From NCBI RefSeq assembly GCF_003957295.1, contig NZ_RQPJ01000021.1, positions 852,210 through 916,209 of the forward strand: a DNA stretch of 64,000 nt, given 5' to 3'. The position numbers were made by a program, and so were the translations under genes. The notes beneath the pieces are model-generated. The model saw nothing but the letters and a program-made list of their open reading frames with translations. It was not told where the DNA came from and did no database searches. The DNA is from Arenibacter aquaticus (GTDB taxonomy: Bacteria; Bacteroidota; Bacteroidia; Flavobacteriales; Flavobacteriaceae). Shown here in pieces: positions 1 to 64,000 of the stretch. Numbering within the stretch: position 1 is the stretch's first letter; the number at the start of each line of letters is the position of its first letter.

Positions 1-472
1 AAGCCATACCGTCGCCTTCCAATTTTTGCATAATAAATCCCTCGCCACCAAATAATCCACGTCCCAATCTTTTGGAAAATTCAATTCCAACCGAAACCCC
101 CTTGGCCGCACACAAAAAAGCATCTTTTTGGCAAATAAATTTTCCCTGAAATTCACTGAGATCAATGGGTATGATCTTTCCTGGGTAAGGTGATGCAAAA
201 CTAACCTGTTTTTTACCATGACCAATGTTTAGAAAAGCAGTCATAAAAAGACTTTCTCCCGTCAACAATCGTTTCCCCGCAGAAAATAACTTGCCCAATA
301 CCCCGGTATCCTGATTGGAACCATCACCAAAAATAGTATCCATTTTAATATCCGAATCCATCATCATAAAACTGCCAGCTTCCGCTACAACAGCCTCTTG
401 TGGGTCCAGTTCTATTTCTACATATTGCATTTCCTCCCCAAAAATTTGATAGTCTATTTCTTGTGCGTTCAT
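1..472 (-). CDS. AIM24 / TIGR00266 family protein (3' part missing)
   Basis: About 157 residues of the N-terminal part are visible, starting at an ATG whose complement is at 470-472; the C-terminus lies beyond the window edge. The translation carries family hallmarks: an acidic N-terminus, a run of FMMMDSDIKM, then KKQVSFASPYPGKIIPIDLS, CQKDAFLCAAKGVSV and a glycine-rich GLFGGEGFIMQKLEGDGMA segment. This is the beta-prism AIM24 fold (DUF124), typically about 230-270 residues in bacteria. The biochemical role is unknown. No signal peptide is visible, so it is probably cytoplasmic. The family assignment is confident; function is not claimed. Confidence 0.85.
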   Translation of the reverse strand, partial: MNAQEIDYQIFGEEMQYVEIELDPQEAVVAEAGSFMMMDSDIKMDTIFGDGSNQDTGVLGKLFSAGKRLLTGESLFMTAFLNIGHGKKQVSFASPYPGKIIPIDLSEFQGKFICQKDAFLCAAKGVSVGIEFSKRLGRGLFGGEGFIMQKLEGDGMA

Positions 473-752
473 TGTAACTTTATTGTTTAAAAATTTATTA
501 ACGCCATATAGGTCGTTTAAAATACTTTTATGTTACACGGTACAAGGCAAAATTCTTAATGCAAATCCTGCCACGTATAGCATATTTTAACTAACTCCTT
601 CTCCTAAAGAAGCATGCATTAATTTTCAATAGGGCAGAGCTTGTCAAGTCTCAAACTTATCTCATTGTACCACCAGCGCATGAAATCATGACTACAATAG
701 AAAAGCGGCACATTGATACATGAATACAGTGCTACATTTGTACGTTGATACA

Positions 753-1208
753 TTAATCCCGAAGTTTTAGGGTCCATTCAAAATTAAAGGTAGATACAAC
801 CACCCCTTCTTGGTTTACCCCTACCGATTTCATCCATAAGGTTTGCCCCTCCCCTGTTGCAATGGTATTGGTTATGGCTTCTTCTACAAGATGACCATCC
901 AAACAACTAAAAGTGATTAAACCAGTGGCCTTTTTAGAAAAATTGGCATTATTGTTGGCCACCAACATAGAAATATTCTTACCACTTTCCTTAATTCCGT
1001 TCATGACCATGGCAGCGGTAGCGAGTTCTGCAGCCATTCCCTGAACCGCCCAGAAAAGGGATTTAAAGGGATTTTGATTTACCCATCTGTGCTTCACCGT
1101 AACTACTGCCTTACTTTCATCCATATATTGCACACGTACGCCTGTCCACCATGCAGCAGGAAGTTTAAAGAAGCAGAAAGTATTAATTTTTCTAGGGTTT
1201 AAGACCAT
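753..1208 (-). CDS. DUF4442 domain protein (hotdog-fold, thioesterase-like)
   Basis: This 151-residue protein matches DUF4442, which has the hotdog fold shared with PaaI-type acyl-CoA thioesterases. Visible features are the N-terminal PRKINTFCFFKLPAAWWTGVRV segment, the VKHRWVNQNPFKSLFWAVQGMAAELATAAM helix that forms the hotdog core, and the FSKKATGLITFSC strand region. No catalytic activity has been shown for most members, so acyl-thioester hydrolysis is only an inference from the fold. It stands alone between the AIM24 gene and a divergent operon. A TATTTTTG -7-like element lies on the minus strand at 1228-1235, but no well-spaced -33 partner is seen. Confidence 0.82.
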   Translation of the reverse strand: MVLNPRKINTFCFFKLPAAWWTGVRVQYMDESKAVVTVKHRWVNQNPFKSLFWAVQGMAAELATAAMVMNGIKESGKNISMLVANNNANFSKKATGLITFSCLDGHLVEEAITNTIATGEGQTLWMKSVGVNQEGVVVSTFNFEWTLKLRD

Positions 1209-1282
1209 AACGTTCTGGTTTATAATTCAAAAATATGCAAAATACACGAACAATCTGAATGTTAATATAATGTTAAATTATA

Positions 1283-1303
1283 GTACTATGTTTTGCATAG
1301 TAC
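1283..1303. promoter_or_regulatory. Candidate PadR operator (8-bp inverted repeat)
   Basis: GTACTATG and CATAGTAC form a perfect 8-bp dyad around a 5-nt spacer (TTTTG). The spacer is the -33 element of the promoter that follows. PadR-family repressors are known to bind dyads with ATG/CAT-type half sites and often autoregulate. A padR gene is the second gene of the operon driven from here, so autorepression by occlusion of the -33 box is inferred. Confidence 0.6.
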
Positions 1304-1324
1304 CATCTTTTAGATATATATTTG
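1291..1324 (+). promoter_or_regulatory. Flavobacterial-type promoter of the DUF4870-padR-pspC operon
   Basis: A TTTTG -33 element (1291-1295) is followed after 21 nt by TATATTTG (1317-1324), a full match to the Bacteroidetes -7 consensus TAnnTTTG. The predicted start is near 1330, giving a leader of about 140 nt to the ATG at 1472. Confidence 0.65.
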
Positions 1325-1471
1325 CATTGTAAGTTATTATGTATACCCTATTTAAAGTAAAAAGGAGGAGTCCCAATTGTACAAATGGACTATATAGTAA
1401 TAATACAGAACCTAGTCCTAATGTTTTTAAGAACACCAGCGTAGCAAAAAGCACCTATTATCTATAGACTC

Positions 1472-1954
1472 ATGACACCAGCACTTAGTAAACACGAAAG
1501 AAACCTATCGGCTCTAATCCATGCCTCCACCTTTTCAAAGTATTTCATACCCTTTGGGAATTTAATTCTGCCTTTAGTTTTTTGGACTGCTAACAAAAAA
1601 AATAACCCATTCGTAGATCTGAATGGTAAACGAGCCTTAAATTTTCAAATAAGTCTATTATTATACTCCCTTCTAATTGGTGTTTTTACATTGCCCTTTG
1701 TCCTGGGATTTATTCCGGAACTATTTTATCATAGTTCTATAAACCTATTAAATCTCAACGAATACAATGGCCTTAATTTAAATTTGGATTTTAAAAACAT
1801 AGGGTTTGGAAGGGTAATATGGCCTTTGGGTATTGCTGCCCTAATACAGTCTGGGCTATTTATTGTAAACATAGTCTATACTATTTTGGCAACAATTAAG
1901 ACTGGTGAAGGCCAAGAATTTAAATACCCTATAAGCATACCATTTATTAAGTAA
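1472..1954 (+). CDS. DUF4870 family membrane protein
   Basis: 160 residues with the DUF4870 (Tic20-like) signature. An N-terminal HERNLSALIHASTFSKYFIPFGNLILPLVFW segment forms the first membrane helix. The conserved KNNPFVDLNGKRALNFQISLLLYSLL stretch leads into the second helix, and a third hydrophobic segment lies at about residues 113-145. The function of the family is unknown. It is the first gene of an operon with padR and pspC, 121 nt upstream of padR. This is a common flavobacterial arrangement and suggests a role in membrane homeostasis. The promoter at 1291-1324 with its overlapping operator probably controls it. Confidence 0.82.
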   Translation: MTPALSKHERNLSALIHASTFSKYFIPFGNLILPLVFWTANKKNNPFVDLNGKRALNFQISLLLYSLLIGVFTLPFVLGFIPELFYHSSINLLNLNEYNGLNLNLDFKNIGFGRVIWPLGIAALIQSGLFIVNIVYTILATIKTGEGQEFKYPISIPFIK

Positions 1955-2075
1955 TTAAAATTAGTACTCATCACACTAATTACAGAGTTTATTCATCAAA
2001 TCAATCAAAAAATCGAAATGCAACAAATGCAAACATCAAAAAAACGGACAGTCAAATTATTATAATCATGGAACT

Positions 2076-2411
2076 ATGAATATTGAAAATACAAAAGCAC
2101 AAATGCGCAAGGGTGTATTGGAATACTGCATTCTTTCTATTTTGGATGGGGAGGATAAGTATACCTCCGAAATACTGGACACCCTCAAGAACGCTAAAAT
2201 GCTAGTGGTAGAGGGCACTATATACCCTTTATTAACACGACTTAAAAATGCAGGATTGCTCAACTACCGTTGGGAAGAATCCACTTCAGGTCCCCCAAGG
2301 AAATACTATAAATTAACCGAGACCGGTAAATTGTTCCTAAAGGAATTGGATACTACCTGGGATGAATTAAGAAACGCCACAAATCTGGTTACCAAAAATA
2401 AAAAAAGCTAA
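2076..2411 (+). CDS. PadR family transcriptional regulator
   Basis: 111 residues, the usual length of a short PadR protein. It has the winged-helix core (MRKGVLEYCILSIL, then EILDTLKNAKMLVVEGTIYPLLTRLKNAGLLNYRW) and the wing (GPPRKYYKLTETGKLFLKEL), with a short C-terminal dimerisation helix. It lacks the long vinyl C-terminal domain of type-1 PadRs. It sits 2 nt before pspC, so translation of the two genes is probably coupled. The dyad at 1283-1303 upstream of the operon is a plausible binding site. PadR next to PspC and GIN-domain proteins is frequent in Bacteroidetes. The inducing signal is unknown but may be envelope stress. Confidence 0.92.
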   Translation: MNIENTKAQMRKGVLEYCILSILDGEDKYTSEILDTLKNAKMLVVEGTIYPLLTRLKNAGLLNYRWEESTSGPPRKYYKLTETGKLFLKELDTTWDELRNATNLVTKNKKS

Positions 2412-2413
2412 AA

Positions 2414-4174
2414 ATGAATAAGACAATCAATATAAATCTTGCCAATCTATTTTTTCATATAGATGAAGTGGCCTACACCAAATTACAACGGTATTTGGAG
2501 GCTATTAAACGTTCGTTTGCCAATACCAGTGGCAGTGATGAGATTATAGCTGATATAGAGGCCAGGATAGCAGAATTGTTCCATGAAAAAATGGAAAATG
2601 AAAGACAGGTTATTACAGAAAAGGAAGTAGACCAGGTCATTGCCATAATGGGCCAACCCGAAGACTACATGGTAGACGAGGATATTTTTGAGGATGAACC
2701 CATTTCTACCCATAAAAGCAAAAGGGTTAGAAAACTATACAGGGATATTGAAAACAAATATATTGGTGGTGTCTCTGCCGGCTTGGGTCACTATTTTGGG
2801 ATAGACGCCCTATGGATACGTTTATTGTGGGTACTGTTGACTATTTTTAGTTGGGGAGGTTTTGTATTCATTTACGGTCTATTATGGATTTTGATTCCCG
2901 AAGCGGTGACCACCGTCCAAAAATTGGATATGCGTGGGGAAGCCGTCAATATCAGTAATATTGAAAAAAAAGTTAAGGAAGGTTTTGATGATGTGGCCGA
3001 AAAGGTAAAAAGTGTAGACTATGAAAAAGTAGGCAATAAAGTTAAGGATGGTAGTAAAAGCTTTTTCAATGCCTTGGCAGACATCATTATGTTCTTCTTT
3101 AAAATAATTGGAAAATTTATTGGAATAATCCTTATCGTTATAGGTGCCACCGGAATTGTGGGCCTCTTCATTGGCCTTTTCACGGTTGGCATCCTGGATA
3201 TTTTCCACATTCCCGGAATAGATTTCTATGATCTTATTAATAGTGCCAACACCCCGGTATGGTTGGTATCCTTATTGGTTTTTTTTGCAATGGGAATCCC
3301 GTTTTTCTTTCTAATGTACCTTGGTCTTAAAATACTGGTCAACAACTTAAAATCTATCGGGAACATTGCCAAGTTTACCCTATTGGGCCTGTGGTTGATA
3401 TCCATAATTTTATTGGTGGTATTTGGTATACGACAAGCGGCAGAGCATGCCTATACTGGCAATGTCTCCACAGAGAAAGAGTTTGTCCTTATTCAGAATT
3501 CCCAGCCTGTAAGCATAAGTCTAAGCTCGTCCGATAAGGACAGCAATAGTAATAAGTTTGGCTTAAGCGGTATTGTACTGGATTATACTGAAAACGGTGA
3601 AGAGGTTTTAATATCCGAGGATGTACGTATTAACCTGCGGGTTTCAAGAGATTCAATTCCCCGTATAGAAATTCGTAAAAACGCGAATGGCAGCTCTTTT
3701 AAAAATGCAACTGAAACAGCCGCTAATATCAACTATGGCTACACCATTGAGGGTAATACCATAATATTGGACGATTATCTTACTACCCCAAAGGCCAATA
3801 AATATAGGGACCAAGAAGTAAGAGTATACCTTTACCTCCCAAAAGATACAAGGATTCTATTTGAAAAATCGATTGGGAACTGTTGGACATACAGGGCCAG
3901 CAACGATCAGAATATGGGCCCCTGTGCCATTAGGGATAAGACTTGGGTTATGGGTGAAGATGGAGAACTTAAATGTCTGGATTGTACAGAGGACAATAAG
4001 GAGAATACGACTCAGGAAGGTAAGGGAAAAATTATCATCAATGAAGACGGAGTGGATATCGACATTAAAGGAGACGGGGACAATTTTAAACTAAAGATCA
4101 ATGAGCAGGGAGTTGAAATTAAGACCAATGAAGCTAATTCAACTCGAAGTGAAATAGATACAATACAACCATAA
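2414..4174 (+). CDS. PspC domain protein with N-terminal HAAS-like region
   Basis: 586 residues. Residues 1-90 are a charged helical region (ending in VIAIMGQPEDYMV) resembling the HAAS/DUF1700-type domain often found in anti-sigma-like membrane proteins. The PspC domain follows at about residues 105-165, with RKLYRDIENKYIGGVSAGLGHYFGID and a membrane helix ending LLWILIPEA. Three further membrane segments lie at about 220-345. The C-terminal third is an extracytoplasmic domain with several Cys residues and acidic repeats. PspC proteins respond to envelope stress. The gene follows padR by 2 nt, and GIN-domain protein genes such as the next one are its usual partners. Confidence 0.88.
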   Translation: MNKTININLANLFFHIDEVAYTKLQRYLEAIKRSFANTSGSDEIIADIEARIAELFHEKMENERQVITEKEVDQVIAIMGQPEDYMVDEDIFEDEPISTHKSKRVRKLYRDIENKYIGGVSAGLGHYFGIDALWIRLLWVLLTIFSWGGFVFIYGLLWILIPEAVTTVQKLDMRGEAVNISNIEKKVKEGFDDVAEKVKSVDYEKVGNKVKDGSKSFFNALADIIMFFFKIIGKFIGIILIVIGATGIVGLFIGLFTVGILDIFHIPGIDFYDLINSANTPVWLVSLLVFFAMGIPFFFLMYLGLKILVNNLKSIGNIAKFTLLGLWLISIILLVVFGIRQAAEHAYTGNVSTEKEFVLIQNSQPVSISLSSSDKDSNSNKFGLSGIVLDYTENGEEVLISEDVRINLRVSRDSIPRIEIRKNANGSSFKNATETAANINYGYTIEGNTIILDDYLTTPKANKYRDQEVRVYLYLPKDTRILFEKSIGNCWTYRASNDQNMGPCAIRDKTWVMGEDGELKCLDCTEDNKENTTQEGKGKIIINEDGVDIDIKGDGDNFKLKINEQGVEIKTNEANSTRSEIDTIQP

Positions 4175-4222
4175 TCATTTACAGTTCAGCAACATATCCT
4201 ATTATCTACTCATCACATTTAA

Positions 4223-4230
4223 TATTTTTG
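4223..4230 (+). promoter_or_regulatory. Possible internal -7 element before the GIN-domain gene
   Basis: TATTTTTG fits TAnnTTTG and lies about 75 nt before the ATG at 4305, in the 130-nt gap after pspC. No convincing -33 TTG is present, so an internal promoter is only possible. Confidence 0.3.
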
Positions 4231-4304
4231 AACACATTAATCAATCGCACCCAAAGTACCTACCCCCCACTGGAAAACTATATGGGCAAAAACGAACAAC
4301 TATC

Positions 4305-5030
4305 ATGACAACACTAGCAAGAATTACCATTACACTTATCTTGGCAATTTTATTTTCTTCATGCGGATTCGATATCAATATTGGGAACGGAAAAAGGGGA
4401 AATGGAGTTGTTGAAGAAGAACATAGAAAAGTGACTTCCAACTTTACAAGCGTTAGTGCTTCAGAAGGCATTAGCGTGTATATCACCCAAGGAAGCGAAT
4501 TGGAAATATTGGTGGAGGCCGATGAAAATGTTATTGACTTGATTGCTACCGATATTAAGAATAGCGTATTGCATATTCACTCTATTGAAAGTATTGGTCG
4601 GGCCAGCAAAAAGGTCTATGTAAGCTTACCTATTATTACAAGCCTGATAACAACCAGTGGTGCACATATGACGACCAATACCGATATAAAGACCGAGCGT
4701 TTGGATTTAAGTGCAACCAGTGGATCCAAGCTACAGATAAAGGAACTTTTGGTTGATCAGCTTAATATTGATACGAGCAGTGGGGCCAAAATTACTGTTG
4801 CTGGAGCCGCCCAAAACATGGTGAGCAGTGCAAGTAGTGGTTCTAACATAAAAGCAGAGGATTTAAGTGCTGTTGTTTGTCGCGCAAATGCCAGTAGTGG
4901 TGCAGATATAACCCTAAATGTATCCCAATCCCTTATTGCGGAAGCCAGTAGTGGAGGGGATATAAGATATAAGGGCGATGCTAAAGTAGAGCAAAAAAAA
5001 TCCAGTTCAGGAAAAGTAAAGCAGCTTTAA
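4305..5030 (+). CDS. Head GIN domain lipoprotein (DUF2807)
   Basis: 241 residues. The signal peptide ends in a lipobox, LFSSCGFD, with the lipidated Cys near residue 22. The body is the DUF2807 'putative auto-transporter adhesin, head GIN domain': a solenoid with repeated SSGA/SSGS turns (TTSGAHMTT, ATSGSKLQI, TSSGAKITV, ASSGSNIKA, ASSGADITL, ASSGGDIRY). These turns space the coils of a right-handed beta-helix. In Bacteroidetes such genes regularly follow pspC, as here (130 nt downstream), and may share the PadR-controlled transcript. The protein is probably periplasmic or outer-membrane anchored. Its ligand is unknown. Confidence 0.87.
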   Translation: MTTLARITITLILAILFSSCGFDINIGNGKRGNGVVEEEHRKVTSNFTSVSASEGISVYITQGSELEILVEADENVIDLIATDIKNSVLHIHSIESIGRASKKVYVSLPIITSLITTSGAHMTTNTDIKTERLDLSATSGSKLQIKELLVDQLNIDTSSGAKITVAGAAQNMVSSASSGSNIKAEDLSAVVCRANASSGADITLNVSQSLIAEASSGGDIRYKGDAKVEQKKSSSGKVKQL

Positions 5031-5070
5031 TTTACCTACTATATTTCTTTTTCCAAGAGATGTTAACCAC

Positions 5071-5111
5071 TATCAAAATCCCATTGTTATTTCAATGGGG
5101 TTTTGATTTTT
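5071..5111 (+). terminator. Rho-independent terminator after the GIN-domain gene
   Basis: A stem of TCAAAATCCCATTG against CAATGGGGTTTTGA with a short TTATTT loop, followed by TTTT. It closes the padR-pspC-GIN operon. Confidence 0.75.
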
Positions 5112-5154
5112 CATTCAACCTTCTTTCTTTATATTCGTTCCTTAATTTATATTT

Positions 5155-6165
5155 ATGGAAATAACGATCAAAAAATATGTACTCCCTCTAAAACATACCT
5201 TTAGTATATCTAGGGAGTCCCACGATTTTCAGGACTCAATGATCGTAGCTCTGAAACACAATGGTAAAACAGGCTATGGAGAGGCCACCTCCAATCCTTA
5301 CTATAAAATTACTTTCAGTACCATGCAGGCCGAAATTGAAAATGTTCGAGAGGAAATTGAGAACTATAATTTTAAAGAGCCAGAGGCCTTTCACGCCTTC
5401 CTAGTTTCCAAGAATCTTAGCAATTTTGCTATCTGTGCTTTGGATCTGGCCGCCAATGATCTGTATGGAAAGCTATTGGGAAAACCATTATACGAAATTT
5501 GGCAAACCGACAACAGTAGCTACCCAGTAACCAATTATACCATAGGTCTGGACACAGTTGATAAAATGGTGGCAAAAATGAAGGAAATGCCGTGGCCAAT
5601 CTATAAGATAAAACTTGGGACCCAACAGGACGTGGAAATTGTCAGGGAATTGCGCAAACATACCGATGCCATATTTAGGGTAGATGCCAACTGTGCATGG
5701 ACTGCGGAAGAAACCATCTTAAATGCTCCCTATTTAAAGGAATTGGGAGTAGAATTTATTGAGCAACCTTTAAAAGCAGATGACTGGAAGGGTATGGAAA
5801 AGGTAATACATAAAAGTGTACTGCCTATTGTTGCTGATGAGAGCTGTATTGTGGAGTCTGATGTTGAAAAATGTGGTCTTCATTTTACAGGGGTCAATAT
5901 AAAACTAACCAAATGTGGCGGACTCACCCCTGCCCGACGTATGATTGCGAAAGCAAAGGAAATGGGGCTCAAAGTAATGGTTGGCTGTATGACCGAATCT
6001 ACCGTTGGTATCTCTGCCATTGCCCAGTTAATTCCCCAATTGGACTACGTAGATATGGATGGCGCCATGTTACTTAAAGAAGACATTGCAGATGGAGTTA
6101 TTATAAAAGATGACGGTAAAGTAATTTTTCCTTCTCAGGGAGGAAGTGGTGTAAGCTTACGATAA
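5155..6165 (+). CDS. Dipeptide epimerase (enolase superfamily, MLE subgroup)
   Basis: 336 residues, full length for L-Ala-D/L-Glu-type epimerases. The two-base catalytic set is visible: the KxK motif (YKIKLGT), metal ligands in RVDANCAW, FIEQPL and VADESC, and the second lysine in NIKLTKCGG. The DMDGAMLL segment near the C-terminus matches the specificity loop of dipeptide epimerases. The enzyme interconverts L-Ala-D-Glu and L-Ala-L-Glu in the family type member, allowing use of murein peptides. Exact dipeptide specificity cannot be read from sequence. The stop overlaps the next start (TAATG), so it is co-translated with the PLP enzyme. Confidence 0.9.
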   Translation: MEITIKKYVLPLKHTFSISRESHDFQDSMIVALKHNGKTGYGEATSNPYYKITFSTMQAEIENVREEIENYNFKEPEAFHAFLVSKNLSNFAICALDLAANDLYGKLLGKPLYEIWQTDNSSYPVTNYTIGLDTVDKMVAKMKEMPWPIYKIKLGTQQDVEIVRELRKHTDAIFRVDANCAWTAEETILNAPYLKELGVEFIEQPLKADDWKGMEKVIHKSVLPIVADESCIVESDVEKCGLHFTGVNIKLTKCGGLTPARRMIAKAKEMGLKVMVGCMTESTVGISAIAQLIPQLDYVDMDGAMLLKEDIADGVIIKDDGKVIFPSQGGSGVSLR

Positions 6166-7244
6166 TGACCTACCAAATAGACGGCTTTCCAGGGAGGGAA
6201 ATAGAGATCAACCAAATAAAATACTTGTATTTCGGTGGTACCTCTTACCTAGGGTTACAGGAAGATCCGGCCTTTCAGGACATCTATATAGCCAACATAA
6301 GAAAATATGGTACCCATTACGGAGCTTCCAGAAAATCCAATATCCGTTTATCCATATATGAAGAAGTGGAGCAGCTCCTTTCCAATCTGGTAGGGAGCGA
6401 ATCCTGTATCACCCTCTCTTCTGGTTATTTGGCAGCGCAGTTGGTTAGGCAATCATTGGGAACGGGTAACAATATCCCCTTCTATGCCCCCAATACCCAC
6501 TCTGCCCTCTATACCCCAACGGAATCTGACACCCAAAATAAGCCCTATGCCTCCTTTTCCGCTTTAAACATTGCCCTTAGGGAACAGTTAAAAAAAGATA
6601 AAGAGACCACCGCAGTTGTGTTTATGGATGCCATTGATTTTTCCGGATCCAATTATCCCAATTTTGAGGGCTTAAAGATATTGCCCTTGCAAAAAATTGT
6701 TCTAGTGGTAGACGATTCCCATGGCATAGGTCTTGTGGGAGACCAAGGTGGAGGTGTTTTTAAAACGGTCCAGACATTAAACCCCAAAGAGCTCATTGTT
6801 TGTTGTTCGCTGGGAAAAGGTTTTGCGATTCAGGGCGGTGCTATTATGGGAACAAAAAAACGTGTGGAACAATTATCCAACACAGCTTTTTTTGGTGGGG
6901 CCAGTCCAGCAGCACCCGCAGCCATGGCCTGTATTACAGATGGCCTTAAACTGTTTGGCAAGAAAAGAAAAGTATTAAAAGAAAACATTGAATTTTTTAG
7001 AGCTTGCATAAAACCCATAGACAAGTTTATATCCCTTGCGGAACACCCAGCCTTTAGTTTTCAGGATGAAAGCCTAAGTCGTTACCTTGAACAACACAAG
7101 GTATTGGTGACCAATTTTAGATATCCAAGCGAAGAATCGCCGATCATGAGTAGAATTGTGCTCAGCGCCCATCATAGAAAAGAGGATATTTATTTATTGT
7201 GCAACCTTATCAGTAACTACTATAAAAAAAACGGCCACCTTTAA
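6165..7244 (+). CDS. KBL/BioF-like PLP-dependent aminotransferase family enzyme
   Basis: 359 residues, fold type I, alpha-oxoamine synthase-like. It shows a YLGLQEDP entry, the YGASRKSN loop, the VVDDSHGIGLVGDQGGG motif (Asp contacting the PLP nitrogen, His) and SLGKGFAIQGGAIMG with the Schiff-base lysine. It is shorter than typical BioF (about 385) and its N-terminal segment is reduced. No bioA, bioB or bioD gene is nearby, so biotin synthesis is unlikely. It overlaps the dipeptide epimerase by 1 nt, and a role in using amino acids released from the epimerised dipeptide is inferred. The stop codon lies inside the terminator hairpin. Confidence 0.85.
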   Translation: MTYQIDGFPGREIEINQIKYLYFGGTSYLGLQEDPAFQDIYIANIRKYGTHYGASRKSNIRLSIYEEVEQLLSNLVGSESCITLSSGYLAAQLVRQSLGTGNNIPFYAPNTHSALYTPTESDTQNKPYASFSALNIALREQLKKDKETTAVVFMDAIDFSGSNYPNFEGLKILPLQKIVLVVDDSHGIGLVGDQGGGVFKTVQTLNPKELIVCCSLGKGFAIQGGAIMGTKKRVEQLSNTAFFGGASPAAPAAMACITDGLKLFGKKRKVLKENIEFFRACIKPIDKFISLAEHPAFSFQDESLSRYLEQHKVLVTNFRYPSEESPIMSRIVLSAHHRKEDIYLLCNLISNYYKKNGHL

Positions 7245-7260
7245 AGGATGGCCGTTTTTT
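7224..7260. terminator. Bidirectional terminator between the PLP enzyme and susD
   Basis: ACGGCCACC and GGATGGCCGT pair around TTTAAA, flanked by an A-run on the left and a T-run on the right. It can therefore end both the plus-strand epimerase operon and the minus-strand susCD operon. Confidence 0.8.
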
Positions 7261-7277
7261 CTATACTTGGATAATTG

Positions 7278-8768
7278 TTAGTTATCCCACCAAACTCCTG
7301 TTACTGGGGTTTGTTGATTTGCTACTACATTTGCCTCATTTCTATTTAATTCTGTTGAGGGGTAAATAGCCCTTCTAAACCATTGACCAAAGAATTCACT
7401 GTCATCACTTGCCTCTTCTAACCTTATTTGAAGCCCGGTGAATACTTCATCGGAAAAATCATATCTTCTGTAATCCACAAAAGTCTCTGGATTTAAAAAG
7501 TTATGAATGTATTTTTCCTTCATGATATGGTGTAACATCAATTGTCCTTCACCAACGGCAATGGCTCCATCGGCCAAGTAATCGGATCCATCCACATCAT
7601 ACATTTCCATACTGGCCTGGATACCTTCCAAATAAGCATTATATGCCTCTGTGCTAGAACCTGTACTGCTTGTGTTTCCGCCATTGGCCAAAAATGCAGC
7701 CTCAGCCTCAATAAATTTGGCCTCAGCATAGCTTATAAGCAATAAGGGGGAATCTATGCTGGTATAATATCCATCGGTTTTAAATCGCGTATTGGCATCA
7801 CTGCCATCAGGAGCTATACCGGCCCCTCCACTTACAAATCCCTTCCATTCCGTATCGTCCCCAATTTCTGCGAACAAAGGTAATCTTGGATCTATAGTTA
7901 GGGCAGGACTTTCAAAAGGATAGTAATCCCCGTTCATGGAACTCACCAATTGACTGGCAATATCATTACTAAGGTTACCTGTAGACCTGGCCAATATTTC
8001 TGCTGAATACCATGGGTTTATGTTCTTCTCGTTATATGCCATTTCAAAATTATCATCATTGGAGGTAAACCCATTGGCTATGGAAGACAACACTTCGTTG
8101 GGCGCAACAACACCTTTGTTTACCAAGTGTAATTGATATCTTGCCTTAATAGTGTAGGCCGCCCTCAACCATTGCTCAGTATCCCCACCATAAATGAGGT
8201 CGGAACTCCCTAAACTAAAGCCAGAGTCATCTGGTCCTTCCAAGGCAGCAATAGCAGCATCCAACAAAGAAAATATTTCTGTATAAATTTGCTCTTGGGT
8301 ATCAAAGGTCGGGAAATTGTTATCGGGACCGTCAGTAGCATCAGAATAAGGAATATTGTCCCAAGTATCAGTAGCAATCCCAAGATTTATAGCAATAAGA
8401 ATATCCGATATAGCACCAATATGTGTGGCATTGGTTTCTATAGCCTTGGTTTTAATAGCCTTGATATTAGGCAATATATAAAGGTATACTTGACTCCACA
8501 ATCCACTCGCAGAAGTCTGTCCTGCAGCACCTCCTCCGGTAGAAACGAAATTCTGCACATAGTTTCCAAAAGCCAATTCGGCAGAACGTTGCCCTTCCAT
8601 TGTGCTATGAATAACCGGTGCCATTAAATCCTGCATCCTTAATTCCTCCAAGGTTGCTGTATTGGAAGGAGTATTTACATCAAAATAGTCATCACTGCAA
8701 GAAACCTGTGCAACCAATAGCAGTGATAGAATTCCAGTTTTTATAATATTGTTTATCATGTTTATCAT
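7278..8768 (-). CDS. SusD/RagB outer-membrane lipoprotein (SusD_2 type)
   Basis: 496 residues with an SPII signal ending LLLVAQVSCSDDYFDVN. The helical TPR scaffold is visible (LYILPNIKAIKTKAIE; SDLIYGGDTEQWLRAAYTIKARYQLHLV). So is the C-terminal SusD-like segment with LLISYAEAKFIEAEAA and LNPETFVDYRRYDFSD, ending in a TPVTGVWWDN tail. This architecture fits the SusD-like_2 subgroup, which pairs with SusC proteins not always tied to glycan use. It starts 2 nt after the susC stop, so the two are co-translated. No hydrolase or sensor is adjacent, so the nutrient is unknown and could be a peptide or other small compound. Confidence 0.93.
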   Translation of the reverse strand: MINMINNIIKTGILSLLLVAQVSCSDDYFDVNTPSNTATLEELRMQDLMAPVIHSTMEGQRSAELAFGNYVQNFVSTGGGAAGQTSASGLWSQVYLYILPNIKAIKTKAIETNATHIGAISDILIAINLGIATDTWDNIPYSDATDGPDNNFPTFDTQEQIYTEIFSLLDAAIAALEGPDDSGFSLGSSDLIYGGDTEQWLRAAYTIKARYQLHLVNKGVVAPNEVLSSIANGFTSNDDNFEMAYNEKNINPWYSAEILARSTGNLSNDIASQLVSSMNGDYYPFESPALTIDPRLPLFAEIGDDTEWKGFVSGGAGIAPDGSDANTRFKTDGYYTSIDSPLLLISYAEAKFIEAEAAFLANGGNTSSTGSSTEAYNAYLEGIQASMEMYDVDGSDYLADGAIAVGEGQLMLHHIMKEKYIHNFLNPETFVDYRRYDFSDEVFTGLQIRLEEASDDSEFFGQWFRRAIYPSTELNRNEANVVANQQTPVTGVWWDN

Positions 8769-8770
8769 TT

Positions 8771-11700
8771 TTAGAATGAAATATTTAGACCCAAAGAGTA
8801 GCTTTGGCTCAAAGGAACACTAAGTCCTGTGAAACCGTATACATTACTACCAGCACTATATTGGTTCCCTTCCGGATCAAATCCATCAAACGGAGTCCAT
8901 AAAAGTATGTTTCCAGCACTTGCGGAAAAACTCACTTTCTCCATATGCAGGTCCTTAATAAATTGACTGCTCAAATCATAGGTTATACTAATGTTACGGA
9001 GTTTAACCCAAGAAGCATCCTGTACCAATATTTCGGATGCCCTGTTGTACACACTGGAATTTCTATAGTAATTCTGATCAATTAAAGCTGGGGTAGTATT
9101 AGCGGTATAGCCTCCGCTTCCATCATCCATAACACCGGACAATACTACCTCCTCATCCCTGACCAAAGTTGATAAGCGATTACCGTTACGAACAGCGTTT
9201 CTAAGTCCAGAATCGTAAAGATCACCACCTTCCTTATATTCCAGTAAGAAATTTAAACCTAATCCTTTCCATTTAAAATTACTGCCTAAGGAGGATATAA
9301 AATCGGGAAAGGCATTACCAACCTTTACCCTTTCATCTAATACAATTTCTGGATATCCCTCAGCATCCAAATAACGCTGACCATCTTCATAGCGCCACTT
9401 ATAACCATAAAGTGTGCCCATTTTATCTCCGGCTCTAATTTCTGAAGTAATTCCTGCAAACCCAGAATCTGCAAAAATAATGGCTTCAATATCCTCCGGA
9501 ATTTCAAGTACTTTCCCTTCACTGGTAGACCAGTTTAAAATTAATTCCCACCTAAAATCATTGCCTCTAATAATATCTGCACTTACCAAGAGCTCATGTC
9601 CAAAAACCTCATAATCCCCTGCATTCCTAGTTATTCCGGAAAGCCCAGAAGAATACGCCGTTCCTACTGTGAAAATTTGATCTTTCACTCGTGTCTTATA
9701 GTAGGCATAATCCAATCTTATCCTATCATTTATAAATCTAAGGTCGGCACCAAATTCAGTCGATTGGTTACGCTCTGGCACTATGTCCAAATCTCCCAAT
9801 AAGGTACTTCTTCTATATCCTCCTGCTCCTCCAAATGGGAAATCGCCATCAACCACAAAATATTGTCCAACATCTCCAAATCCAGGACCTTTACCTACCT
9901 CTGCCCATGAAGCCCTAAGCTTTCCAAATGTGAACACATCATTGTCTCCAAACAAATCGGAAACATCATAAGCTAAACTTGCCGATGGGTAGAAGAAGGA
10001 TCTATTTTCCTTTGGCAAGGTGGACAGCCAGTCGTTCCTACCGGTAACGGTTAAAAACAATTTGTCCTTATAGCCCAACTTCAATTCTCCAAAAGCCCCC
10101 ACATTACGCAATTGCGTTACACTATTATCCAAAAAGTAATTAATCGTATTTCCAATTTCATTGATGCCTGGTACATTTAGCCCCTCTCCCCTTGCTTGGG
10201 CATAATCCCTTTTGGTATCGGAAATCTGATGTCCCAATGTAAGATCTGTTGTAAAATCATCGGTCCAATCTTTGGTAAAAGCCACTAAAAGATTGGATTC
10301 CAAACCTGTAAAATTGATATTTTGGTTTAACACAAAACCACCAACCTGGGAACCACCGTCCAAATCAGGACCAACATATCTATTTCTTTGATCTGAATAA
10401 TTATCAATTTGAGCAGAATAGGTAAGATTCACCCATTCCTTGGGGTTCCAATTTATAGTGGCATTGGCAATCCATCTATTTACATCGTCTACCAAACTAC
10501 TGGTCTCCATTAAATATCTTGGATTATCAATAATTCCAAAAGAGTAATCCCTTTCGGTACCATCGGCATTCATATAATCATTGATGGGAAAGGTACCCGA
10601 ATAGTAGGACAAGGCACTCATTACCGATTTATCCCCACCGTTAGCTCTTCGTCCTCCAGAATTGGAATACGAAATAGATGTATTAAGGGTTAAATCATCA
10701 GAAATCTTATATCCCGCTTTTAACCTTAAATTATTTTTTGCATAATCTGTGTTTGGCAATACACCATTTTCGTTGTCCTTACCAAGGGAAAAGAAATAAT
10801 CCAATTTATCACTAGCCCCACTTATGCTCAGATTCACCTGGGAATTAAAGCCGGTCCTAAATATATCATAGGGACTGTAAAATTGATCATTGGACAAGTC
10901 AACAACCGTACCATCAGTCAAGGTATAGGAATCTTCTGAATACTTAGGTCCCCAACTATAAAAGGAGGTTGCATTTTGAACCCTATTAAAACCTGTAGGG
11001 GAATCTGGATCGTAGAGTGTCCTGGGCGCTCCACTGAAACCTTCCCTATAGGTAGTTTGCAATGAAGGAGTTGTTCTTATTTCCCTAAAGGTGGTAGAAG
11101 CCGTTAAATTAATCTTGGCCTTTCCTTTTTTTCCTTTTTTAGTAGTAATGATAATAGCACCATTGGAAGCTCTCACCCCATACAGTGCTGTTGCGGCAGC
11201 TCCTTTCAACACATTAAAACTTTCAATATCTTCAGGATTTATGTCCCCTGCCCTATTGGAAAAGGCAAACTGCTCAGAACTATTTGGCGAATTGGACCCT
11301 GAACTAGGTCTTACCTCCCCAGCAAAAGTGTCGTTGTTCAAGGCAATCCCGTCCACAACAATCAAAGGCTGGTTGCTCCTACCTGGATTTACGGAAGTAA
11401 TACCCCTAATTAAGATATCCACTCCACCACCGGAAGTCCCTGAAGTTCTATTTATTTGAACCCCGGCAACCCTACCCTGCAAACTCTCCATAGGATTGGA
11501 CTGTCCTGCCAGGTCCAGATCGGCGGCATTTACCTGAGTTACAGAATAACCAAGGGATTTTTGCTTTTTTTCAACACCAAAAGCGGTAACCACCACTTCG
11601 TCCAAAGCACTGGCATCCTCAATTAGCACAACACTTAATTCGGTAGCTGATGTTACCGAAACATCTTGCGTTTTCATCCCTAAATAAGAAAATCGCAATA

Positions 11701-11893
11701 CGTCACCTTGTTCGGCGGCAATAGTAAAATTACCATCAAAGTCCGTAGTAGTACCCGTATTGGTACCAACAATCAAAACCGTAACTCCCGGAAGTGGAGC
11801 CCCACTTTCATCTTTTACGTTACCAGTGACATTTTGGGCAAATCCATGCCAAGAAAGCATGAGAATACACAACAATAATAGTTTTTGTATCAT
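8771..11893 (-). CDS. SusC/RagA TonB-linked outer-membrane transporter
   Basis: 1040 residues. It has a signal peptide (LLCILMLSWHGFAQ) and a carboxypeptidase-D-regulatory-like domain (VTGNVKDESGAPLPGVTVLIVGTN; residues about 21-100). A TonB box-like stretch (ALDEVVVTAFGVEKK) and a plug with the SusC hallmark LIVVDGIALN and SFNVLKGAAATALYGVRASNGAI follow, then a 22-strand barrel ending in an aromatic-terminated strand (YSLGLNISF). There is no N-terminal STN domain, so no direct FecR/ECF-sigma signalling is expected. It forms the lidded importer with the SusD protein encoded 2 nt downstream. The pair is isolated from the larger glycan locus by 8 kb of housekeeping genes. Confidence 0.95.
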   Translation of the reverse strand: MIQKLLLLCILMLSWHGFAQNVTGNVKDESGAPLPGVTVLIVGTNTGTTTDFDGNFTIAAEQGDVLRFSYLGMKTQDVSVTSATELSVVLIEDASALDEVVVTAFGVEKKQKSLGYSVTQVNAADLDLAGQSNPMESLQGRVAGVQINRTSGTSGGGVDILIRGITSVNPGRSNQPLIVVDGIALNNDTFAGEVRPSSGSNSPNSSEQFAFSNRAGDINPEDIESFNVLKGAAATALYGVRASNGAIIITTKKGKKGKAKINLTASTTFREIRTTPSLQTTYREGFSGAPRTLYDPDSPTGFNRVQNATSFYSWGPKYSEDSYTLTDGTVVDLSNDQFYSPYDIFRTGFNSQVNLSISGASDKLDYFFSLGKDNENGVLPNTDYAKNNLRLKAGYKISDDLTLNTSISYSNSGGRRANGGDKSVMSALSYYSGTFPINDYMNADGTERDYSFGIIDNPRYLMETSSLVDDVNRWIANATINWNPKEWVNLTYSAQIDNYSDQRNRYVGPDLDGGSQVGGFVLNQNINFTGLESNLLVAFTKDWTDDFTTDLTLGHQISDTKRDYAQARGEGLNVPGINEIGNTINYFLDNSVTQLRNVGAFGELKLGYKDKLFLTVTGRNDWLSTLPKENRSFFYPSASLAYDVSDLFGDNDVFTFGKLRASWAEVGKGPGFGDVGQYFVVDGDFPFGGAGGYRRSTLLGDLDIVPERNQSTEFGADLRFINDRIRLDYAYYKTRVKDQIFTVGTAYSSGLSGITRNAGDYEVFGHELLVSADIIRGNDFRWELILNWSTSEGKVLEIPEDIEAIIFADSGFAGITSEIRAGDKMGTLYGYKWRYEDGQRYLDAEGYPEIVLDERVKVGNAFPDFISSLGSNFKWKGLGLNFLLEYKEGGDLYDSGLRNAVRNGNRLSTLVRDEEVVLSGVMDDGSGGYTANTTPALIDQNYYRNSSVYNRASEILVQDASWVKLRNISITYDLSSQFIKDLHMEKVSFSASAGNILLWTPFDGFDPEGNQYSAGSNVYGFTGLSVPLSQSYSLGLNISF

Positions 11894-12164
11894 ATTAGTT
11901 TATTTAATTAGTCCCGGCTAAAGTCTTAAAAAAATCAAAAAAATCAAACAATCAACAGCATAAATGTGATTTAAGTAAAATAATAGCTTCTTTTTAGCAT
12001 TCTTATCACAGAAACATTACACTATCCTAGATTTAAATAATTGTTGGCTACGAGCATCATAAAATTCCTGACAGAATTTTTTTTTAACATAAATTTTATT
12101 TTTTGTGTTAAATTTCTAAAAATATTGTAACTTATTAGTATCTAATATTTTAAATGAAACTACT

Positions 12165-12611
12165 ATGAAAAAATTACTTGGTATAATCTTCCTGATGTTA
12201 TTTTTAGTATCCGCAACACAATTAACATCCCCCGAAAAACAAGAGCCTAAGACTTTGGAAGGTACTTGGGAACTTGTAAGTTTTAATAATTATGATGGCA
12301 ATGAGGTGGTACAAACCTTGCCAGCTACCGATGGTTACCGCCAAATTAAAATGTACTATGACGGTAAGGTTATGTGGACCAGGTATGTCCCCACAGACTC
12401 TGTAGAGTGGTTTGGGTATGGTTCTTACATCGCGACAGATAGTACCTTGACCGAAAAATTGGAATATATGTCTGCTTCTATGCGAAAAATAGCCAATGAA
12501 AACATGGAATGGCATATGGAACTACAACTTGAAGGCGATAAATACAGCCAAATATTTGTAGACGAGGAAGGTAACCGCATAAATTCTGAGAACTATAAGC
12601 GTCTCAATTAA
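12165..12611 (+). CDS. Small exported lipocalin-like protein
   Basis: 148 residues with an N-terminal signal peptide (KKLLGIIFLMLFLVSATQL) lacking a clear lipobox. The mature part begins TLEGTWELVSF and contains alternating strands (YRQIKMYYDGKVMWTRYV, EWFGYGSYIATD, LTEKLEYMSAS, EWHMELQLEGDKYSQIF) ending in NYKRLN. The 'GTWELVS' entry followed by beta strands is typical of lipocalin-like/DUF4488-type domains in Bacteroidetes. Ligand and function are unknown. It is monocistronic, convergent with trxB and separated from it by a terminator. Confidence 0.7.
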   Translation: MKKLLGIIFLMLFLVSATQLTSPEKQEPKTLEGTWELVSFNNYDGNEVVQTLPATDGYRQIKMYYDGKVMWTRYVPTDSVEWFGYGSYIATDSTLTEKLEYMSASMRKIANENMEWHMELQLEGDKYSQIFVDEEGNRINSENYKRLN

Positions 12612-12644
12612 TAACCTAATATTCCTTTTAATTATGCTGCTATA

Positions 12645-12686
12645 AAAAACAATGCCCACTTGAGCAGAATTGCGCAGTGGGCATTT
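12645..12686. terminator. Terminator between the lipocalin-like gene and trxB
   Basis: AATGCCCACT and AGTGGGCATT pair around a 15-nt loop. On the minus strand the stem is followed by a T-run (the A-run at 12645-12650), so it is mainly the trxB terminator. It may also stop plus-strand transcripts. Confidence 0.7.
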
Positions 12687-12710
12687 ATAGTATTATAAGT
12701 GTCTAATAGA

Positions 12711-13679
12711 TTAGGAAGAAACCTCTTCTGGTGACTCTATAGTAGCCAAATAGCGTTCAGCATCAAGGGCTGCCATACAACCCGTACCCGCTGCCGTTAC
12801 GGCCTGCCTATATTCTTTATCCTGTACATCACCACTGGCAAACACCCCAGGCTTACTGGTCTTGGTAGATTTACCTTTTGTAATGATATATCCGGTATCA
12901 TCCATTTCCAGTTGATCCTTAAATATTTCCGTATTAGGTTTGTGGCCAATGGCTATGAACAATCCCGTTATGGCTATGTCCTCTTTTTCTCCCGTAACAT
13001 TGTTCACCATTCTAAGTCCCTCTACAACCTGATCACCCAATACCGTATCTACTTCGGTATTATAGCGAATTTCAATATTCTCCAAGCTGTTTACCCTATG
13101 CTGCATAGCTTTTGATGCACGCATATAATCCTTCCTTACCAACATGGTTACCTTTTTACAGATATTGGCCAAGTAAGAAGCCTCTTCCGCAGCGGTATCC
13201 CCAGCACCAACAATGGCCACATCCTGACCTTTATAAAAGAAACCGTCACAAACTGCACAGGCAGAAACTCCACCTCCCCTTAATTTTTGCTCGCTGGGCA
13301 AACCTAGATACTTGGCGGTTGCCCCAGTAGAAATAATTACTGTTTCTGCTTCAATAATCTTATTGTCATCTATGGTCAATTTATGGATACCACCCACTTC
13401 ATCACTAAAATCTACCTTGGTAACCATGCCGATTCTTACCTCTGTACCAAACCTTTCGGCTTGTTTTTGTAATTGCACCATCATAGTAGGACCATCTACT
13501 CCTTCAGGGTAACCTGGAAAATTATCTACTTCGGTAGTTGTGGTCAACTGCCCTCCGGGCTCCATTCCTGTATATAAAACCGGTTTTAAATCGGCCCTAG
13601 CTGCATAGATAGCCGCAGTATATCCTGCCGGACCCGAACCAATGATCAACGTCTTTAAACGTTCTACTTTTTCTGCCAT
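12711..13679 (-). CDS. trxB: Thioredoxin-disulfide reductase
   Basis: A flavoprotein that reduces thioredoxin with NADPH. Visible motifs are the N-terminal FAD-binding GSGPAGYTAAIYAARA, PGGQLTTTTEVDNFPG, the redox-active CAVC within GVSACAVCDGFFY, the NADPH-binding VGAGDTAAEEASYLA, and the C-terminal FASGDVQDKEYRQAVTAAGTGCMAA. The start is placed at the ATG of MAEKVERLKTL (13679). An in-frame ATG five codons earlier leaves almost no leader behind the predicted promoter at 13709-13716. The resulting 322 residues is the normal family length. It is monocistronic. The assignment is very secure. Confidence 0.97.
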   Translation of the reverse strand: MAEKVERLKTLIIGSGPAGYTAAIYAARADLKPVLYTGMEPGGQLTTTTEVDNFPGYPEGVDGPTMMVQLQKQAERFGTEVRIGMVTKVDFSDEVGGIHKLTIDDNKIIEAETVIISTGATAKYLGLPSEQKLRGGGVSACAVCDGFFYKGQDVAIVGAGDTAAEEASYLANICKKVTMLVRKDYMRASKAMQHRVNSLENIEIRYNTEVDTVLGDQVVEGLRMVNNVTGEKEDIAITGLFIAIGHKPNTEIFKDQLEMDDTGYIITKGKSTKTSKPGVFASGDVQDKEYRQAVTAAGTGCMAALDAERYLATIESPEEVSS

Positions 13680-13708
13680 AATCAAAATCTTCATTTCTTG
13701 TTATAAAA

Positions 13709-13744
13709 CAAAAGTAGGATTTTCACTAAAAACCTAACACCAAA
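13709..13744 (-). promoter_or_regulatory. Probable trxB promoter
   Basis: On the minus strand TACTTTTG (13716-13709) fits TAnnTTTG, and a TTTTG (complement at 13741-13744 plus flank) lies 24 nt upstream, slightly longer than the usual 19-21 nt. The predicted start, near 13703, supports the downstream ATG for trxB. Confidence 0.45.
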
Positions 13745-13843
13745 AGTTATAAAAAGTTATTATAAAAGTAGTTGCTAAAACTATAGAAGTTATACTTTAA
13801 GAACGGTCTAGTCCGGTATACAGATAACATTTCTCCAGTAGAG

Positions 13844-13872
13844 ACGGAAAACTGCTTGTTTTTATTTTCCGT
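13844..13872 (-). terminator. Possible terminator after the helical hypothetical gene
   Basis: ACGGAAAA and TTTTCCGT form an 8-bp stem with a 13-nt loop, 90 nt past the stop of the minus-strand hypothetical gene. No strong T-run follows, so the call is weak. Confidence 0.3.
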
Positions 13873-13962
13873 TGGTATAGTACATAAGGTACTTGTATAG
13901 CCTATTATACCATCCCCTACCCTAACATTTTATATTGCATTGTTCTACATTATTGTATTCTA

Positions 13963-14385
13963 TTATTCTTCCTTTCTGTTTTTAAGAATATTACCGGCAT
14001 AGTTAAATACTTCAGATTTTAGAATCCTAAAAGTATGCATGCATTTTAGTACTGTTTCCCTAATGTTTTCATGTAATCTGTAGTATGAAAAATCGCAGGT
14101 CTCATCCCTGCATTCCAACATACCACCAAGAACTTTTTCATGCTTCGTAATCATGGCCCCAACCTCTTCCTTATGCTTTACACAAATTTCTGTCCTTTCC
14201 AAAAAGCTCTGTAGTCTTTCAAATAAATTGGGGGTATTGGGTACAAACACATAGGAGTTTAGAAGTTGTTGTATAAAATTTGCCTCTACCTCCAAAAAAT
14301 TCAGGTCAGATTTCCATTTTTGCGTCTCTCTATAGAGCACGGCTACCTTCCTACTTTGATCTTCTTCATTAAATTTAGCTGCCAT
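13963..14385 (-). CDS. Hypothetical helical protein downstream of usp
   Basis: 140 residues that I do not recognise. The sequence is almost wholly helical and charged, with no signal peptide or membrane segment. It includes likely coiled-coil stretches (WKSDLNFLEVEANFIQQLLNSY; ERTEICVKHKEEVGAMITKHEKVLGGML) and four cysteines, three of them clustered around residues 93-117. It lies 73 nt downstream of the universal stress protein gene on the same strand, so co-transcription is likely. A role in the same stress response is inferred from context only. Confidence 0.7.
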   Translation of the reverse strand: MAAKFNEEDQSRKVAVLYRETQKWKSDLNFLEVEANFIQQLLNSYVFVPNTPNLFERLQSFLERTEICVKHKEEVGAMITKHEKVLGGMLECRDETCDFSYYRLHENIRETVLKCMHTFRILKSEVFNYAGNILKNRKEE

Positions 14386-14458
14386 TGTAATAGATATTAA
14401 TAACTACGTATATTTCTCTGATGGAATGGGACAGTTTCTCCCTGACCTATCCTAAACG

Positions 14459-15307
14459 CTATTCCAGTAAGTGGTAGGGCAAGACCAAAAACGGTATGGT
14501 GGTATGAAAACCTATTTGATTAATGACCGGCTTTAAAAATAAATTTTCCAAAAAACTGTGCTTATTCTTCACCATAGCCAACAAATTTGAATTTTGCTTT
14601 GGCCGAAAAGAATTGATTGCTTCTATTATACCCTGATCAGGTAGTTCATGAAAATGATGATCGGTACCCTGCAATAAGTCGTCCAATTTGCTTTTATTTT
14701 TTTTTCGTTCCTTATCCAATTCGTAATTGGAACGAACATGCATTATATCTATAGTGGATTTATGTATCTTGGCAATATATAGCAGCTCTTTTATTAGTAA
14801 TGATTTATAGTCTATTTCATAATCCGTGGGAAATAATATTTTTCCTGGTTTTTCATATTCAAAATTAAACGGCACGGCCAAAACAGGGCACTTTGCTCTT
14901 TTAATGGTATGGACAGTACTACTACCCAAAAATATTTCTTTGGCACCGGTTGCACCTTGTGTGCCCATGACTATAAGATCTATTCCCTTGCTTTCAACTA
15001 GTTCATCAATGGCCTCCATAAGAATACTGAATGCACTATGTGTGACAAATTGATGATTGGGATTTTCATAATTTGTAATAAGCTTCTCTTTTAACTCATC
15101 CAACTTGGTTTCAGATTCCGTCCTATAGATATCCCCCAACCCCAACTGCCCTGGACTATGTAACAAATATTCGGATTGATAGATAGCCGGTGTATAGGTG
15201 TGCAATAAATGTATGGTACACGCTTCACCATTATAAAGATTAATAGCATAAACGATGGCCTTAAACGCATTATCGGAAAAATCGGTAGGTATCAATATAT
15301 TCTTCAT
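14459..15307 (-). CDS. Universal stress protein, tandem Usp domains
   Basis: 282 residues with two Usp domains (about 1-140 and 150-280). The first begins KNILIPTDFSDNAFKAIVYAI. It keeps the ATP-binding signature VMGTQGATGAKEIFLGSSTVHTIKRAKCPVLAVP, which matches G-x2-G-x9-G-(S/T). The second begins KILFPTDYEIDY but its equivalent segment (LAMVKNKHSFLENLF) has lost the glycines, so only the first domain should bind nucleotide. Tandem Usps of this kind are common in Bacteroidetes. The gene is divergent from dnaJ-cbpM. The shared intergenic region carries an FNR-like dyad with a -7-like box facing each way. Confidence 0.92.
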   Translation of the reverse strand: MKNILIPTDFSDNAFKAIVYAINLYNGEACTIHLLHTYTPAIYQSEYLLHSPGQLGLGDIYRTESETKLDELKEKLITNYENPNHQFVTHSAFSILMEAIDELVESKGIDLIVMGTQGATGAKEIFLGSSTVHTIKRAKCPVLAVPFNFEYEKPGKILFPTDYEIDYKSLLIKELLYIAKIHKSTIDIMHVRSNYELDKERKKNKSKLDDLLQGTDHHFHELPDQGIIEAINSFRPKQNSNLLAMVKNKHSFLENLFLKPVINQIGFHTTIPFLVLPYHLLE

Positions 15308-15552
15308 ATATCCTTTTTTTTTATATTTATGTGTTAGTCAATAACAGTAGGTTGTACAACAATTTATTCTTAAACAGATTAATTGATATGATGTTCTTAT
15401 TGGTCTATTAAAGGAGTTAAACTAAACTCCTAAATGCCTTACTGCTATGGTGTAGTATAAAGAAGGGAAACAAAGGGCCTACGCCATTAGGATACAGTTT
15501 CATACCCAATCAATGAATATTGCGTCCTGCATGTTACTCTTAAATACACTAC

Positions 15553-15560
15553 TAAATTTA
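15553..15560 (-). promoter_or_regulatory. Candidate -7 box for usp
   Basis: TAAATTTA on the minus strand fits TAnnTTT(G) with one mismatch. Its first base lies exactly 35 nt from the far edge of the FNR-like dyad, mirroring the dnaJ side. It implies a leader of roughly 240 nt for usp. Confidence 0.45.
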
Positions 15561-15583
15561 ATTTAAAAATACGGTGCGATATA

Positions 15584-15595
15584 TGATTTTAATCA
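15584..15595. promoter_or_regulatory. FNR/CRP-like dyad between usp and dnaJ
   Basis: TGAT-TTTA-ATCA is a perfect TGAT/ATCA dyad like the core of FNR sites (TTGAT-N4-ATCAA). It lies just upstream of the dnaJ -33 element. Its centre is about 42-43 nt before the predicted dnaJ transcription start, the position used by class II CRP/FNR activators. Confidence 0.65.
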
Positions 15596-15596
15596 G

Positions 15597-15626
15597 TTGG
15601 ATGAAGGTTGGTTTTTAATAATTTTG
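15597..15626 (+). promoter_or_regulatory. dnaJ-cbpM promoter
   Basis: TTG (15597-15599), a 19-nt spacer and TAATTTTG (15619-15626) match the flavobacterial -33/-7 consensus. The predicted start is near 15632, about 105 nt before the GTG start codon. Confidence 0.65.
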
Positions 15627-15737
15627 ATTTGCTCAGAATAACTATTAATAAGGGGTTGGAGTGGAATAAGATTTGGATCTACAGCTGTATACCTCTACTT
15701 ATTAACTCCCAAATCATTTAAAATTAATACATCACAA

Positions 15738-16643
15738 GTGAAATTTATAGACTATTATAAAATATTGGGACTAAACAAGGATGCCAAGCCAAATGATATA
15801 AAAAAGGCCTATCGTAAATTGGCCCGTAAATACCATCCAGACGTTAACCCAAATGATAAGGAAGCCGAGAAAAGATTTCAGGAAATAAATGAAGCCAATG
15901 AGGTATTGAGCGATCCGGAAAAGCGCAAAAAATATGACAAATACGGTAAGGATTGGCAACATGCGGAAGAATTTGAAAAAGCCAGGTCCTCCCAACAGTC
16001 GGCATATGGCCAAAGCCGAAGGAAAGGTTATTCCCAAAATTATGGTGCCCATGATTTTTCAGATTTCTTTGAATCCATGTTTGGTGGGGCAACCGCCGAT
16101 TTTTCCAGACAACGAACCACGCGCTTTAGAGGTCAGGACTTCAACGCTGAACTAAAACTACATCTTAGGGATGTCTATACCACGCATAAACAAACCCTGA
16201 CAGTAAATGGAAAAAACATACGGATTACCGTCCCTGCAGGAATAGAAAATGGGCAAACCATAAAAATCAGTGGTCATGGAGGTCCCGGGCATCAGGGTGG
16301 TCCCAATGGTGACCTATATATTACATTTTCTATCATAAACGACACCCAGTTTAAACGGGATGGCAACAATCTTTATACTACTGTGAACCTAGAACTATAT
16401 AAAGCCCTGTTAGGTGGGGAAATTACCGTAAACACCTTTGACGGCCAAGTAAAACTTAAGGTAAAGCCGGAGACCCAGAACGGAAGCCAAGTAAAATTGA
16501 AAGGCAAAGGCTTTCCCGTATATAAAAAAAACAATGCTTTTGGAGATCTATATATTACCTATAATATAGTTACGCCAAAAAACCTAACCGAAAAAGAAAA
16601 AACCCTTATCAAAGAATTGGCAGCTCTTAGAAAAAACAAATAA
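15738..16643 (+). CDS. cbpA: DnaJ-family co-chaperone, CbpA type
   Basis: 301 residues starting at GTG ([12 protein letters not shown]). The J domain (1-70) has the HPD motif in [16 protein letters not shown]-rich linker (about 75-125, ending FFESMFGG) is followed directly by the two-barrel C-terminal substrate-binding region ([17 protein letters not shown] ... [26 protein letters not shown] ... [17 protein letters not shown]). The CxxCxGxG zinc-finger domain of true DnaJ is absent, which marks it as CbpA-like. It stimulates Hsp70 ATPase activity. The next gene, 58 nt downstream, encodes the CbpM modulator, the diagnostic partner of CbpA. Confidence 0.93.
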
Positions 16644-16701
16644 TAGCTACCAATTAAAATTGAATGCAAATTTTGAAAAACGAAAGCACAAAACCCATCT
16701 C

Positions 16702-16989
16702 ATGGAACAGGAATATGTATTGATAACCGACTTCTGTACGAGTCACGATATAGAGACCCATTTTATACTTCAACTATATGACAATGGGCTGGTAGATATT
16801 GTACTAAAGGAGAACTCATACTATCTCCCCCTTAAACAATTGCCCAAGGCGGAAAAAATAGTTCGACTTTATTCAGAATTGGACATCAACTTGGAGGGGA
16901 TTGAAGTAATAACCCAACTCTTAAAAAGGATAGAGAAAATGCAGGCTGAAATTATTTATTTAAAAAACAAGCTCGACCTGTACGAGTAA
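16702..16989 (+). CDS. cbpM: Chaperone modulator CbpM
   Basis: 95 residues from the ATG at 16702 (MEQEYVLITDFCTSH); a TTG 14 codons upstream is an unlikely start. It is a MerR-like winged-helix protein of the CbpM family, with an N-terminal helix-turn-helix-like region (DFCTSHDIETHFILQLYDNGLVDIV), a short strand pair, and a C-terminal helix (LEGIEVITQLLKRIEKMQAEIIYLKNKL) that binds the J domain. It inhibits or tunes CbpA. It lies directly behind the cbpA-type gene in one transcription unit. Confidence 0.9.
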   Translation: MEQEYVLITDFCTSHDIETHFILQLYDNGLVDIVLKENSYYLPLKQLPKAEKIVRLYSELDINLEGIEVITQLLKRIEKMQAEIIYLKNKLDLYE

Positions 16990-17183
16990 GATATGGATCA
17001 ACTAGGATTTTTAATTGGCCATAACTTCTACCTACAAGTATAGTCCACAAAATATCATCACGAAAATTAGGGGCATTTCCATTTTAAAACAACACGCTTT
17101 ACAAATATTTGGTCTAAGTGGTTCATACATGGGACACCCTATACCCCTAATTCACTTTGTTTTTTCTTAAAATGGTTCCAAAC

Positions 17184-17195
17184 TGATCTATATCA
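17184..17195. promoter_or_regulatory. FNR/CRP-like dyad upstream of the HMA-like gene
   Basis: TGAT-CTAT-ATCA. Its start is 35 nt before the -7-like box TAATTTTA (17219-17226), the same spacing as at dnaJ. There is no TTG at the -33 position, as expected for an activator-dependent promoter. Confidence 0.6.
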
Positions 17196-17218
17196 TTTTA
17201 CCTAGGAGCGTGGTTATA

Positions 17219-17226
17219 TAATTTTA
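17219..17226 (+). promoter_or_regulatory. Candidate -7 box of the HMA-like gene
   Basis: TAATTTTA differs from the dnaJ -7 box only at the last base. The predicted start near 17232 leaves a leader of about 20 nt to the ATG at 17253. Confidence 0.45.
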
Positions 17227-17252
17227 CCATGTTTAACTAACTCCTAATTTCC

Positions 17253-17546
17253 ATGATTACATCTTTTAAACTTAAGCAACTCAATACCGAAGAAGGCAAA
17301 AATATTATCACCAGAAATCTAAGTCGGATTTGTGATTTACGTATTTTGGATATTGATATTATAAACAAAACCATATCCCTGGACTACAATAATCCATTTA
17401 CCCTAGATTGTGCAAAAAAGGAACTACGCCGAATTGGCTATTCGCTCACATCCCATAAAGATCGTCCAAAACACAGGTTTCACAAAGCCAATAATGGCAT
17501 TACAAGTCTATTTCTTGATACTTCTCCGTATCAAAAAAGTGTATAA
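17253..17546 (+). CDS. Small HMA-fold-like protein without a CxxC motif
   Basis: 97 residues. The first 70 have a plausible ferredoxin-like beta-alpha-beta-beta-alpha-beta layout as in heavy-metal-associated domains (SFKLKQLNTEEGKNIITRNLSRI, LRILDIDIINKTISLDYN, CAKKELRRIGYSLT). The metal-binding CxxC is replaced by NTEEG, so copper binding is not expected. The tail is basic and low in structure. The 3' end overlaps galT convergently by 16 nt. The FNR-like dyad and -7 box immediately upstream, placed as at dnaJ, support it as a real gene of the stress cluster. The family assignment is tentative. Confidence 0.62.
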   Translation: MITSFKLKQLNTEEGKNIITRNLSRICDLRILDIDIINKTISLDYNNPFTLDCAKKELRRIGYSLTSHKDRPKHRFHKANNGITSLFLDTSPYQKSV

Positions 17547-18574
17547 TGTTTTTTAGGCAAAGCCTTTAGGGTCTCTGCAGCCTGTTCGGCTGTTATATCC
17601 CTTTGTGGGTTGGCAAACATTTCATACCCTACCATAAATTTCTTGACTGTTGCCGAACGCAGTAAGGGAGGATAAAACGACATATGAAAATGCCATTCCG
17701 GGTGTTCTTTACCATCTGTTGGCGCCTGATGAATTCCAGCTGAGTACGGAAACGAAGTTTTAAAAATATTATCGTATTTAATGGTCAAGTCTTTTAATAT
17801 TTCTGCGTACGCTTTCTTTTCAGGTTCTGTAAGCAAACCAATGTGAGCAATTTTTCTTTTGGGCAAGATCATTGTCTCATATGGCCACACCGCCCAGTAA
17901 GGGACAAGGGCTACGAAATACTCATTTTCCAGAACAATCCGTTTATCCAACTCCAATTCTTGCCCCAAATAGTCTTGCAGTATACTTTTGTTGTGCTTGT
18001 CCCAATAGTTCTTTAGCTGTCTTATTTTTTTTTCAACTTCTAATGGAATTTTGTGTTGTGCCCATATCTGACCATGGGGATGCGGATTGCTACACCCCAT
18101 TATGGCACCCTTATTTTCAAAAATTTGAACATGGTTGATACCTTCTTTACTTCCCAATTCTGCATATTCTTGCTGCCAAAGCGATATTACATCGGTAATG
18201 GCCTCTACAGTCATCAATGGTAGGGTCAGGGAGTGATCTGGGGAAAAACAAACAACCTTACAGATCCCAGATTCTGATTCAGCATATAGTAGGCCGTTCT
18301 CATAAGATTCGTTCCCTACATCCTGCAATAGTGCGGAAAAATCGTTAACAAAGGAAAATGGCTTTTTATACGCAGGATTAATGCCACCTCCCATTCTTTT
18401 ATTGGTAGGGCAAAGGTAGCATGAAGGGTCATAACTAGGCAGATTGGTCTCTGCGCTTTTCTCTGTCTTTCCCTGCCACGGCCTCTTATTTCTATGTGGT
18501 GAAACTAAAATCCATTCACCGGTAAGAATATTTAACCTTCTATGGGGGTTGCTGTTGAAATTACTAGGTTCCAT
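17531..18574 (-). CDS. galT: Galactose-1-phosphate uridylyltransferase
   Basis: A Leloir pathway enzyme that transfers UMP from UDP-glucose to galactose-1-phosphate. The start chosen is the ATG of MEPSNFNSNPHRRLN; an in-frame ATG 12 codons upstream is possible. It has an N-terminal HRRLNILTGEWILVSPHRNKRPWQG, zinc-site cysteines (CYLCP), the catalytic NPHPHGQIWAQH (HxHxQ), and the C-terminal YPYSAGIHQAPTDGKEHPEWHFHMSFYPPLLRS. It lies 110 nt downstream of galK on the same strand and is probably co-transcribed from the galK promoter. No galE or galM is in the window. Confidence 0.96.
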   Translation of the reverse strand: MEPSNFNSNPHRRLNILTGEWILVSPHRNKRPWQGKTEKSAETNLPSYDPSCYLCPTNKRMGGGINPAYKKPFSFVNDFSALLQDVGNESYENGLLYAESESGICKVVCFSPDHSLTLPLMTVEAITDVISLWQQEYAELGSKEGINHVQIFENKGAIMGCSNPHPHGQIWAQHKIPLEVEKKIRQLKNYWDKHNKSILQDYLGQELELDKRIVLENEYFVALVPYWAVWPYETMILPKRKIAHIGLLTEPEKKAYAEILKDLTIKYDNIFKTSFPYSAGIHQAPTDGKEHPEWHFHMSFYPPLLRSATVKKFMVGYEMFANPQRDITAEQAAETLKALPKKHYTLF

Positions 18575-18684
18575 TTCTTTTAAGTTTTGGTATTTATTGG
18601 GATTGACCAAATAGACTTTTATAACAACTTATCAACTAAGGGAAAACTCCATTGTATTTCTGTCCAATAGCCTAATCCCCCTCA

Positions 18685-19812
18685 TTAACGTATAGTTGTA
18701 CCGGCACTGGGCTTTACCTCAAATGCCTCCAAATCTATATTAAAAGCCTCTTTATATGCTGCCGAAGCCTCCTTTATAAATTGGTCCGCTTGGTCCTTAT
18801 GAACAATGTTGAGTGTACAGCCTCCAAAGCCACCGCCGGTTTGCCTTGCCCCCAATACCATCTCATATTTTTTGGTAAAGTCTACCAAGAAATCAGATTC
18901 GGGACAACTTACCTCATAATCTTTGCTAATGCCCTCATGAGCCTGGTATAACAATTCCCCGAAACGCTTCAGATCGTTTTCCTGTATGGCCTCCTTAGCT
19001 TCCAATACCCTTTGATTCTCTGTCACAATAAATGAACACCTACTGTATATGGTAGGATCCATATTCCCTTCATATTCTTGGATCATTGCAGTATCAACAT
19101 CACGTAAAGAATTAACCTCTGGATAGCGTTCTTTAATTATTTGTACCCCTGCTTCACATTCTCTCTTCCTTGTATTGTATTCACTACTTGCCAAATTATG
19201 GGATACCTTAGTATTCAGCATTATCATCTTATAGGGAGCAATTTGTATAGGTATTTGTTGATGCTCCAATGATTGGCAATCTAACAATATAACGTGTCCT
19301 TGCCTACTCATAACGGATGCAAATTGATCCATGATCCCGCACTGAGTACCTACATACGTGTGCTCTGCCCTTTGGGATAGTTTAACAATATCCATATTGG
19401 ACAGAGAAAGTCCAAAAAGGCGGTTGAGTCCAAAAGCCAGCCCACATTCCAAGGCAGCCGAAGAACTTAAACCAGAGCCCATAGGTAACTTACTCTCTAT
19501 GGTACAATCAAAGCCCCTTAATTTATCAGTCCTTTTTAAAATTTCGTTTAGAACCCCTAAAATATAATTCTCCCACTCTACTGCACTGGGAGCTATTTTA
19601 TCCAACTGAACTGCAAACCCCTTATTAAAGCCTAAACTATAAAAGTTGCATTGTTTATTGGAGTTGTTCTTTTTAAATTTAAAGGTGATTTTCTTCTCTA
19701 TGGCCGTTGGCAATACGTAGCCTAGGTTGTAATCGGTATGCTCCCCTATTAGATTAATTCTTCCTGGAGAATCTACAACCAAATCAGGGGTAAAGTTATC
19801 TGGAAAAGCCAT
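18685..19812 (-). CDS. galK: Galactokinase
   Basis: 375 residues of the GHMP kinase superfamily. All three family motifs are present: the galactokinase signature PGRINLIGEHTDYN near the N-terminus, the ATP-binding LPMGSGLSSSAALE, and the C-terminal GARQTGGGFGGCTLNIV. It phosphorylates galactose for GalT. It is the first gene of galK-galT, with a -7 box (TATATTTG, minus strand) about 24 nt before the start codon and a large dyad over the -33 region, so control by a repressor is likely. The locus borders the glycan-utilisation region and could take up its galactose products. Confidence 0.97.
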   Translation of the reverse strand: MAFPDNFTPDLVVDSPGRINLIGEHTDYNLGYVLPTAIEKKITFKFKKNNSNKQCNFYSLGFNKGFAVQLDKIAPSAVEWENYILGVLNEILKRTDKLRGFDCTIESKLPMGSGLSSSAALECGLAFGLNRLFGLSLSNMDIVKLSQRAEHTYVGTQCGIMDQFASVMSRQGHVILLDCQSLEHQQIPIQIAPYKMIMLNTKVSHNLASSEYNTRKRECEAGVQIIKERYPEVNSLRDVDTAMIQEYEGNMDPTIYSRCSFIVTENQRVLEAKEAIQENDLKRFGELLYQAHEGISKDYEVSCPESDFLVDFTKKYEMVLGARQTGGGFGGCTLNIVHKDQADQFIKEASAAYKEAFNIDLEAFEVKPSAGTTIR

Positions 19813-19835
19813 TTATATTTGCTGTTTTTACACGA

Positions 19836-19843
19836 CAAATATA
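19836..19843 (-). promoter_or_regulatory. galK -7 promoter element
   Basis: TATATTTG on the minus strand is a full TAnnTTTG match. The predicted start is near 19830, 18 nt before the galK ATG. Confidence 0.55.
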
Positions 19844-19853
19844 TAACATTAAT

Positions 19854-19880
19854 TTATAAGCGTAAAATTTACGTTTATAA
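19854..19880. promoter_or_regulatory. Candidate gal operator: 13-bp near-perfect dyad
   Basis: TTATAAGCGTAAA, a central A, then TTTACGTTTATAA. The arms are complementary at 12 of 13 positions (G versus A at the seventh). The dyad is centred 24 nt upstream of the -7 box, so it covers the -33 position, as expected for a repressor. The regulator is not encoded in the window. Confidence 0.65.
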
Positions 19881-19882
19881 AA

Positions 19883-19918
19883 CAAAAAAACACCTATCCC
19901 CAAATTGGAAATAGGTGT
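19883..19918 (-). terminator. Terminator of the FGE operon
   Basis: ACACCTAT and ATAGGTGT pair around a 13-nt loop, and on the minus strand the stem runs into TTTTTTTG. It separates the glycan locus minus arm from galK. Confidence 0.7.
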
Positions 19919-19936
19919 CATCAATATATTATACTT

Positions 19937-21073
19937 TTAATTGCCTTGCAGCATATCTACGGTAGCAACTGTTCTAAAACCTAGGTGTTCCAGAGCAGAA
20001 TCCAAGCTACTGGCCATTCTTGAAGAAATCCTATAGCTAGCACAATAAGAAGCGTTACATAAAAACGAACCGCCCCTCATTACCTTTTCCTTGGCATAGG
20101 GCATATTGGGGTTATAAGGAGAGCTGGCACCGGGCGGATTGACCGCTACGCTATTTTGGGCGTCCAATTCCTTGTAGTAATTTATGTTGTACCAATCACT
20201 GGTCCATTCCCAAACATTTCCGGCCATATCATAAAGTCCAAAATCATTTGGAGGATATGATTTTACTTCGGCTCTAGATTCAAAACCATCGGCCTTGCTA
20301 TTGATTACCGGAAATTCTCCTTCCCAGGTATTGCCCATTTGTGACAATACGGATTCATCATCTCCCCAGAAATAGATACTTTCGGCCTTATTTCCACGGG
20401 CCGCCCTTTCCCATTCCGCTTCAGTAGGCAATCTTCTTCCTGCCCATTCACAATACGCAAGGGCATCCTCATAAGCCACCTGTACCACGGGCTCGTTCTC
20501 CTTGCCCTCTATGGAACTATCAGGTCCGTTGGGATGTTTCCAATTGGCACCAATGGTCCAACTCCACCATTGTGAAAAATCGTAAAGGTTCGGCACGGTA
20601 CTTTTTGCTTTCTTAAAAGTTAACGAGCCAGGTTGTAAAATAGAATCGTGAGGTTTTGGAGTACCTTCAGGCACTTGTGATTTCATTTCTTCCCAATCAA
20701 TTGCGCGCTCGGCCACGGTAATGTAACCTGTTTCTTCCACAAACTTGGCAAATTCAGCATTGGTTACCTCTGTGGCATCCATAAAAAACCCGTCAATTTT
20801 CACCTTGTGGGCAGGCTTTTCATGGTCCATTGCCATTTTATCCTGGGGTACGGCTCCTTGGGTAAATTCACCTCCCGGAATCCAAACCATTCCATCCGGT
20901 GCTTCAATATTTTCAGGTTTTTCAACCAGAACCGCCACATCCTTATTTGGGGCTTTTCCAGCCTCCGATATAGGAGTACTGTCTTTACTATCACCAGTTG
21001 GTTTCTTCCCCTCCTTGCATTGGACCATAACTCCAATCATAAGAAAGACCCCTAAAATTTTAACGTATTGCAT
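19937..21073 (-). CDS. Formylglycine-generating enzyme (SUMF1 family) lipoprotein
   Basis: 378 residues with an SPII signal (GVFLMIGVMVQCKEG), so it is periplasmic and lipid-anchored. The SUMF1/FGE-sulfatase domain spans about 55-372 (MVWIPGGEF, DATEVTNAEFAKFVEETGY, WKHPNGPDSS, AYCEWAGRRLPTEAEWERAARG, AGNVWEWTSDWY, MRGGSFLCNASYCASYR). Both catalytic copper-binding cysteines of true FGEs are present as CNASYC (Cys339 and Cys344), which aligns with CHRSYC of human SUMF1. It should therefore convert the active-site Cys of sulfatases to formylglycine rather than being a cysteine-less GldJ/GldK-type relative. Two Cys-type sulfatases lie in the same locus. It is the last gene of the minus arm, 61 nt after the M28 peptidase. 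Confidence 0.88.
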   Translation of the reverse strand: MQYVKILGVFLMIGVMVQCKEGKKPTGDSKDSTPISEAGKAPNKDVAVLVEKPENIEAPDGMVWIPGGEFTQGAVPQDKMAMDHEKPAHKVKIDGFFMDATEVTNAEFAKFVEETGYITVAERAIDWEEMKSQVPEGTPKPHDSILQPGSLTFKKAKSTVPNLYDFSQWWSWTIGANWKHPNGPDSSIEGKENEPVVQVAYEDALAYCEWAGRRLPTEAEWERAARGNKAESIYFWGDDESVLSQMGNTWEGEFPVINSKADGFESRAEVKSYPPNDFGLYDMAGNVWEWTSDWYNINYYKELDAQNSVAVNPPGASSPYNPNMPYAKEKVMRGGSFLCNASYCASYRISSRMASSLDSALEHLGFRTVATVDMLQGN

Positions 21074-21096
21074 AGAATATAATTTATTTTAAAAAA

Positions 21097-21104
21097 CAAA
21101 GTTA
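21097..21104 (-). promoter_or_regulatory. Possible internal -7 box upstream of the FGE gene
   Basis: TAACTTTG on the minus strand fits TAnnTTTG about 24 nt before the FGE start codon. No clear -33 partner is present. It could give extra FGE transcription independent of the operon. Confidence 0.35.
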
Positions 21105-21134
21105 CATTTAAAATTGAATAATGTCACCCCATCT

Positions 21135-22091
21135 TTAATCTTGGTAAATGAACTCCATAGGATATGGTGTTCCAGCCACTTTCATGATAGCATTAAAAAT
21201 ATAATTGCATACTTTCTTTTGCCCCTCAAAATTAATCAGTTCAACCGTATCCTCGGGGGTATGATACTGAGGATGTCCCCCTGTATGAATACCCATTACC
21301 GATATCTTCTTTTTATAAAAGGAAACATGATCGGATCCACCCACTGAACCGGCGTGTACCACGGGTGACAACCCCAATGGGGGGGCTAATTCCTTCATCA
21401 GTTCCACTCCTCCCGGAAAAGTTCCGGCCCCGCCCATATACACTTGGTTGGCCTGGTTTAACCTGCCCACCATATCCATATTGATCATCAATTTTATCTT
21501 GGAAAGGGGTACAACAGGATGTTCCGTAAAATACTTACTACCCAAAAGTCCTTGTTCCTCTGCTCCAAAAGCTACCAGCAAAACACTCCTTTTTAATTCT
21601 GATTTATGGGCCACCAGCTTCTCCCCTATTTCCAGCAATGCCGAAGTACCGCTAGCATTATCATCGGCCCCGTGGTGAATTTGGATTTTATCTGATTTTG
21701 ATGAAGGTCCACCCCCCATACCCAAATGATCATAATGGGCCCCAAGTACCACAAATTCATCCTTTAACAGGGGATCACTTCCTTCAATTACGCCTATGAC
21801 ATTCCATGTTTTAACGGCTTTTTTGGGCTCGTCCCCTTTTTTTACCCTTAACTTTGCCTTGAAAGTCTGTTTATAGGATTTTGCATATGGAAGTATACCA
21901 GCATTTTTAAAATCCTTTCTAATATAGGACACTACTCTTTTATTTATTTTTCCACCTGGATACCTTCCTGAATTTTGATCCGAAGTAAGAAATGTAATAT
22001 GATCTTTTAGTTCGGAAGTGGTGATTTCTTCTTGTGCAGTGGATACATTAATACAAATACTCGCTATTGCAATAGCCTTATAAATCCTCAT
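21135..22091 (-). CDS. M28 family zinc aminopeptidase, exported
   Basis: 318 residues with an SPI signal peptide (MRIYKAIAIASICINVSTAQ). The full M28 zinc-site set is visible: LGAHYDHLGMG (His), GADDNASGTSALLEI (bridging Asp), VAFGAEEQGLLGS (catalytic Glu and zinc Glu), INMDMVGRL (Asp) and GGHPQYHTPEDTVELIN (His). Such enzymes release N-terminal amino acids in the periplasm. It lies 14 nt after the GH20 gene in the same operon, which suggests that the target glycan is attached to peptide. Substrate preference cannot be deduced. Confidence 0.92.
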   Translation of the reverse strand: MRIYKAIAIASICINVSTAQEEITTSELKDHITFLTSDQNSGRYPGGKINKRVVSYIRKDFKNAGILPYAKSYKQTFKAKLRVKKGDEPKKAVKTWNVIGVIEGSDPLLKDEFVVLGAHYDHLGMGGGPSSKSDKIQIHHGADDNASGTSALLEIGEKLVAHKSELKRSVLLVAFGAEEQGLLGSKYFTEHPVVPLSKIKLMINMDMVGRLNQANQVYMGGAGTFPGGVELMKELAPPLGLSPVVHAGSVGGSDHVSFYKKKISVMGIHTGGHPQYHTPEDTVELINFEGQKKVCNYIFNAIMKVAGTPYPMEFIYQD

Positions 22092-22105
22092 ACTCTCTTT
22101 CCCTT

Positions 22106-23752
22106 TTATTTTTCAGTAAAATTAATTTTTTCAAACTTCTCCGGCAATGTTATGCCCTGCTCATTCCAACGTTCTAAAAGGGGTTTTAAATTAGCTCTAA
22201 AAACCTTATAATCCTTACGTTCTTTATTTGTCCAGCCCACCTCTGCATAGGCTGCCAGTCTTGGAAACACCATTCTGTCCATATCATTGGGAGTTGGAAT
22301 CCACTCACCCCACATTTGGCAACCACTACCCAAAACCTTCTGGTGATACTGTTCTTCCAAACCCTTGGGAATTGGATCAAAATCGTAGGCTTTTTCCAGC
22401 GCTATATAATCATAGGAATAGTCCAGATAGGTGTATTCATGATACGAATTTACAATATCATACCCTTCCTTGACCGCCTTGGATACCAATTCCAAATCCC
22501 CTTTCCAGAAATGGACCAATGAATTTTTGGCAAGGTCCTGTTTTACCTCCAAATCGCCGGCATCCTGCCATTCGTGTACGTTTTCACCCAGAATTTCATT
22601 CCACCCCATCATTCTGTGTCCGTTCTCGTTTAAATACTGTGCTATACTATTCGTGAAATAAACATGTAAATCTCCTGGTGATTCCAGATTCTTTTCCTTC
22701 ATAAAATCCTGAATTTCATTGGAAGATTTCCAAGCATCAAATTTCACTTCATCACCACCAATATGAATAGTATTGGCCGGAAACAAATCCATAACCTCCA
22801 ATAACACATTTTTAAGAAACACATGTACCTTCGGATCGGAGACATTAAAAGAGTCCGGTAACTTCCCAAAGACTGTTGGTACCTCTTTAAGGTCACCTAC
22901 AGTACCCAACCATGGATAAGCAGCAATGGCAGCTGAGGCATGTCCGGGCATCTCTATTTCGGGGACTATGGTTATATGCCGCTCTGAGGCAAAGGCAATG
23001 ATCTCCCGTATATCTTCTTGTGTATAATATCCGGAATGCGGGGCATTGGATCGTTCCGAGCTATCCCAACCACCAATTTGGGAATTGCTTCTCTTAGAAC
23101 CAATTTGGGTGAGCCCTGGGTATTGTTTTATTTCCAATCGCCACCCTTGGTCATCGGTCAAATGCCAATGAAATACATTCATTTTTAAAAGGGCCATCTC
23201 ATCCAACAGTTTTTTCACCTCTGACATACCTTTAAAATAACGGGCTTCATCCAACATAAAAGCCCGCCATCCAAAACGTGGTTTGTCTTCAATTTTCATG
23301 GCCTGCACCTTAATAGCTGACTTCCCTACTTCCCTTCCTGAAATAACTAGCTGTCGTAAAGATTGTATACCATAAAATACACCCGCCGAGGTAGCGGCCA
23401 CAATATGTACACTTTTTTTATCCACCTCCATAGTATATCCCTCTTCCCCTAACGTCTTGGTCAATGTTGCGTCAAGTTCTAGAACGATTCCTTTTTTACC
23501 TTTATTTTTGATTTGCAATTCTTTCTGAAAGTCGACTTTCAACAATTCCTGAAGATAATTTGCATTTTCGGTGTTGGGGCCATCGGTAACAATAGATGTA
23601 CCCTGGTTGATAATGAACTGCCCTTTTTTTAAATTAACTTTTGACGGTTGGGGAACAATCCCCACTTTCTGCCCTTCTGCACAAATGGCCCAAAGTAAAA
23701 AAACAGGCGTTAATATTCCTATACCTTTTATTTTTAATTGGTTTATTAGCAT
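22106..23752 (-). CDS. GH20 beta-N-acetylhexosaminidase
   Basis: 548 residues with a signal peptide (ILTPVFLLWAICAEGQ). An N-terminal GH20b domain (about 30-155) precedes the catalytic TIM barrel (160-510). Landmarks are FHWHLTDDQGWRLEIKQYP, IVPEIEMPGHASAAIAAYPWLG, the catalytic pair in IHIGGDEVKFDAW (Asp334-Glu335) for substrate-assisted catalysis, and GSGCQMWGEW lining the acetamido site. It removes terminal beta-linked GlcNAc or GalNAc. A hairpin lies in the 79-nt gap to the upstream sulfatase gene. Confidence 0.95.
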   Translation of the reverse strand: MLINQLKIKGIGILTPVFLLWAICAEGQKVGIVPQPSKVNLKKGQFIINQGTSIVTDGPNTENANYLQELLKVDFQKELQIKNKGKKGIVLELDATLTKTLGEEGYTMEVDKKSVHIVAATSAGVFYGIQSLRQLVISGREVGKSAIKVQAMKIEDKPRFGWRAFMLDEARYFKGMSEVKKLLDEMALLKMNVFHWHLTDDQGWRLEIKQYPGLTQIGSKRSNSQIGGWDSSERSNAPHSGYYTQEDIREIIAFASERHITIVPEIEMPGHASAAIAAYPWLGTVGDLKEVPTVFGKLPDSFNVSDPKVHVFLKNVLLEVMDLFPANTIHIGGDEVKFDAWKSSNEIQDFMKEKNLESPGDLHVYFTNSIAQYLNENGHRMMGWNEILGENVHEWQDAGDLEVKQDLAKNSLVHFWKGDLELVSKAVKEGYDIVNSYHEYTYLDYSYDYIALEKAYDFDPIPKGLEEQYHQKVLGSGCQMWGEWIPTPNDMDRMVFPRLAAYAEVGWTNKERKDYKVFRANLKPLLERWNEQGITLPEKFEKINFTEK

Positions 23753-23775
23753 AAAACTATTCTTGTTATAAACAT

Positions 23776-23801
23776 TTGGGGCAGAAAATATCCTGCCCCA
23801 A
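23776..23801 (-). other. Intra-operon hairpin between the sulfatase and GH20 genes
   Basis: TTGGGGCAG and CTGCCCCAA form a perfect 9-bp G+C-rich stem with an 8-nt loop. No T-run follows on either strand. It is more likely an mRNA processing or stability element than a terminator. Confidence 0.5.
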
Positions 23802-23831
23802 GTACCATGAATTTAGTGTATTATGTACTGC

Positions 23832-25388
23832 TTACAGTCCTTGGCTCAAGGCCGGAATCCTAAATTTTTCAATACTAGGTTCGGTGTGCTCCCTTTTCAG
23901 AATGCTGTTCGCCTTTTCTATAATCTCGGGATGTTCATCTGCGACATTATTTGTTTCGCGTTGGTCTGTCTTTAGATTATATAGCTCTAAGGTAGCCTCC
24001 TCTTTCTTATTTTTTAAATTTCTTTTAACCACTTTCCAATCACCCATACGTATGGCAAGCTGCCCTCCATATTCTGGAAATTCCCAGTACAGGAAATCGT
24101 GCTGTATTTGCTCTTCTTTGGATAAGAGGGTGGGCAAAAAGCTTATCCCATCTGTATAGCTGGGAGCCTTATAGCCCGCAACATCGGCCAGGGTGGCCAT
24201 AACATCGTAATGTACTGAAATATGGTCTGTTTTAGTACCAGCGCTAATCTCTTTTGGCCAGCTAGCTATCATAGGCACCCTGATACCACCTTCATAAACA
24301 TATCCCTTTCCATGTCCGTACTCGCTCTTAAAAGGTTTGGCACTATCAAACCAAGGGGAGTCCGTCCCTCCATTAAAAGTGGGACCATTGTCAGAGGTAA
24401 ATATAATTAGGGTATTATCATAAAGTCCGTCCTCCTTCAACTTTCTTACCAATTTTCCAATATTCTCATCAAGATAGGAAACCATGGCAGCATAACCCGC
24501 TCTAGGGTTTTTGTGGGGAAAATAGCCTCTGTTTCCTAAATAAGGTTCTTCATCTCCAAACTTCTCTATATAATAATCTACCCATTTCTGTGGCGCTTGG
24601 ATGGCTGCATGCGGAATTGGAGTAGCCCAATAAACAAAAAACGGATTCTCTTTATTTCTATCCACAAAGCCAGTTAATTCCTTGAACATTAGATCTGGAG
24701 CATAATCATTTAAAGTGAAGGGAGCATAACTTTCCGATTTATTAATATCTGCACCCTTTGCCAATTTAGTATTGGGGGCAATGGTATCATTATTCAAATG
24801 AACCCTTTTTTCATTTTTGTACAAATGTAGCGGATAATAGGTGTGGGCTTGGCGCTGGCAATTATATCCAAAAAAGAAATCAAATCCCATAGTTGTAGGT
24901 ATAGAGTTGGTATGTGGGGCTCCCAATCCCCATTTCCCAAACATGGCCGTACGATAACCTACTTCTTTGAGTTTTTTGGCTATGGTAATGGTACTGTCCG
25001 GCATGGGGCGTTGTCCCTCCAATACAGAATCTTTGGCCATTGCCTTGTAATTCCAAACTTCTCCACGTTCTCCCCATTCCTCATTTCCTCTAATATGGGC
25101 ATGTCCGGAATGCGTCCCGGTGAGCAACATATAACGTGCTGGTGCACAAACCGGGGCACTGGTGTAATGTTGGGTAAACAACATCCCTTCCTTTGCAAGG
25201 GCATCTATATTTGGGGTCTCTATTTTTTCCTGTCCATAGGCTCCCACTTCGGCATATCCAAGATCATCCGTTAAGATGTAGATGATATTGGGCTTTCGCG
25301 ATTTTTCCAAAAGAGCCTCTTTCTTACTATCCTCTTTACAGGACAATAATACAAATGGCAATAAACTAAAAACTAATAATTTTTTCAT
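23832..25388 (-). CDS. Sulfatase, family S1, Cys-type lipoprotein
   Basis: 518 residues with a lipobox (LLPFVLLSCKED). The S1 sulfatase core starts PNIIYILTDDLGYAEVG (metal Asp41-Asp42). The active-site motif is CAPAR (Cys81, the formylglycine position) followed by LLTGTHSGHAHIRGN, then FGKWGLGAP and FTSDNGP (second metal site). The GHAHIRGN segment after the catalytic motif resembles S1_16-type sulfatases that act on 4-O-sulfated Gal or GalNAc; that is a tentative match from memory. It lies upstream of GH20 in the minus arm, and an FGE able to mature it is encoded in the same operon. Confidence 0.93.
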   Translation of the reverse strand: MKKLLVFSLLPFVLLSCKEDSKKEALLEKSRKPNIIYILTDDLGYAEVGAYGQEKIETPNIDALAKEGMLFTQHYTSAPVCAPARYMLLTGTHSGHAHIRGNEEWGERGEVWNYKAMAKDSVLEGQRPMPDSTITIAKKLKEVGYRTAMFGKWGLGAPHTNSIPTTMGFDFFFGYNCQRQAHTYYPLHLYKNEKRVHLNNDTIAPNTKLAKGADINKSESYAPFTLNDYAPDLMFKELTGFVDRNKENPFFVYWATPIPHAAIQAPQKWVDYYIEKFGDEEPYLGNRGYFPHKNPRAGYAAMVSYLDENIGKLVRKLKEDGLYDNTLIIFTSDNGPTFNGGTDSPWFDSAKPFKSEYGHGKGYVYEGGIRVPMIASWPKEISAGTKTDHISVHYDVMATLADVAGYKAPSYTDGISFLPTLLSKEEQIQHDFLYWEFPEYGGQLAIRMGDWKVVKRNLKNKKEEATLELYNLKTDQRETNNVADEHPEIIEKANSILKREHTEPSIEKFRIPALSQGL

Positions 25389-25482
25389 TTCATTGATTGG
25401 TTTACTGATTACTGATCTCTATTTACTTTTAACATTGCTTTTAAGTCGTCCTGGGCAACCTATGACCAAGCTAGATTTATTT

Positions 25483-26874
25483 CTATTTTTTTGGTTTCTC
25501 CAACAGGCTAAAATCTATTTTTGGTGCCACTCCATTGGCTGTTCTTTCGTGATAGGTATCCATAGTGGTTTTTTCATTGAAAAAACCACAGTTTTTCATA
25601 AAAAATTTGTTTCCTATGGCACCGCCGGCATAATCTACCCTAGAGCCTTTTCTTGCCGTGGCATCTGCTGTAAATTTGGCATTGGTTAGTTCATGCCATT
25701 GTCCTTTTGTGTCCATTATCCATTGATTGGTATATTCCCCCATCCTCGAAATATGCCCCACTTCTGTTCTAAAATTCTCCAAAAAAGAATGTGGTCTGGT
25801 TAGATAGCTACTGGTATGAGGTCTTCTAAAACTGGCAATCAAATTCCATTTTCCCGTTTCAGGAGCATAGAAGTATGCCGTATAATCGGTGGAATTATTT
25901 ACGGAAGGCTCCCCTTTTAAAAGAAATTTATAGGTATTGCCCGCTTTCCAGTTAAAGACTTTATAACTTTGTCCTCCTGAGCCTTCATTACCAAATTCAC
26001 CGGTTGTAACCCCTTCTCCTTTGCCCAACATTATAATTCTAAATTCTTCCGGAATACTTTTGGGATCTTGGGTCTCAAACGGACTCCATACGGAAAAGAG
26101 TACCCTTCTTTCGGATTCCGAATTTACCTGCATACCAAAATAACCTTCGCCAAAACCATTCGCCATATAGTAAGACCCCACAACATCCTCATTTTCAGGT
26201 ACCGTAATCTCATTATAAAACCACAATACATCCGTATCGGCAGGGGTGGAATAGGACAAATGAACAGAAGGCCCCCTTCTTCCCCAATAAAAATCCTCTT
26301 TCACAAAAGTAATGTCCCCATCTGTTGCTGTACCGCCCAAGAGTATTTCGTCTATCTCTGCAAAGCTCACCCCTGTTTTTTCCAACCCCTGTAGTGCTAT
26401 ATAATGATAGCCCGGTTGGGCTATCTCAAATGACCCCACTTCCACAGTTTGGTTTTCCGTATTGGACACCTTTATCACTTTGGACTTCCCATTTAGGGAT
26501 ACTTTAAGTTTAGAGCTGCCCTCCAATACCTTTAGGTTTAGAGCTACATGTATCTTACCACTGGTTGCTGTTTTAAAATAAGTTCTTATTACACTACTTC
26601 CGTTTTTCCAATTCCGAATTCCATCTTCAGAAATTACGCTGTGATTCTCTTCCATATCATTAACCACCCAACTATTCCCTCCAGGAGGTATAGATACTGT
26701 ATACGATTCTGTTGTCTCGGGTTGGTCCTTAGCACTATCCTGTTTGGACAAAGTGTTGCAGGAGAAAACAAGAAGTAAGATTAAGGCAAATAAACTAGTG
26801 CTAAGTGGGATTCTATTTTTCTTTACTTTTTTCCATGTAAGGCCATGATCATTACCTAAGTTAGTGCGTTTCAT
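25483..26874 (-). CDS. DUF3472/DUF5077 domain lipoprotein
   Basis: 463 residues. After an unusually long basic n-region (MKRTNLGNDHGLTWKKVKK) the signal ends in a lipobox (LILLLVFSCNTL). An N-terminal beta-sandwich like DUF5077 (about 55-175, YTVSIPPGGNSWVVNDMEEN) precedes DUF3472 (about 185-440), with FYWGRRGPSVHLSYS, WFYNEITVPENEDVVGSYYMANGFGEGYFGMQVNS and FNWKAGNTYKFLLKG. These domains are common in PULs and are thought to bind or act on carbohydrate, with no established activity. It sits between the regulator and the sulfatase and is probably expressed with the minus arm. Confidence 0.85.
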   Translation of the reverse strand: MKRTNLGNDHGLTWKKVKKNRIPLSTSLFALILLLVFSCNTLSKQDSAKDQPETTESYTVSIPPGGNSWVVNDMEENHSVISEDGIRNWKNGSSVIRTYFKTATSGKIHVALNLKVLEGSSKLKVSLNGKSKVIKVSNTENQTVEVGSFEIAQPGYHYIALQGLEKTGVSFAEIDEILLGGTATDGDITFVKEDFYWGRRGPSVHLSYSTPADTDVLWFYNEITVPENEDVVGSYYMANGFGEGYFGMQVNSESERRVLFSVWSPFETQDPKSIPEEFRIIMLGKGEGVTTGEFGNEGSGGQSYKVFNWKAGNTYKFLLKGEPSVNNSTDYTAYFYAPETGKWNLIASFRRPHTSSYLTRPHSFLENFRTEVGHISRMGEYTNQWIMDTKGQWHELTNAKFTADATARKGSRVDYAGGAIGNKFFMKNCGFFNEKTTMDTYHERTANGVAPKIDFSLLEKPKK

Positions 26875-26933
26875 TTCTTGTATGTAATATTGATTAATTT
26901 TTAATAATTGGCACGGTTGCCTCCTTTATATGA

Positions 26934-29900
26934 TTACCTATCAGATATTATTAGTCTATCCGTTTTGTCTTTTAACTTTCTAGGGCTTTTCCCAAATTCT
27001 TTTTTGAAACATTTTGAAAAATATTTCGGATCATTAAACCCTACCATAAACGCGGCCTCGGATATGGAATAATTACAATCGGCAATCAAAATGGCCGCTT
27101 TTTTAAGTCGCATCGTTCTAACAAAGTCCACTATTTTCTTACCGGTCAAAGCGTGAAATTTTCTATAAATAGCAGAATAGCTCATATTCAATTCAAGTGA
27201 AAGATCTTCCAATTTAAAGTCGGAATCGGACATCCTATTTTCTATTAGCTCTACAAGGTTCTCCAAAAATATTTCATCCTGTGACCTATTTGGTCCCACC
27301 TTTGGCGTACTGATCAAATCGTTTTTATATTTCAAAATAACTCGATCACTTCTCGTAATAATATTATTCACCTTTAGGACCAGTTCGCTAATATTAAACG
27401 GCTTATTAATATACTCTACCGCTCCCGTGCGCAATCCCATTATCTTATCCTTGGATGTTTTCTTAGCCGTGAGCAGAATGATGGGGATATGGGTAGTGTG
27501 TTCATTTTTTTGAAGCATGGTGCTCATTTCAATGCCATCCAATTTGGGCATCATTATATCACTTATAACCAAATCTGGATTATGTTCCAGTGCCAGAGCG
27601 TATCCTTCTTCCCCATTTTCCGCCAGTAGCACATTGTAATAGTCCGAAAAAATATCCCGTAGTGAAATTTGCAATTCATAATTATCTTCCACCACCAAGA
27701 TGGTCTTGCTTAGTTCCTGCTGCTCTGTCCTTTGAATAGCCTGAGATAACTCAGCATTATCCTCTTCAACATTCTCTATCTTAGGAACTTCGGAGGTTAT
27801 ACCGGGCTCTACCTCTTTAACCTTATTCACTTCCATGGGTAGGGTTACCGTAAAGCAACTACCCTTTGAGGGGTCGGATTTTACATCAATTTGCCCATTA
27901 TGTAAATCAACAAGCTCCTTGGTGAGTGCCAAACCAATCCCTGTACCTTCTTTTTGCTTTCCGGAATCGGCCTGGTAAAACAGTTGAAAAATATTGTCCA
28001 ACTCCTCATCGGGGATACCCAGGCCAGAATCTGTTACGGAAATTTTCACCTTATTGTCCCAGTCCTCTTTCACTACATCCAAACTAATTGAACCTCCCTT
28101 AGGGGTAAATTTGAAGGCATTGGACAAGAGGTTAAAAAAGATATGTTCCAACTTTTCCTTATCATACCACACTTTCAAGTCCTCAGTAGGATATGTACAT
28201 CTAAAGTGAATTCCTTTAAAGGTAGCTTGCTCCTGAAACGAACTGGAGATTTCCCTTAAATCTTCAACGATATTATTTTCTGAGGGGTGCAATACCAGCC
28301 TTTCCAATTCCTTATCCCTTAGTGAAGTAAGTTCAAAAACAATTCGCGATAATCTCTCAGCATTGTTGGCGATCAATTTTAAACGTTGTTGTAGCAGTAC
28401 ATTTCCGCTTTTTAAAGCCCCTTGCAACATATTTTCCAAGGGAATCAAAATAAGTGTCAATGGGGTTTGGATCTCATGGGACATTTTGGCAAAGAAATCC
28501 ATTTTAAGGGCATAAAGCTCCCTTTCATGGTCGCGCTGCAGTTCCTCTGCTATAATCCTATTCCTAAATCTAATCCAAACTACAGCTGCATATAATAAGC
28601 CAAAGAACAATAGTGCATATATAAATTTGGCCGTTGATGTTTGCCAAAAAGGTTGTAAAATTTGAATGTTCACGGATTTTTTATCAATATCCCATTCACC
28701 ATTGCCAGATCCTGCTTTAACCTCAAAAACATAATTTCCTGGCGGTATGTTGGTATAGGTGGCAATACGTTCCTTTTCTGAAAAAATCCAATTATCATTA
28801 AAACCTTTAAGTCGGTATGCGTAGTGGTAATTGGAAAATAGTACATTGTCTATGGCCAAAAAACGAAAGGAAAATGAAGATTGATCCGGTTCGAGTTTTA
28901 CGTGCTTTAACCTTTCCACCCCATTTTGAATTTGATGGGGAATGACCGCCATGGCGGGCTGGTTCAATATGGTAAGATCCTCAACCACCAAGCTTGCTTG
29001 CGAAACTTCTTTTTGTATTTGATTGGGCTTAAAATAATTCACCCCATTAAGCCCCCCAAAGTAATAATAACCATCCGCCCCCTTATGGGCACTACGTTGC
29101 ATATAAAAATTGTCCTGGAGTCCGTCCCTGACCCTAAAAACCTTTACAATGGAATCTTTGAGGTTATAGTGCCAAATACCATGGGCCGAACCCAACCATA
29201 AATTGTCGCTATTTTCTGCTATAACCGACCTAAAGTTTGGCCTATCATAGGCGCCTTTGATTTCTATTTCCCTAAACTCTTGTTCCTTTAAATCAAATTT
29301 CACTAAGCTCCCGTTTACCAAGACCAACCATAAAGCCTTGGTACCGTCTGTAGCCATGGACCATATATTATAGTTTTCATTGGAAATGATATCCTCTTCA
29401 GCATGTGTAAACCTAGTGAAATCGGATCGCGAAATATCCTGAAGGTCCTCATTGAAACGAAATAACCCACCGCCATCATAGCTCACCCAAATATTGCCTG
29501 AAGCATCCTCTACGATACTCTGCGAAATACTTCCACGGAGTCCGGCAGTACCGTTATAAAATCTGGCCAACAAGGTATTCTTGTCGGCATAGATGTAAAT
29601 ACCAAAATCTGTTGCCAACCACAACCTATCCTGGGAATCCTTGAAAACAAAGCGCACGTCCATCACGCTATTGTTCTTGGAGTTTTTTATGGGTAACTTG
29701 GAAAACCTGTCCCTATCCCTATCGTATACCAACATGCCATTCCTATAGGTCCCTACCCATATATGGCCCTTATCATCTTCATTTATGGAATGTATATAAT
29801 ATCCTTTGTTTCCACCAGAACTTTTAAAATACTGCTTTTCATTACCTTCAGTTGTGACCTTTGTAATACCTTCCCCATCGGTCCCTATCCAAAGTGTTCC

Positions 29901-31034
29901 ATCACTGGCCTTGAACGAGGACAACACTCGGGTAGGTTTGTCTTTGGTAGATCCCGAATGATAATAGATTTTATCATTACTATTTCTTAGGATATTAATA
30001 TTCCCATAGTTTGTTAACACCCATAGGTTTTGTTTTAAATCTTCATTTATCCCTATCACCGTATTGCTGCTAAGGGAAAATTTATTTAGGTCGTTGTGCT
30101 TGTATATTTGTAACACTCCAGTATCCGCATCTATTTTATACAACCCATTGCCGTCCGTACCCAACCAAATAGCTCCATAGGCGTCACAGTACATTGATAT
30201 GAACAACTCGTTAAGTTGTGACAATACCTCTTCTTCCAGAATATCGTTCTCAACAAAGGATTCCCTATTAAAGTCGTACACTTTAATACCGTGCCCCATA
30301 TAAGTTGAACCAATCCAAAGCCTGTTTTTAATATCCAATAACAGTTGTGTATTGTCGGCCAGCGTATAGTCATAGGGCACATTGAGCTGCACCAATCGTT
30401 TATTATTTAAATAATAGCTATATACGGGCCCCTTGTAGGTACTTATTATGAGTTGCTCGGATTTTCTGATGACCATGGAGTTTACCAGTCCCTGCCCCGA
30501 TCCGTTATCTGGAATACTGGTAATACTATCCAACCTTGAGCTTCCATGTTCATAGGAATAAATACTGCCTTTTTTGTTGACCCACCATAATTTATTACCC
30601 TCATGGATTACAATATCAACCTTTTGCCCTTTTTGAAAATCCTTTATTTTTTTATTTATGGATGAGAAATTGCCGTTTTTCCCTAAGTATGATAACTGTC
30701 CGTTTACCGATACCGTCCAAATCATCCCCCTACCATCCTTAAATACCTTTTTTACCCGGTCTGATGGATCTTCATTTTCAAAAATTTCTTCCTTGGGAAT
30801 AAATGTAAAATCGTAACCATCATATTTGGATATCCCAGATCCATGAGACATCCAAACAAAGCCCATACTATCCTGTACCGCATGGGAAACCTTAATGTTC
30901 TGATTGTTTAATGCAAAAGGTAAATGAATAAAATTGGAGTGATGCTGTGCAGTTAAAAAGCAAGAATATACCAAGGCCATAAGCAACCCAAGCCTACAAC
31001 TCAAAGTATTGTTTTTTTCTTTTAATAGGTTCAT
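26934..31034 (-). CDS. Hybrid two-component system sensor/regulator (HTCS)
   Basis: 1366 residues, the standard one-protein PUL regulator. A signal peptide (LGLLMALVYSCFLTAQ) leads to a periplasmic double seven-bladed propeller (Reg_prop repeats such as GIWHYNLKDS, DGTLWIGTDGEGITK, GHIWVGTYRNGMLVYD) and a Y_Y_Y domain (about 725-795). A membrane helix (FIYALLFFGLLYAAVVWI) precedes HisKA with phospho-acceptor His853 in KMSHEIQTPL. Then come HATPase_c (about 945-1065, TGIGLALTKELVDLH), a receiver with Asp1159 in VISDIMMPKLDG, and a C-terminal AraC helix-turn-helix (about 1265-1362). The periplasmic part senses an oligosaccharide of the target glycan. It is divergent from GH109-susCD and should activate both arms. 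Confidence 0.96.
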   Translation of the reverse strand: MNLLKEKNNTLSCRLGLLMALVYSCFLTAQHHSNFIHLPFALNNQNIKVSHAVQDSMGFVWMSHGSGISKYDGYDFTFIPKEEIFENEDPSDRVKKVFKDGRGMIWTVSVNGQLSYLGKNGNFSSINKKIKDFQKGQKVDIVIHEGNKLWWVNKKGSIYSYEHGSSRLDSITSIPDNGSGQGLVNSMVIRKSEQLIISTYKGPVYSYYLNNKRLVQLNVPYDYTLADNTQLLLDIKNRLWIGSTYMGHGIKVYDFNRESFVENDILEEEVLSQLNELFISMYCDAYGAIWLGTDGNGLYKIDADTGVLQIYKHNDLNKFSLSSNTVIGINEDLKQNLWVLTNYGNINILRNSNDKIYYHSGSTKDKPTRVLSSFKASDGTLWIGTDGEGITKVTTEGNEKQYFKSSGGNKGYYIHSINEDDKGHIWVGTYRNGMLVYDRDRDRFSKLPIKNSKNNSVMDVRFVFKDSQDRLWLATDFGIYIYADKNTLLARFYNGTAGLRGSISQSIVEDASGNIWVSYDGGGLFRFNEDLQDISRSDFTRFTHAEEDIISNENYNIWSMATDGTKALWLVLVNGSLVKFDLKEQEFREIEIKGAYDRPNFRSVIAENSDNLWLGSAHGIWHYNLKDSIVKVFRVRDGLQDNFYMQRSAHKGADGYYYFGGLNGVNYFKPNQIQKEVSQASLVVEDLTILNQPAMAVIPHQIQNGVERLKHVKLEPDQSSFSFRFLAIDNVLFSNYHYAYRLKGFNDNWIFSEKERIATYTNIPPGNYVFEVKAGSGNGEWDIDKKSVNIQILQPFWQTSTAKFIYALLFFGLLYAAVVWIRFRNRIIAEELQRDHERELYALKMDFFAKMSHEIQTPLTLILIPLENMLQGALKSGNVLLQQRLKLIANNAERLSRIVFELTSLRDKELERLVLHPSENNIVEDLREISSSFQEQATFKGIHFRCTYPTEDLKVWYDKEKLEHIFFNLLSNAFKFTPKGGSISLDVVKEDWDNKVKISVTDSGLGIPDEELDNIFQLFYQADSGKQKEGTGIGLALTKELVDLHNGQIDVKSDPSKGSCFTVTLPMEVNKVKEVEPGITSEVPKIENVEEDNAELSQAIQRTEQQELSKTILVVEDNYELQISLRDIFSDYYNVLLAENGEEGYALALEHNPDLVISDIMMPKLDGIEMSTMLQKNEHTTHIPIILLTAKKTSKDKIMGLRTGAVEYINKPFNISELVLKVNNIITRSDRVILKYKNDLISTPKVGPNRSQDEIFLENLVELIENRMSDSDFKLEDLSLELNMSYSAIYRKFHALTGKKIVDFVRTMRLKKAAILIADCNYSISEAAFMVGFNDPKYFSKCFKKEFGKSPRKLKDKTDRLIISDR

Positions 31035-31257
31035 CTAACGAACTAGCAAAGCGTATTTATTCCTCTGCAACAAATGTACCCATAAATCACAGCATTGGAA
31101 AGGAGGAATAATCCTCAAAAAGGTGGAAAAATTCTACAAACAAGGCAAAATTCCTAAAATTTACCCCTACTAAGTCAAAAAAATACACTTTTAAATTTAA
31201 CAATCATTTAATATTTGTAGCGCACTACTTATACATGTAAAACTTAGTCACATAAAT

Positions 31258-32622
31258 ATGAACGAAAGAAGAAATTTTATCAAAAAATCAGCGATAGGCG
31301 GAGCGGGACTAGCGCTACTTCCAAATCTTAGTTTTGGGAATATTGACAGCAAGAAATCACAAAAATTAAGAGTCGGGGTAATCGGTGTTGGACTTAGAGG
31401 TACCAACCATTTGGATAACCTACTAAAAAGGGACGATGTTGTTATAACTGCAATCTGTGATATAGATCCAAGAAGAATTAGCATTGCCCAGGAACATATA
31501 GAAAAAGCCGGGCAAAAGAAAGCTAAGGTATTTGGAAAAAACGAACTGGATTATAAAAACATGCTCGCTTTGAGCGATATAGATGCTGTGGTCATTGCTA
31601 CCCCTTGGTTGTGGCACACCAAAATGGCTGTTGATTCCATGAAAGCAGGGAAGTATACAGGTCTGGAGGTATCGGCCGCCAATACTTTAGAAGAATGTTG
31701 GGATCTTGTAAATACCCATGAGGAGACCGGGAGCCACCTTATGTTACTGGAAAACGTTAACTACAGACGGGATGTGCTGGCCGTATTAAATATGGTAAAG
31801 CAAAATGTTTTTGGAGAACTGTTACATTTTAGATGTGGTTACCAGCATGACCTGAGGGGAGTAAAATTCAACGACGGAAAAACAGCCTATGGCAAAGGAG
31901 CCGAATTTGGTGAAAAAGGAATCTCAGAATCGGCCTGGAGAACACAACATTCCGTTTTAAGAAATGCCGATGTATATCCTACACATGGCTTGGGGCCTGT
32001 AGCCGTTATGGCCGATGTTAACCGTGGCAATAGATTTTTGTCCTTAACATCACATGCTACCAAAGGAGTAGGACTCCATAAGTATATTGTGGATACCGCC
32101 GGAGAGAACCACCCTAATGCCAAAATAAAATTCAAACAGGGAGATATTATTACCTCTACTATAGAGACCTCCAACGGGGAGACCATTATTATAACCCATA
32201 ATGTAAACAACCCCCATCCCTATTCATTAGGATTTAAGGTTCAGGGTGCCCAAGGTCTTACCGACTTTGATTACCACACCCAACGCATACATATTGAGGG
32301 AACCACCAAAGGTCATGGATGGGAAGACATGGACGAATGGTTTAAAAAATACGATCATCCCTTATGGAAAAAATTCGGAGATGGCGCTACTGAAGCAGGT
32401 CATGGCGGTATAGATTTTTTTGTAATGAACGCCTTTGTAGAATCAGCCAAGGAAAATATTGCACCTCCTATGGATGCCTATGATGCCGCAGCCTGGAGTG
32501 CCGTTACACCACTTTCCGAACTATCCATTGAAAACAATGGGGAACCCCAGGATTTTCCGGATTTCACAAGAGGAAATTGGATTAAAAGAAAGCCCTATAA
32601 CTGGATGAAGGATACCTATTAA
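31258..32622 (+). CDS. GH109 family glycosidase (alpha-N-acetylgalactosaminidase-like), Tat-exported
   Basis: 454 residues. It has a twin-arginine signal (NERRNFIKKSAIGGAGLALLP), then a Rossmann NAD-binding domain (RVGVIGVGLRGTNHLDNLL, AICDIDPRR). The GH109-specific region includes LENVNYRRDVLAVLNMV, FRCGYQHDLRG, VYPTHGLGPVAVMADVNRGNR, VGLHKYIVDTAGENHPNAKIK, AGHGGIDFFVMNAFVES and a conserved tail DFPDFTRGNWIKRKPYNW. It closely follows the Elizabethkingia NagA architecture (about 444 residues), which uses bound NAD+ in a redox-elimination mechanism. Tat export of a cofactor-loaded enzyme is consistent. It is the first gene of the plus arm, opposite the HTCS. Actual linkage specificity is unproven. 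Confidence 0.92.
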   Translation: MNERRNFIKKSAIGGAGLALLPNLSFGNIDSKKSQKLRVGVIGVGLRGTNHLDNLLKRDDVVITAICDIDPRRISIAQEHIEKAGQKKAKVFGKNELDYKNMLALSDIDAVVIATPWLWHTKMAVDSMKAGKYTGLEVSAANTLEECWDLVNTHEETGSHLMLLENVNYRRDVLAVLNMVKQNVFGELLHFRCGYQHDLRGVKFNDGKTAYGKGAEFGEKGISESAWRTQHSVLRNADVYPTHGLGPVAVMADVNRGNRFLSLTSHATKGVGLHKYIVDTAGENHPNAKIKFKQGDIITSTIETSNGETIIITHNVNNPHPYSLGFKVQGAQGLTDFDYHTQRIHIEGTTKGHGWEDMDEWFKKYDHPLWKKFGDGATEAGHGGIDFFVMNAFVESAKENIAPPMDAYDAAAWSAVTPLSELSIENNGEPQDFPDFTRGNWIKRKPYNWMKDTY

Positions 32623-32684
32623 GGTAAAGTATCATGCCAAAAAGATAAAATGAATTAGAGTTGTTTGAGTTTGTTGTTTTTTAA

Positions 32685-32718
32685 AAAACCCATTCCGTGA
32701 AAATGGAATGGGTTTAAA
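32685..32718 (+). terminator. Terminator-like hairpin after GH109
   Basis: AAACCCATTCC and GGAATGGGTTT form an 11-bp stem. Only a short T-tract follows, so it may attenuate rather than fully separate GH109 from susC. Confidence 0.6.
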
Positions 32719-32848
32719 CAATCCGATCAACCTATAACAATAGATCAAATTCTGTATAACCCCCCTAAAAATGAGAAATATGAATCAAAACTAAAAGTAG
32801 AAAAACAAATCAAACAAAATAGAAAAAAAATTAATGCAAATAAAATAG

Positions 32849-35800
32849 ATGAAAAAACTAATTGCACAAGGATTATTCCTTCTCACCTTAATTCTCTCTC
32901 ACACTGCAACAGCACAGGAAAGGAGTATTACAGGAACAGTGATAGACGCTGTGACTAATAGTCCCATACCTGGGGCAAGTATTGTTTTAAAGAGCACCTC
33001 CACTGGTACCGCAACGGATTTCGACGGCCTTTTTACAATTAAAGCCTCAACAAACGACATACTGGAAGTAAGCTATTTGGGATACAAAAACAAAGAAATC
33101 GTTGTTGGTGTCAAAAATAATTATACCGTCGCCTTAGAAGAGGATGCTGCCCAACTAGAGGAGGTAGTGGTCGTAGGTTATGGAAAACAAAAAAAGGTTA
33201 ATTTAACGGGATCAATTGCCACTATTAAGTCTGACGATCTTGTTAAAAATAACACTTCAAATGTTAGTAGCGCTTTATCCGGAAGGTTGGCCGGGGTAGT
33301 TACTGTTCAATCATCCGGAGAACCGGGAGCAGATGTTGCCAGTATAAACATTAGAGGATTAAGCTCTTTGAACTCTAACTCACCCTTGGTTTTGGTAGAC
33401 GGAATACCAAGAAGTATAAACTCCTTAAATCCAAATGACATAGCGACCATTAGTGTCCTTAAAGATGCTGCAGCTGCTGCCATCTATGGTATGCGTGCGG
33501 CCAACGGAGTTGTGTTGGTTACCACAAAAAGAGGAGGAACTTCCAAACCTCAATTGAGCATTAATTCATATACTGGAATCCAGGTACCCACAAGAATGCC
33601 CAATTTCTTGGGTTCATATGACTATGCTACTCTTTACAATGAAGCCAACATCAACGATGGAAAGCCAGCTGCTTATTCTGCCGAAGATCTACAGAAATAT
33701 AAAGATGGCTCAAGTCCGGACACCCACCCTGACACGGATTGGATAGATGAAACCCTTGATTCTTTTTCAATGATGCAATCTCATGATATTAGTGTTATGG
33801 GAAGTTACGATAAGGCTAGGTACTACACCTCTTTAGGATACTTGCACCAAGATGGTCTATATGACAATAACAGCTACGACCGTTTTAACTTCAGGGCCAA
33901 TATAGATGTAGACGTGACGGATCACGTAAATTTACAAGCCGATTTCAGCGGGAATTTAGAAGATAAAAATCGTCCCGGGATAGCTACTGGAACCTTATTT
34001 TCCAACATTATGCGAACACCACCTACCGAGGTGAACCAATACTCCAATGGAGGTTACAGCATTTTTAGCAATACCCCCAAAATCAAAAATGGGGGGTATA
34101 ACGATTCTGAGGATTTTGCCTTTCAGTCTAAATTAGCTTTGAAAATAGACTTCCCCTTTGCAGAAGGATTAAGCCTACTTACCCAAGTTGCATATGACCG
34201 ATCAGCTGGAGGAAATAACACAGATCGCAATAATTTCGTAGGAAGATCAAAATCTTTCAGTGTTCCTACTTCCTATACGTCCTATGACCCAACCACAGGT
34301 GAATTCTCTATAAGCACTCCAGCCGATAGAGGGGAAACCGCTAGTTTGTACGAGTCCCAAGCCCAAGGATACCAACTAACAACAGAAGCTATCTTAGACT
34401 ACGCCAAAACTATCGGCAAGCACGATTTTGGCGGAAAATTGGTATACTCCAGGACCGCTTCCGAGTATAACATCTTAAGTGCGGGAAGAACCAATTTCTT
34501 GGGAACTTCCATTGATTATTTTGTGGCTGGAGATGAATCCACCAGAACGAACAGCAATGCTACCTATGAAACAGCTATTTTAGGATATGCAGGTAGGTTG
34601 ACCTACAGCTTTGACAATAAGTACTTATTGGAATTTAACGGTAGATATGATGGTTCGTATAAATTTAGCAAGGAATCAAGATTTGGTTTTTTCCCTTCAT
34701 TCTCTTCTGCTTGGAGAATTTCTGAAGAAAACTTCCTGAAAGATTCAAATGTAATAAACAACCTAAAATTAAGAGCCTCTTATGGGGAATTGGGGAGTGA
34801 CAATATTGGAGCATTCCGGTATATCGAAGTATATTCATTTAACGAATCTTTTGTAGACAACGGCAATGTTGTAAAAACCCTATCAAGTAACGGTATCCCC
34901 GACCCCTCTACTACATGGGAAAAGGCGAAAACCTATAACCTCGGTATAGACCTAGGATTGTGGAACAACCTTTTCTCTATAGAGACAGATTTGTTTTACA
35001 AACGAACATCGGACATTTTAACTACCAGTGCCTTGGAAGTTCCTGATACTTTTGGCGGACAATTGCCATTACAAAACATAGGTATCGTAGATAACAGGGG
35101 TGTAGAAATAGTTATAAACCACAACAATAATATTAATGAGGTTCAATACTATGCCAACTTCAACTTTGGTTTGGCAAAAAACAAGGTTATTGATATTGCG
35201 GAGTCAGAATCTGTGAACGATTTAATTAAGCGTACTGGTAAACCTATCCAAGCTGGAACTAGAATTGGCTACATGGCAGATGGTTTATTCCTTACCCAGG
35301 CAGAAATAGATGCGGCAAATGAAAATGCCAAAACGCAAACAGGCGATACCAATGCCGTATACCAAACACAGAATCCTCAGCCAGGAGATATTAAATACAG
35401 AGATATCAATGGTGACGGTATTGTTAATAGTGATGATAGAACAGTTATCGGCAAAGGGAATATACCCGAAATAACATTCGGATTAAACCTAGGTTTTACG
35501 TATAGGAATTGGGATTTTTCAGCTCTTTTTCAAGGTGCAGGAAACTTTGATATGTACTTATCAAATGAAGCAGCTTTTGCTTTTTTCAATGGAGGAAAAG
35601 TCTTTGATGCCCATTTGGACAGAGCACAAATCGGGACAGACGGAAACGTTATTAATGCGGATGCTACCTACCCAAGGCTGTCCTTATCCAATAATGCTGT
35701 AAACGAAAGATTCTCTTCATATTGGCTAGAATCTGGAGATTATATCCGTTTTAAGAACATCGAAATAGGTTATAACTTCCCTGAATTGGTAACACAGAAA

Positions 35801-35953
35801 TTAGGTCTGGATAAACTAAGAGTTTACCTTAATGGTAGAAACTTGGCTACCTGGTCCAAAATCAAACAATTAGATCCAGAAAATCCTCAACAAAGAGGAT
35901 GGTTCTACCCACAGCAAAAAGTAGTTAACCTTGGATTTAATATTCAATTATAA
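32849..35953 (+). CDS. SusC/RagA TonB-linked outer-membrane transporter (first PUL pair)
   Basis: 1034 residues: a signal peptide (LFLLTLILSHTATAQ), a carboxypeptidase-regulatory-like domain (SITGTVIDAVTNSPIPGASIVL, about 25-100) and the TonB box region (LEEVVVVGYGKQKKVN). The SusC signature LVLVDGIPRSINSLNPNDIATISVLKDAAAAAIYGMRAANGV and barrel follow, ending VVNLGFNIQL. There is no STN domain. It imports oligosaccharide together with the SusD encoded 12 nt downstream. It begins 226 nt after GH109 behind a hairpin, in a purine-rich leader. Confidence 0.96.
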   Translation: MKKLIAQGLFLLTLILSHTATAQERSITGTVIDAVTNSPIPGASIVLKSTSTGTATDFDGLFTIKASTNDILEVSYLGYKNKEIVVGVKNNYTVALEEDAAQLEEVVVVGYGKQKKVNLTGSIATIKSDDLVKNNTSNVSSALSGRLAGVVTVQSSGEPGADVASINIRGLSSLNSNSPLVLVDGIPRSINSLNPNDIATISVLKDAAAAAIYGMRAANGVVLVTTKRGGTSKPQLSINSYTGIQVPTRMPNFLGSYDYATLYNEANINDGKPAAYSAEDLQKYKDGSSPDTHPDTDWIDETLDSFSMMQSHDISVMGSYDKARYYTSLGYLHQDGLYDNNSYDRFNFRANIDVDVTDHVNLQADFSGNLEDKNRPGIATGTLFSNIMRTPPTEVNQYSNGGYSIFSNTPKIKNGGYNDSEDFAFQSKLALKIDFPFAEGLSLLTQVAYDRSAGGNNTDRNNFVGRSKSFSVPTSYTSYDPTTGEFSISTPADRGETASLYESQAQGYQLTTEAILDYAKTIGKHDFGGKLVYSRTASEYNILSAGRTNFLGTSIDYFVAGDESTRTNSNATYETAILGYAGRLTYSFDNKYLLEFNGRYDGSYKFSKESRFGFFPSFSSAWRISEENFLKDSNVINNLKLRASYGELGSDNIGAFRYIEVYSFNESFVDNGNVVKTLSSNGIPDPSTTWEKAKTYNLGIDLGLWNNLFSIETDLFYKRTSDILTTSALEVPDTFGGQLPLQNIGIVDNRGVEIVINHNNNINEVQYYANFNFGLAKNKVIDIAESESVNDLIKRTGKPIQAGTRIGYMADGLFLTQAEIDAANENAKTQTGDTNAVYQTQNPQPGDIKYRDINGDGIVNSDDRTVIGKGNIPEITFGLNLGFTYRNWDFSALFQGAGNFDMYLSNEAAFAFFNGGKVFDAHLDRAQIGTDGNVINADATYPRLSLSNNAVNERFSSYWLESGDYIRFKNIEIGYNFPELVTQKLGLDKLRVYLNGRNLATWSKIKQLDPENPQQRGWFYPQQKVVNLGFNIQL

Positions 35954-35965
35954 TTGTATCTGATC

Positions 35966-37540
35966 ATGAAAAATATATATAAATTCCTAATCCTAATTTT
36001 ATTGGTTACCGTACAATTTTCTTGTACCAACGACTCCATAGAATTAGATCCACAAACCGCTATATCTTCGGACGTAATCTTTACGGATCCTGCCTTTGCG
36101 GAAGTATTTCTAAATAAGGTTTATTCTGGCATACCCCATGGTTTTAATCGTGGATGGTACATGTTGGACGCCGCCACGGATGATGCAGAAAACTCATACC
36201 CATGGCCCTCTTCCAACACCATTTTTAATCCTTCCAACATCACCTCTGATAATTCACCATTCAATGGGTTATGGTCTAACGCATATGAACAAATACGAAG
36301 GTTAAACAATTTTATTCAAAACTATGACCAATTGGAAGGTTCAGAAGGATTAACAAATAGACTAAAGGCAGAAGCTCATTACCTAAGAGGATTCTATTAT
36401 TCATATTTATTGCGGACCTATGGAGGCGTACCAATTGTTACTCAACCTCAATCATTGGAAGATGAAGATTTATTGCTATCTCGCAGCACTGAAGAAGAAA
36501 CCTTAGATTTCATTGTTTCTGAATTGGACATGGCTGCGAGTATTTTCGAGAATAGCAATGCCGCATCTAGTACAAGAGGTAGCTGGGCTGCTGCCAACGC
36601 GTTGAAAGGGCGAATTCTTTTGTACCAAGGAAAATATGAGGAGTCTGCAGTGGCCTCAAAGGCCTTACTGGACACTGAGGCTTTTACATTGGACCCGGAC
36701 TACCAAAATGTATTCTTGGATGACAATACTCCTGAGGTAATTTTTGACGTACAGTTTAAAGATCCAGACAAGGGTCACTACGCCAATCTATTTAATACCC
36801 CAAAGTCTACTGGTCCCATTAGTGGATGGGGAGGTACTGGACCTACTCAAAATTTGGTAGACCAATACGAGATGAAGGATACGGGATTAAAACCTGAAGA
36901 GCCGGGTTCGGGCTATGATATGAGCCAGCCCTATGATGGCAGGGATCCACGATTCTATGCTTCTATCTTATATGACGGCGCTCAATGGAAGGGAATTACC
37001 ATTAACCATAGACCGGGCGGGGATGCAGGAATTGCAACAAGTGGTGATTTTACCAGGACAGGCTATTCCATGAAAAAATTCATTCAGGAAGACCGTAACC
37101 ATAATCAAATAAGTACCCAACATTGGATATTTATCCGATTGGCAGAAGTCTATCTAAATTATGCAGAAGCATTGATAGAAGCTGGTCAGGATTTAGATTT
37201 GGCCACAGCCGCCATAAATAAAGTAAGAGAAAGAGCCGATATGCCTCTAATATCTCTTGGCTCACAAAGTGAACTTCGTGAAAAAGTAAGACATGAAAGA
37301 AGGATAGAGTTGGCTTTTGAAGAGCACCGATTTTGGGATATTCGAAGATGGCGAATTGCAGGTGATCCGGAAGTGTTGAATATTTATAAAATGGATATGG
37401 ACAGCGACGGTAACTTAATTGGAACTGGCAAGACTATCTGGGAGACCAGAAACTGGAACGATAGGGATTATTTGATGCCAATTCCACAAAGTGAAATTGA
37501 TATTAATACCAACCTGAATCAGAACCCAGGCTACGAATAA
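35966..37540 (+). CDS. SusD/RagB outer-membrane lipoprotein (first PUL pair)
   Basis: 524 residues from the ATG at 35966 (MKNIYKFLILILLVTVQFSCTND, SPII signal); a TTG four codons earlier is unlikely. It has the canonical SusD fold, with an N-terminal SusD_3-type region (IELDPQTAISSDVIFTDPAFAEVFLNKVYSG), TPR helices (RLKAEAHYLRGFYYSYLLRTYGGVPIV) and the C-terminal RagB domain (IRLAEVYLNYAEALIEAG; VRHERRIELAFEEHRFWDIRRW; DYLMPIPQSEIDINTNLNQNPGY). It is the surface glycan-binding lid for the preceding SusC. It is followed by a terminator before the VCBS gene. Confidence 0.96.
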   Translation: MKNIYKFLILILLVTVQFSCTNDSIELDPQTAISSDVIFTDPAFAEVFLNKVYSGIPHGFNRGWYMLDAATDDAENSYPWPSSNTIFNPSNITSDNSPFNGLWSNAYEQIRRLNNFIQNYDQLEGSEGLTNRLKAEAHYLRGFYYSYLLRTYGGVPIVTQPQSLEDEDLLLSRSTEEETLDFIVSELDMAASIFENSNAASSTRGSWAAANALKGRILLYQGKYEESAVASKALLDTEAFTLDPDYQNVFLDDNTPEVIFDVQFKDPDKGHYANLFNTPKSTGPISGWGGTGPTQNLVDQYEMKDTGLKPEEPGSGYDMSQPYDGRDPRFYASILYDGAQWKGITINHRPGGDAGIATSGDFTRTGYSMKKFIQEDRNHNQISTQHWIFIRLAEVYLNYAEALIEAGQDLDLATAAINKVRERADMPLISLGSQSELREKVRHERRIELAFEEHRFWDIRRWRIAGDPEVLNIYKMDMDSDGNLIGTGKTIWETRNWNDRDYLMPIPQSEIDINTNLNQNPGYE

Positions 37541-37572
37541 GTTAGGATTATTATAAGCTAAATTATTATCTC

Positions 37573-37605
37573 AAACCCATTTAAGTCTAGTTTAAATGGG
37601 TTTTT
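37573..37605 (+). terminator. Terminator after the first susD
   Basis: AAACCCATTTAA and TTTAAATGGGTTT pair around GTCTAG, followed by TTG and sparse Ts. Confidence 0.65.
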
Positions 37606-37634
37606 GTTGTATCTATAAATTGTATATTCACCCC

Positions 37635-40600
37635 ATGAAAAAGACCTTATTAATTTTAAGTATTTTATTAGCTTCCTGTCAACACAAAAAATCTGAAGTA
37701 AAGGAGCTTCCTACACGAAATGAAGCACTGTATACTGTTTTAGAGTCAGAAACTACAGGTATCAACTTTTCAAATGAACTAAAGGAAAACACCTATATGA
37801 ATGGGCTGTTTTACGAATACTATTACAATGGTGCAGGTGTAGCTGTAGCAGACTTTAACAATGACGATTTAGCCGATATATATTTCATTAGTAGTTTGTC
37901 TGAGAATCAATTATACCTCAATAAAGGCGACATGCAATTCCAAAATGTCTCCAAGGCTGCTAATGCCGGTGGTGGATATGGATTCGGAACAGGGGTAACT
38001 GTAGTGGATATCAATAATGACGGACTTATGGATATTTATTATTGTAAATCAGGCAAAATATCTGATCCTGACAAAAGAAGAAACGAACTACTGATAAACA
38101 AAGGGGTAAATGCCCAAGGTACACCAGTTTTTAAAAATGAGGCTCACAATTACGGACTGGACTTCCCTGATTTTACCACTCAGGCAACTTTTTTTGATTA
38201 TGATAAGGATGGTGATCTGGATTTATTTGTAATCAATCATGGTATTGAATTGTACGATGAAAACGTGATGGAAGATTTAATACATCAGAAATCTGAATTT
38301 AGAGGGGAAAGATTATTTAGAAACGACAATGGAAAATATGTCAACGTATCCGATGAAGCTGGTATTATAAACAGTTTATTAGGATTTGGCTTGGGTATAT
38401 CAGTAGGTGATCTTAATAACGACGGTTGGCCTGATGTCTATGTGGGCAACGATTTTTCGGAAAAAGACCACTTATATATAAATAATAAAAACGGCAGCTT
38501 TAGAGAAGTATCTTTAGATGCTTTTGGCCATGTATCCAACTTCTCGATGGGAAATGACATTGCTGACATTAACAACGACGGATTATTGGATATCATGACG
38601 GTAGATATGATGGCAGAAGACAATTATACCCAAAAAACCAGTATGAGTGGTATGAATCCGGCTAAATTTTATAAACATGTGAATTTAGGGTTGCACAACC
38701 AATATATGTATAATGCACTGCAGCTTAACAGTGGTATTAACAAGGAAAGTGGAAACCCACAATTCTCTGATATAGCTCCAATTGCGGGTGTAACTAGTAC
38801 AGATTGGAGTTGGGCTCCCCTTTTCTTTGACATGGACAACGACGGAAAAAAGGACCTCTTCGTATCCAATGGTATTAAAAGGGACTTTAGAAACAACGAT
38901 TTTGTGAATTATCGTAAGAAAAAGCAAGCCGAAGTTATCGCGAACAAGGAAATCCAAACCGAAAGTTATATTGCCGATCTCCTTAGCAAAATGCCAACAC
39001 GAGAAAAGGAGAATTACTTTTTTCTTAACAATGGAGCGGACTTAAAATATATAAAACAGGATATATTTCAGCCCCTATCCAATTCCAATGGAGCTGCATA
39101 TGCCGATTTTGACAATGATGGAGATCTAGATATTGTAGTGAATAATTCATCCAGCTCATCTTTTATTTACCGAAACAATAGCAGTAACAACAATTATGTA
39201 GGACTTAAACTACAGGGTACAGCCAACAATGTAGATGCACTTGGAGCCCGAGTTATCCTATGGTCCAAATCAGGTAATCAATATCTGGAACATTATTACA
39301 CTAGAGGGTTCCAATCGGCCATGGCACATAATTTACATTTTGGAATTGGCCAAGACAAAAAAGTTGATAGTATAGTCGTTGTATGGCCAAACAGCACCTA
39401 TGAAGTTTTTGTTGACGTACCCATCAACAAAACTGTAACATTGGCCTACAACAAAGAAAAAGTTGCCCCTTACAATTATTCTACTAGCAGTGAAGGAATA
39501 TTCACAAATATAACTAAGGCTTCAAAAATCAACTTCAGCCATAAAGAGAACGATTTCAACGACTTCTCGGAAGAAACCCTACTACCGCACAGAATGTCAC
39601 AACTTGGCCCTGCTTTGGCTGTGGCAGATGTTAATAATGATGGCTTGGACGATTTTTTTATTGGTGGTGCCAAGGATCAAGCTAGTCAATTATTTTTTCA
39701 GGATTCTGAAGGTAAATTTAGAGCTACTACACGTCCTTTTGCCAAAGATAGCAAGCATGAAGATGTAGGTGCAATATTCTTTGATGCCGATAATGATGGA
39801 GACTTAGACTTATACGTAATCAGTGGTGGCTCCGAAAAGACACCAAATGATCAATACTATCTGGATCGGTTATATGTTAATGATGGAGAGGGAAAGTTCT
39901 TAAAATCGGCTACTGCCCTACCAAATGTAGTAAATAGCGGGTTAAGGGCCGCTGTTGCCGATTATGACCAAGACGGTGACCTGGACCTTTTTGTTGGTGG
40001 ACGCGTTTTGCCCGGCAGTTACGGTAGGTTAACAAAAAGCTATTTATTGGAAAACCAAAGTGCAAATGGGATTCTTAAATTTACAGATGTAACCAATTCC
40101 AGCATCCCAGAAATGATAGATCACACTATGGTGACTGCCGCTACTTGGCACGATTTCAATGGTGATAACTACCCAGACCTTTTGGTTGCCAATGAATGGG
40201 GGCCTATTGAACTCTTTGTAAATGAAGGAGGAATATTGCAAAATATGACAAAAGACTATGGGCTTGATAAAAATATTGGCTGGTGGAGTAGCTTAACCTT
40301 AGAAGATATAGACGACGATGGTGACATGGACATAATAGCAGGAAATTTAGGACTTAACTATAAGTACAAGGCTAGCTTTAAAGCTCCATTTTATATGTAT
40401 ATCAATGATTTTGATGACAACAAAAAAGAAGATATAGTCCTAGGTTACCAACAAGACAGTACGGTTTACCCTGTTCGTGGACGCCAATGTTCTTCTGAAC
40501 AAATGCCATTTATAAAAGAAAAGTTTAAAACTTATAACGATTTTGGAAGTGCCACAATAAACGAAATATACGGGGACAAATTAAAGCAGGGCATATCCTA

Positions 40601-40976
40601 TGAGGCTACTGATTTTTCAACATCCATATTATATAATCAAGGTGGTAACTTTTCTTTTTCTCCCCTACCCAACCGTGTACAACTGTCCTCTGTTAATAGC
40701 ATATTAGTTGACGATTACAACAAAGACAAACAAAGGGATATTTTATTGCTGGGAAACTTATACGGTTCAGAAGTAGAAACACCCAGAAACGATGCCAGTT
40801 ATGGTTTTCTGTTATTGGGAACAAATGGCAAAGAGTTTAATTACCTAGCAAATCAAAAAGCAAACCTATGGGCAAAAGGTGATATAAAAGACGCTGCTAA
40901 TATTAATTTAGCCAGTGGCAAAGGTATCTTATTTGCAAGAAACAATGGAGAACTCAGCCTAATTAGAGTGAATTAA
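37635..40976 (+). CDS. VCBS/FG-GAP repeat lipoprotein with ASPIC/UnbV domain
   Basis: 1113 residues from the ATG at 37635 (MKKTLLILSILLASCQHKK, lipobox); the reading frame extends 13 codons further upstream without good start context. At least 12 FG-GAP/VCBS repeats carry calcium-binding D-x-N/D-x-D-G cores (ADFNNDDLADI, VDINNDGLMDI, YDKDGDLDLFV, GDLNNDGWPDVYV, DADNDGDLDLYV, DIDDDGDMDII). They form two propellers flanking an ASPIC/UnbV domain (about 510-605, LGARVILWSKSGNQYLEHYYTRGFQSAM). Such proteins often sit next to SusCD pairs in flavobacterial PULs. A surface binding or calcium-dependent scaffold role is inferred. The Asp-box chemistry of a hydrolase is not seen. Confidence 0.9.
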   Translation: MKKTLLILSILLASCQHKKSEVKELPTRNEALYTVLESETTGINFSNELKENTYMNGLFYEYYYNGAGVAVADFNNDDLADIYFISSLSENQLYLNKGDMQFQNVSKAANAGGGYGFGTGVTVVDINNDGLMDIYYCKSGKISDPDKRRNELLINKGVNAQGTPVFKNEAHNYGLDFPDFTTQATFFDYDKDGDLDLFVINHGIELYDENVMEDLIHQKSEFRGERLFRNDNGKYVNVSDEAGIINSLLGFGLGISVGDLNNDGWPDVYVGNDFSEKDHLYINNKNGSFREVSLDAFGHVSNFSMGNDIADINNDGLLDIMTVDMMAEDNYTQKTSMSGMNPAKFYKHVNLGLHNQYMYNALQLNSGINKESGNPQFSDIAPIAGVTSTDWSWAPLFFDMDNDGKKDLFVSNGIKRDFRNNDFVNYRKKKQAEVIANKEIQTESYIADLLSKMPTREKENYFFLNNGADLKYIKQDIFQPLSNSNGAAYADFDNDGDLDIVVNNSSSSSFIYRNNSSNNNYVGLKLQGTANNVDALGARVILWSKSGNQYLEHYYTRGFQSAMAHNLHFGIGQDKKVDSIVVVWPNSTYEVFVDVPINKTVTLAYNKEKVAPYNYSTSSEGIFTNITKASKINFSHKENDFNDFSEETLLPHRMSQLGPALAVADVNNDGLDDFFIGGAKDQASQLFFQDSEGKFRATTRPFAKDSKHEDVGAIFFDADNDGDLDLYVISGGSEKTPNDQYYLDRLYVNDGEGKFLKSATALPNVVNSGLRAAVADYDQDGDLDLFVGGRVLPGSYGRLTKSYLLENQSANGILKFTDVTNSSIPEMIDHTMVTAATWHDFNGDNYPDLLVANEWGPIELFVNEGGILQNMTKDYGLDKNIGWWSSLTLEDIDDDGDMDIIAGNLGLNYKYKASFKAPFYMYINDFDDNKKEDIVLGYQQDSTVYPVRGRQCSSEQMPFIKEKFKTYNDFGSATINEIYGDKLKQGISYEATDFSTSILYNQGGNFSFSPLPNRVQLSSVNSILVDDYNKDKQRDILLLGNLYGSEVETPRNDASYGFLLLGTNGKEFNYLANQKANLWAKGDIKDAANINLASGKGILFARNNGELSLIRVN

Positions 40977-41382
40977 TCACATTTAATTAATACTAAAATT
41001 GAGATAGTCTCTTTAATTGATATTAAATAATTCAACTATGGTTTGTTCAGTTCCACTTCGTGTCCTGTTCAAACCATTTTACTTTTTTTATATATTCCAT
41101 TTCTCTCCAGTACAAAAAGGAGAAAATTTCTATAATTAATATTTAAATTTCTCTTCCTCCCCCCAAATTCTATGAATATTAAGACCATAGAAGGATAATT
41201 TATGAAAAATTACCCTTAAAAAGCAAAAAATATCCACCTTTTACACCGCTCCTATTTTCATATTTGTAAAATGTTGATTTAGGAAAAATACTGATGAACT
41301 AATAAAAATTTGGGTATTTTTTTAGCATTCTAAAAGTCTTTTTTCCAACACGCAACTAAAAATCAAATTTGTTTGAATTTTG
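40977..41382. other. Intergenic stretch between the VCBS gene and the GH109 relic
   Basis: No coding sequence is supported. It holds a terminator-like hairpin at 41038-41089 and an imperfect -7 element (CATATTTG, 41259-41266). The latter may be the old GH109 promoter or the current start of the second susCD transcript. Confidence 0.5.
41038..41089 (+). terminator. Terminator after the VCBS gene
   Basis: ATGGTTTGTTCAG and CTGTTCAAACCAT pair at 11 of 13 positions with a loop of about 14 nt, followed by TTTACTTTTTTT. Confidence 0.55.
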
Positions 41383-41580
41383 AACACAGTTCAAGAGATT
41401 TTGATAAACGTCCAATTCCCCCATTGCGGCATTTATACAAGACATTGTAGTTTGGTGTATCAAACACCATACTTAAAGCTGCCTTGTGGAAACAAAGGGA
41501 AACCTCATAACTTCCCGGATTTTACCAAAGGCAATAAGGTGAATAGAAAACCATATAACTGGATGAAGAATATATCATAA
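41383..41580 (+). pseudogene. Decayed C-terminal remnant of a second GH109 gene
   Basis: The last 29 codons (from NKGKPHNFPDFTKGN to the stop) align without gaps to the C-terminus of the intact GH109 at 31258-32622, with 18 identical residues including FPDFT, GN and RKPYNWMK. Farther upstream the match continues weakly (TVQEILINVQFP against FVESAKENIAPP). Around 41440-41465 the frame that fits DAAAW-like sequence changes, which suggests a small indel. No Rossmann domain or other GH109 motif precedes it, so it is a relic and not a gene. It lies 43 nt before the second susC, in the same relative place that the intact GH109 has before the first susC. Confidence 0.8.
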
Positions 41581-41622
41581 CACTTTTCAATTTTAATAAC
41601 TAAATAACTTAAACCATTTTTT

Positions 41623-44600
41623 ATGAAACAAAAATTTATTTTGTTTAAGGAAAAGCCTGTTTTGGGCTCTTCAAGAGAGAGGGGAAAACATAAATATGTG
41701 CTTTTCTCACTATTGTTTGCCCTGGCATTTAATTTTCATTTGGGATACTCCAATACTGTTTGGGCAAATGAAAAAATCATTTTCCCAGAGCAGATCAGAA
41801 CCATTAAAGGAGTTGTAAAAGATGCCAGTGGAGTACCGGTAATGGGTGCCAACGTTGTAGTTCTGGGTACTGCAAGAGGTGTTCTTACTAATTTTGATGG
41901 TGAATATGAGATTAAAGCCAATACTGGTGACGTACTGGAGTTTTCATTTTTAGGTATGGCAACCAAAAGAGCTACTGTTGGGGATAGTGATACTATAGAC
42001 ATTACTATGGAAGAAAGTGCAGAAGCTTTGGAAGAAGTAGTTCTCGTAAGTTTCGGTAAACAAAAGAAAAAAAGTTTAATTTCTTCAATTTCAACCGTAA
42101 AACCAGCTGATTTAAAAATTCCGTCCAGTAACCTAACCACTGCTTTGGCAGGTAATGTAGCCGGTATAATTGCCTATCAGCGCACCGGGGAACCAGGTGC
42201 CGACGATGCCAATTTCTTTATTAGAGGAGTAACGTCCTTCGGATACGGTAATAGTCCCCTAATCCTTATTGATGGGGTTGAGCTTACCACTAGAGATTTA
42301 GCGCGACTTCAACCTGATGATATTGCTTCTTTCTCAATTATGAAGGATGCCACAGCTACCTCCCTTTACGGGGCCCGGGGAGCCAATGGTGTTATTTATG
42401 TTACCACCAAGGAAGGGGTTGAAGGACCTGCTAGAATTAGTGCTAGGATTGAAGCATCTATTTCTAGCGCTACCCAGAATGTGGATTTCGCAGACCCCAT
42501 TACTTATATGCAACTACACAATGAAGCAGTGAGGACCAGAGACCCTTTAGGCATATTGCCTTATTCACAAAGGAAAGTAGATCAAACCATTGCTGGAAAT
42601 GACCCAATTTTATACCCTACTACCAATTGGCAGGAAGAATTATTTAAGGACTATACCCTCAACAAGCGTTTTAACTTCAGTGTAAACGGAGGAGGTAAAG
42701 TAGCTAGATATTATGTATCGGTGGCAGCTAGCCAAGATAACGGGGTTCTAGATGTACCCTCCGTTAGCAATTACAATAGTAATATCAATTATCAGCAATT
42801 TCAGCTCAGGTCCAACACTAATATTAGTCTTACGGAAACCACAAAGTTAAAAATGAGCTTCATAGGAAATTATGATGATTACACAGGTCCACTTGATTCT
42901 GGTGAAGCCCTGTATAAAAAGGTCATGAGAAGTAATCCTGTATATTTTAGACCTTATTACGAGGCTGATGCCGCCAATGAATATACCAACCATATTTTAT
43001 TCGGAAATTATGGAGATGGCAACTATCTAAACCCTTATGCCGATATGGTTAAAGGGTATAGGGAATCCGGGTCTTCCAAAATTATAACCCAAATAGAACT
43101 AGAGCAAGATTTGAAGTCCATAACTCAAGGTTTAATGGGTAAAGTGGTTATTAATGCAAATAGAGAGTCTGGCAATGCAGTTAACAGATCCTATAATCCA
43201 TTCTACTATCAACCGCGAATTAGTACGTTGACCAATGAACTCATATTAAACCCTTTAAATGAGGAAACGGGCACGGAATATTTAGGGTACAATGAAGGTA
43301 ATAAATTTGTTACATCTTCCACCTATTTTGAGTCTTCCCTTACCTACAACAAAAACATTAATGAGCTATATGATGTATCCGGTATGTTGGTGTTTACCAT
43401 GAACAACCGGCGGGTATCCAATGCAGGAAATTTGCAGGAATCATTACCGTTTAGAAATATGGGGTTGGCAGGACGTTTTACCTTATCTAGTCGGGATAAA
43501 TATTTTGGTGAATTTACCTTTGGCTACAACGGCTCTGAACGTTTTGACAAGAAAGAACGTTGGGGCTATTTCCCTTCCTTAGGGCTTGGGTGGATCATTT
43601 CTAACGAGGAGTTTTTTAAAGATTACAAGGACGTCGTTACCAACTTAAAGTTAAAAACTACCTATGGCTTGGTAGGAAATGACCAAATAGGTAGTGCCAG
43701 TGATAGATTTTTTTACCTTTCACAGGTTAATTTAAGTGACGATGGAAGAGGATATGTTACAGGTAGTGACTTTGATAATTACCTTCCCGGGGTTTCCATA
43801 CAACGATATGCAAATGATCAAATTAGTTGGGAAACTGCGGAAAAATTTAATCTTGGTCTTGAATTAGGCTTATTTGACAAATGGAATTTAGAAGCAGACT
43901 TCTTCAAGGAATACAGGTCCAACATTCTTGCGAATCGTATTGTATTGGCCAGTATGGGCTTAGAAAGCGGCGTAAGGGCCAATATTGGGGAAGCCAAGAG
44001 CACGGGTATAGACGGAACCTTGGTGTACAACAATAGTTTTAATAAAGATTTCTGGGTTCAGGCCAGGGCCAATTTTACCTACGCTACCAGTAAAATCGTT
44101 AAAATTGAAGAACCTGATTACTCTGAAACCCCTTGGTTATCAAGAGTAGGACAACCTATAAACCAAGTATGGGGCTATGTAGCCGAAAGGTTGTTCGTAG
44201 ACGAAAATGAAGTCAATAACTCTCCTGTCCAAACTTTTGGAGAGTATTCAGGAGGAGATATAAAGTATAAGGACATTAATGGGGATGGAAGAATATCAGG
44301 CTTGGACAGGGTTCCCATAGGTAATCCTACCAGTCCGGAAATTGTTTATGGTTTTGGTGTCTCCGCAGGATATAAAGGTTTTGATATTTCTTGTTTCTTT
44401 CAAGGTCTGGCCAATGAATCATTTTGGATAAACCCATATGAAACAGCTCCCTTTGTAGATATTCACTATGATGGTGAACCTAACTGGGATACCAATAATC
44501 AATTATTACAAGTATGGGCAGACAGCCATTGGTCTGAAAACAATAGGGATCTCTACGCCAAATGGCCCCGATTGTCACCAAATATTTCAGGTAACAATAC

Positions 44601-44844
44601 CCAAACCAGTACTTGGTTTATGCAAGACGGTTCCTTTCTAAGATTAAAATCCTTGGAAGTGGGCTATAACCTTCCACAAAATGTATTGGATAAAATTAAA
44701 ATGGACCGTATACGCTTCTATGTTACCGGAAACAATTTATTGGCGTTCAGCAATTTTAAACTATGGGATCCAGAAATGGCCGGAAACGGATTGAGTTATC
44801 CTACCCAAAGAGTTATCAACGCTGGTGTTCAACTATCATTATAA
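41623..44844 (+). CDS. SusC/RagA TonB-linked outer-membrane transporter (second PUL pair)
   Basis: 1073 residues. The N-terminus is unusual: about 25 hydrophilic residues (KEKPVLGSSRERGKHKY) precede the hydrophobic core (VLFSLLFALAFNFHLGYS), so the signal peptide has an extended n-region. Then follow the carboxypeptidase-regulatory-like domain (IKGVVKDASGVPVMGANVVVLG, about 60-135), LEEVVLVSFGKQKKK, the plug with LILIDGVELTTRDLARLQPDDIASFSIMKDATATSLYGARGANGV, and a barrel ending VINAGVQLSL. No STN domain. Its SusD partner starts 10 nt downstream. Sequence divergence from the first SusC is large, so this is not a recent copy. Confidence 0.95.
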   Translation: MKQKFILFKEKPVLGSSRERGKHKYVLFSLLFALAFNFHLGYSNTVWANEKIIFPEQIRTIKGVVKDASGVPVMGANVVVLGTARGVLTNFDGEYEIKANTGDVLEFSFLGMATKRATVGDSDTIDITMEESAEALEEVVLVSFGKQKKKSLISSISTVKPADLKIPSSNLTTALAGNVAGIIAYQRTGEPGADDANFFIRGVTSFGYGNSPLILIDGVELTTRDLARLQPDDIASFSIMKDATATSLYGARGANGVIYVTTKEGVEGPARISARIEASISSATQNVDFADPITYMQLHNEAVRTRDPLGILPYSQRKVDQTIAGNDPILYPTTNWQEELFKDYTLNKRFNFSVNGGGKVARYYVSVAASQDNGVLDVPSVSNYNSNINYQQFQLRSNTNISLTETTKLKMSFIGNYDDYTGPLDSGEALYKKVMRSNPVYFRPYYEADAANEYTNHILFGNYGDGNYLNPYADMVKGYRESGSSKIITQIELEQDLKSITQGLMGKVVINANRESGNAVNRSYNPFYYQPRISTLTNELILNPLNEETGTEYLGYNEGNKFVTSSTYFESSLTYNKNINELYDVSGMLVFTMNNRRVSNAGNLQESLPFRNMGLAGRFTLSSRDKYFGEFTFGYNGSERFDKKERWGYFPSLGLGWIISNEEFFKDYKDVVTNLKLKTTYGLVGNDQIGSASDRFFYLSQVNLSDDGRGYVTGSDFDNYLPGVSIQRYANDQISWETAEKFNLGLELGLFDKWNLEADFFKEYRSNILANRIVLASMGLESGVRANIGEAKSTGIDGTLVYNNSFNKDFWVQARANFTYATSKIVKIEEPDYSETPWLSRVGQPINQVWGYVAERLFVDENEVNNSPVQTFGEYSGGDIKYKDINGDGRISGLDRVPIGNPTSPEIVYGFGVSAGYKGFDISCFFQGLANESFWINPYETAPFVDIHYDGEPNWDTNNQLLQVWADSHWSENNRDLYAKWPRLSPNISGNNTQTSTWFMQDGSFLRLKSLEVGYNLPQNVLDKIKMDRIRFYVTGNNLLAFSNFKLWDPEMAGNGLSYPTQRVINAGVQLSL

Positions 44845-44854
44845 AAAATATAAC

Positions 44855-46747
44855 ATGAGATATAATAAGTATTTATTAGTTTTCTTTTTCATATCCATAT
44901 TCACTTCATGTGAAAAAGAATTTTTGGACATTGTTCCAGACAATCTGGCAACAATAGACCTTGCCTTTACAAATCAGTATAATGCGGAAAAATACCTTTA
45001 TACCTGTTATTCGTATTTACCTAGCCCAAGTGCCATTAATGAAAACCCAGCATTAAATGCCGGTGATGAAATTTGGTATCCTGAAACGGAGCGCAACAAC
45101 AACGGTCCTACGGTAGCACAAGGCTTTCAAAATATCACCACCCCAAGATTTGACTTTTGGAGGGGAAATAATGGCGGTAAGGCCTTATACGTGGGAATCA
45201 GAAATTGCAATATATTTTTGGATAATGTTGATAATGTACCCGGACTGGATAAATTTATTAAAGAGAAATGGAAAGCCGAAGTCAACTTTCTAAAGGCTTA
45301 TTATCATTTTTACCTTCTAAGAATGTATGGGCCTATTGTAATAAATGATGAGGCTTTATCTGTCTCTGCCTCTACAGATGAAGTCAAGGTAGATAAAAAT
45401 ACGGTAGAAGAAGCTTTTGAGTATGTAATCTCCCTTTTGGACAAAGCCATTAGTGGCTTACCCGAGACATTGCAATTTGAGGACGAAGAAATGGGGAGGG
45501 TTACAAAACCTATAGCTGCCGCAATAAAGGCGAGGGTTCTAATGACATATGCCAGTCCACTGTTTAATGGCAATACCGTATACAGCAGTATTAAAAATTC
45601 AGAAGGGAAGTCAATGTTTCCCAGCAGTTATGATGCCAGTAAATGGGAAAGAGCTGCAAAAGCCTGTAAGGAAGCCATAGATATGGCCGAAGGGGTTGGG
45701 GCCGCGCTTTATCAAAAAGCAGATTATGTAGATCCCTTTCCACAAAACGATACAACACTCTTAAAGGCTGCACTTAGAGGACGGGTAACCGAAAGATGGA
45801 ACAAAGAAATACTTTGGGGACATACAGAAAATACCTCTGGAATTCAATATAATTCCATGCCAAGATTGTATGGGTATACTTCAAATCCGGTTGCTTCAAG
45901 ACACAGTCCACCGCTGAGAATCGCAGAAATGTACTATTCGGAAAACGGTGTTCCAATTGACGAGGATGTTAATTTTGACTATAACAATAGATATAAAATT
46001 AAAGAAGCCTCCAGTGCAGATCGCTTTCATGTTGAGCAAGGACAAAAAACTGCCGTGTTGAACTTTGACCGGGAAACCAGATTTTATGCAGATCTATCTT
46101 TTGACAGAGGAGTTTGGTTTGGTAATGGTAGGGATTTGGACACGGACCCATGGTATATTCACTCCAGAAAGGGCGAATTCGCCTCTGTTTTCGAAATTTC
46201 CCAATATTCCGTTACCGGCTATTGGCCTAAGAAATTGATCAACATCAAAACAACAGTAAAAAATGGTACAAGTTTAAGTACCAATAGATATGCCTTTCCC
46301 ATTATTCGTCTGGCAGATTTATACCTCTATTACTCCGAAGCTTTAAACGAGATGAAGAGTGCTCCTGATAATGAAGTATATCAATATATTGATCTTGTTC
46401 GTGAAAGAGCAGGTCTTGACGGAGTGGTGGAAAGTTGGTCTAACTATTCCAAAGACCCCAATAAGCCTACTACTAAAGAGGGTATGAGAGAAATCATTCA
46501 ACAGGAAAGATTGATCGAAATGGCTTTTGAAGGTGGAAGGTTCTGGGATTTAAGAAGATGGAAGCTTTCTGAAATTTACATGAACAAACCAATCAAGGGA
46601 TGGAGCGTATTGGAACAAGATGTGGAGGACTACTACAATGTTAGGGTTTTATACAATCCTTCTTTTTCTCAAAAAGATTACTTATGGCCTATTGCAGAAG
46701 GGGAATTGGTAAACAATCCCAATCTACAACAAAACCCAGGGTGGTAA
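44855..46747 (+). CDS. SusD/RagB outer-membrane lipoprotein (second PUL pair)
   Basis: 631 residues from the ATG at 44855 (MRYNKYLLVFFFISIFTSCEKE, SPII signal). It is longer than the first SusD (524), with an insert-rich middle. It shows LDIVPDNLATIDLAFTNQYNAEKYLYTCYSYL, WKAEVNFLKAYYHFYLLRMYGPIVI, IRLADLYLYYSEALNEM, IIQQERLIEMAFEGGRFWDLRRW and a terminal LWPIAEGELVNNPNLQQNPGW. It starts 10 nt after susC and lies 22 nt before the DUF5000 gene, so all four genes from 41623 to 49828 form one operon. Confidence 0.95.
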   Translation: MRYNKYLLVFFFISIFTSCEKEFLDIVPDNLATIDLAFTNQYNAEKYLYTCYSYLPSPSAINENPALNAGDEIWYPETERNNNGPTVAQGFQNITTPRFDFWRGNNGGKALYVGIRNCNIFLDNVDNVPGLDKFIKEKWKAEVNFLKAYYHFYLLRMYGPIVINDEALSVSASTDEVKVDKNTVEEAFEYVISLLDKAISGLPETLQFEDEEMGRVTKPIAAAIKARVLMTYASPLFNGNTVYSSIKNSEGKSMFPSSYDASKWERAAKACKEAIDMAEGVGAALYQKADYVDPFPQNDTTLLKAALRGRVTERWNKEILWGHTENTSGIQYNSMPRLYGYTSNPVASRHSPPLRIAEMYYSENGVPIDEDVNFDYNNRYKIKEASSADRFHVEQGQKTAVLNFDRETRFYADLSFDRGVWFGNGRDLDTDPWYIHSRKGEFASVFEISQYSVTGYWPKKLINIKTTVKNGTSLSTNRYAFPIIRLADLYLYYSEALNEMKSAPDNEVYQYIDLVRERAGLDGVVESWSNYSKDPNKPTTKEGMREIIQQERLIEMAFEGGRFWDLRRWKLSEIYMNKPIKGWSVLEQDVEDYYNVRVLYNPSFSQKDYLWPIAEGELVNNPNLQQNPGW

Positions 46748-46769
46748 TTTTAATTTAAAAATATTAATT

Positions 46770-47963
46770 ATGAAAAAATTATTTAGTCTATTAGCTATCA
46801 GCTTATTTGTACTAACTGGTTGTGAGGAAGATTATGAACACAGCCCTATAGCAGCAGATTCTAGTGCTCCTAAACCTATAGAAAACTTAAAATATGAGCC
46901 TATTCATGGGGGTTTTAATATTTCGTACGACATTCCTGATGACAAGGATATACTGTATGTAAAAGCATCCTATATTAACACCAAAGGTGAAGTATCAGAA
47001 GTAAGAGCATCCTCCTATAATAACAAAATACAAATATTGGGATTTGGTGACACCTCTGATAGAACAATTGATATCTATGTTGTGGACAGGTCAGAGAATA
47101 TATCAGAAGCTATTTCCTTTACAGCAAAACCATTGGAGTCCCCAGTTAATGTTATAAAGGAAACCATGAGCATTACTGAAGATTTCGGAGGAGCTAAATT
47201 TCATTGGGTAAATGAAGAAAAAGTACCTATCATAATCGGCTTACTGGCACAGGAAGACGATGGTAGCCTGGTGGAAGTAGAAACTGTCTATACCTCTCAA
47301 TCCGAAACCAGCAATTCACTAAGAGGATATGATGCGGTACCCCAAAAATTTGCCGCCGTGATCAGAGACCGGTACGACAATATATCGGATACTATTTATC
47401 CAGCAACTGAAGATAAAATGCTAGTCCCCTTATTTGAGGAACGATTGGATAAAACCAAATTTAAGAAACTCATTTTAAGTAATGATACCAATTGGGATGC
47501 GTGGGAAGGAGACTATACAAACTTCTACGACGATAATATGGAAACTATAGTCCATACTCAAGGGGATCATCCTATGCCCCAAATCTATTCCATAGACTTA
47601 GGAGTAGTCGTTAAATTAAGTAGGTTTACCCTACATCAGAGGTTATCGCACGGATCTGCGCATGCCTATACTCATGGCAACCCCAAGAAGTATACTGTTT
47701 ATGGAGCCAAAGAACTGCCAGAAGACAACGGAACTATGGAAGGGTGGATAGAATTAAAAGATTGTGAGTCCATAAAACCTTCTGGATTGCCTATAGGACA
47801 AAATACTGATGAAGACATTGATCATCTATATGCTGGTGATGAGTATACCTTTGAGGAAGCTCCCGAAATTAGATATTTCCGAATCGCAGTAACTGAAACA
47901 TGGGATGGAGCAGGATATATCAATGCCTCTCAAATAACCTTTTGGGGAAATATTACTAACTAA
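46770..47963 (+). CDS. DUF4959-DUF5126-DUF5000 surface lipoprotein
   Basis: 397 residues with a lipobox (LAISLFVLTGCEED). The domain order is a DUF4959 FN3-like domain (about 30-120), DUF5126 (about 122-225) and a C-terminal DUF5000 domain (about 235-395). DUF5000 is related to discoidin/F5-8C modules (WDAWEGDYTNFYDDNMETIVHT, QIYSIDLGVVVKLSRFTLHQR, RYFRIAVTETWDGAGYINASQITFWG). These three-domain proteins occur immediately after SusD in many PULs and are taken as surface glycan-binding proteins in the SusE/F position. Translation is coupled to the next gene (TAATG overlap if its upstream start is used). Confidence 0.9.
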   Translation: MKKLFSLLAISLFVLTGCEEDYEHSPIAADSSAPKPIENLKYEPIHGGFNISYDIPDDKDILYVKASYINTKGEVSEVRASSYNNKIQILGFGDTSDRTIDIYVVDRSENISEAISFTAKPLESPVNVIKETMSITEDFGGAKFHWVNEEKVPIIIGLLAQEDDGSLVEVETVYTSQSETSNSLRGYDAVPQKFAAVIRDRYDNISDTIYPATEDKMLVPLFEERLDKTKFKKLILSNDTNWDAWEGDYTNFYDDNMETIVHTQGDHPMPQIYSIDLGVVVKLSRFTLHQRLSHGSAHAYTHGNPKKYTVYGAKELPEDNGTMEGWIELKDCESIKPSGLPIGQNTDEDIDHLYAGDEYTFEEAPEIRYFRIAVTETWDGAGYINASQITFWGNITN

Positions 47964-47977
47964 TGGAAAATAATATT

Positions 47978-49828
47978 ATGAAAACAAGATATAATTATAT
48001 AAAATTGTTTCTCCTTGTCTTGGTATTGGGAATCATTTCATGTCAAGATATGGATGAAGTTCATGAACAATATGTGGCGGATGGTGAAATAATATACACA
48101 AACAAAGTAGATTCCCTAACTACATTTGCCGGTAAGAACAGGGTTAAAATATCCGGATATATTACAGGTGGGTTTAACGTGAATGAGGTAGTGGTAACTT
48201 GGAACAAAGGATTGAATCAGCAGGTTTTTCCTTATCAGAAATCCGATGAGGAAACTGACCCTATTGACTTAATCGTTACTAATTTAGACGAGGACAACTA
48301 TGAATTTAATATTTATAGTAAGGATGAAGATGGCAACAAGTCCATCCCTGTTGTAGTATTTGGATCGGCTTATGGTGAAAAGTATCAATCCAATTTAGAA
48401 CCAAGAGCTGTAAACAAGGTTTCTTTTGATGAGACCAACGCTGAATTAGTTCTAGCCTTGAGCAGTGAACTACAAAGGGATACCGAATTTAGATTCACCG
48501 ATACTAATAATACTGAAAATATAATAACGGTTTCAGCGGAAGACAACCAAGTGATTTTGGAGAATATATCTTTAAACAATCCTATCGCCTACCGGACTTA
48601 TTATGTACCCACGCAGGCGGTAGAAGGTGAGGAAACTTCAATAGACCAATTTGAATCCGATTGGTATACATATGAATTTCCAAGTGTGTTTTCGTCAATC
48701 TTTACAAGTATGACATTGGAGCCAATTTCAGGAGGTGTAATAGCAAATTGGGAAAATTCAGAAAATGACCTCATGACGTTTGATTTCAAAAATATGAACA
48801 AACAAGATCAAGAGGTCATAAATACTGTAACATCGTCAGAGTCTACGGGGACGTATACATTTGAGGGCATGAAAAGTGAAGAACAGGATGTTGAAATCAC
48901 CATTTCAGACATCTATGGGAATTCACAATCAATGTCATACACTGTAACCCCTTTACCAGCAGCCGGCAAGGGCAACTGGACTATTGTTGATTTTTCAACT
49001 GAAGAAGCAGGCGGTGAAGGTCCAGTAAACGGATATGCAACAGCAGCAATTGATGGTGATCCAGCTACGTTTTGGCATTCAAACTGGTCTAGTACTGGTT
49101 CATCTTACCCACATCATTTAACTATTGACTTAGGAGAAGAAAAAAGTGTCGCTGGTTTTGAGATTTTTACAAGAAGTGGAGATAGTCGTGGTGCTACAGA
49201 ACATGAGTTTTGGGTAAGTAATGACAATATAACCTTTACTAAAATAGCAACACTTAATGCTCCTATAGATGTTAATAATGGTACCCTGGTTGCTACTGAT
49301 GCAGTTACAACAGCAAGATACGTAAAGTATATAGCTACGGCAGGCCCAGAAAATTTCACCTTTCTAGGAGAATTAAATGTTATTACGTCTTTGGATAATT
49401 CAGATTGGTCTATTGTTGATTTTTCAACAGAAGAAGCTGGAGGTGAAGGTCCTGTAAATGGATATGCTACTGCTGCAATTGATGGAGATACAGCAACATT
49501 TTGGCATTCGAATTGGTCTAGTACTGGTTCATCCTACCCACATCATTTAACTATCGATTTAGGACAAGAAAGAAGTGTCGCCGGTTTTGAGATTTTTACA
49601 AGAAGTGGTTTTAATGGCGGAGCCACTGTTCATGAATTTTGGGTAAGTAACGATAATGTAACCTTTACAAAAGTAGCCACGCTTGACTCCGGTTTGGATC
49701 CCAACAATGGTACTTTAGTTTATGCTGATGCCCTGACAACCGCAAAATATGTAAAGTATGTTGCGATTGAAGGGCCAAATACCTTTACCTATTTAGGTGA
49801 AATAAGAGTATTGGGAGCAATTGATTAG
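47978..49828 (+). CDS. DUF4998 lipoprotein with two tandem discoidin (F5/8 type C) domains
   Basis: 616 residues from the ATG at 47978 (MKTRYNYIKLFLLVLVLGIISCQDMDEV, SPII); the alternative ATG at 47963 overlaps the previous stop. DUF4998 (about 20-225) is followed by a beta-sandwich linker, then two nearly identical discoidin domains (about 335-472 and 478-615). Both contain VDFSTEEAGGEGPVNGYATA, FWHSNWSSTGSSYPHHL and SVAGFEIFTRSG. They are encoded by a tandem repeat with a 429-bp (143-codon) period. Discoidin domains bind carbohydrate, often galactose or GalNAc type. A terminator follows. Confidence 0.9.
   Translation: MKTRYNYIKLFLLVLVLGIISCQDMDEVHEQYVADGEIIYTNKVDSLTTFAGKNRVKISGYITGGFNVNEVVVTWNKGLNQQVFPYQKSDEETDPIDLIVTNLDEDNYEFNIYSKDEDGNKSIPVVVFGSAYGEKYQSNLEPRAVNKVSFDETNAELVLALSSELQRDTEFRFTDTNNTENIITVSAEDNQVILENISLNNPIAYRTYYVPTQAVEGEETSIDQFESDWYTYEFPSVFSSIFTSMTLEPISGGVIANWENSENDLMTFDFKNMNKQDQEVINTVTSSESTGTYTFEGMKSEEQDVEITISDIYGNSQSMSYTVTPLPAAGKGNWTIVDFSTEEAGGEGPVNGYATAAIDGDPATFWHSNWSSTGSSYPHHLTIDLGEEKSVAGFEIFTRSGDSRGATEHEFWVSNDNITFTKIATLNAPIDVNNGTLVATDAVTTARYVKYIATAGPENFTFLGELNVITSLDNSDWSIVDFSTEEAGGEGPVNGYATAAIDGDTATFWHSNWSSTGSSYPHHLTIDLGQERSVAGFEIFTRSGFNGGATVHEFWVSNDNVTFTKVATLDSGLDPNNGTLVYADALTTAKYVKYVAIEGPNTFTYLGEIRVLGAID
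48983..49828 (+). repeat. 429-bp tandem duplication encoding paired discoidin domains
   Basis: Copy 1 begins near 48983 and copy 2 near 49412, an offset of 429 nt with the frame preserved. The 5' halves are most conserved; the 3' halves have diverged at many third positions and some residues. This indicates an internal in-frame duplication. Confidence 0.85.
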
Positions 49829-49844
49829 TTTTTTCCATAAATTT

Positions 49845-49878
49845 AAAAAAGAGGGTTGTATGCAACCCTCTTTTTTTT
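49845..49878 (+). terminator. Terminator of the second susCD operon
   Basis: AGAGGGTTG and CAACCCTCT pair around TATG, followed by TTTTTTT. Confidence 0.8.
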
Positions 49879-49910
49879 AGCCAAAAAACCCTATAAAACC
49901 TGCCGAAACA

Positions 49911-52900
49911 ATGAAAATCATAGCAACCAAATTCAAGTTTATTTTAACTTCATTTGTACTTATTATATGTGGAGAGCAGCTACACGCTCAACTAAAAACA
50001 ACACCCTATGATGAGTTGCCGGGAATTATCAATACCTATAAACCAAACTACCAATCCTCCTTCCCTGACTGGGCCAAACTATTATATGAATACCCCATTA
50101 ACTACAATGAAATAGAAAAAGGATATTTGGCCTATAAGGCAAAAGATCCGGGTAAAACACCCATTGAAAGATATTACAAAATATGGAAGCGGGTTATCGC
50201 AGACTATGTTATTTCGGATGGAACCATAGTGTTACCAAAAGTAAACTCAACAAAACTAGGCAATACTAAAACAGGTTTAACAGCAAAAGGTTCCGATACT
50301 TCTAACGCAAATTGGTCCTTCTTGGGACCAAAAAATACCTATTGGCTAAACGAATCAAATTCTCCTGAAATTCCTAATATAGCACCTTGGCAAGTAAATG
50401 TTTATTCAATTGCCATTTCTAAATCCAATAATGATATCCTATACGCCGGTACGGAAACTGGCTATATAAACAAATCTACCGACAAAGGACTAACTTGGCG
50501 TTTAATGGCACAAGATTACCTTTTTCTATCTGGCATAACCAGTATTGTGGTACACCCTACCAATCCCAATATAGTATTTGCTGCATCTTCCAAACAAATT
50601 CATAAAACCTTGAACGGAGGGGAAACATGGTTTCCCTTACTTAACATGGACCTGGACGTTAATCATATTTTCATAGACGAAAACAATACAGACAAACTAA
50701 TTATTTCTTCGGACAAGGGTATTTACCTGAGTACAGATGCAGGAAACAATTGGGTACAACGTACTACAAATATGGTTTATGATTTACAGGTATCACCAGC
50801 AAATCCCAATGAAGTTTATGCATTGGCAAAAAGCAATTCCAATAATTTTGAGATACTTTTTTCCACGGATGCCGGTAATACTTTTTCAAAACTAAATAGT
50901 TTTCCTTCCGATTTTAAAGATGTAGCAGGAGGATTGTTGGCCATGTCGGAAGCTAATTCCAACTTGCTTTATGTAACCATGTTAAGCGAAAACAATACTC
51001 CTTTACTGTATAAAGGAATACTTAATGAGGGAGCATGGACCTGGGGAAAAGTAATTGAATGTAATACCGACAGCTTTGGATACAATAACGGTCAAGGATA
51101 TTATGATCTGGTACTTGAAGTTTCACCCACGGATGAGAATGTCTTTATGGTAGGTACCGTAACCTTGTTCAAAACCAATAATGGGGGGGCTACTTTTGAT
51201 GCAATTGGCGGTTATGATGGCCGATTTTCTATTCATCCAGACATACAAGACCTCATTTGGCTTCCAAATGGATCCGTTTACGTAGCTACTGACGGAGGAA
51301 TAAGTTTTTCCACAGATGGCTTTGAAACTGATTTTCAACCGTTGATAAATGGTCTGATAGGTTCTGATATGTGGGGCTTTGACCAAGGTTGGAACGAAGA
51401 TATTGTTGTTGGTGGAAGATATCACAATGGGAATACTGCGATGGCCGATTTTTATGGAAATAAGGCTCTTAGAATGGGAGGAGCTGAATCTGCCACTGGC
51501 TGGGTTCTTCATGGCAAAAAAAGTCACGTAGCGTTTAATGATCTGGGTAATGGTTGGATATTACCAAAGACGGCGGAATCTGCTCCCCAGGGTAGATTTA
51601 TTTTTTCCAAGTATCCTAATATGTTGGAATATGGAGGAAATAGGGGAAGCCTTATCCATCATCCCAATTACCACCATATAATTTTTCTTGGGGAAGGCAA
51701 TACGTTATGGAAAAGTACGGATATGGGACAAACCTTTTCATCACTTCATCAATTTTCAGATTTGGTAATGGAAATAGAAGTCAGTGCGAACAATCCTAAG
51801 GTGATGTATTTAGACGTCAAGGGAAACGGCTTATATAAAAGTGAAGATGGCGGTAAAACCTGGGAACACAAACCATCTCTAAGCGATGCTTCAAACGCAG
51901 GAACCAATATTAATGGCCGAATTAATATGGTGCTGTCCCCTTACGATGAAAATACCCTATATGCCACCTATTCCAATGGTACTTGGACCTCCGAAAAAGG
52001 GAAGGTGTTTAAATCCTTGGACGGAGGGGACTCTTGGGAAGATATCACAGGAGGTTTGGATCTCAATACCAAATGTTTAGTGATTCAACCCACCTCTAAC
52101 AATGAAGACCTTATTTACATATTTGGCAAAAGGGCAAAAAATGTTCCAGCCCAAGTTTATTATAAAACTACCTCCATGGCCAATTGGGAGTTATTTTCCA
52201 ATAATTTCCCAGAAAACTTTGACATCAATACTGCCCTACCCTTTTACAGGGACGCCAAGATAAGGGTTGCTGGAGGTGCGGGCGTATGGGAAACTCCCAT
52301 GCAGGATCAAAACTTTGAACCAGTATTGAATCCCTGGGTAGAAAATAATGTAAATAAATGTATGTTGGACACCCTAAACTTTGATGATCATTCCATGATT
52401 AATCACGAGGGTGCCACGTGGAATTGGCAAATAACACCTGAACCCGCTTATATCAGTGACCCTAACATAAGGAATCCAAAAGTAGTACTTGGAAATCCAG
52501 GTTCCTACAAGGTCATTATGACTGTTAACCAAAATGGAAAGGTATATACCAAAACTATAGAGAATATGGTGACCACAACTACTTGCCCTTCCATTAATGA
52601 TTGTAGTAACCCTGGAATATTACCTAAGAATGAATGGACCTTATTATATGCAAATAGTGAGGAAGCCAATTACCCTGGTTTGGCCACAATGGCCTTTGAT
52701 GATGACCCAAACACCATATGGCATACCAGATGGAGTTCAGGAACCGATCACCATCCCCATGAGATACAGATAGACCTTGGCAATTCATATAGCATTAGTG
52801 AATTTGAATATTTACCTAGATCCGACGGTCAAAACGGAAGAATCAATGAATATGCCATCTATTTTAACTATGACCAAAACAATTGGGGGCCAGCTACTGT

Positions 52901-53936
52901 AACTGGAACATTCGAAAACTCTTCCAGTCCACAGATAATTAAATTTCCCGAACCCATAAGAGGAAGATATATGAGAATAGTTGCACTTTCTGAGGTTAAT
53001 GGAGGAGCATGGACGTCTATATCCGAAATAACATTAACAGGTTGTTTATCGGATAACTGCCCTAATATTGATAATCAAGATCAGGCAGATTTCGACCATG
53101 ATGGTTTGGGAGATGCATGTGATGATGATGACGATAATGATGGGGTTCCAGACCTAGTAGATGATTGCCCCAAATCCGATTTAAACGCACAAGTAAATGT
53201 AAAGGGTTGTTCCATTTTTGTCTTGCCGGTAAATAATTTCTCACTGCAAGCGGTATCAGAAACCTGTAGGGAGAGTAACAATGGTAAAATAATTATTACT
53301 GCCTTGGAAGCCTTGGATTATAAGGTAAATATCTCTTATAACGGGCAGGATCTTTCATATAATTTTACTAAATCTATTGAAATAGACGATCTGGAATCAG
53401 GAGTGTATGGGCTATGCATTTATGTGGAAGGTGAAATTGGTTTTGAGCGTTGTTATGACCTTACGGTAAGTGAACCTAAGGATATAGCAGTATTATCTTA
53501 TTATGACCCCGATACCCAAAAAATATCCTTAAAAATGTACAATGGCACAAGTTACAAGGTTTCCGTTAACGGAAATATCTGGAAAACAACAGAAAGTGAA
53601 TTTTCCACCACCTTGGAAGAGGGATCCAATCATATTTTGGTCACAACGGAAAAAGACTGTCAAGGAATATTTGAAAAACAAATAACGCTCAACGAAAAAA
53701 TATTGGTGTATCCCAATCCCGTCGAGAACAATCTCTACATAAATGTAGGTAGAAATAGTTCTGAGCCGACTCAAATTCAAATGTATGATATTGGTGGTAA
53801 GTTAATACTTTCTAGAACCCTTGGTGCTACCTACGGCCTGATATACCTGGATGTGGCTTTCGTTCCAAGCGGAATGTATACCATTCGTCTAACTGACAGG
53901 CAAGGAACACATAACTTTAAAATTATAAAAAAATGA
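49911..53936 (+). CDS. Giant T9SS-secreted beta-propeller protein with PKD, discoidin and TSP3 modules
   Basis: 1341 residues. After an SPI signal ([13 protein letters not shown]) a large sortilin/BNR-type propeller region (about 120-800) contains at least seven Asp-box-like turns ([55 protein letters not shown]). A PKD-like domain (about 810-893), a discoidin domain (about 905-1043, [22 protein letters not shown]) and a thrombospondin type-3 calcium repeat ([19 protein letters not shown]) follow. The C-terminus is a type A T9SS sorting domain ([13 protein letters not shown] to NFKIIKK). It should be secreted or cell-surface attached. The propeller could bind or cleave a glycan; no catalytic set is recognised. 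It overlaps the next gene (ATGA). Confidence 0.9.
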
Positions 53937-54631
53937 TTCGATCTATAATACTATTACTTCTAATTTTCCCAATTATATCTTGTAGTAAAGGTGGGGATAC
54001 ACCAAAGGAGGAAGAGTTAAGTTTACCGGCTGCAGCATCCCTAATTTTTCCTTCTAATAATTCGGAATGTATTGAAGGAGTGGTAAAAAATGATACCCAA
54101 AGTTCGGTTACCTTTCAATGGGAAGATGCCACCAACGCGGACAGTTATGAACTTAAATTAAAAAATCTATCAACTGGAGTTACAACAGGTTATAATGTCA
54201 TCCAAAATGAAGTAACCATTGAATTGGATAGAGGCAGTGCCTATTCTTGGTATGTTATTTCTAAAAGTAAAAATTCCAAAGAAATTTCAGAGAGTGCTGT
54301 CTGGAGATTCTACAATGCCAATGCAACTATTTCTTCCTATGCCCCATTCCCAGCCCTTCTAGTTTCCCCGACAATAAACCAGGAGATAGTTTTTTCTTCC
54401 GAAGGAATAGTATTGGAATGGACAGGGAGCGATGTGGATAAGGATATAGTAGCCTATGATATCTATTTTGGATTTAGCAACCCACCTGAACTATATCAAG
54501 AAAACCTTAACACCCCTAAAGTAGAAAATGTTGTTGTGAAGCCAGCAACCAATTACTATTGGAAGATAATAACTAAGGACTCTAAAGGAAATATTTCCTA
54601 TTCCAATCTTTTTCAATTTAAAGTAAAATAA
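53933..54631 (+). CDS. Lipoprotein with two FN3-like domains
   Basis: 232 residues with a lipobox ([15 protein letters not shown]). Two fibronectin type III-like sandwiches (about 32-125 and 140-232) carry the recurring [19 protein letters not shown] / [21 protein letters not shown] and [12 protein letters not shown] / [14 protein letters not shown] patterns typical of Bacteroidetes surface lipoproteins. The start codon overlaps the stop of the giant T9SS protein (ATGA), so the two are translationally coupled. It may anchor or assist that protein at the outer membrane; this is inference. Confidence 0.85.
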
Positions 54632-55119
54632 GTACCAAAAAGGTAATTTGGAAAACTTTAAAGGATATAGGAAGTAGACAATACAAAAAATGGTTTGCTA
54701 GGGAACTGAAGTTCCTTAGCAAACCATTTTTTTATCTACTTTTAACTAAATTGTTATCGTAAAAATGCCATTAAAAATTACCTTATGACCATCCATTTGA
54801 ATATCGAAAAATTCATCATATGCAATAATCTAAGTATTATATTGGCCAAATTTTAAATGAGGAATTATGGATACTGGGAAAACCAACTCTAGAGTTGGCC
54901 TCATAAAAATTAATTGATCGTTTACAGTTTAACAACAGATAATGGCTTCTCAAAATTGTTGGCAAATCAAAAATCAGTGAAGCACTTTAATATGAAAGTA
55001 AGCTTGAAAACAGTAATAGGAAATATTGCCAATAGAGTAAGCCTTTTTAATAATGCCATCCTTACAAGACAATCCTTAATTCCAATAAAATATTAACTCA
55101 TACCGTCCAAACTTCAACC
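54632..55119. other. 488-bp intergenic region before the second sulfatase
   Basis: Apart from the strong terminator at 54685-54733, I see no gene, full promoter consensus or repeat. A 60-codon open frame at 54914-55096 has no recognisable family features. Confidence 0.5.
54685..54733 (+). terminator. Strong terminator after the FN3-like lipoprotein gene
   Basis: A long stem (TGGTTTGCTAGGGAAC with GTTCCTTAGCAAACCA, one mismatch) has a 4-nt TGAA loop, an A-run before it and TTTTTTT after it, so it could act on both strands. Confidence 0.85.
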
Positions 55120-56514
55120 ATGAAATTCACTTTCCATATTCTAATCTATCTAATCCCCTTAGTATTATTTTCCCAAAAAGACCTTGACGAAGTGCGTGAA
55201 TCAAATGATAGGCCCAATTTTGTTTTTATTGTTGCCGATGACCTTGGCTATGGAGATTTGGGTTTTACAGGAAGTACACAAATAAAGACTCCTAATATTG
55301 ATAAATTGGCCCAAACGGGGGTATTTTGTTCTGAAGGCTATGTTTCTTCTGCCGTTTGCAGTCCTTCAAGAGCTGGTTTTTTAACGGGCATCAATCAAGT
55401 AGAATTTGGTCATGACAACAATCTGGCCAACAACCAACCTGGTTTCGATCCCCAGTTTTTAGGATTGCCCATAACACAAAAGACCATAGCCGATCATCTA
55501 AAACCTTTGGGCTACACAAGTGGCATTATAGGGAAATGGCATTTAGGCCATGAGAACCAATTTCATCCCTTAAATAGAGGATTCGACGAATTTTGGGGCT
55601 ATCTCGGAGGCGGACACGATTACTTCAATTCCAAGCCAAATGATAAGCGATACTTGGCTCCGATAGAATGCAATTATAAGACGGTACAACCAATTACTTA
55701 TATCACGGACGATAAGGGGGACGAATGTGTTGATTTTATAAAACGACATAAAAACGAACCTTTCTTTCTTTTTGCCTCCTTCAATGCTCCCCATACCCCA
55801 ATGCAGGCGACCAAGGCCGATTTGTCATTATACGGTCATATAAAGGATAAAAAAAGAAGGACATACGCGGCAATGGTACATAGGCTTGATGTTAATGTGG
55901 GCAAAATTATAGATGCTATAAATGAACATGGTTTGGACAAAAATACCCTTGTCGTTTTTATAAGTGACAATGGAGGTCCTATTCACAACGGTTCCATCAA
56001 CTCCCCTTACAACGGGAAAAAAGGCAGCTTGTTGGAAGGTGGAATACATGTCCCTTTTATAATAAATTGGCCTAAAACCCTACCCTCAGGAAAAACCTAC
56101 TCCCATATGGTTTCTTCACTGGACTTTGCCCCGACCTTTTTGGCCTTGGCAGGTGGAAGTATAAAAGAATACCCTTTTAGCGGTACCAATCTAATACCCC
56201 ATCTAGTAGAAGATAACAGCCAAGCGCCCCATGCCAATCTTAAGTGGCGCTTTACCATTAGTGCGGCCATAAGGGAAGGGGACTATAAATTGATCAGGCT
56301 TCCAGATAGATTTCCCTTATTGTTTCATCTTCCTTCGGACATTGCTGAACAGCATAACATAGCTCTGGACAACTTGGATATCACCAAAGACCTACTGGAA
56401 AAATTAGGAAATTGGGATGTATCTCTCCCCCACCCGCTATTCTTGGAAGGTGCCCAATGGAAAAAACGACAGCTTTCCCAATACGACGATAGTTATCCAT
56501 TAATACAACCATAA
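55120..56514 (+). CDS. Sulfatase, family S1, Cys-type, exported
   Basis: 464 residues with an SPI signal (ILIYLIPLVLFSQ). The sulfatase core has PNFVFIVADDLGYGDLG (metal Asp40-Asp41) and the formylglycine motif CSPSR (Cys80) followed by AGFLTG. Then come IIGKWHLGHE, FASFNAPHTPM and VVFISDNGGP. It is shorter than the first sulfatase and lacks its GHAHIRGN segment, so the two probably remove sulfate from different positions or residues. The exact S1 subfamily was not determined. The PhoD-like gene starts 15 nt downstream, so they form a two-gene operon. Confidence 0.93.
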   Translation: MKFTFHILIYLIPLVLFSQKDLDEVRESNDRPNFVFIVADDLGYGDLGFTGSTQIKTPNIDKLAQTGVFCSEGYVSSAVCSPSRAGFLTGINQVEFGHDNNLANNQPGFDPQFLGLPITQKTIADHLKPLGYTSGIIGKWHLGHENQFHPLNRGFDEFWGYLGGGHDYFNSKPNDKRYLAPIECNYKTVQPITYITDDKGDECVDFIKRHKNEPFFLFASFNAPHTPMQATKADLSLYGHIKDKKRRTYAAMVHRLDVNVGKIIDAINEHGLDKNTLVVFISDNGGPIHNGSINSPYNGKKGSLLEGGIHVPFIINWPKTLPSGKTYSHMVSSLDFAPTFLALAGGSIKEYPFSGTNLIPHLVEDNSQAPHANLKWRFTISAAIREGDYKLIRLPDRFPLLFHLPSDIAEQHNIALDNLDITKDLLEKLGNWDVSLPHPLFLEGAQWKKRQLSQYDDSYPLIQP

Positions 56515-56529
56515 CATAAATCACGCTAA

Positions 56530-59148
56530 ATGAACAGAAGAAAATATATAAAAACCATTGCCCTAGGTTCCCTATTACCCACTTTTTCCTCCTACGCATT
56601 CCCTTTTGGAGTAAATAATGCTTCAAAACAACTGGAAAAAACCAATTTTAAAAGCAATTGGCACCATTGGCCCGATATGAAGTGGGTAGGTCCTGAATAC
56701 TGGGGGAACCGACTCCAAGATTGGCAACTAAAAAACGGAATGGCCGTTTGTAAGGTAACAGCAAAAAATAGAACCTTACAATTATTGACGGTCCAAAAAA
56801 CTGAACAACTCTCAGAATTAGAGGTTGGCGTGGAAATAGCCTTGCAAACCACAAGTATTAACCCCACCGATAAAGTGTGTCTAGGTATGCGATTGGGGTG
56901 TAAAGGCCCTTTTGACGACTATAGATCTGCAGCTGTTTTCGGCAAAGGATTGGATATAGGCCTTACCGCCAATGGCTCCCTTCAAATAGGAGAACGCATT
57001 TATGAAACGGCCCTAAAGGAAATTCCAGGTTCTTTTAAGCTAGTGGTCCATCTGCTGCCCAAAAACGATGCTTATGTTTTGAGTGTAACCATAAAAGATC
57101 CGGAAACACACCAAGTACTGCACCATCAAAAGGATATTGATACAAGCAACGCAACGGTAATGGGCAATTTTGCCCTTCTGGCAGATGCCACAATAGACAA
57201 ATCCATGAGCAATCAATCTTTTGCTGCATTTTCAAATTGGGCTATTATATCTGAAAAACTTATACAGCACAAAGAACAACTCTTTGGCCCCATTTGTTTT
57301 GCCCAGTATACCTTGCATGACAAAAAGTTAAAACTAACCGCCCAACTAGCGCCTATTGAAGAAATTAGCGGCCATTCCGTGCATTTGCAATGTAAGGAGG
57401 AGGGCAGTTGGAAAACAAAAAGTACAACTGAGCTGAAACATATAGGAAGGGCGGTAAATTTTGAATTGGAAAATTGGAATGCCCAATCGGATGTTCCGTA
57501 CCGTATCTTGGTTGAGATCCCCTTAAAAAACGAAACCCACCACTACACCTATGAGGGTACCATAGCCAAAGAACCTATGGACAAGGAAATGGTTTCCGCA
57601 GCCGTCTTCAGTTGCAATTTTCACTATGGTTTCCCCGATAATGATATCCATAGAAATGTAACCAAACTTAATCCGGACATTATGCTCTTTTTAGGAGATC
57701 AGTTCTATGAGGCTACGGGTGGATTTGGGGCAGCGCGAAACGCAAGCTTGGACGATCTATGTCTGGATTATTTGCGCAAGTGGATGATGTTCGGCTGGTC
57801 TTACCGCGAACTCTTTAGACATAAACCCTGCGCCATAATCCCGGATGACCATGATGTATATCACGGAAATGTTTGGGGCGAAAGTGGCAAAAAAGCCGAT
57901 ACCTCTACCGGTTATGGCATGCTGGCACAGGACTCCGGTGGTTATAAAATGCCCCCAGAATGGGTTAATATGGTGCAATTTACACAAACAAGTCACTTAC
58001 CAGATCCCTATGACCCTACCCCTGTAAAACAAGATATAGGGGTGTACTACACCCATTGGAATTACGCCGGAATAAGCTTTGCCATATTGGAGGATAGGAA
58101 GTTTAAATCAGCTCCAAAACATGTTCTGCCGCCAGAAGCCCAAGTAAGGAATGGCTGGATACAGAACAAAGATTTTGATATAAAAAAACACAGGGACCAT
58201 GATGCCGTACTTTTAGGAAAGAGACAGCACGATTTTATAGACGATTGGACCCAGGATTGGAACAATGGGGCCGCCCTAAAAGTAGTACTCTCACAGACCA
58301 ATTTTGCCACCGTGGCTACCCTACCCAAAACAGCTATGAATGACGATGTGGTCCCCTCCCTACCAATTCCTAAAAAAGGGGAATATGTTGTGGGCGATGT
58401 GCCCACTGTGGACATGGACTCCAATGGCTGGCCTGCAAATGAACGGGATAGGGCCGTTAAGGCATTGCGAAAATGTTTTGCCTTTCATATAGCAGGTGAT
58501 CAGCACTTGGGTAGTTTTATCCAATATGGTGTTGAGGAACACGGGGATAGTGGCTATGCCTTTGCAGGACCCGCATTGAACAATATATGGCCCAGAAGAT
58601 TCTGGCCAGAAGTAGACGCTAGCCAACACACCTATGAAAACCCTGCATATGTAGGGGATCATGAAGACGGATTTGGAAATAAAATATCCGTGCATGCCGT
58701 AGGCAATCCTTTTGATACCGCACTGGAACCTGCCATAATACACAATAGGGCAACAGGATATGGTCTGGTAACTTTTAATAAAAGTGAAAGAACTATCACA
58801 ACAGCTTGCTGGCCCCGCTATTCAGATCCAACAAAAGGTCTAAAGGAACAATTTCCAGGTTGGCCAATTACCGTTAAACAGATGGACAATTACGGACGTA
58901 AAGCGGTTGCTTGGCTACCTACCATAAAGGTTGAAAATGGATTAAAACCAGTTATTTCTGTTTTTGACAAACAACAACAGTTGGTTTATACTGTGCGCAT
59001 GCCAACCGATACTTTTGCTCCCAAGGTGTTTAGCAAAGGGCAATATACCATTGTAATCCAGGATTTGGAAAACAACAGAAAGAAAACCATAAAGCATATT
59101 AAGGCTAAAACCAAGAACACAAAGGTCTTGGATGTAGATTTCGAATAA
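56530..59148 (+). CDS. PhoD-like metallophosphatase, Tat-exported
   Basis: 872 residues. The N-terminus is a Tat signal (NRRKYIKTIALGSLLP). About 330 residues of beta-rich sequence precede the PhoD-type metallophosphatase domain. That domain is seen from VFSCNFHYGFPDNDIHRNV, LNPDIMLFLGDQFYEA (metal Asp), AIIPDDHDVYHGNVWGE and FHIAGDQHLGSFIQYG (metal His). It lies 15 nt after a sulfatase. PhoD family enzymes are Ca/Fe phosphodiesterases or phosphatases. In PULs the relatives are larger and their substrates unknown; they may act on phosphorylated or sulfated glycan. Confidence 0.9.
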   Translation: MNRRKYIKTIALGSLLPTFSSYAFPFGVNNASKQLEKTNFKSNWHHWPDMKWVGPEYWGNRLQDWQLKNGMAVCKVTAKNRTLQLLTVQKTEQLSELEVGVEIALQTTSINPTDKVCLGMRLGCKGPFDDYRSAAVFGKGLDIGLTANGSLQIGERIYETALKEIPGSFKLVVHLLPKNDAYVLSVTIKDPETHQVLHHQKDIDTSNATVMGNFALLADATIDKSMSNQSFAAFSNWAIISEKLIQHKEQLFGPICFAQYTLHDKKLKLTAQLAPIEEISGHSVHLQCKEEGSWKTKSTTELKHIGRAVNFELENWNAQSDVPYRILVEIPLKNETHHYTYEGTIAKEPMDKEMVSAAVFSCNFHYGFPDNDIHRNVTKLNPDIMLFLGDQFYEATGGFGAARNASLDDLCLDYLRKWMMFGWSYRELFRHKPCAIIPDDHDVYHGNVWGESGKKADTSTGYGMLAQDSGGYKMPPEWVNMVQFTQTSHLPDPYDPTPVKQDIGVYYTHWNYAGISFAILEDRKFKSAPKHVLPPEAQVRNGWIQNKDFDIKKHRDHDAVLLGKRQHDFIDDWTQDWNNGAALKVVLSQTNFATVATLPKTAMNDDVVPSLPIPKKGEYVVGDVPTVDMDSNGWPANERDRAVKALRKCFAFHIAGDQHLGSFIQYGVEEHGDSGYAFAGPALNNIWPRRFWPEVDASQHTYENPAYVGDHEDGFGNKISVHAVGNPFDTALEPAIIHNRATGYGLVTFNKSERTITTACWPRYSDPTKGLKEQFPGWPITVKQMDNYGRKAVAWLPTIKVENGLKPVISVFDKQQQLVYTVRMPTDTFAPKVFSKGQYTIVIQDLENNRKKTIKHIKAKTKNTKVLDVDFE

Positions 59149-59182
59149 GATAGACCTTAAAATCAACCCTTATTTTTGAACA

Positions 59183-59226
59183 ATAAAAAATCCCAAGCTT
59201 TCCTTTTCCGCGGAAAGTTTGGGATT
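59183..59226 (-). terminator. Terminator of the minus-strand Gfo/Idh gene
   Basis: AATCCCAAGCTTTCC and GGAAAGTTTGGGATT form a 15-bp stem with one mismatch. On the minus strand it is followed by TTTTTTATTG. Confidence 0.75.
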
Positions 59227-59251
59227 CCTATTTATAAATAGAATCTCTATT

Positions 59252-60568
59252 TTAGATAACTACTGTTTTTCCAGGTGTTGGTATGTTATAGGTACCATCG
59301 GCATTTGGCTGCACCGGTGCTGGGGAATCCCAAGTTAAATCGTCAGGGGCTAGGTCTATATTAGACTTCATGGCCTCCTCCCATTTTATTACCTTTCCAG
59401 AATAAGTGGCCATTCTTCCTATAATGGCGGTCATAGTACTTTTTGCACCATTCTCTGCATCACTTATTACACCTTTATTCCTAATGGATTCAAACAGTTT
59501 AATGTGTTCTACCTGATAAGGGTTTGGATCATCTTTCCCACGATGGGTGAAAATTTCACTACCGTCCAAACCTTTAATAAAGGTATTGTCCCCATAGGTG
59601 TCAATAGATCCTTTTGTACCTTGGAAGGTCTCTGCCACCTTGTTCATGGTTTCTGGCATATGCCTACACTGACTGGCTATTACGGCACCGCTGGGATAGG
59701 TATATTCTACAAAGTGGTGGTCAAAGATCTCTCCGTGATCTTTTCCTGTCCTTACCAGTCTACCTCCCATACCTTGCGCTGAAATAGGGTACTCGCCTAT
59801 AAACCAGTTGGCCACATCTATATTGTGGATATGCTGTTCTAGAATGTGATCACCGCATAACCAGTTAAAATAGTACCAATTTCTCATTTGGTATTCCAAT
59901 TCGCTTTGGCCTGGTTGCCGCTCGCGCACCCATACCCCACCACTGTTCCAGTAGACCTGACCAGAAACAATTTTTCCAATCTTATTGTCTTTTATATGCT
60001 GAAGTCCAGCCAAATAATTATCCTGATAATGTCGTTGAAGTCCAACAACCACATTCAATTTTTTTTCTTTTGCAACCTTAGCTGCCGCCAGAACTTTTCG
60101 CACGCCTGGCACATCGGTTGCCACCGGCTTTTCCATAAAAACGTGCTTCCCTGCATTCACCGCGTACTCAAAATGCTGTGGTCTAAATCCAGGAGGTGTG
60201 GCCAAAATAACCACATCTGCCATATCTATTGCCTTTAAGGCTCCGTCAAAACCAACAAACTGATGTTTTTTGCGAACATTTATTTTTTTTGTGCCTTCAA
60301 ATTTCTTCTGCAAGTTCATTAAACTACCCTGCAACCTATCTTCAAATGCATCAGCCATTGCCACCAATTCCACATTGGGATCGGCCTGCAAGGCCTGACT
60401 CGCCGCTCCGGTACCGCGGCCACCGCAACCGATCAACGATATTTTCAATTTCTTCTCATTGGCTACATTTACCATTGCGTTCATTTGCATGGTAGGTAAA
60501 ATCATTGCTCCAGTTACCAAAGCACTGCTCTTGACAAAATCTCTTCTACTATTCTTGATGTTGGTCAT
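59252..60568 (-). CDS. Gfo/Idh/MocA family oxidoreductase, Tat-exported
   Basis: 438 residues. Tat signal SRRDFVKSSALVTGAMILP, then the Rossmann fold (KISLIGCGGRGTGAASQAL; VELVAMADAFEDR), the catalytic EKP in HVFMEKPVATD, and the C-terminal domain with GDHILEQHIHNIDVANWFIGEYP. It lacks the GH109 hallmarks (YQHDLRG, YPTHG), so it is a different subfamily, probably an NAD(P)-dependent sugar oxidoreductase acting in the periplasm. Similar exported members flank PULs in many Bacteroidetes. The substrate is unknown. It is monocistronic and divergent from the second Gfo/Idh gene. Confidence 0.88.
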   Translation of the reverse strand: MTNIKNSRRDFVKSSALVTGAMILPTMQMNAMVNVANEKKLKISLIGCGGRGTGAASQALQADPNVELVAMADAFEDRLQGSLMNLQKKFEGTKKINVRKKHQFVGFDGALKAIDMADVVILATPPGFRPQHFEYAVNAGKHVFMEKPVATDVPGVRKVLAAAKVAKEKKLNVVVGLQRHYQDNYLAGLQHIKDNKIGKIVSGQVYWNSGGVWVRERQPGQSELEYQMRNWYYFNWLCGDHILEQHIHNIDVANWFIGEYPISAQGMGGRLVRTGKDHGEIFDHHFVEYTYPSGAVIASQCRHMPETMNKVAETFQGTKGSIDTYGDNTFIKGLDGSEIFTHRGKDDPNPYQVEHIKLFESIRNKGVISDAENGAKSTMTAIIGRMATYSGKVIKWEEAMKSNIDLAPDDLTWDSPAPVQPNADGTYNIPTPGKTVVI

Positions 60569-61097
60569 TGTTATACTAATTATTTATGTTTCCTATTCAA
60601 AATTTACTCATCGGATAAGTACTAGCCCCTGTATTAGTTTTATGGCAGTTACAGGAGGTCAATATAGAGATTTATTTGGAAACGTACAATGTACATTTTT
60701 AGAGATTATCAGTTAATATGTTAAATAACCTATATTATCCCAAAAGTACAGCACAAAAAATCACCTAACCTTAAAAATAAAAATCCACAAAGAACTACCC
60801 CCACTAGTTTTTATAATTCCATTTTTGGATTTCTCCTGCCCGGTTTAAGTTTAAATGGAAGAATGCCGTTGCATCATCTTATTTTACAGTGAATCCACTG
60901 ATTGAAACAATTGGTCATATCAGATTTTTTACTCGGTTCAACAAGGAATAAACAATTTGTATCAAAACAAGAATTAAGACGGTACCATAAAATATACCCC
61001 TCTTTCCCAAGATCGTTTGAGAAATCTACCATACTAATTGGGTTTATTTGTAAATTATCACCACAAAATTTAACCAGCAACCGTCAACCCAATAACC
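60569..61097. other. 529-bp divergent region between two Gfo/Idh genes
   Basis: No gene is supported; a 71-codon open frame at 60902-61117 overlaps the next start and has no family features. Imperfect promoter elements for the plus-strand gene may be TTTG (61016-61019) and TTTATTTG (61043-61050). A short dyad, GTAC-AAT-GTAC, lies near 60685. Confidence 0.45.
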
Positions 61098-62474
61098 ATG
61101 GACACGAAAACATTTAACATCAACAGAAGACATTTTATTAAGGGAGCCGCAGCTTCCCTAGCACTATCCTCATTTGGATCATATGGCATGGAACTCCTAT
61201 ATCGTACCAAGCCACTACGCGTTGGACTAATAGGTGCGGGTTGGTACGGGAAAAGCGACCTTTTTAGACTGATGCAGGTAACCCAAGTAAATGTAGTATC
61301 CATTTGTGACGTGGACAAACGTATGCTTGCCGAGGCAGCCAACCTAATACAACTTAGGCAAACTTCGGGAAAGGCACCTAGGACCTATACCGATTACCGA
61401 AAAATGCTTGCCGAGAAAGATTTGGATATTGTACTTATAGGCAGCCCGGATCATTGGCATGCCCTACAGGCCATAGAAGCCTTAAAGGCAGGTGCCCATG
61501 TTTATGTTCAGAAACCTATAAGTGTTGATGTTCTGGAGGGAGAGGCCATGGTAGCCGCTGCCAGAAAATATAATAAGGTAGTACAGGTAGGAACCCAACG
61601 AAAGAGTACTCCCCACCTTATTGATGCCAAAAAAAACATTGTGGATGCCGGACTATTAGGGAAAATATCCCATGTAGAAATGTGTTGTTACTACCATATG
61701 AGGGCCAACGGCAACCCTCCCATTACAGCTGTTCCAGAATTTTTGGATTATGAAATGTGGACCGGTCCCGCTCCACTTCGGCCATATGACGGCCTGCCAC
61801 ATAGAAGATGGTGGCGTGCCTTTATGGAGTACGGTAATGGTATAATGGGCGATATGTGCGTTCATATGCTGGATACGGTTAGATGGATGCTAGATCTGGA
61901 TTGGCCCAAAAAAATTAGTTCTACAGGAGGAATATTTGTGCAAAAGGATAGTAAATCCAACATTGCCGACACCCAAACGGCAATCTTTGAATATGAGGAA
62001 CTCAACTGCGTATGGCAACACAGAAGCTGGGGAACCCCTGTAGACCCAGATTACCCATGGTCCTTTAAACTTTACGGGGAAAAAGGTACCTTGTCCGGAA
62101 GCACTATGAGATACGACTTTGTTCCGCATGGGGGTGGGGAAAAGATCCATATGGACGTTATTTATGAAAAAGAAAAATATCCGGAGGACCTCACCGAAAA
62201 AGATATAGAATTAAATGCAGCCCCAGCTACCAGATTGCATATGTTGGATTTCCTTGCTGCTATTGACAAAGGCACTTTACCTATTGCCGATATACGTGAA
62301 GGCCATATTTCCACGGCAAGTTGCATTTTGGCCAATATGGCCATGGTCACCGGAAGGCCTCTAATCTATGACCCTAAAAAAATTGTGGTGGTAAATGATG
62401 CCGAGGCAACTGCACTTTTGAAACGGGATTATCGCGCTCCATGGAGGCATCCCCATCCAAATGACTTTAGATAA
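61098..62474 (+). CDS. Gfo/Idh/MocA family oxidoreductase, Tat-exported, QKP variant
   Basis: 458 residues. Tat signal NRRHFIKGAAASLALSSFG, Rossmann start RVGLIGAGWYGKSDLFRLM and SICDVDKRML. The usual EKP catalytic motif is QKP (HVYVQKPISVD), a substitution seen in a particular exported Bacteroidetes/Planctomycetes subfamily. Later come WTGPAPLRPYDGLPHRRWWRAFMEYGNGIMGDMCVHMLDTVRWML and a C-terminal SCILANMAMVTGRPL. It is probably a periplasmic sugar oxidoreductase or a redox-assisted lyase; no substrate can be named. It is convergent with nothing and 209 nt before the PPOX gene. Confidence 0.88.
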   Translation: MDTKTFNINRRHFIKGAAASLALSSFGSYGMELLYRTKPLRVGLIGAGWYGKSDLFRLMQVTQVNVVSICDVDKRMLAEAANLIQLRQTSGKAPRTYTDYRKMLAEKDLDIVLIGSPDHWHALQAIEALKAGAHVYVQKPISVDVLEGEAMVAAARKYNKVVQVGTQRKSTPHLIDAKKNIVDAGLLGKISHVEMCCYYHMRANGNPPITAVPEFLDYEMWTGPAPLRPYDGLPHRRWWRAFMEYGNGIMGDMCVHMLDTVRWMLDLDWPKKISSTGGIFVQKDSKSNIADTQTAIFEYEELNCVWQHRSWGTPVDPDYPWSFKLYGEKGTLSGSTMRYDFVPHGGGEKIHMDVIYEKEKYPEDLTEKDIELNAAPATRLHMLDFLAAIDKGTLPIADIREGHISTASCILANMAMVTGRPLIYDPKKIVVVNDAEATALLKRDYRAPWRHPHPNDFR

Positions 62475-62567
62475 AAAACTATCTTCTTTTGAAGGAGCAC
62501 TACAGTGGGGACCACTAACTACTATTGGGGATTATATCAGTTTAAAAGCGGTGTGCACCTATGCTAC

Positions 62568-62579
62568 TGACCGTTGTCA
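62568..62579. promoter_or_regulatory. FNR/CRP-like dyad upstream of the PPOX gene
   Basis: TGAC-CGTT-GTCA, a perfect dyad of the CRP/FNR class. Its start is 35 nt before the -7 box TAGATTTG (62603-62610), the same geometry as at dnaJ and the HMA-like gene. Confidence 0.6.
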
Positions 62580-62602
62580 TATTTTAACATTTTAAAAGGC
62601 AA

Positions 62603-62610
62603 TAGATTTG
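62603..62610 (+). promoter_or_regulatory. -7 box of the PPOX gene
   Basis: TAGATTTG is a full TAnnTTTG match. No TTG is found at -33, consistent with dependence on the activator site upstream. The leader is about 68 nt. Confidence 0.55.
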
Positions 62611-62683
62611 ACCACAGAAAAAGAACCATAATTATTGGTGGTTCTAAACAACGGTATAGCAAATTTATTATCAATATTGAAAT

Positions 62684-63136
62684 ATGAACGATATTACGTC
62701 CAACGAAAGCATTGGCATTCTCCTAAGCAATTATACAGGCCATTTGGGCTATATATCACAACATAGTCCCTATGTAATACCTACTACCTATTTCTATGAC
62801 AAAGAGGACCACAGTATCATTAGCTACTCTTCCAATGGCCATAAAATAGACGCTATGCGAAAAAACCCGGCTGTATCCTTATTGGTAGCGGAAATAAAAT
62901 CTGCCAAAAATTGGCAATCTGTTTTGGTTCATGGCACCTATGAGGAACTAGAAGGTAGTGAGGCTAAACTTAAGTTACACAGGTTTACAGAAGGGGTCAA
63001 AAATATTATAAAAAGAAATGAGAATAGGGATACCGAATTTATAAGCGAATTTTCCAGTAAGCTATACTCCCGAGGTATACCCATTGTTTACCGAATAAAG
63101 ATATTGGAGTTGTCCGGTAAAAGAAAAGAGACCTAA
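62684..63136 (+). CDS. Pyridoxamine 5'-phosphate oxidase-fold flavoprotein
   Basis: 150 residues of the PNPOx-like split-barrel family, the usual length for single-domain members (nitroimidazole-resistance type). Features are GHLGYISQHSPYVIPTTYFYDKEDHSIISYSSNGHKIDAMRKNPAVSLLVAEI, the FMN-contacting strand pair, and WQSVLVHGTYEELEG. A cytoplasmic flavin- or heme-binding redox role is typical of the family. The FNR-like dyad with a correctly spaced -7 box upstream, and the following PfkB-type kinase, link it to the usp/dnaJ stress group. An inverted repeat GAACCA-N10-TGGTTC (62623-62644) lies in the leader. Confidence 0.88.
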   Translation: MNDITSNESIGILLSNYTGHLGYISQHSPYVIPTTYFYDKEDHSIISYSSNGHKIDAMRKNPAVSLLVAEIKSAKNWQSVLVHGTYEELEGSEAKLKLHRFTEGVKNIIKRNENRDTEFISEFSSKLYSRGIPIVYRIKILELSGKRKET

Positions 63137-63342
63137 ATTACAGCCCGGCAGAATAGTCTGTTTTTTAAAAATTAATAACAATAAATTAGCCTATAATACA
63201 GTCCTTTAAGTACTTAATATAAATTTCGCAGTGCTTTTGTACTGCTGCAAATTGGTAAAAGTCCACACTACTGTAAAAATTGGCCTCAAGGGTTAGATTG
63301 TAAGTAGTTTCCATATAAGTGTAATTAGAAAGTAACCACGAC
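63137..63342. other. 206-bp gap between the PPOX and PfkB-type genes
   Basis: No promoter consensus, terminator or FNR-like dyad is seen, so the kinase may be read from the PPOX promoter. Confidence 0.4.
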
Positions 63343-64000
63343 ATGCACAAAAAAGTAGTTACCCTCACCGTAAACCCTGTACTGGACAAAAGTGTTACCG
63401 TTCCCGGTATTAGTCCTAATAAAAAACTTCGTTGCAGCGCTCCTATATACGATGCAGGTGGTGGCGGCATAAATGTTTCACGTGCCATTAAAAAATTGGG
63501 TGGTGAATCGCTTTGTATCTACCTTGGTGGCGGCCCTACAGGTGACCATTTGAAGCAGTTACTGGACAAAGCCGGTATTCAACAATTGTTGGTGCCTATT
63601 AAAGGCTGGACAAGGGACAATCTTTCGGTTACCGATACCATCACCAATCTCCAATACCGTTTTGGGGTACCAGGTCCAGAGGTAACAAAACAGGAATGGG
63701 AAACACTACTTGAACATCTGGAAAACAATCTTCATGAAGGGGATTATTTGGTTGCTAGTGGAAAATTGCCACCAGGAATGCCCATAGATTTTTATAACCA
63801 AGTGGCAACCATTGCCCAAAAGAAAAACGCACGCTTCATCTTAGATACCTCAGGAGAGGCATTGCTGCAGGCGAGTAAATCACCTATTTATCTAATGAAG
63901 CCCAATTTGGGAGAGCTAAGTACCCTATGTGGGGTAGAGTCAATTTCTGCCATGGCATTGGAATCTATTGCCAAAAAATTTCTAGAAGAGCACAATTGTG
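63343..64000 (+). CDS. PfkB-family hexose-phosphate kinase, 1-phosphofructokinase type (3' end cut)
   Basis: 219 residues are visible of an expected 310 or so; the frame is open at the window edge. The start is the ATG at 63343 (MHKKVVTLTVNPVLDKSVTVPGI). It has the PfkB N-terminal signature (DAGGGGINVSRAIKKLGGESLCIYLGGGPTGDHLKQLLDKAGI), GDYLVASGKLPPGMPIDFY, ILDTSGEALLQA and MKPNLGELSTLCG. This matches the 1-phosphofructokinase / 6-phosphofructokinase-2 / tagatose-6-phosphate kinase branch. The ATP-binding DxxG motif lies beyond the edge. It follows the PPOX gene on the same strand. A PfkB kinase, Usp and flavoprotein together recall hypoxia regulons in other phyla. Confidence 0.9.
   Translation, partial: MHKKVVTLTVNPVLDKSVTVPGISPNKKLRCSAPIYDAGGGGINVSRAIKKLGGESLCIYLGGGPTGDHLKQLLDKAGIQQLLVPIKGWTRDNLSVTDTITNLQYRFGVPGPEVTKQEWETLLEHLENNLHEGDYLVASGKLPPGMPIDFYNQVATIAQKKNARFILDTSGEALLQASKSPIYLMKPNLGELSTLCGVESISAMALESIAKKFLEEHNC

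Follow-up and report, generated by a model that had tools for sequence, protein, structure and literature searches.

Promoters of the flavobacterial housekeeping type in Arenibacter aquaticus, in which the -7 box TAnnTTTR is kept and the -33 TTTG is mostly missing, carry a dyad at a fixed distance of 23 nt upstream of the -7 box. These gap-23 sites are very probably class II operators of the Crp type. The explanation that best fits the data overall, and which we consider likely, is that they are read by an FNR-like protein and by proteins that fuse a receiver to a Crp-type regulator (REC-CRP), and that they serve a low-oxygen programme.

Within the window, the whole 64,000-nucleotide stretch of DNA analysed, the dyad followed after 23 nt by TANNTTTR occurs four times, compared with 0.02 occurrences expected, and none of 100 shuffled sequences reaches four. 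The preliminary description had named three dyad/-7 pairs with a 35-nt offset, and all three are present at the positions given (15584/15619, 17184/17219 and 62568/62603); it had missed a fourth promoter, on the minus strand at 15553–15595, which shares the first dyad and faces the Usp gene. That first dyad, TGATTTTAATCA (15584..15595), is therefore common to two divergent promoters, lying at predicted positions -47 to -36 on both strands, and the dnaJ promoter has its -7 box TAATTTTG on one side (15619..15626, plus strand, predicted start near 15631), the Usp promoter its -7 box TAAATTTA on the other (15553..15560, minus strand, predicted start near 15548). It is one of two dyads in the genome that are flanked on both sides by gap-23 -7 boxes. 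The dyad TGATCTATATCA (17184..17195) precedes the -7 box TAATTTTA (17219..17226, plus strand, predicted start near 17231), and TGACCGTTGTCA (62568..62579) precedes TAGATTTG (62603..62610, plus strand, predicted start near 62615). The dyad without a -7 box shows no significant enrichment in the window (6 occurrences against an expected 4.09, a number that 27 of 100 shuffles reach), and the full pattern with two mismatches allowed is found 9 times against 6.34 expected, so that weak sites cannot be called in that way.

The divergent unit begins with the gene for a 282-residue Usp protein (14459..15307, minus strand; PF00582, E 1.8e-25). Perhaps co-transcribed with it, on the same strand, are the genes for a 140-residue protein with no Pfam match (13963..14385), which has homologues in the fetched stretches of the G010, G050 and G093 genomes, and for a pyridine nucleotide-disulphide oxidoreductase (12711..13694; PF07992, E 3.1e-46). 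On the plus strand follow a DnaJ-family co-chaperone with DnaJ and DnaJ_C domains in Pfam (15738..16643) and a CbpM-like MerR_2 protein (16660..16989; PF13591, E 4.5e-25). The remaining two plus-strand promoters precede an open reading frame for a 97-residue protein (17253..17546) and the gene for a PPOX-type flavoprotein of the Pyridox_ox_2 family (62684..63136; PF12900, E 2.4e-16), which is followed beyond the window by PfkB and glucokinase genes, as identified by Pfam. The labels DnaJ, CbpM-type MerR_2, PPOX, Usp and PfkB all fit Pfam, but the 97-residue protein, which had been called HMA-like, has no Pfam match. The suggestion that the regulon is split by a glycan locus is weakly tested by four partly fetched relatives, in one of which (G093) DnaJ-CbpM lies near other regulon genes, with DUF302 at a distance of ∼8 kb and a REC-CRP gene at ∼12 kb.

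The genome-wide scan that had been proposed was in essence carried out, over 5.23 Mb in 24 contigs and with all 31 gaps from 8 to 38 nt between dyad and -7 box. Of the 71 matches, 40 have gap 23 and 5 have gap 24, the remaining 26 being scattered among the 29 gaps left; the reversed pattern gives 16 matches summed over all gaps. An exact scan at gap 23 finds 41 sites and no reversed ones; the additional site, C5:452491-452533, had been assigned in the all-gap scan to a nearer box at gap 15. The gap-23 units thus exist as described, in numbers far beyond the original three. With the C5:452491 site left out, none of the 40 sites lies inside a gene called by a simple gene caller, one overlapping a gene end by 3 bases, and two clusters, C4:180-386 kb and C19:771-958 kb, hold 13 and 22 of them respectively (35 of 40).

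According to a published study, the flavobacterial -7 box occupies positions -12 to -5 relative to the start (PMC9723704). Combined with the fixed gap of 23, that position puts the dyad centre at -41.5 from the predicted starts, which is class II activator geometry and agrees with the Crp/Fnr arrangement near -41.5 that had been proposed. The operator consensus is MTGAY-N4-RTCAT. In E. coli the FNR box is TTGAT-N4-ATCAA, and the sites in A. aquaticus do not match it: its outer T and A are never both present, either in the 40 own sites or in 248, 20 and 27 further ones, and at these outer positions the own sites mostly have A or C at the left end and either T or G at the right. Of 42 own matches, in which two sites are counted twice because their loci overlap, 5 have a TTTG near -33, as do 14 of 260 other sites. 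With the dyad at -41.5 and the -33 TTTG mostly missing, these promoters look weak in the absence of an activator. A dimer bound to MTGAY-N4-RTCAT and centred at -41.5 would contact RNA polymerase, and this contact would replace the absent one at -33; the spacing itself is observed to be fixed.

Candidate Crp/Fnr genes, for which a search had been suggested, are found within the regulon itself: an FNR-like gene and a kinase A/REC-CRP pair, each preceded by a gap-23 site. The C4 cluster contains the FNR-like gene as well as a cbb3 oxidase gene and a HemN-like gene that lie behind other sites. Among solved structures, FNR chains match the FNR-like protein at 2.5e-23 to 4.5e-22, although its best match (2gau, 5e-27) is an uncharacterised Crp/Fnr chain and not an FNR. 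Cys4, Cys7, Cys53 and Cys106 are present in all 30 of the FNR-like proteins examined, from the 62 genomes assigned to this class. The cysteine ligands of E. coli FNR are Cys20, Cys23, Cys29 and Cys122, and three of these four positions align with a cysteine in the FNR-like protein; the Cys29 position has none, being Asn in 29 of 30 proteins and a gap in the other. The fourth cysteine thus seems, from the alignment, to have moved, and the four conserved cysteines would carry an oxygen-labile Fe-S cluster. The recognition helices of the three regulators, compared by eye, have in common a Glu and an Arg four residues apart.

The REC-CRP proteins combine a receiver, a cNMP fold (PF00027) and an HTH_Crp domain in one chain. 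Both fusions of A. aquaticus have a PF00072 receiver above cut-off and the sequence CDIMMPE with the phospho-acceptor Asp, and both adjoin kinases, one with a LOV domain (kinase A) and one with a FixL-like domain (kinase B); the regulators would act once phosphorylated by the neighbouring kinase. The PAS domain of kinase B is closest to FixL (4e-14), and His is found at the position of the FixL proximal haem ligand in 77 of 77 sequences, although PAS domains without haem often have a His there as well. The FixL haem pocket includes Arg206 and Arg220, and since the corresponding kinase B positions are Arg in 4/77 and 71/77 sequences respectively, binding of haem and O2 by kinase B is uncertain. 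No gap-23 site faces the kinase B operon in any of 76 loci; in 15 of these 76, there is, near the ATG, a dyad followed at gap 12 by a -7-like box. The cysteine motif of LOV domains is NCRFLQ, and kinase A, which matches solved LOV-type chains at 4e-35, has this motif, as does kinase A of two of three relatives examined (G010 and G034, with G050 lacking it). The LOV kinase may possibly add a light input, but we think it somewhat more probable that it does not.

Comparison of 100 Flavobacteriaceae genomes from 100 genera shows that the number of sites follows regulator content. Gap-23 sites total 1467, compared with 51 controls. The 14 genomes with neither regulator have 9 sites (4 controls), the 37 with only the FNR-like protein have 398 (24 controls; median 10), the 24 with only REC-CRP have 421 (11 controls; median 16.5) and the 25 with both have 639 (12 controls; median 25). 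Each regulator class differs from the genomes with neither at P 5e-8 to 2e-7 (Mann-Whitney, uncorrected for phylogeny). Five genomes with neither regulator, G009, G036, G064, G073 and G074, are 3.0–3.5 Mb in size and have 1, 0, 0, 2 and 0 sites. REC-CRP membership required a full-length hit with an E value no higher than 3e-74, with 2.6e-35 as the next value below the cut, and was scored in most genomes among the best 20 first-look candidates; the FNR-like class was cut at E 8e-43 or better, a narrow margin with the next family at 3.2e-38. A few genomes have few sites despite an FNR-like protein, namely G018 with 1 and G023, G040 and G085 with 2 each; G018 and G040 are weak members of the class (39 and 42% identity). 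Outside the Flavobacteriaceae, G171 has a REC-CRP fusion (43%) but no site.

The same spacing is seen with either regulator. Among gaps 18–28, gap 23 accounts for 127 of 176 matches in five genomes that have REC-CRP alone (all gaps together give 17 reversed controls) and for 105 of 150 in five FNR-like-only genomes (31 controls). In 80 REC-CRP loci (704 kb), which are not independent because many close relatives are among them, there are 260 gap-23 sites, found in 78 of the 80 loci, and no reversed control; the other gaps from 18 to 28 have 0 to 13 sites each, and 17 sites at gap 12 come mostly from the kinase upstream regions of 15 of 76 loci noted above. Site logos do not separate the REC-CRP-only and FNR-like-only classes, nor do tallies of downstream Pfam families from small, mixed samples (27 and 20 genes, after removal of repeated genes, 3/30 and 3/23 rows). 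The near-absence of sites where both regulators are missing, and the medians of 10, 16.5 and 25 elsewhere, indicate that two regulator families probably read one operator, and on this genomic pattern we hold with good confidence that FNR-like and REC-CRP proteins both do so. The single FNR/CRP-family activator first proposed is very probably of the right type, but its place is probably taken by two differently built regulators, each of which tracks the sites in the 100 genomes.

Could the FNR-like protein nevertheless run the regulon alone, with the REC-CRP fusions controlling something else and merely travelling with it? Its gene has its own gap-23 site and shares the C4 cluster with the cbb3 oxidase and HemN-like genes that lie behind sites, and the FNR-like-only genomes are well supplied with sites. 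The 24 REC-CRP genomes that have no FNR-like orthologue, however, contain 421 sites, the 14 with neither regulator contain almost none, and nearly all REC-CRP loci have gap-23 sites, which makes this reading improbable. Still less probable is that a repressor uses the dyads to shut off promoters that are otherwise constitutive; the gap-12 dyad near the ATG of the kinase B operon does look like a blocking position, but the gap-23 dyads have their centre at -41.5 and so lie upstream of the -7 box, and the -33 TTTG is mostly absent, so that these promoters look weak on their own. It is very unlikely that the sites are really read by another Crp-type paralogue, such as that at C19:574 kb, with which the FNR-like and REC-CRP families would be merely correlated. 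This paralogue has the same Glu...Arg spacing in its recognition helix, yet of the 24 genomes with REC-CRP alone, 4 have a protein of its type at E 1e-20 (G033, G066, G093 and G097) and two more have other stand-alone relatives (G028 and G056), while all 24 have at least 6 sites; G009, with a stand-alone relative (31%) and neither regulator, has a single site. Chance, or a general feature of AT-rich promoters, would suit the unenriched lone dyad in the window but is effectively eliminated by the gap-23 preference, the reversed controls and the near-absence of sites in genomes that have neither regulator.

The products associated with the putative class II operators include Usp, PPOX, PfkB and DnaJ-CbpM. 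Others are a fused subunit of cbb3 oxidase, a protein resembling HemN, and proteins of the ribosome-hibernation and PEP synthase types. Annotation covered 60 proteins near sites rather than whole transcripts, and 13 of these 60 are Usp proteins by Pfam. As had been anticipated, gene content points to a coherent stress or low-oxygen set behind Crp/Fnr-type class II operators, and the output looks like a low-oxygen or dormancy programme. Sensor domains and gene content make oxygen or redox sensing plausible, and we lean towards low oxygen as the main signal. In Flavobacterium psychrophilum, cbb3 oxidase and haem synthesis are reported to be up under oxygen limitation (PMC9723704). A broader reading, in which one rigid code joins the FNR-like Fe-S protein with its rearranged cysteines, sensing oxygen or redox state directly, the FixL-like kinase/REC-CRP pair, as a FixLJ-FixK cascade reduced to two proteins, and, in some members of the family, the LOV blue-light kinase with a second REC-CRP regulator, and in which oxygen and light converge on a DosR-like dormancy regulon, is more speculative and we consider it rather unlikely.

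The system resembles known ones in part. It shares with E. coli-type FNR and class II FNR/CRP promoters the Crp fold, the TGA...TCA core and the centre at -41.5, together with the CxxC of the FNR-like protein and its cysteine at the position of FNR Cys122; it differs in lacking the outer T...A of the operator, in having Asn at the Cys29 position and an invariant Cys53, and in its Bacteroidota-type -7 box. The FixL-FixJ-FixK system of rhizobia likewise has a FixL-like PAS kinase, a Crp-type output and a cbb3 oxidase target, but here receiver and Crp-type output are in one protein, which would thus combine what FixJ and FixK do as separate steps, and haem binding is putative. The DosR regulon of mycobacteria is similar in content, with several Usp proteins, PfkB, PPOX-type flavoproteins and two-component control, but DosR is a NarL-type regulator with a different operator. 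In Myxococcus xanthus, the report on NmpRSTU describes a haem kinase with a protoglobin domain, an NtrC-type regulator, sigma54 and 7 promoters (PMC11841059); that system too is kinase-driven, with a proposed low-oxygen regulon including Usp, cbb3 oxidase and HemN, whereas A. aquaticus has Crp-type proteins, housekeeping promoters and about 40 sites. Among the open-licence papers listed in literature searches, judged by titles and the beginnings of abstracts, none describes this code, receiver-CRP fusions in Flavobacteriaceae or a flavobacterial FNR regulon.

If the proposed reading is correct, the Flavobacteriaceae would have a concrete and testable low-oxygen regulon with an exact geometry, candidate regulators and a pattern of presence and absence across 100 genomes. 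A response regulator with a Crp-type output would be doing FNR-type work, and the FNR-like protein, with its seemingly displaced fourth cysteine, would be of interest to specialists. Because site number tracks regulator content, species that have a single regulator could allow the two roles to be told apart.

The three dyads and -7 boxes of the preliminary description are present in the window, each pair offset by 35 nt. Written as TGAY-N4-RTCA, 23 nt and TANNTTTR, this arrangement occurs four times in the window compared with 0.02 expected from 100 shuffles, the fourth match being the first dyad read in the opposite direction, toward a Usp gene. The dyad by itself is not enriched (6 in the window, 4.09 expected), indicating that the information is carried by the spacing. 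The 5.23 Mb genome of A. aquaticus, in which the window occupies C19:852210-916209, was scanned with the gap left free from 8 to 38. This gave 71 dyad/-7 matches, 40 of them at gap 23 and 5 at gap 24, with 26 shared among the remaining 29 gaps, and a Poisson estimate for the gap-23 excess, with the other gaps as background, of about 2e-48; the reversed pattern gave 16 matches, all gaps summed. Such a scan had been named beforehand as a possible refutation, and its outcome supports the observation. The exact gap-23 pattern finds 41 sites, with none in the reversed control. Of these, 40 were compared with the genes predicted by our own script: none is intragenic, one overlaps a gene end by 3 bases, and two clusters contain 35 of the 40. 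A ribonucleotide reductase large chain is found behind one of the gap-24 sites.

The TAnnTTTG box of Flavobacterium psychrophilum lies at -12 to -5 (PMC9723704). With the -7 box set at these positions the dyad falls at -47 to -36, centred at -41.5. TTTG near -33 is seen in 5 of 42 A. aquaticus matches (two of these counted twice) and in 14 of 260 other sites. With this dyad position and the -33 TTTG mostly missing, the predicted promoters look as activator-dependent class II promoters should.

A Pfam scan covered 60 proteins encoded within or close to the units of this genome that carry sites; a number of these proteins match no family. Thirteen are Usp proteins, and others are DnaJ, a CbpM-type protein, FtsH, two PPOX proteins, PfkB, a glucokinase and a PEP synthase-type protein. 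Also present are a fused COX1-FixO cbb3 oxidase subunit, two c-type cytochromes, a HemN-like radical SAM protein (HemN_C slightly below cut-off), an S30AE ribosome-hibernation-type protein, a patatin, a YtxH protein, an ABC1 kinase-like protein, DUF302 and MlaE. This content agrees with the response of F. psychrophilum to oxygen limitation, which raises cbb3 oxidase and haem synthesis genes (PMC9723704). A GalT-type gene is located in window 17531-60568, the long stretch between stress units previously called a glycan locus.

Behind the gap-23 site at C19:926788, on the window's own contig, the next called gene on the same strand is more than 1 kb away. A strongly folding stretch of 419 nt is found there (L045:12834-13252; C19:926.8-927.3 kb; z -5.69, a stability reached by 0 of 100 shuffles). 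Its end forms a terminator-like hairpin; shuffles average 0.9 such hairpins. Searches of 25 other genomes, including 15 congeners, gave no match to the stretch, and Rfam gave none above the gathering score. We regard it as a candidate regulated small RNA.

The cNMP-binding domain occurs at eight places in the genome. One is an FNR-like protein, whose gene (C4:180.4-181.1 kb) is preceded by a gap-23 site, and two are REC-CRP fusions (receiver, cNMP fold and Crp helix-turn-helix), each adjoined by a PAS histidine kinase. Glu and Arg four residues apart are seen by eye in the recognition helix of all three, and of one further paralogue at C19:574 kb. Among named relatives of a regulator from this genome, the first eight listed all belong to Arenibacter and share 85 to 90% identity with it.

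Comparison of 100 Flavobacteriaceae genomes from 100 genera points to both types of protein. The exact pattern is present in 93 genomes, with 1467 sites against 51 controls. In raw genome counts, without phylogenetic correction, 14 genomes with neither regulator hold 9 sites (0 to 2 each), 37 with the FNR-like protein only hold 398 (median 10, range 1 to 31), 24 with REC-CRP only hold 421 (median 16.5, range 6 to 37) and 25 with both hold 639 (median 25, range 9 to 53). Nine of the 14 genomes with neither are smaller than 2.7 Mb, but the other five, sized 3.0 to 3.5 Mb, contain 1, 0, 0, 2 and 0 sites. Among gaps 18 to 28, gap 23 dominates with REC-CRP only (127/176) and with the FNR-like protein only (105/150). 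The Crp/Fnr-type reading is thus retained, with one main change: the sites are probably read by two regulator families, not by one activator.

The pattern extends beyond the family, at least one match being found in 149 of 296 genomes of the phylum, Flavobacteriaceae included, with mostly low counts outside it. The highest of these, 28 exact sites against 0 in the control, is in a genome from another class (G368), whose FNR-like protein has 41% identity to that of A. aquaticus. Counting against the two-regulator model, a REC-CRP fusion is present in genome G171, where the phylum scan found no site.

The REC-CRP loci were examined in 80 cases (704 kb) from named genomes, many closely related; 78 contain gap-23 sites, 260 in all, with none in the reversed control. 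Other gaps give 2 (gap 22), 13 (gap 24), 9 (gap 25) and 17 (gap 12) matches, gap 24 being, gap 12 aside, the next commonest spacing here as in the A. aquaticus genome. A kinase-sized open frame lies immediately 5' of REC-CRP in 76 loci. For one of the two A. aquaticus kinases, kinase B, the solved structure most similar to the first PAS domain is FixL; in 77 of 77 sequences, A. aquaticus included, His occupies the haem-His position, and Arg occupies the FixL Arg220 position in 71 and the Arg206 position in 4. No gap-23 site faces the kinase B operon in the 76 loci; 63 have a dyad no more than 250 bp away, and in 51 a gap-23 site faces away. In A. aquaticus the dyad before kinase B is the one serving the divergent gene; a single operator probably activates that gene and may repress the regulator operon. 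In 15 of the 76 loci a dyad near the kinase B ATG has a -7-like box at gap 12 (the A. aquaticus dyad is C19:942798-942809); this box would place a leaderless start at or near the ATG, or the dyad may act as a block. Kinase A has a LOV domain and a gap-23 site at its operon. The LOV motif is found in its counterpart in two of three relatives examined, so that light input is possible but not general.

The FNR-like protein matches solved FNR proteins, and its Cys 4, 7, 53 and 106 are present in all 30 sequences sampled from the 62 genomes classed as FNR-like. Taking the FNR cysteines to be Cys20, 23, 29 and 122, residues 4, 7 and 106 align with Cys20, 23 and 122, and 29 of 30 sequences have Asn where FNR has Cys29. 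Across four sets of sites, every site lacks the outer T and A that the E. coli FNR box carries. The protein is inferred to work like FNR, but by cysteine alignment and operator it departs from classical FNR in two of its defining features. Near its gene a dyad is seen in 27 of 29 loci (L068-L076, L242-L261), with gap-23 geometry in just 6, so the gene may regulate itself in some other way. What is new is a predicted promoter code shared by two regulator families, in which REC-CRP fusions apparently do FNR-type work and a cysteine of the FNR-like protein seems to have moved.
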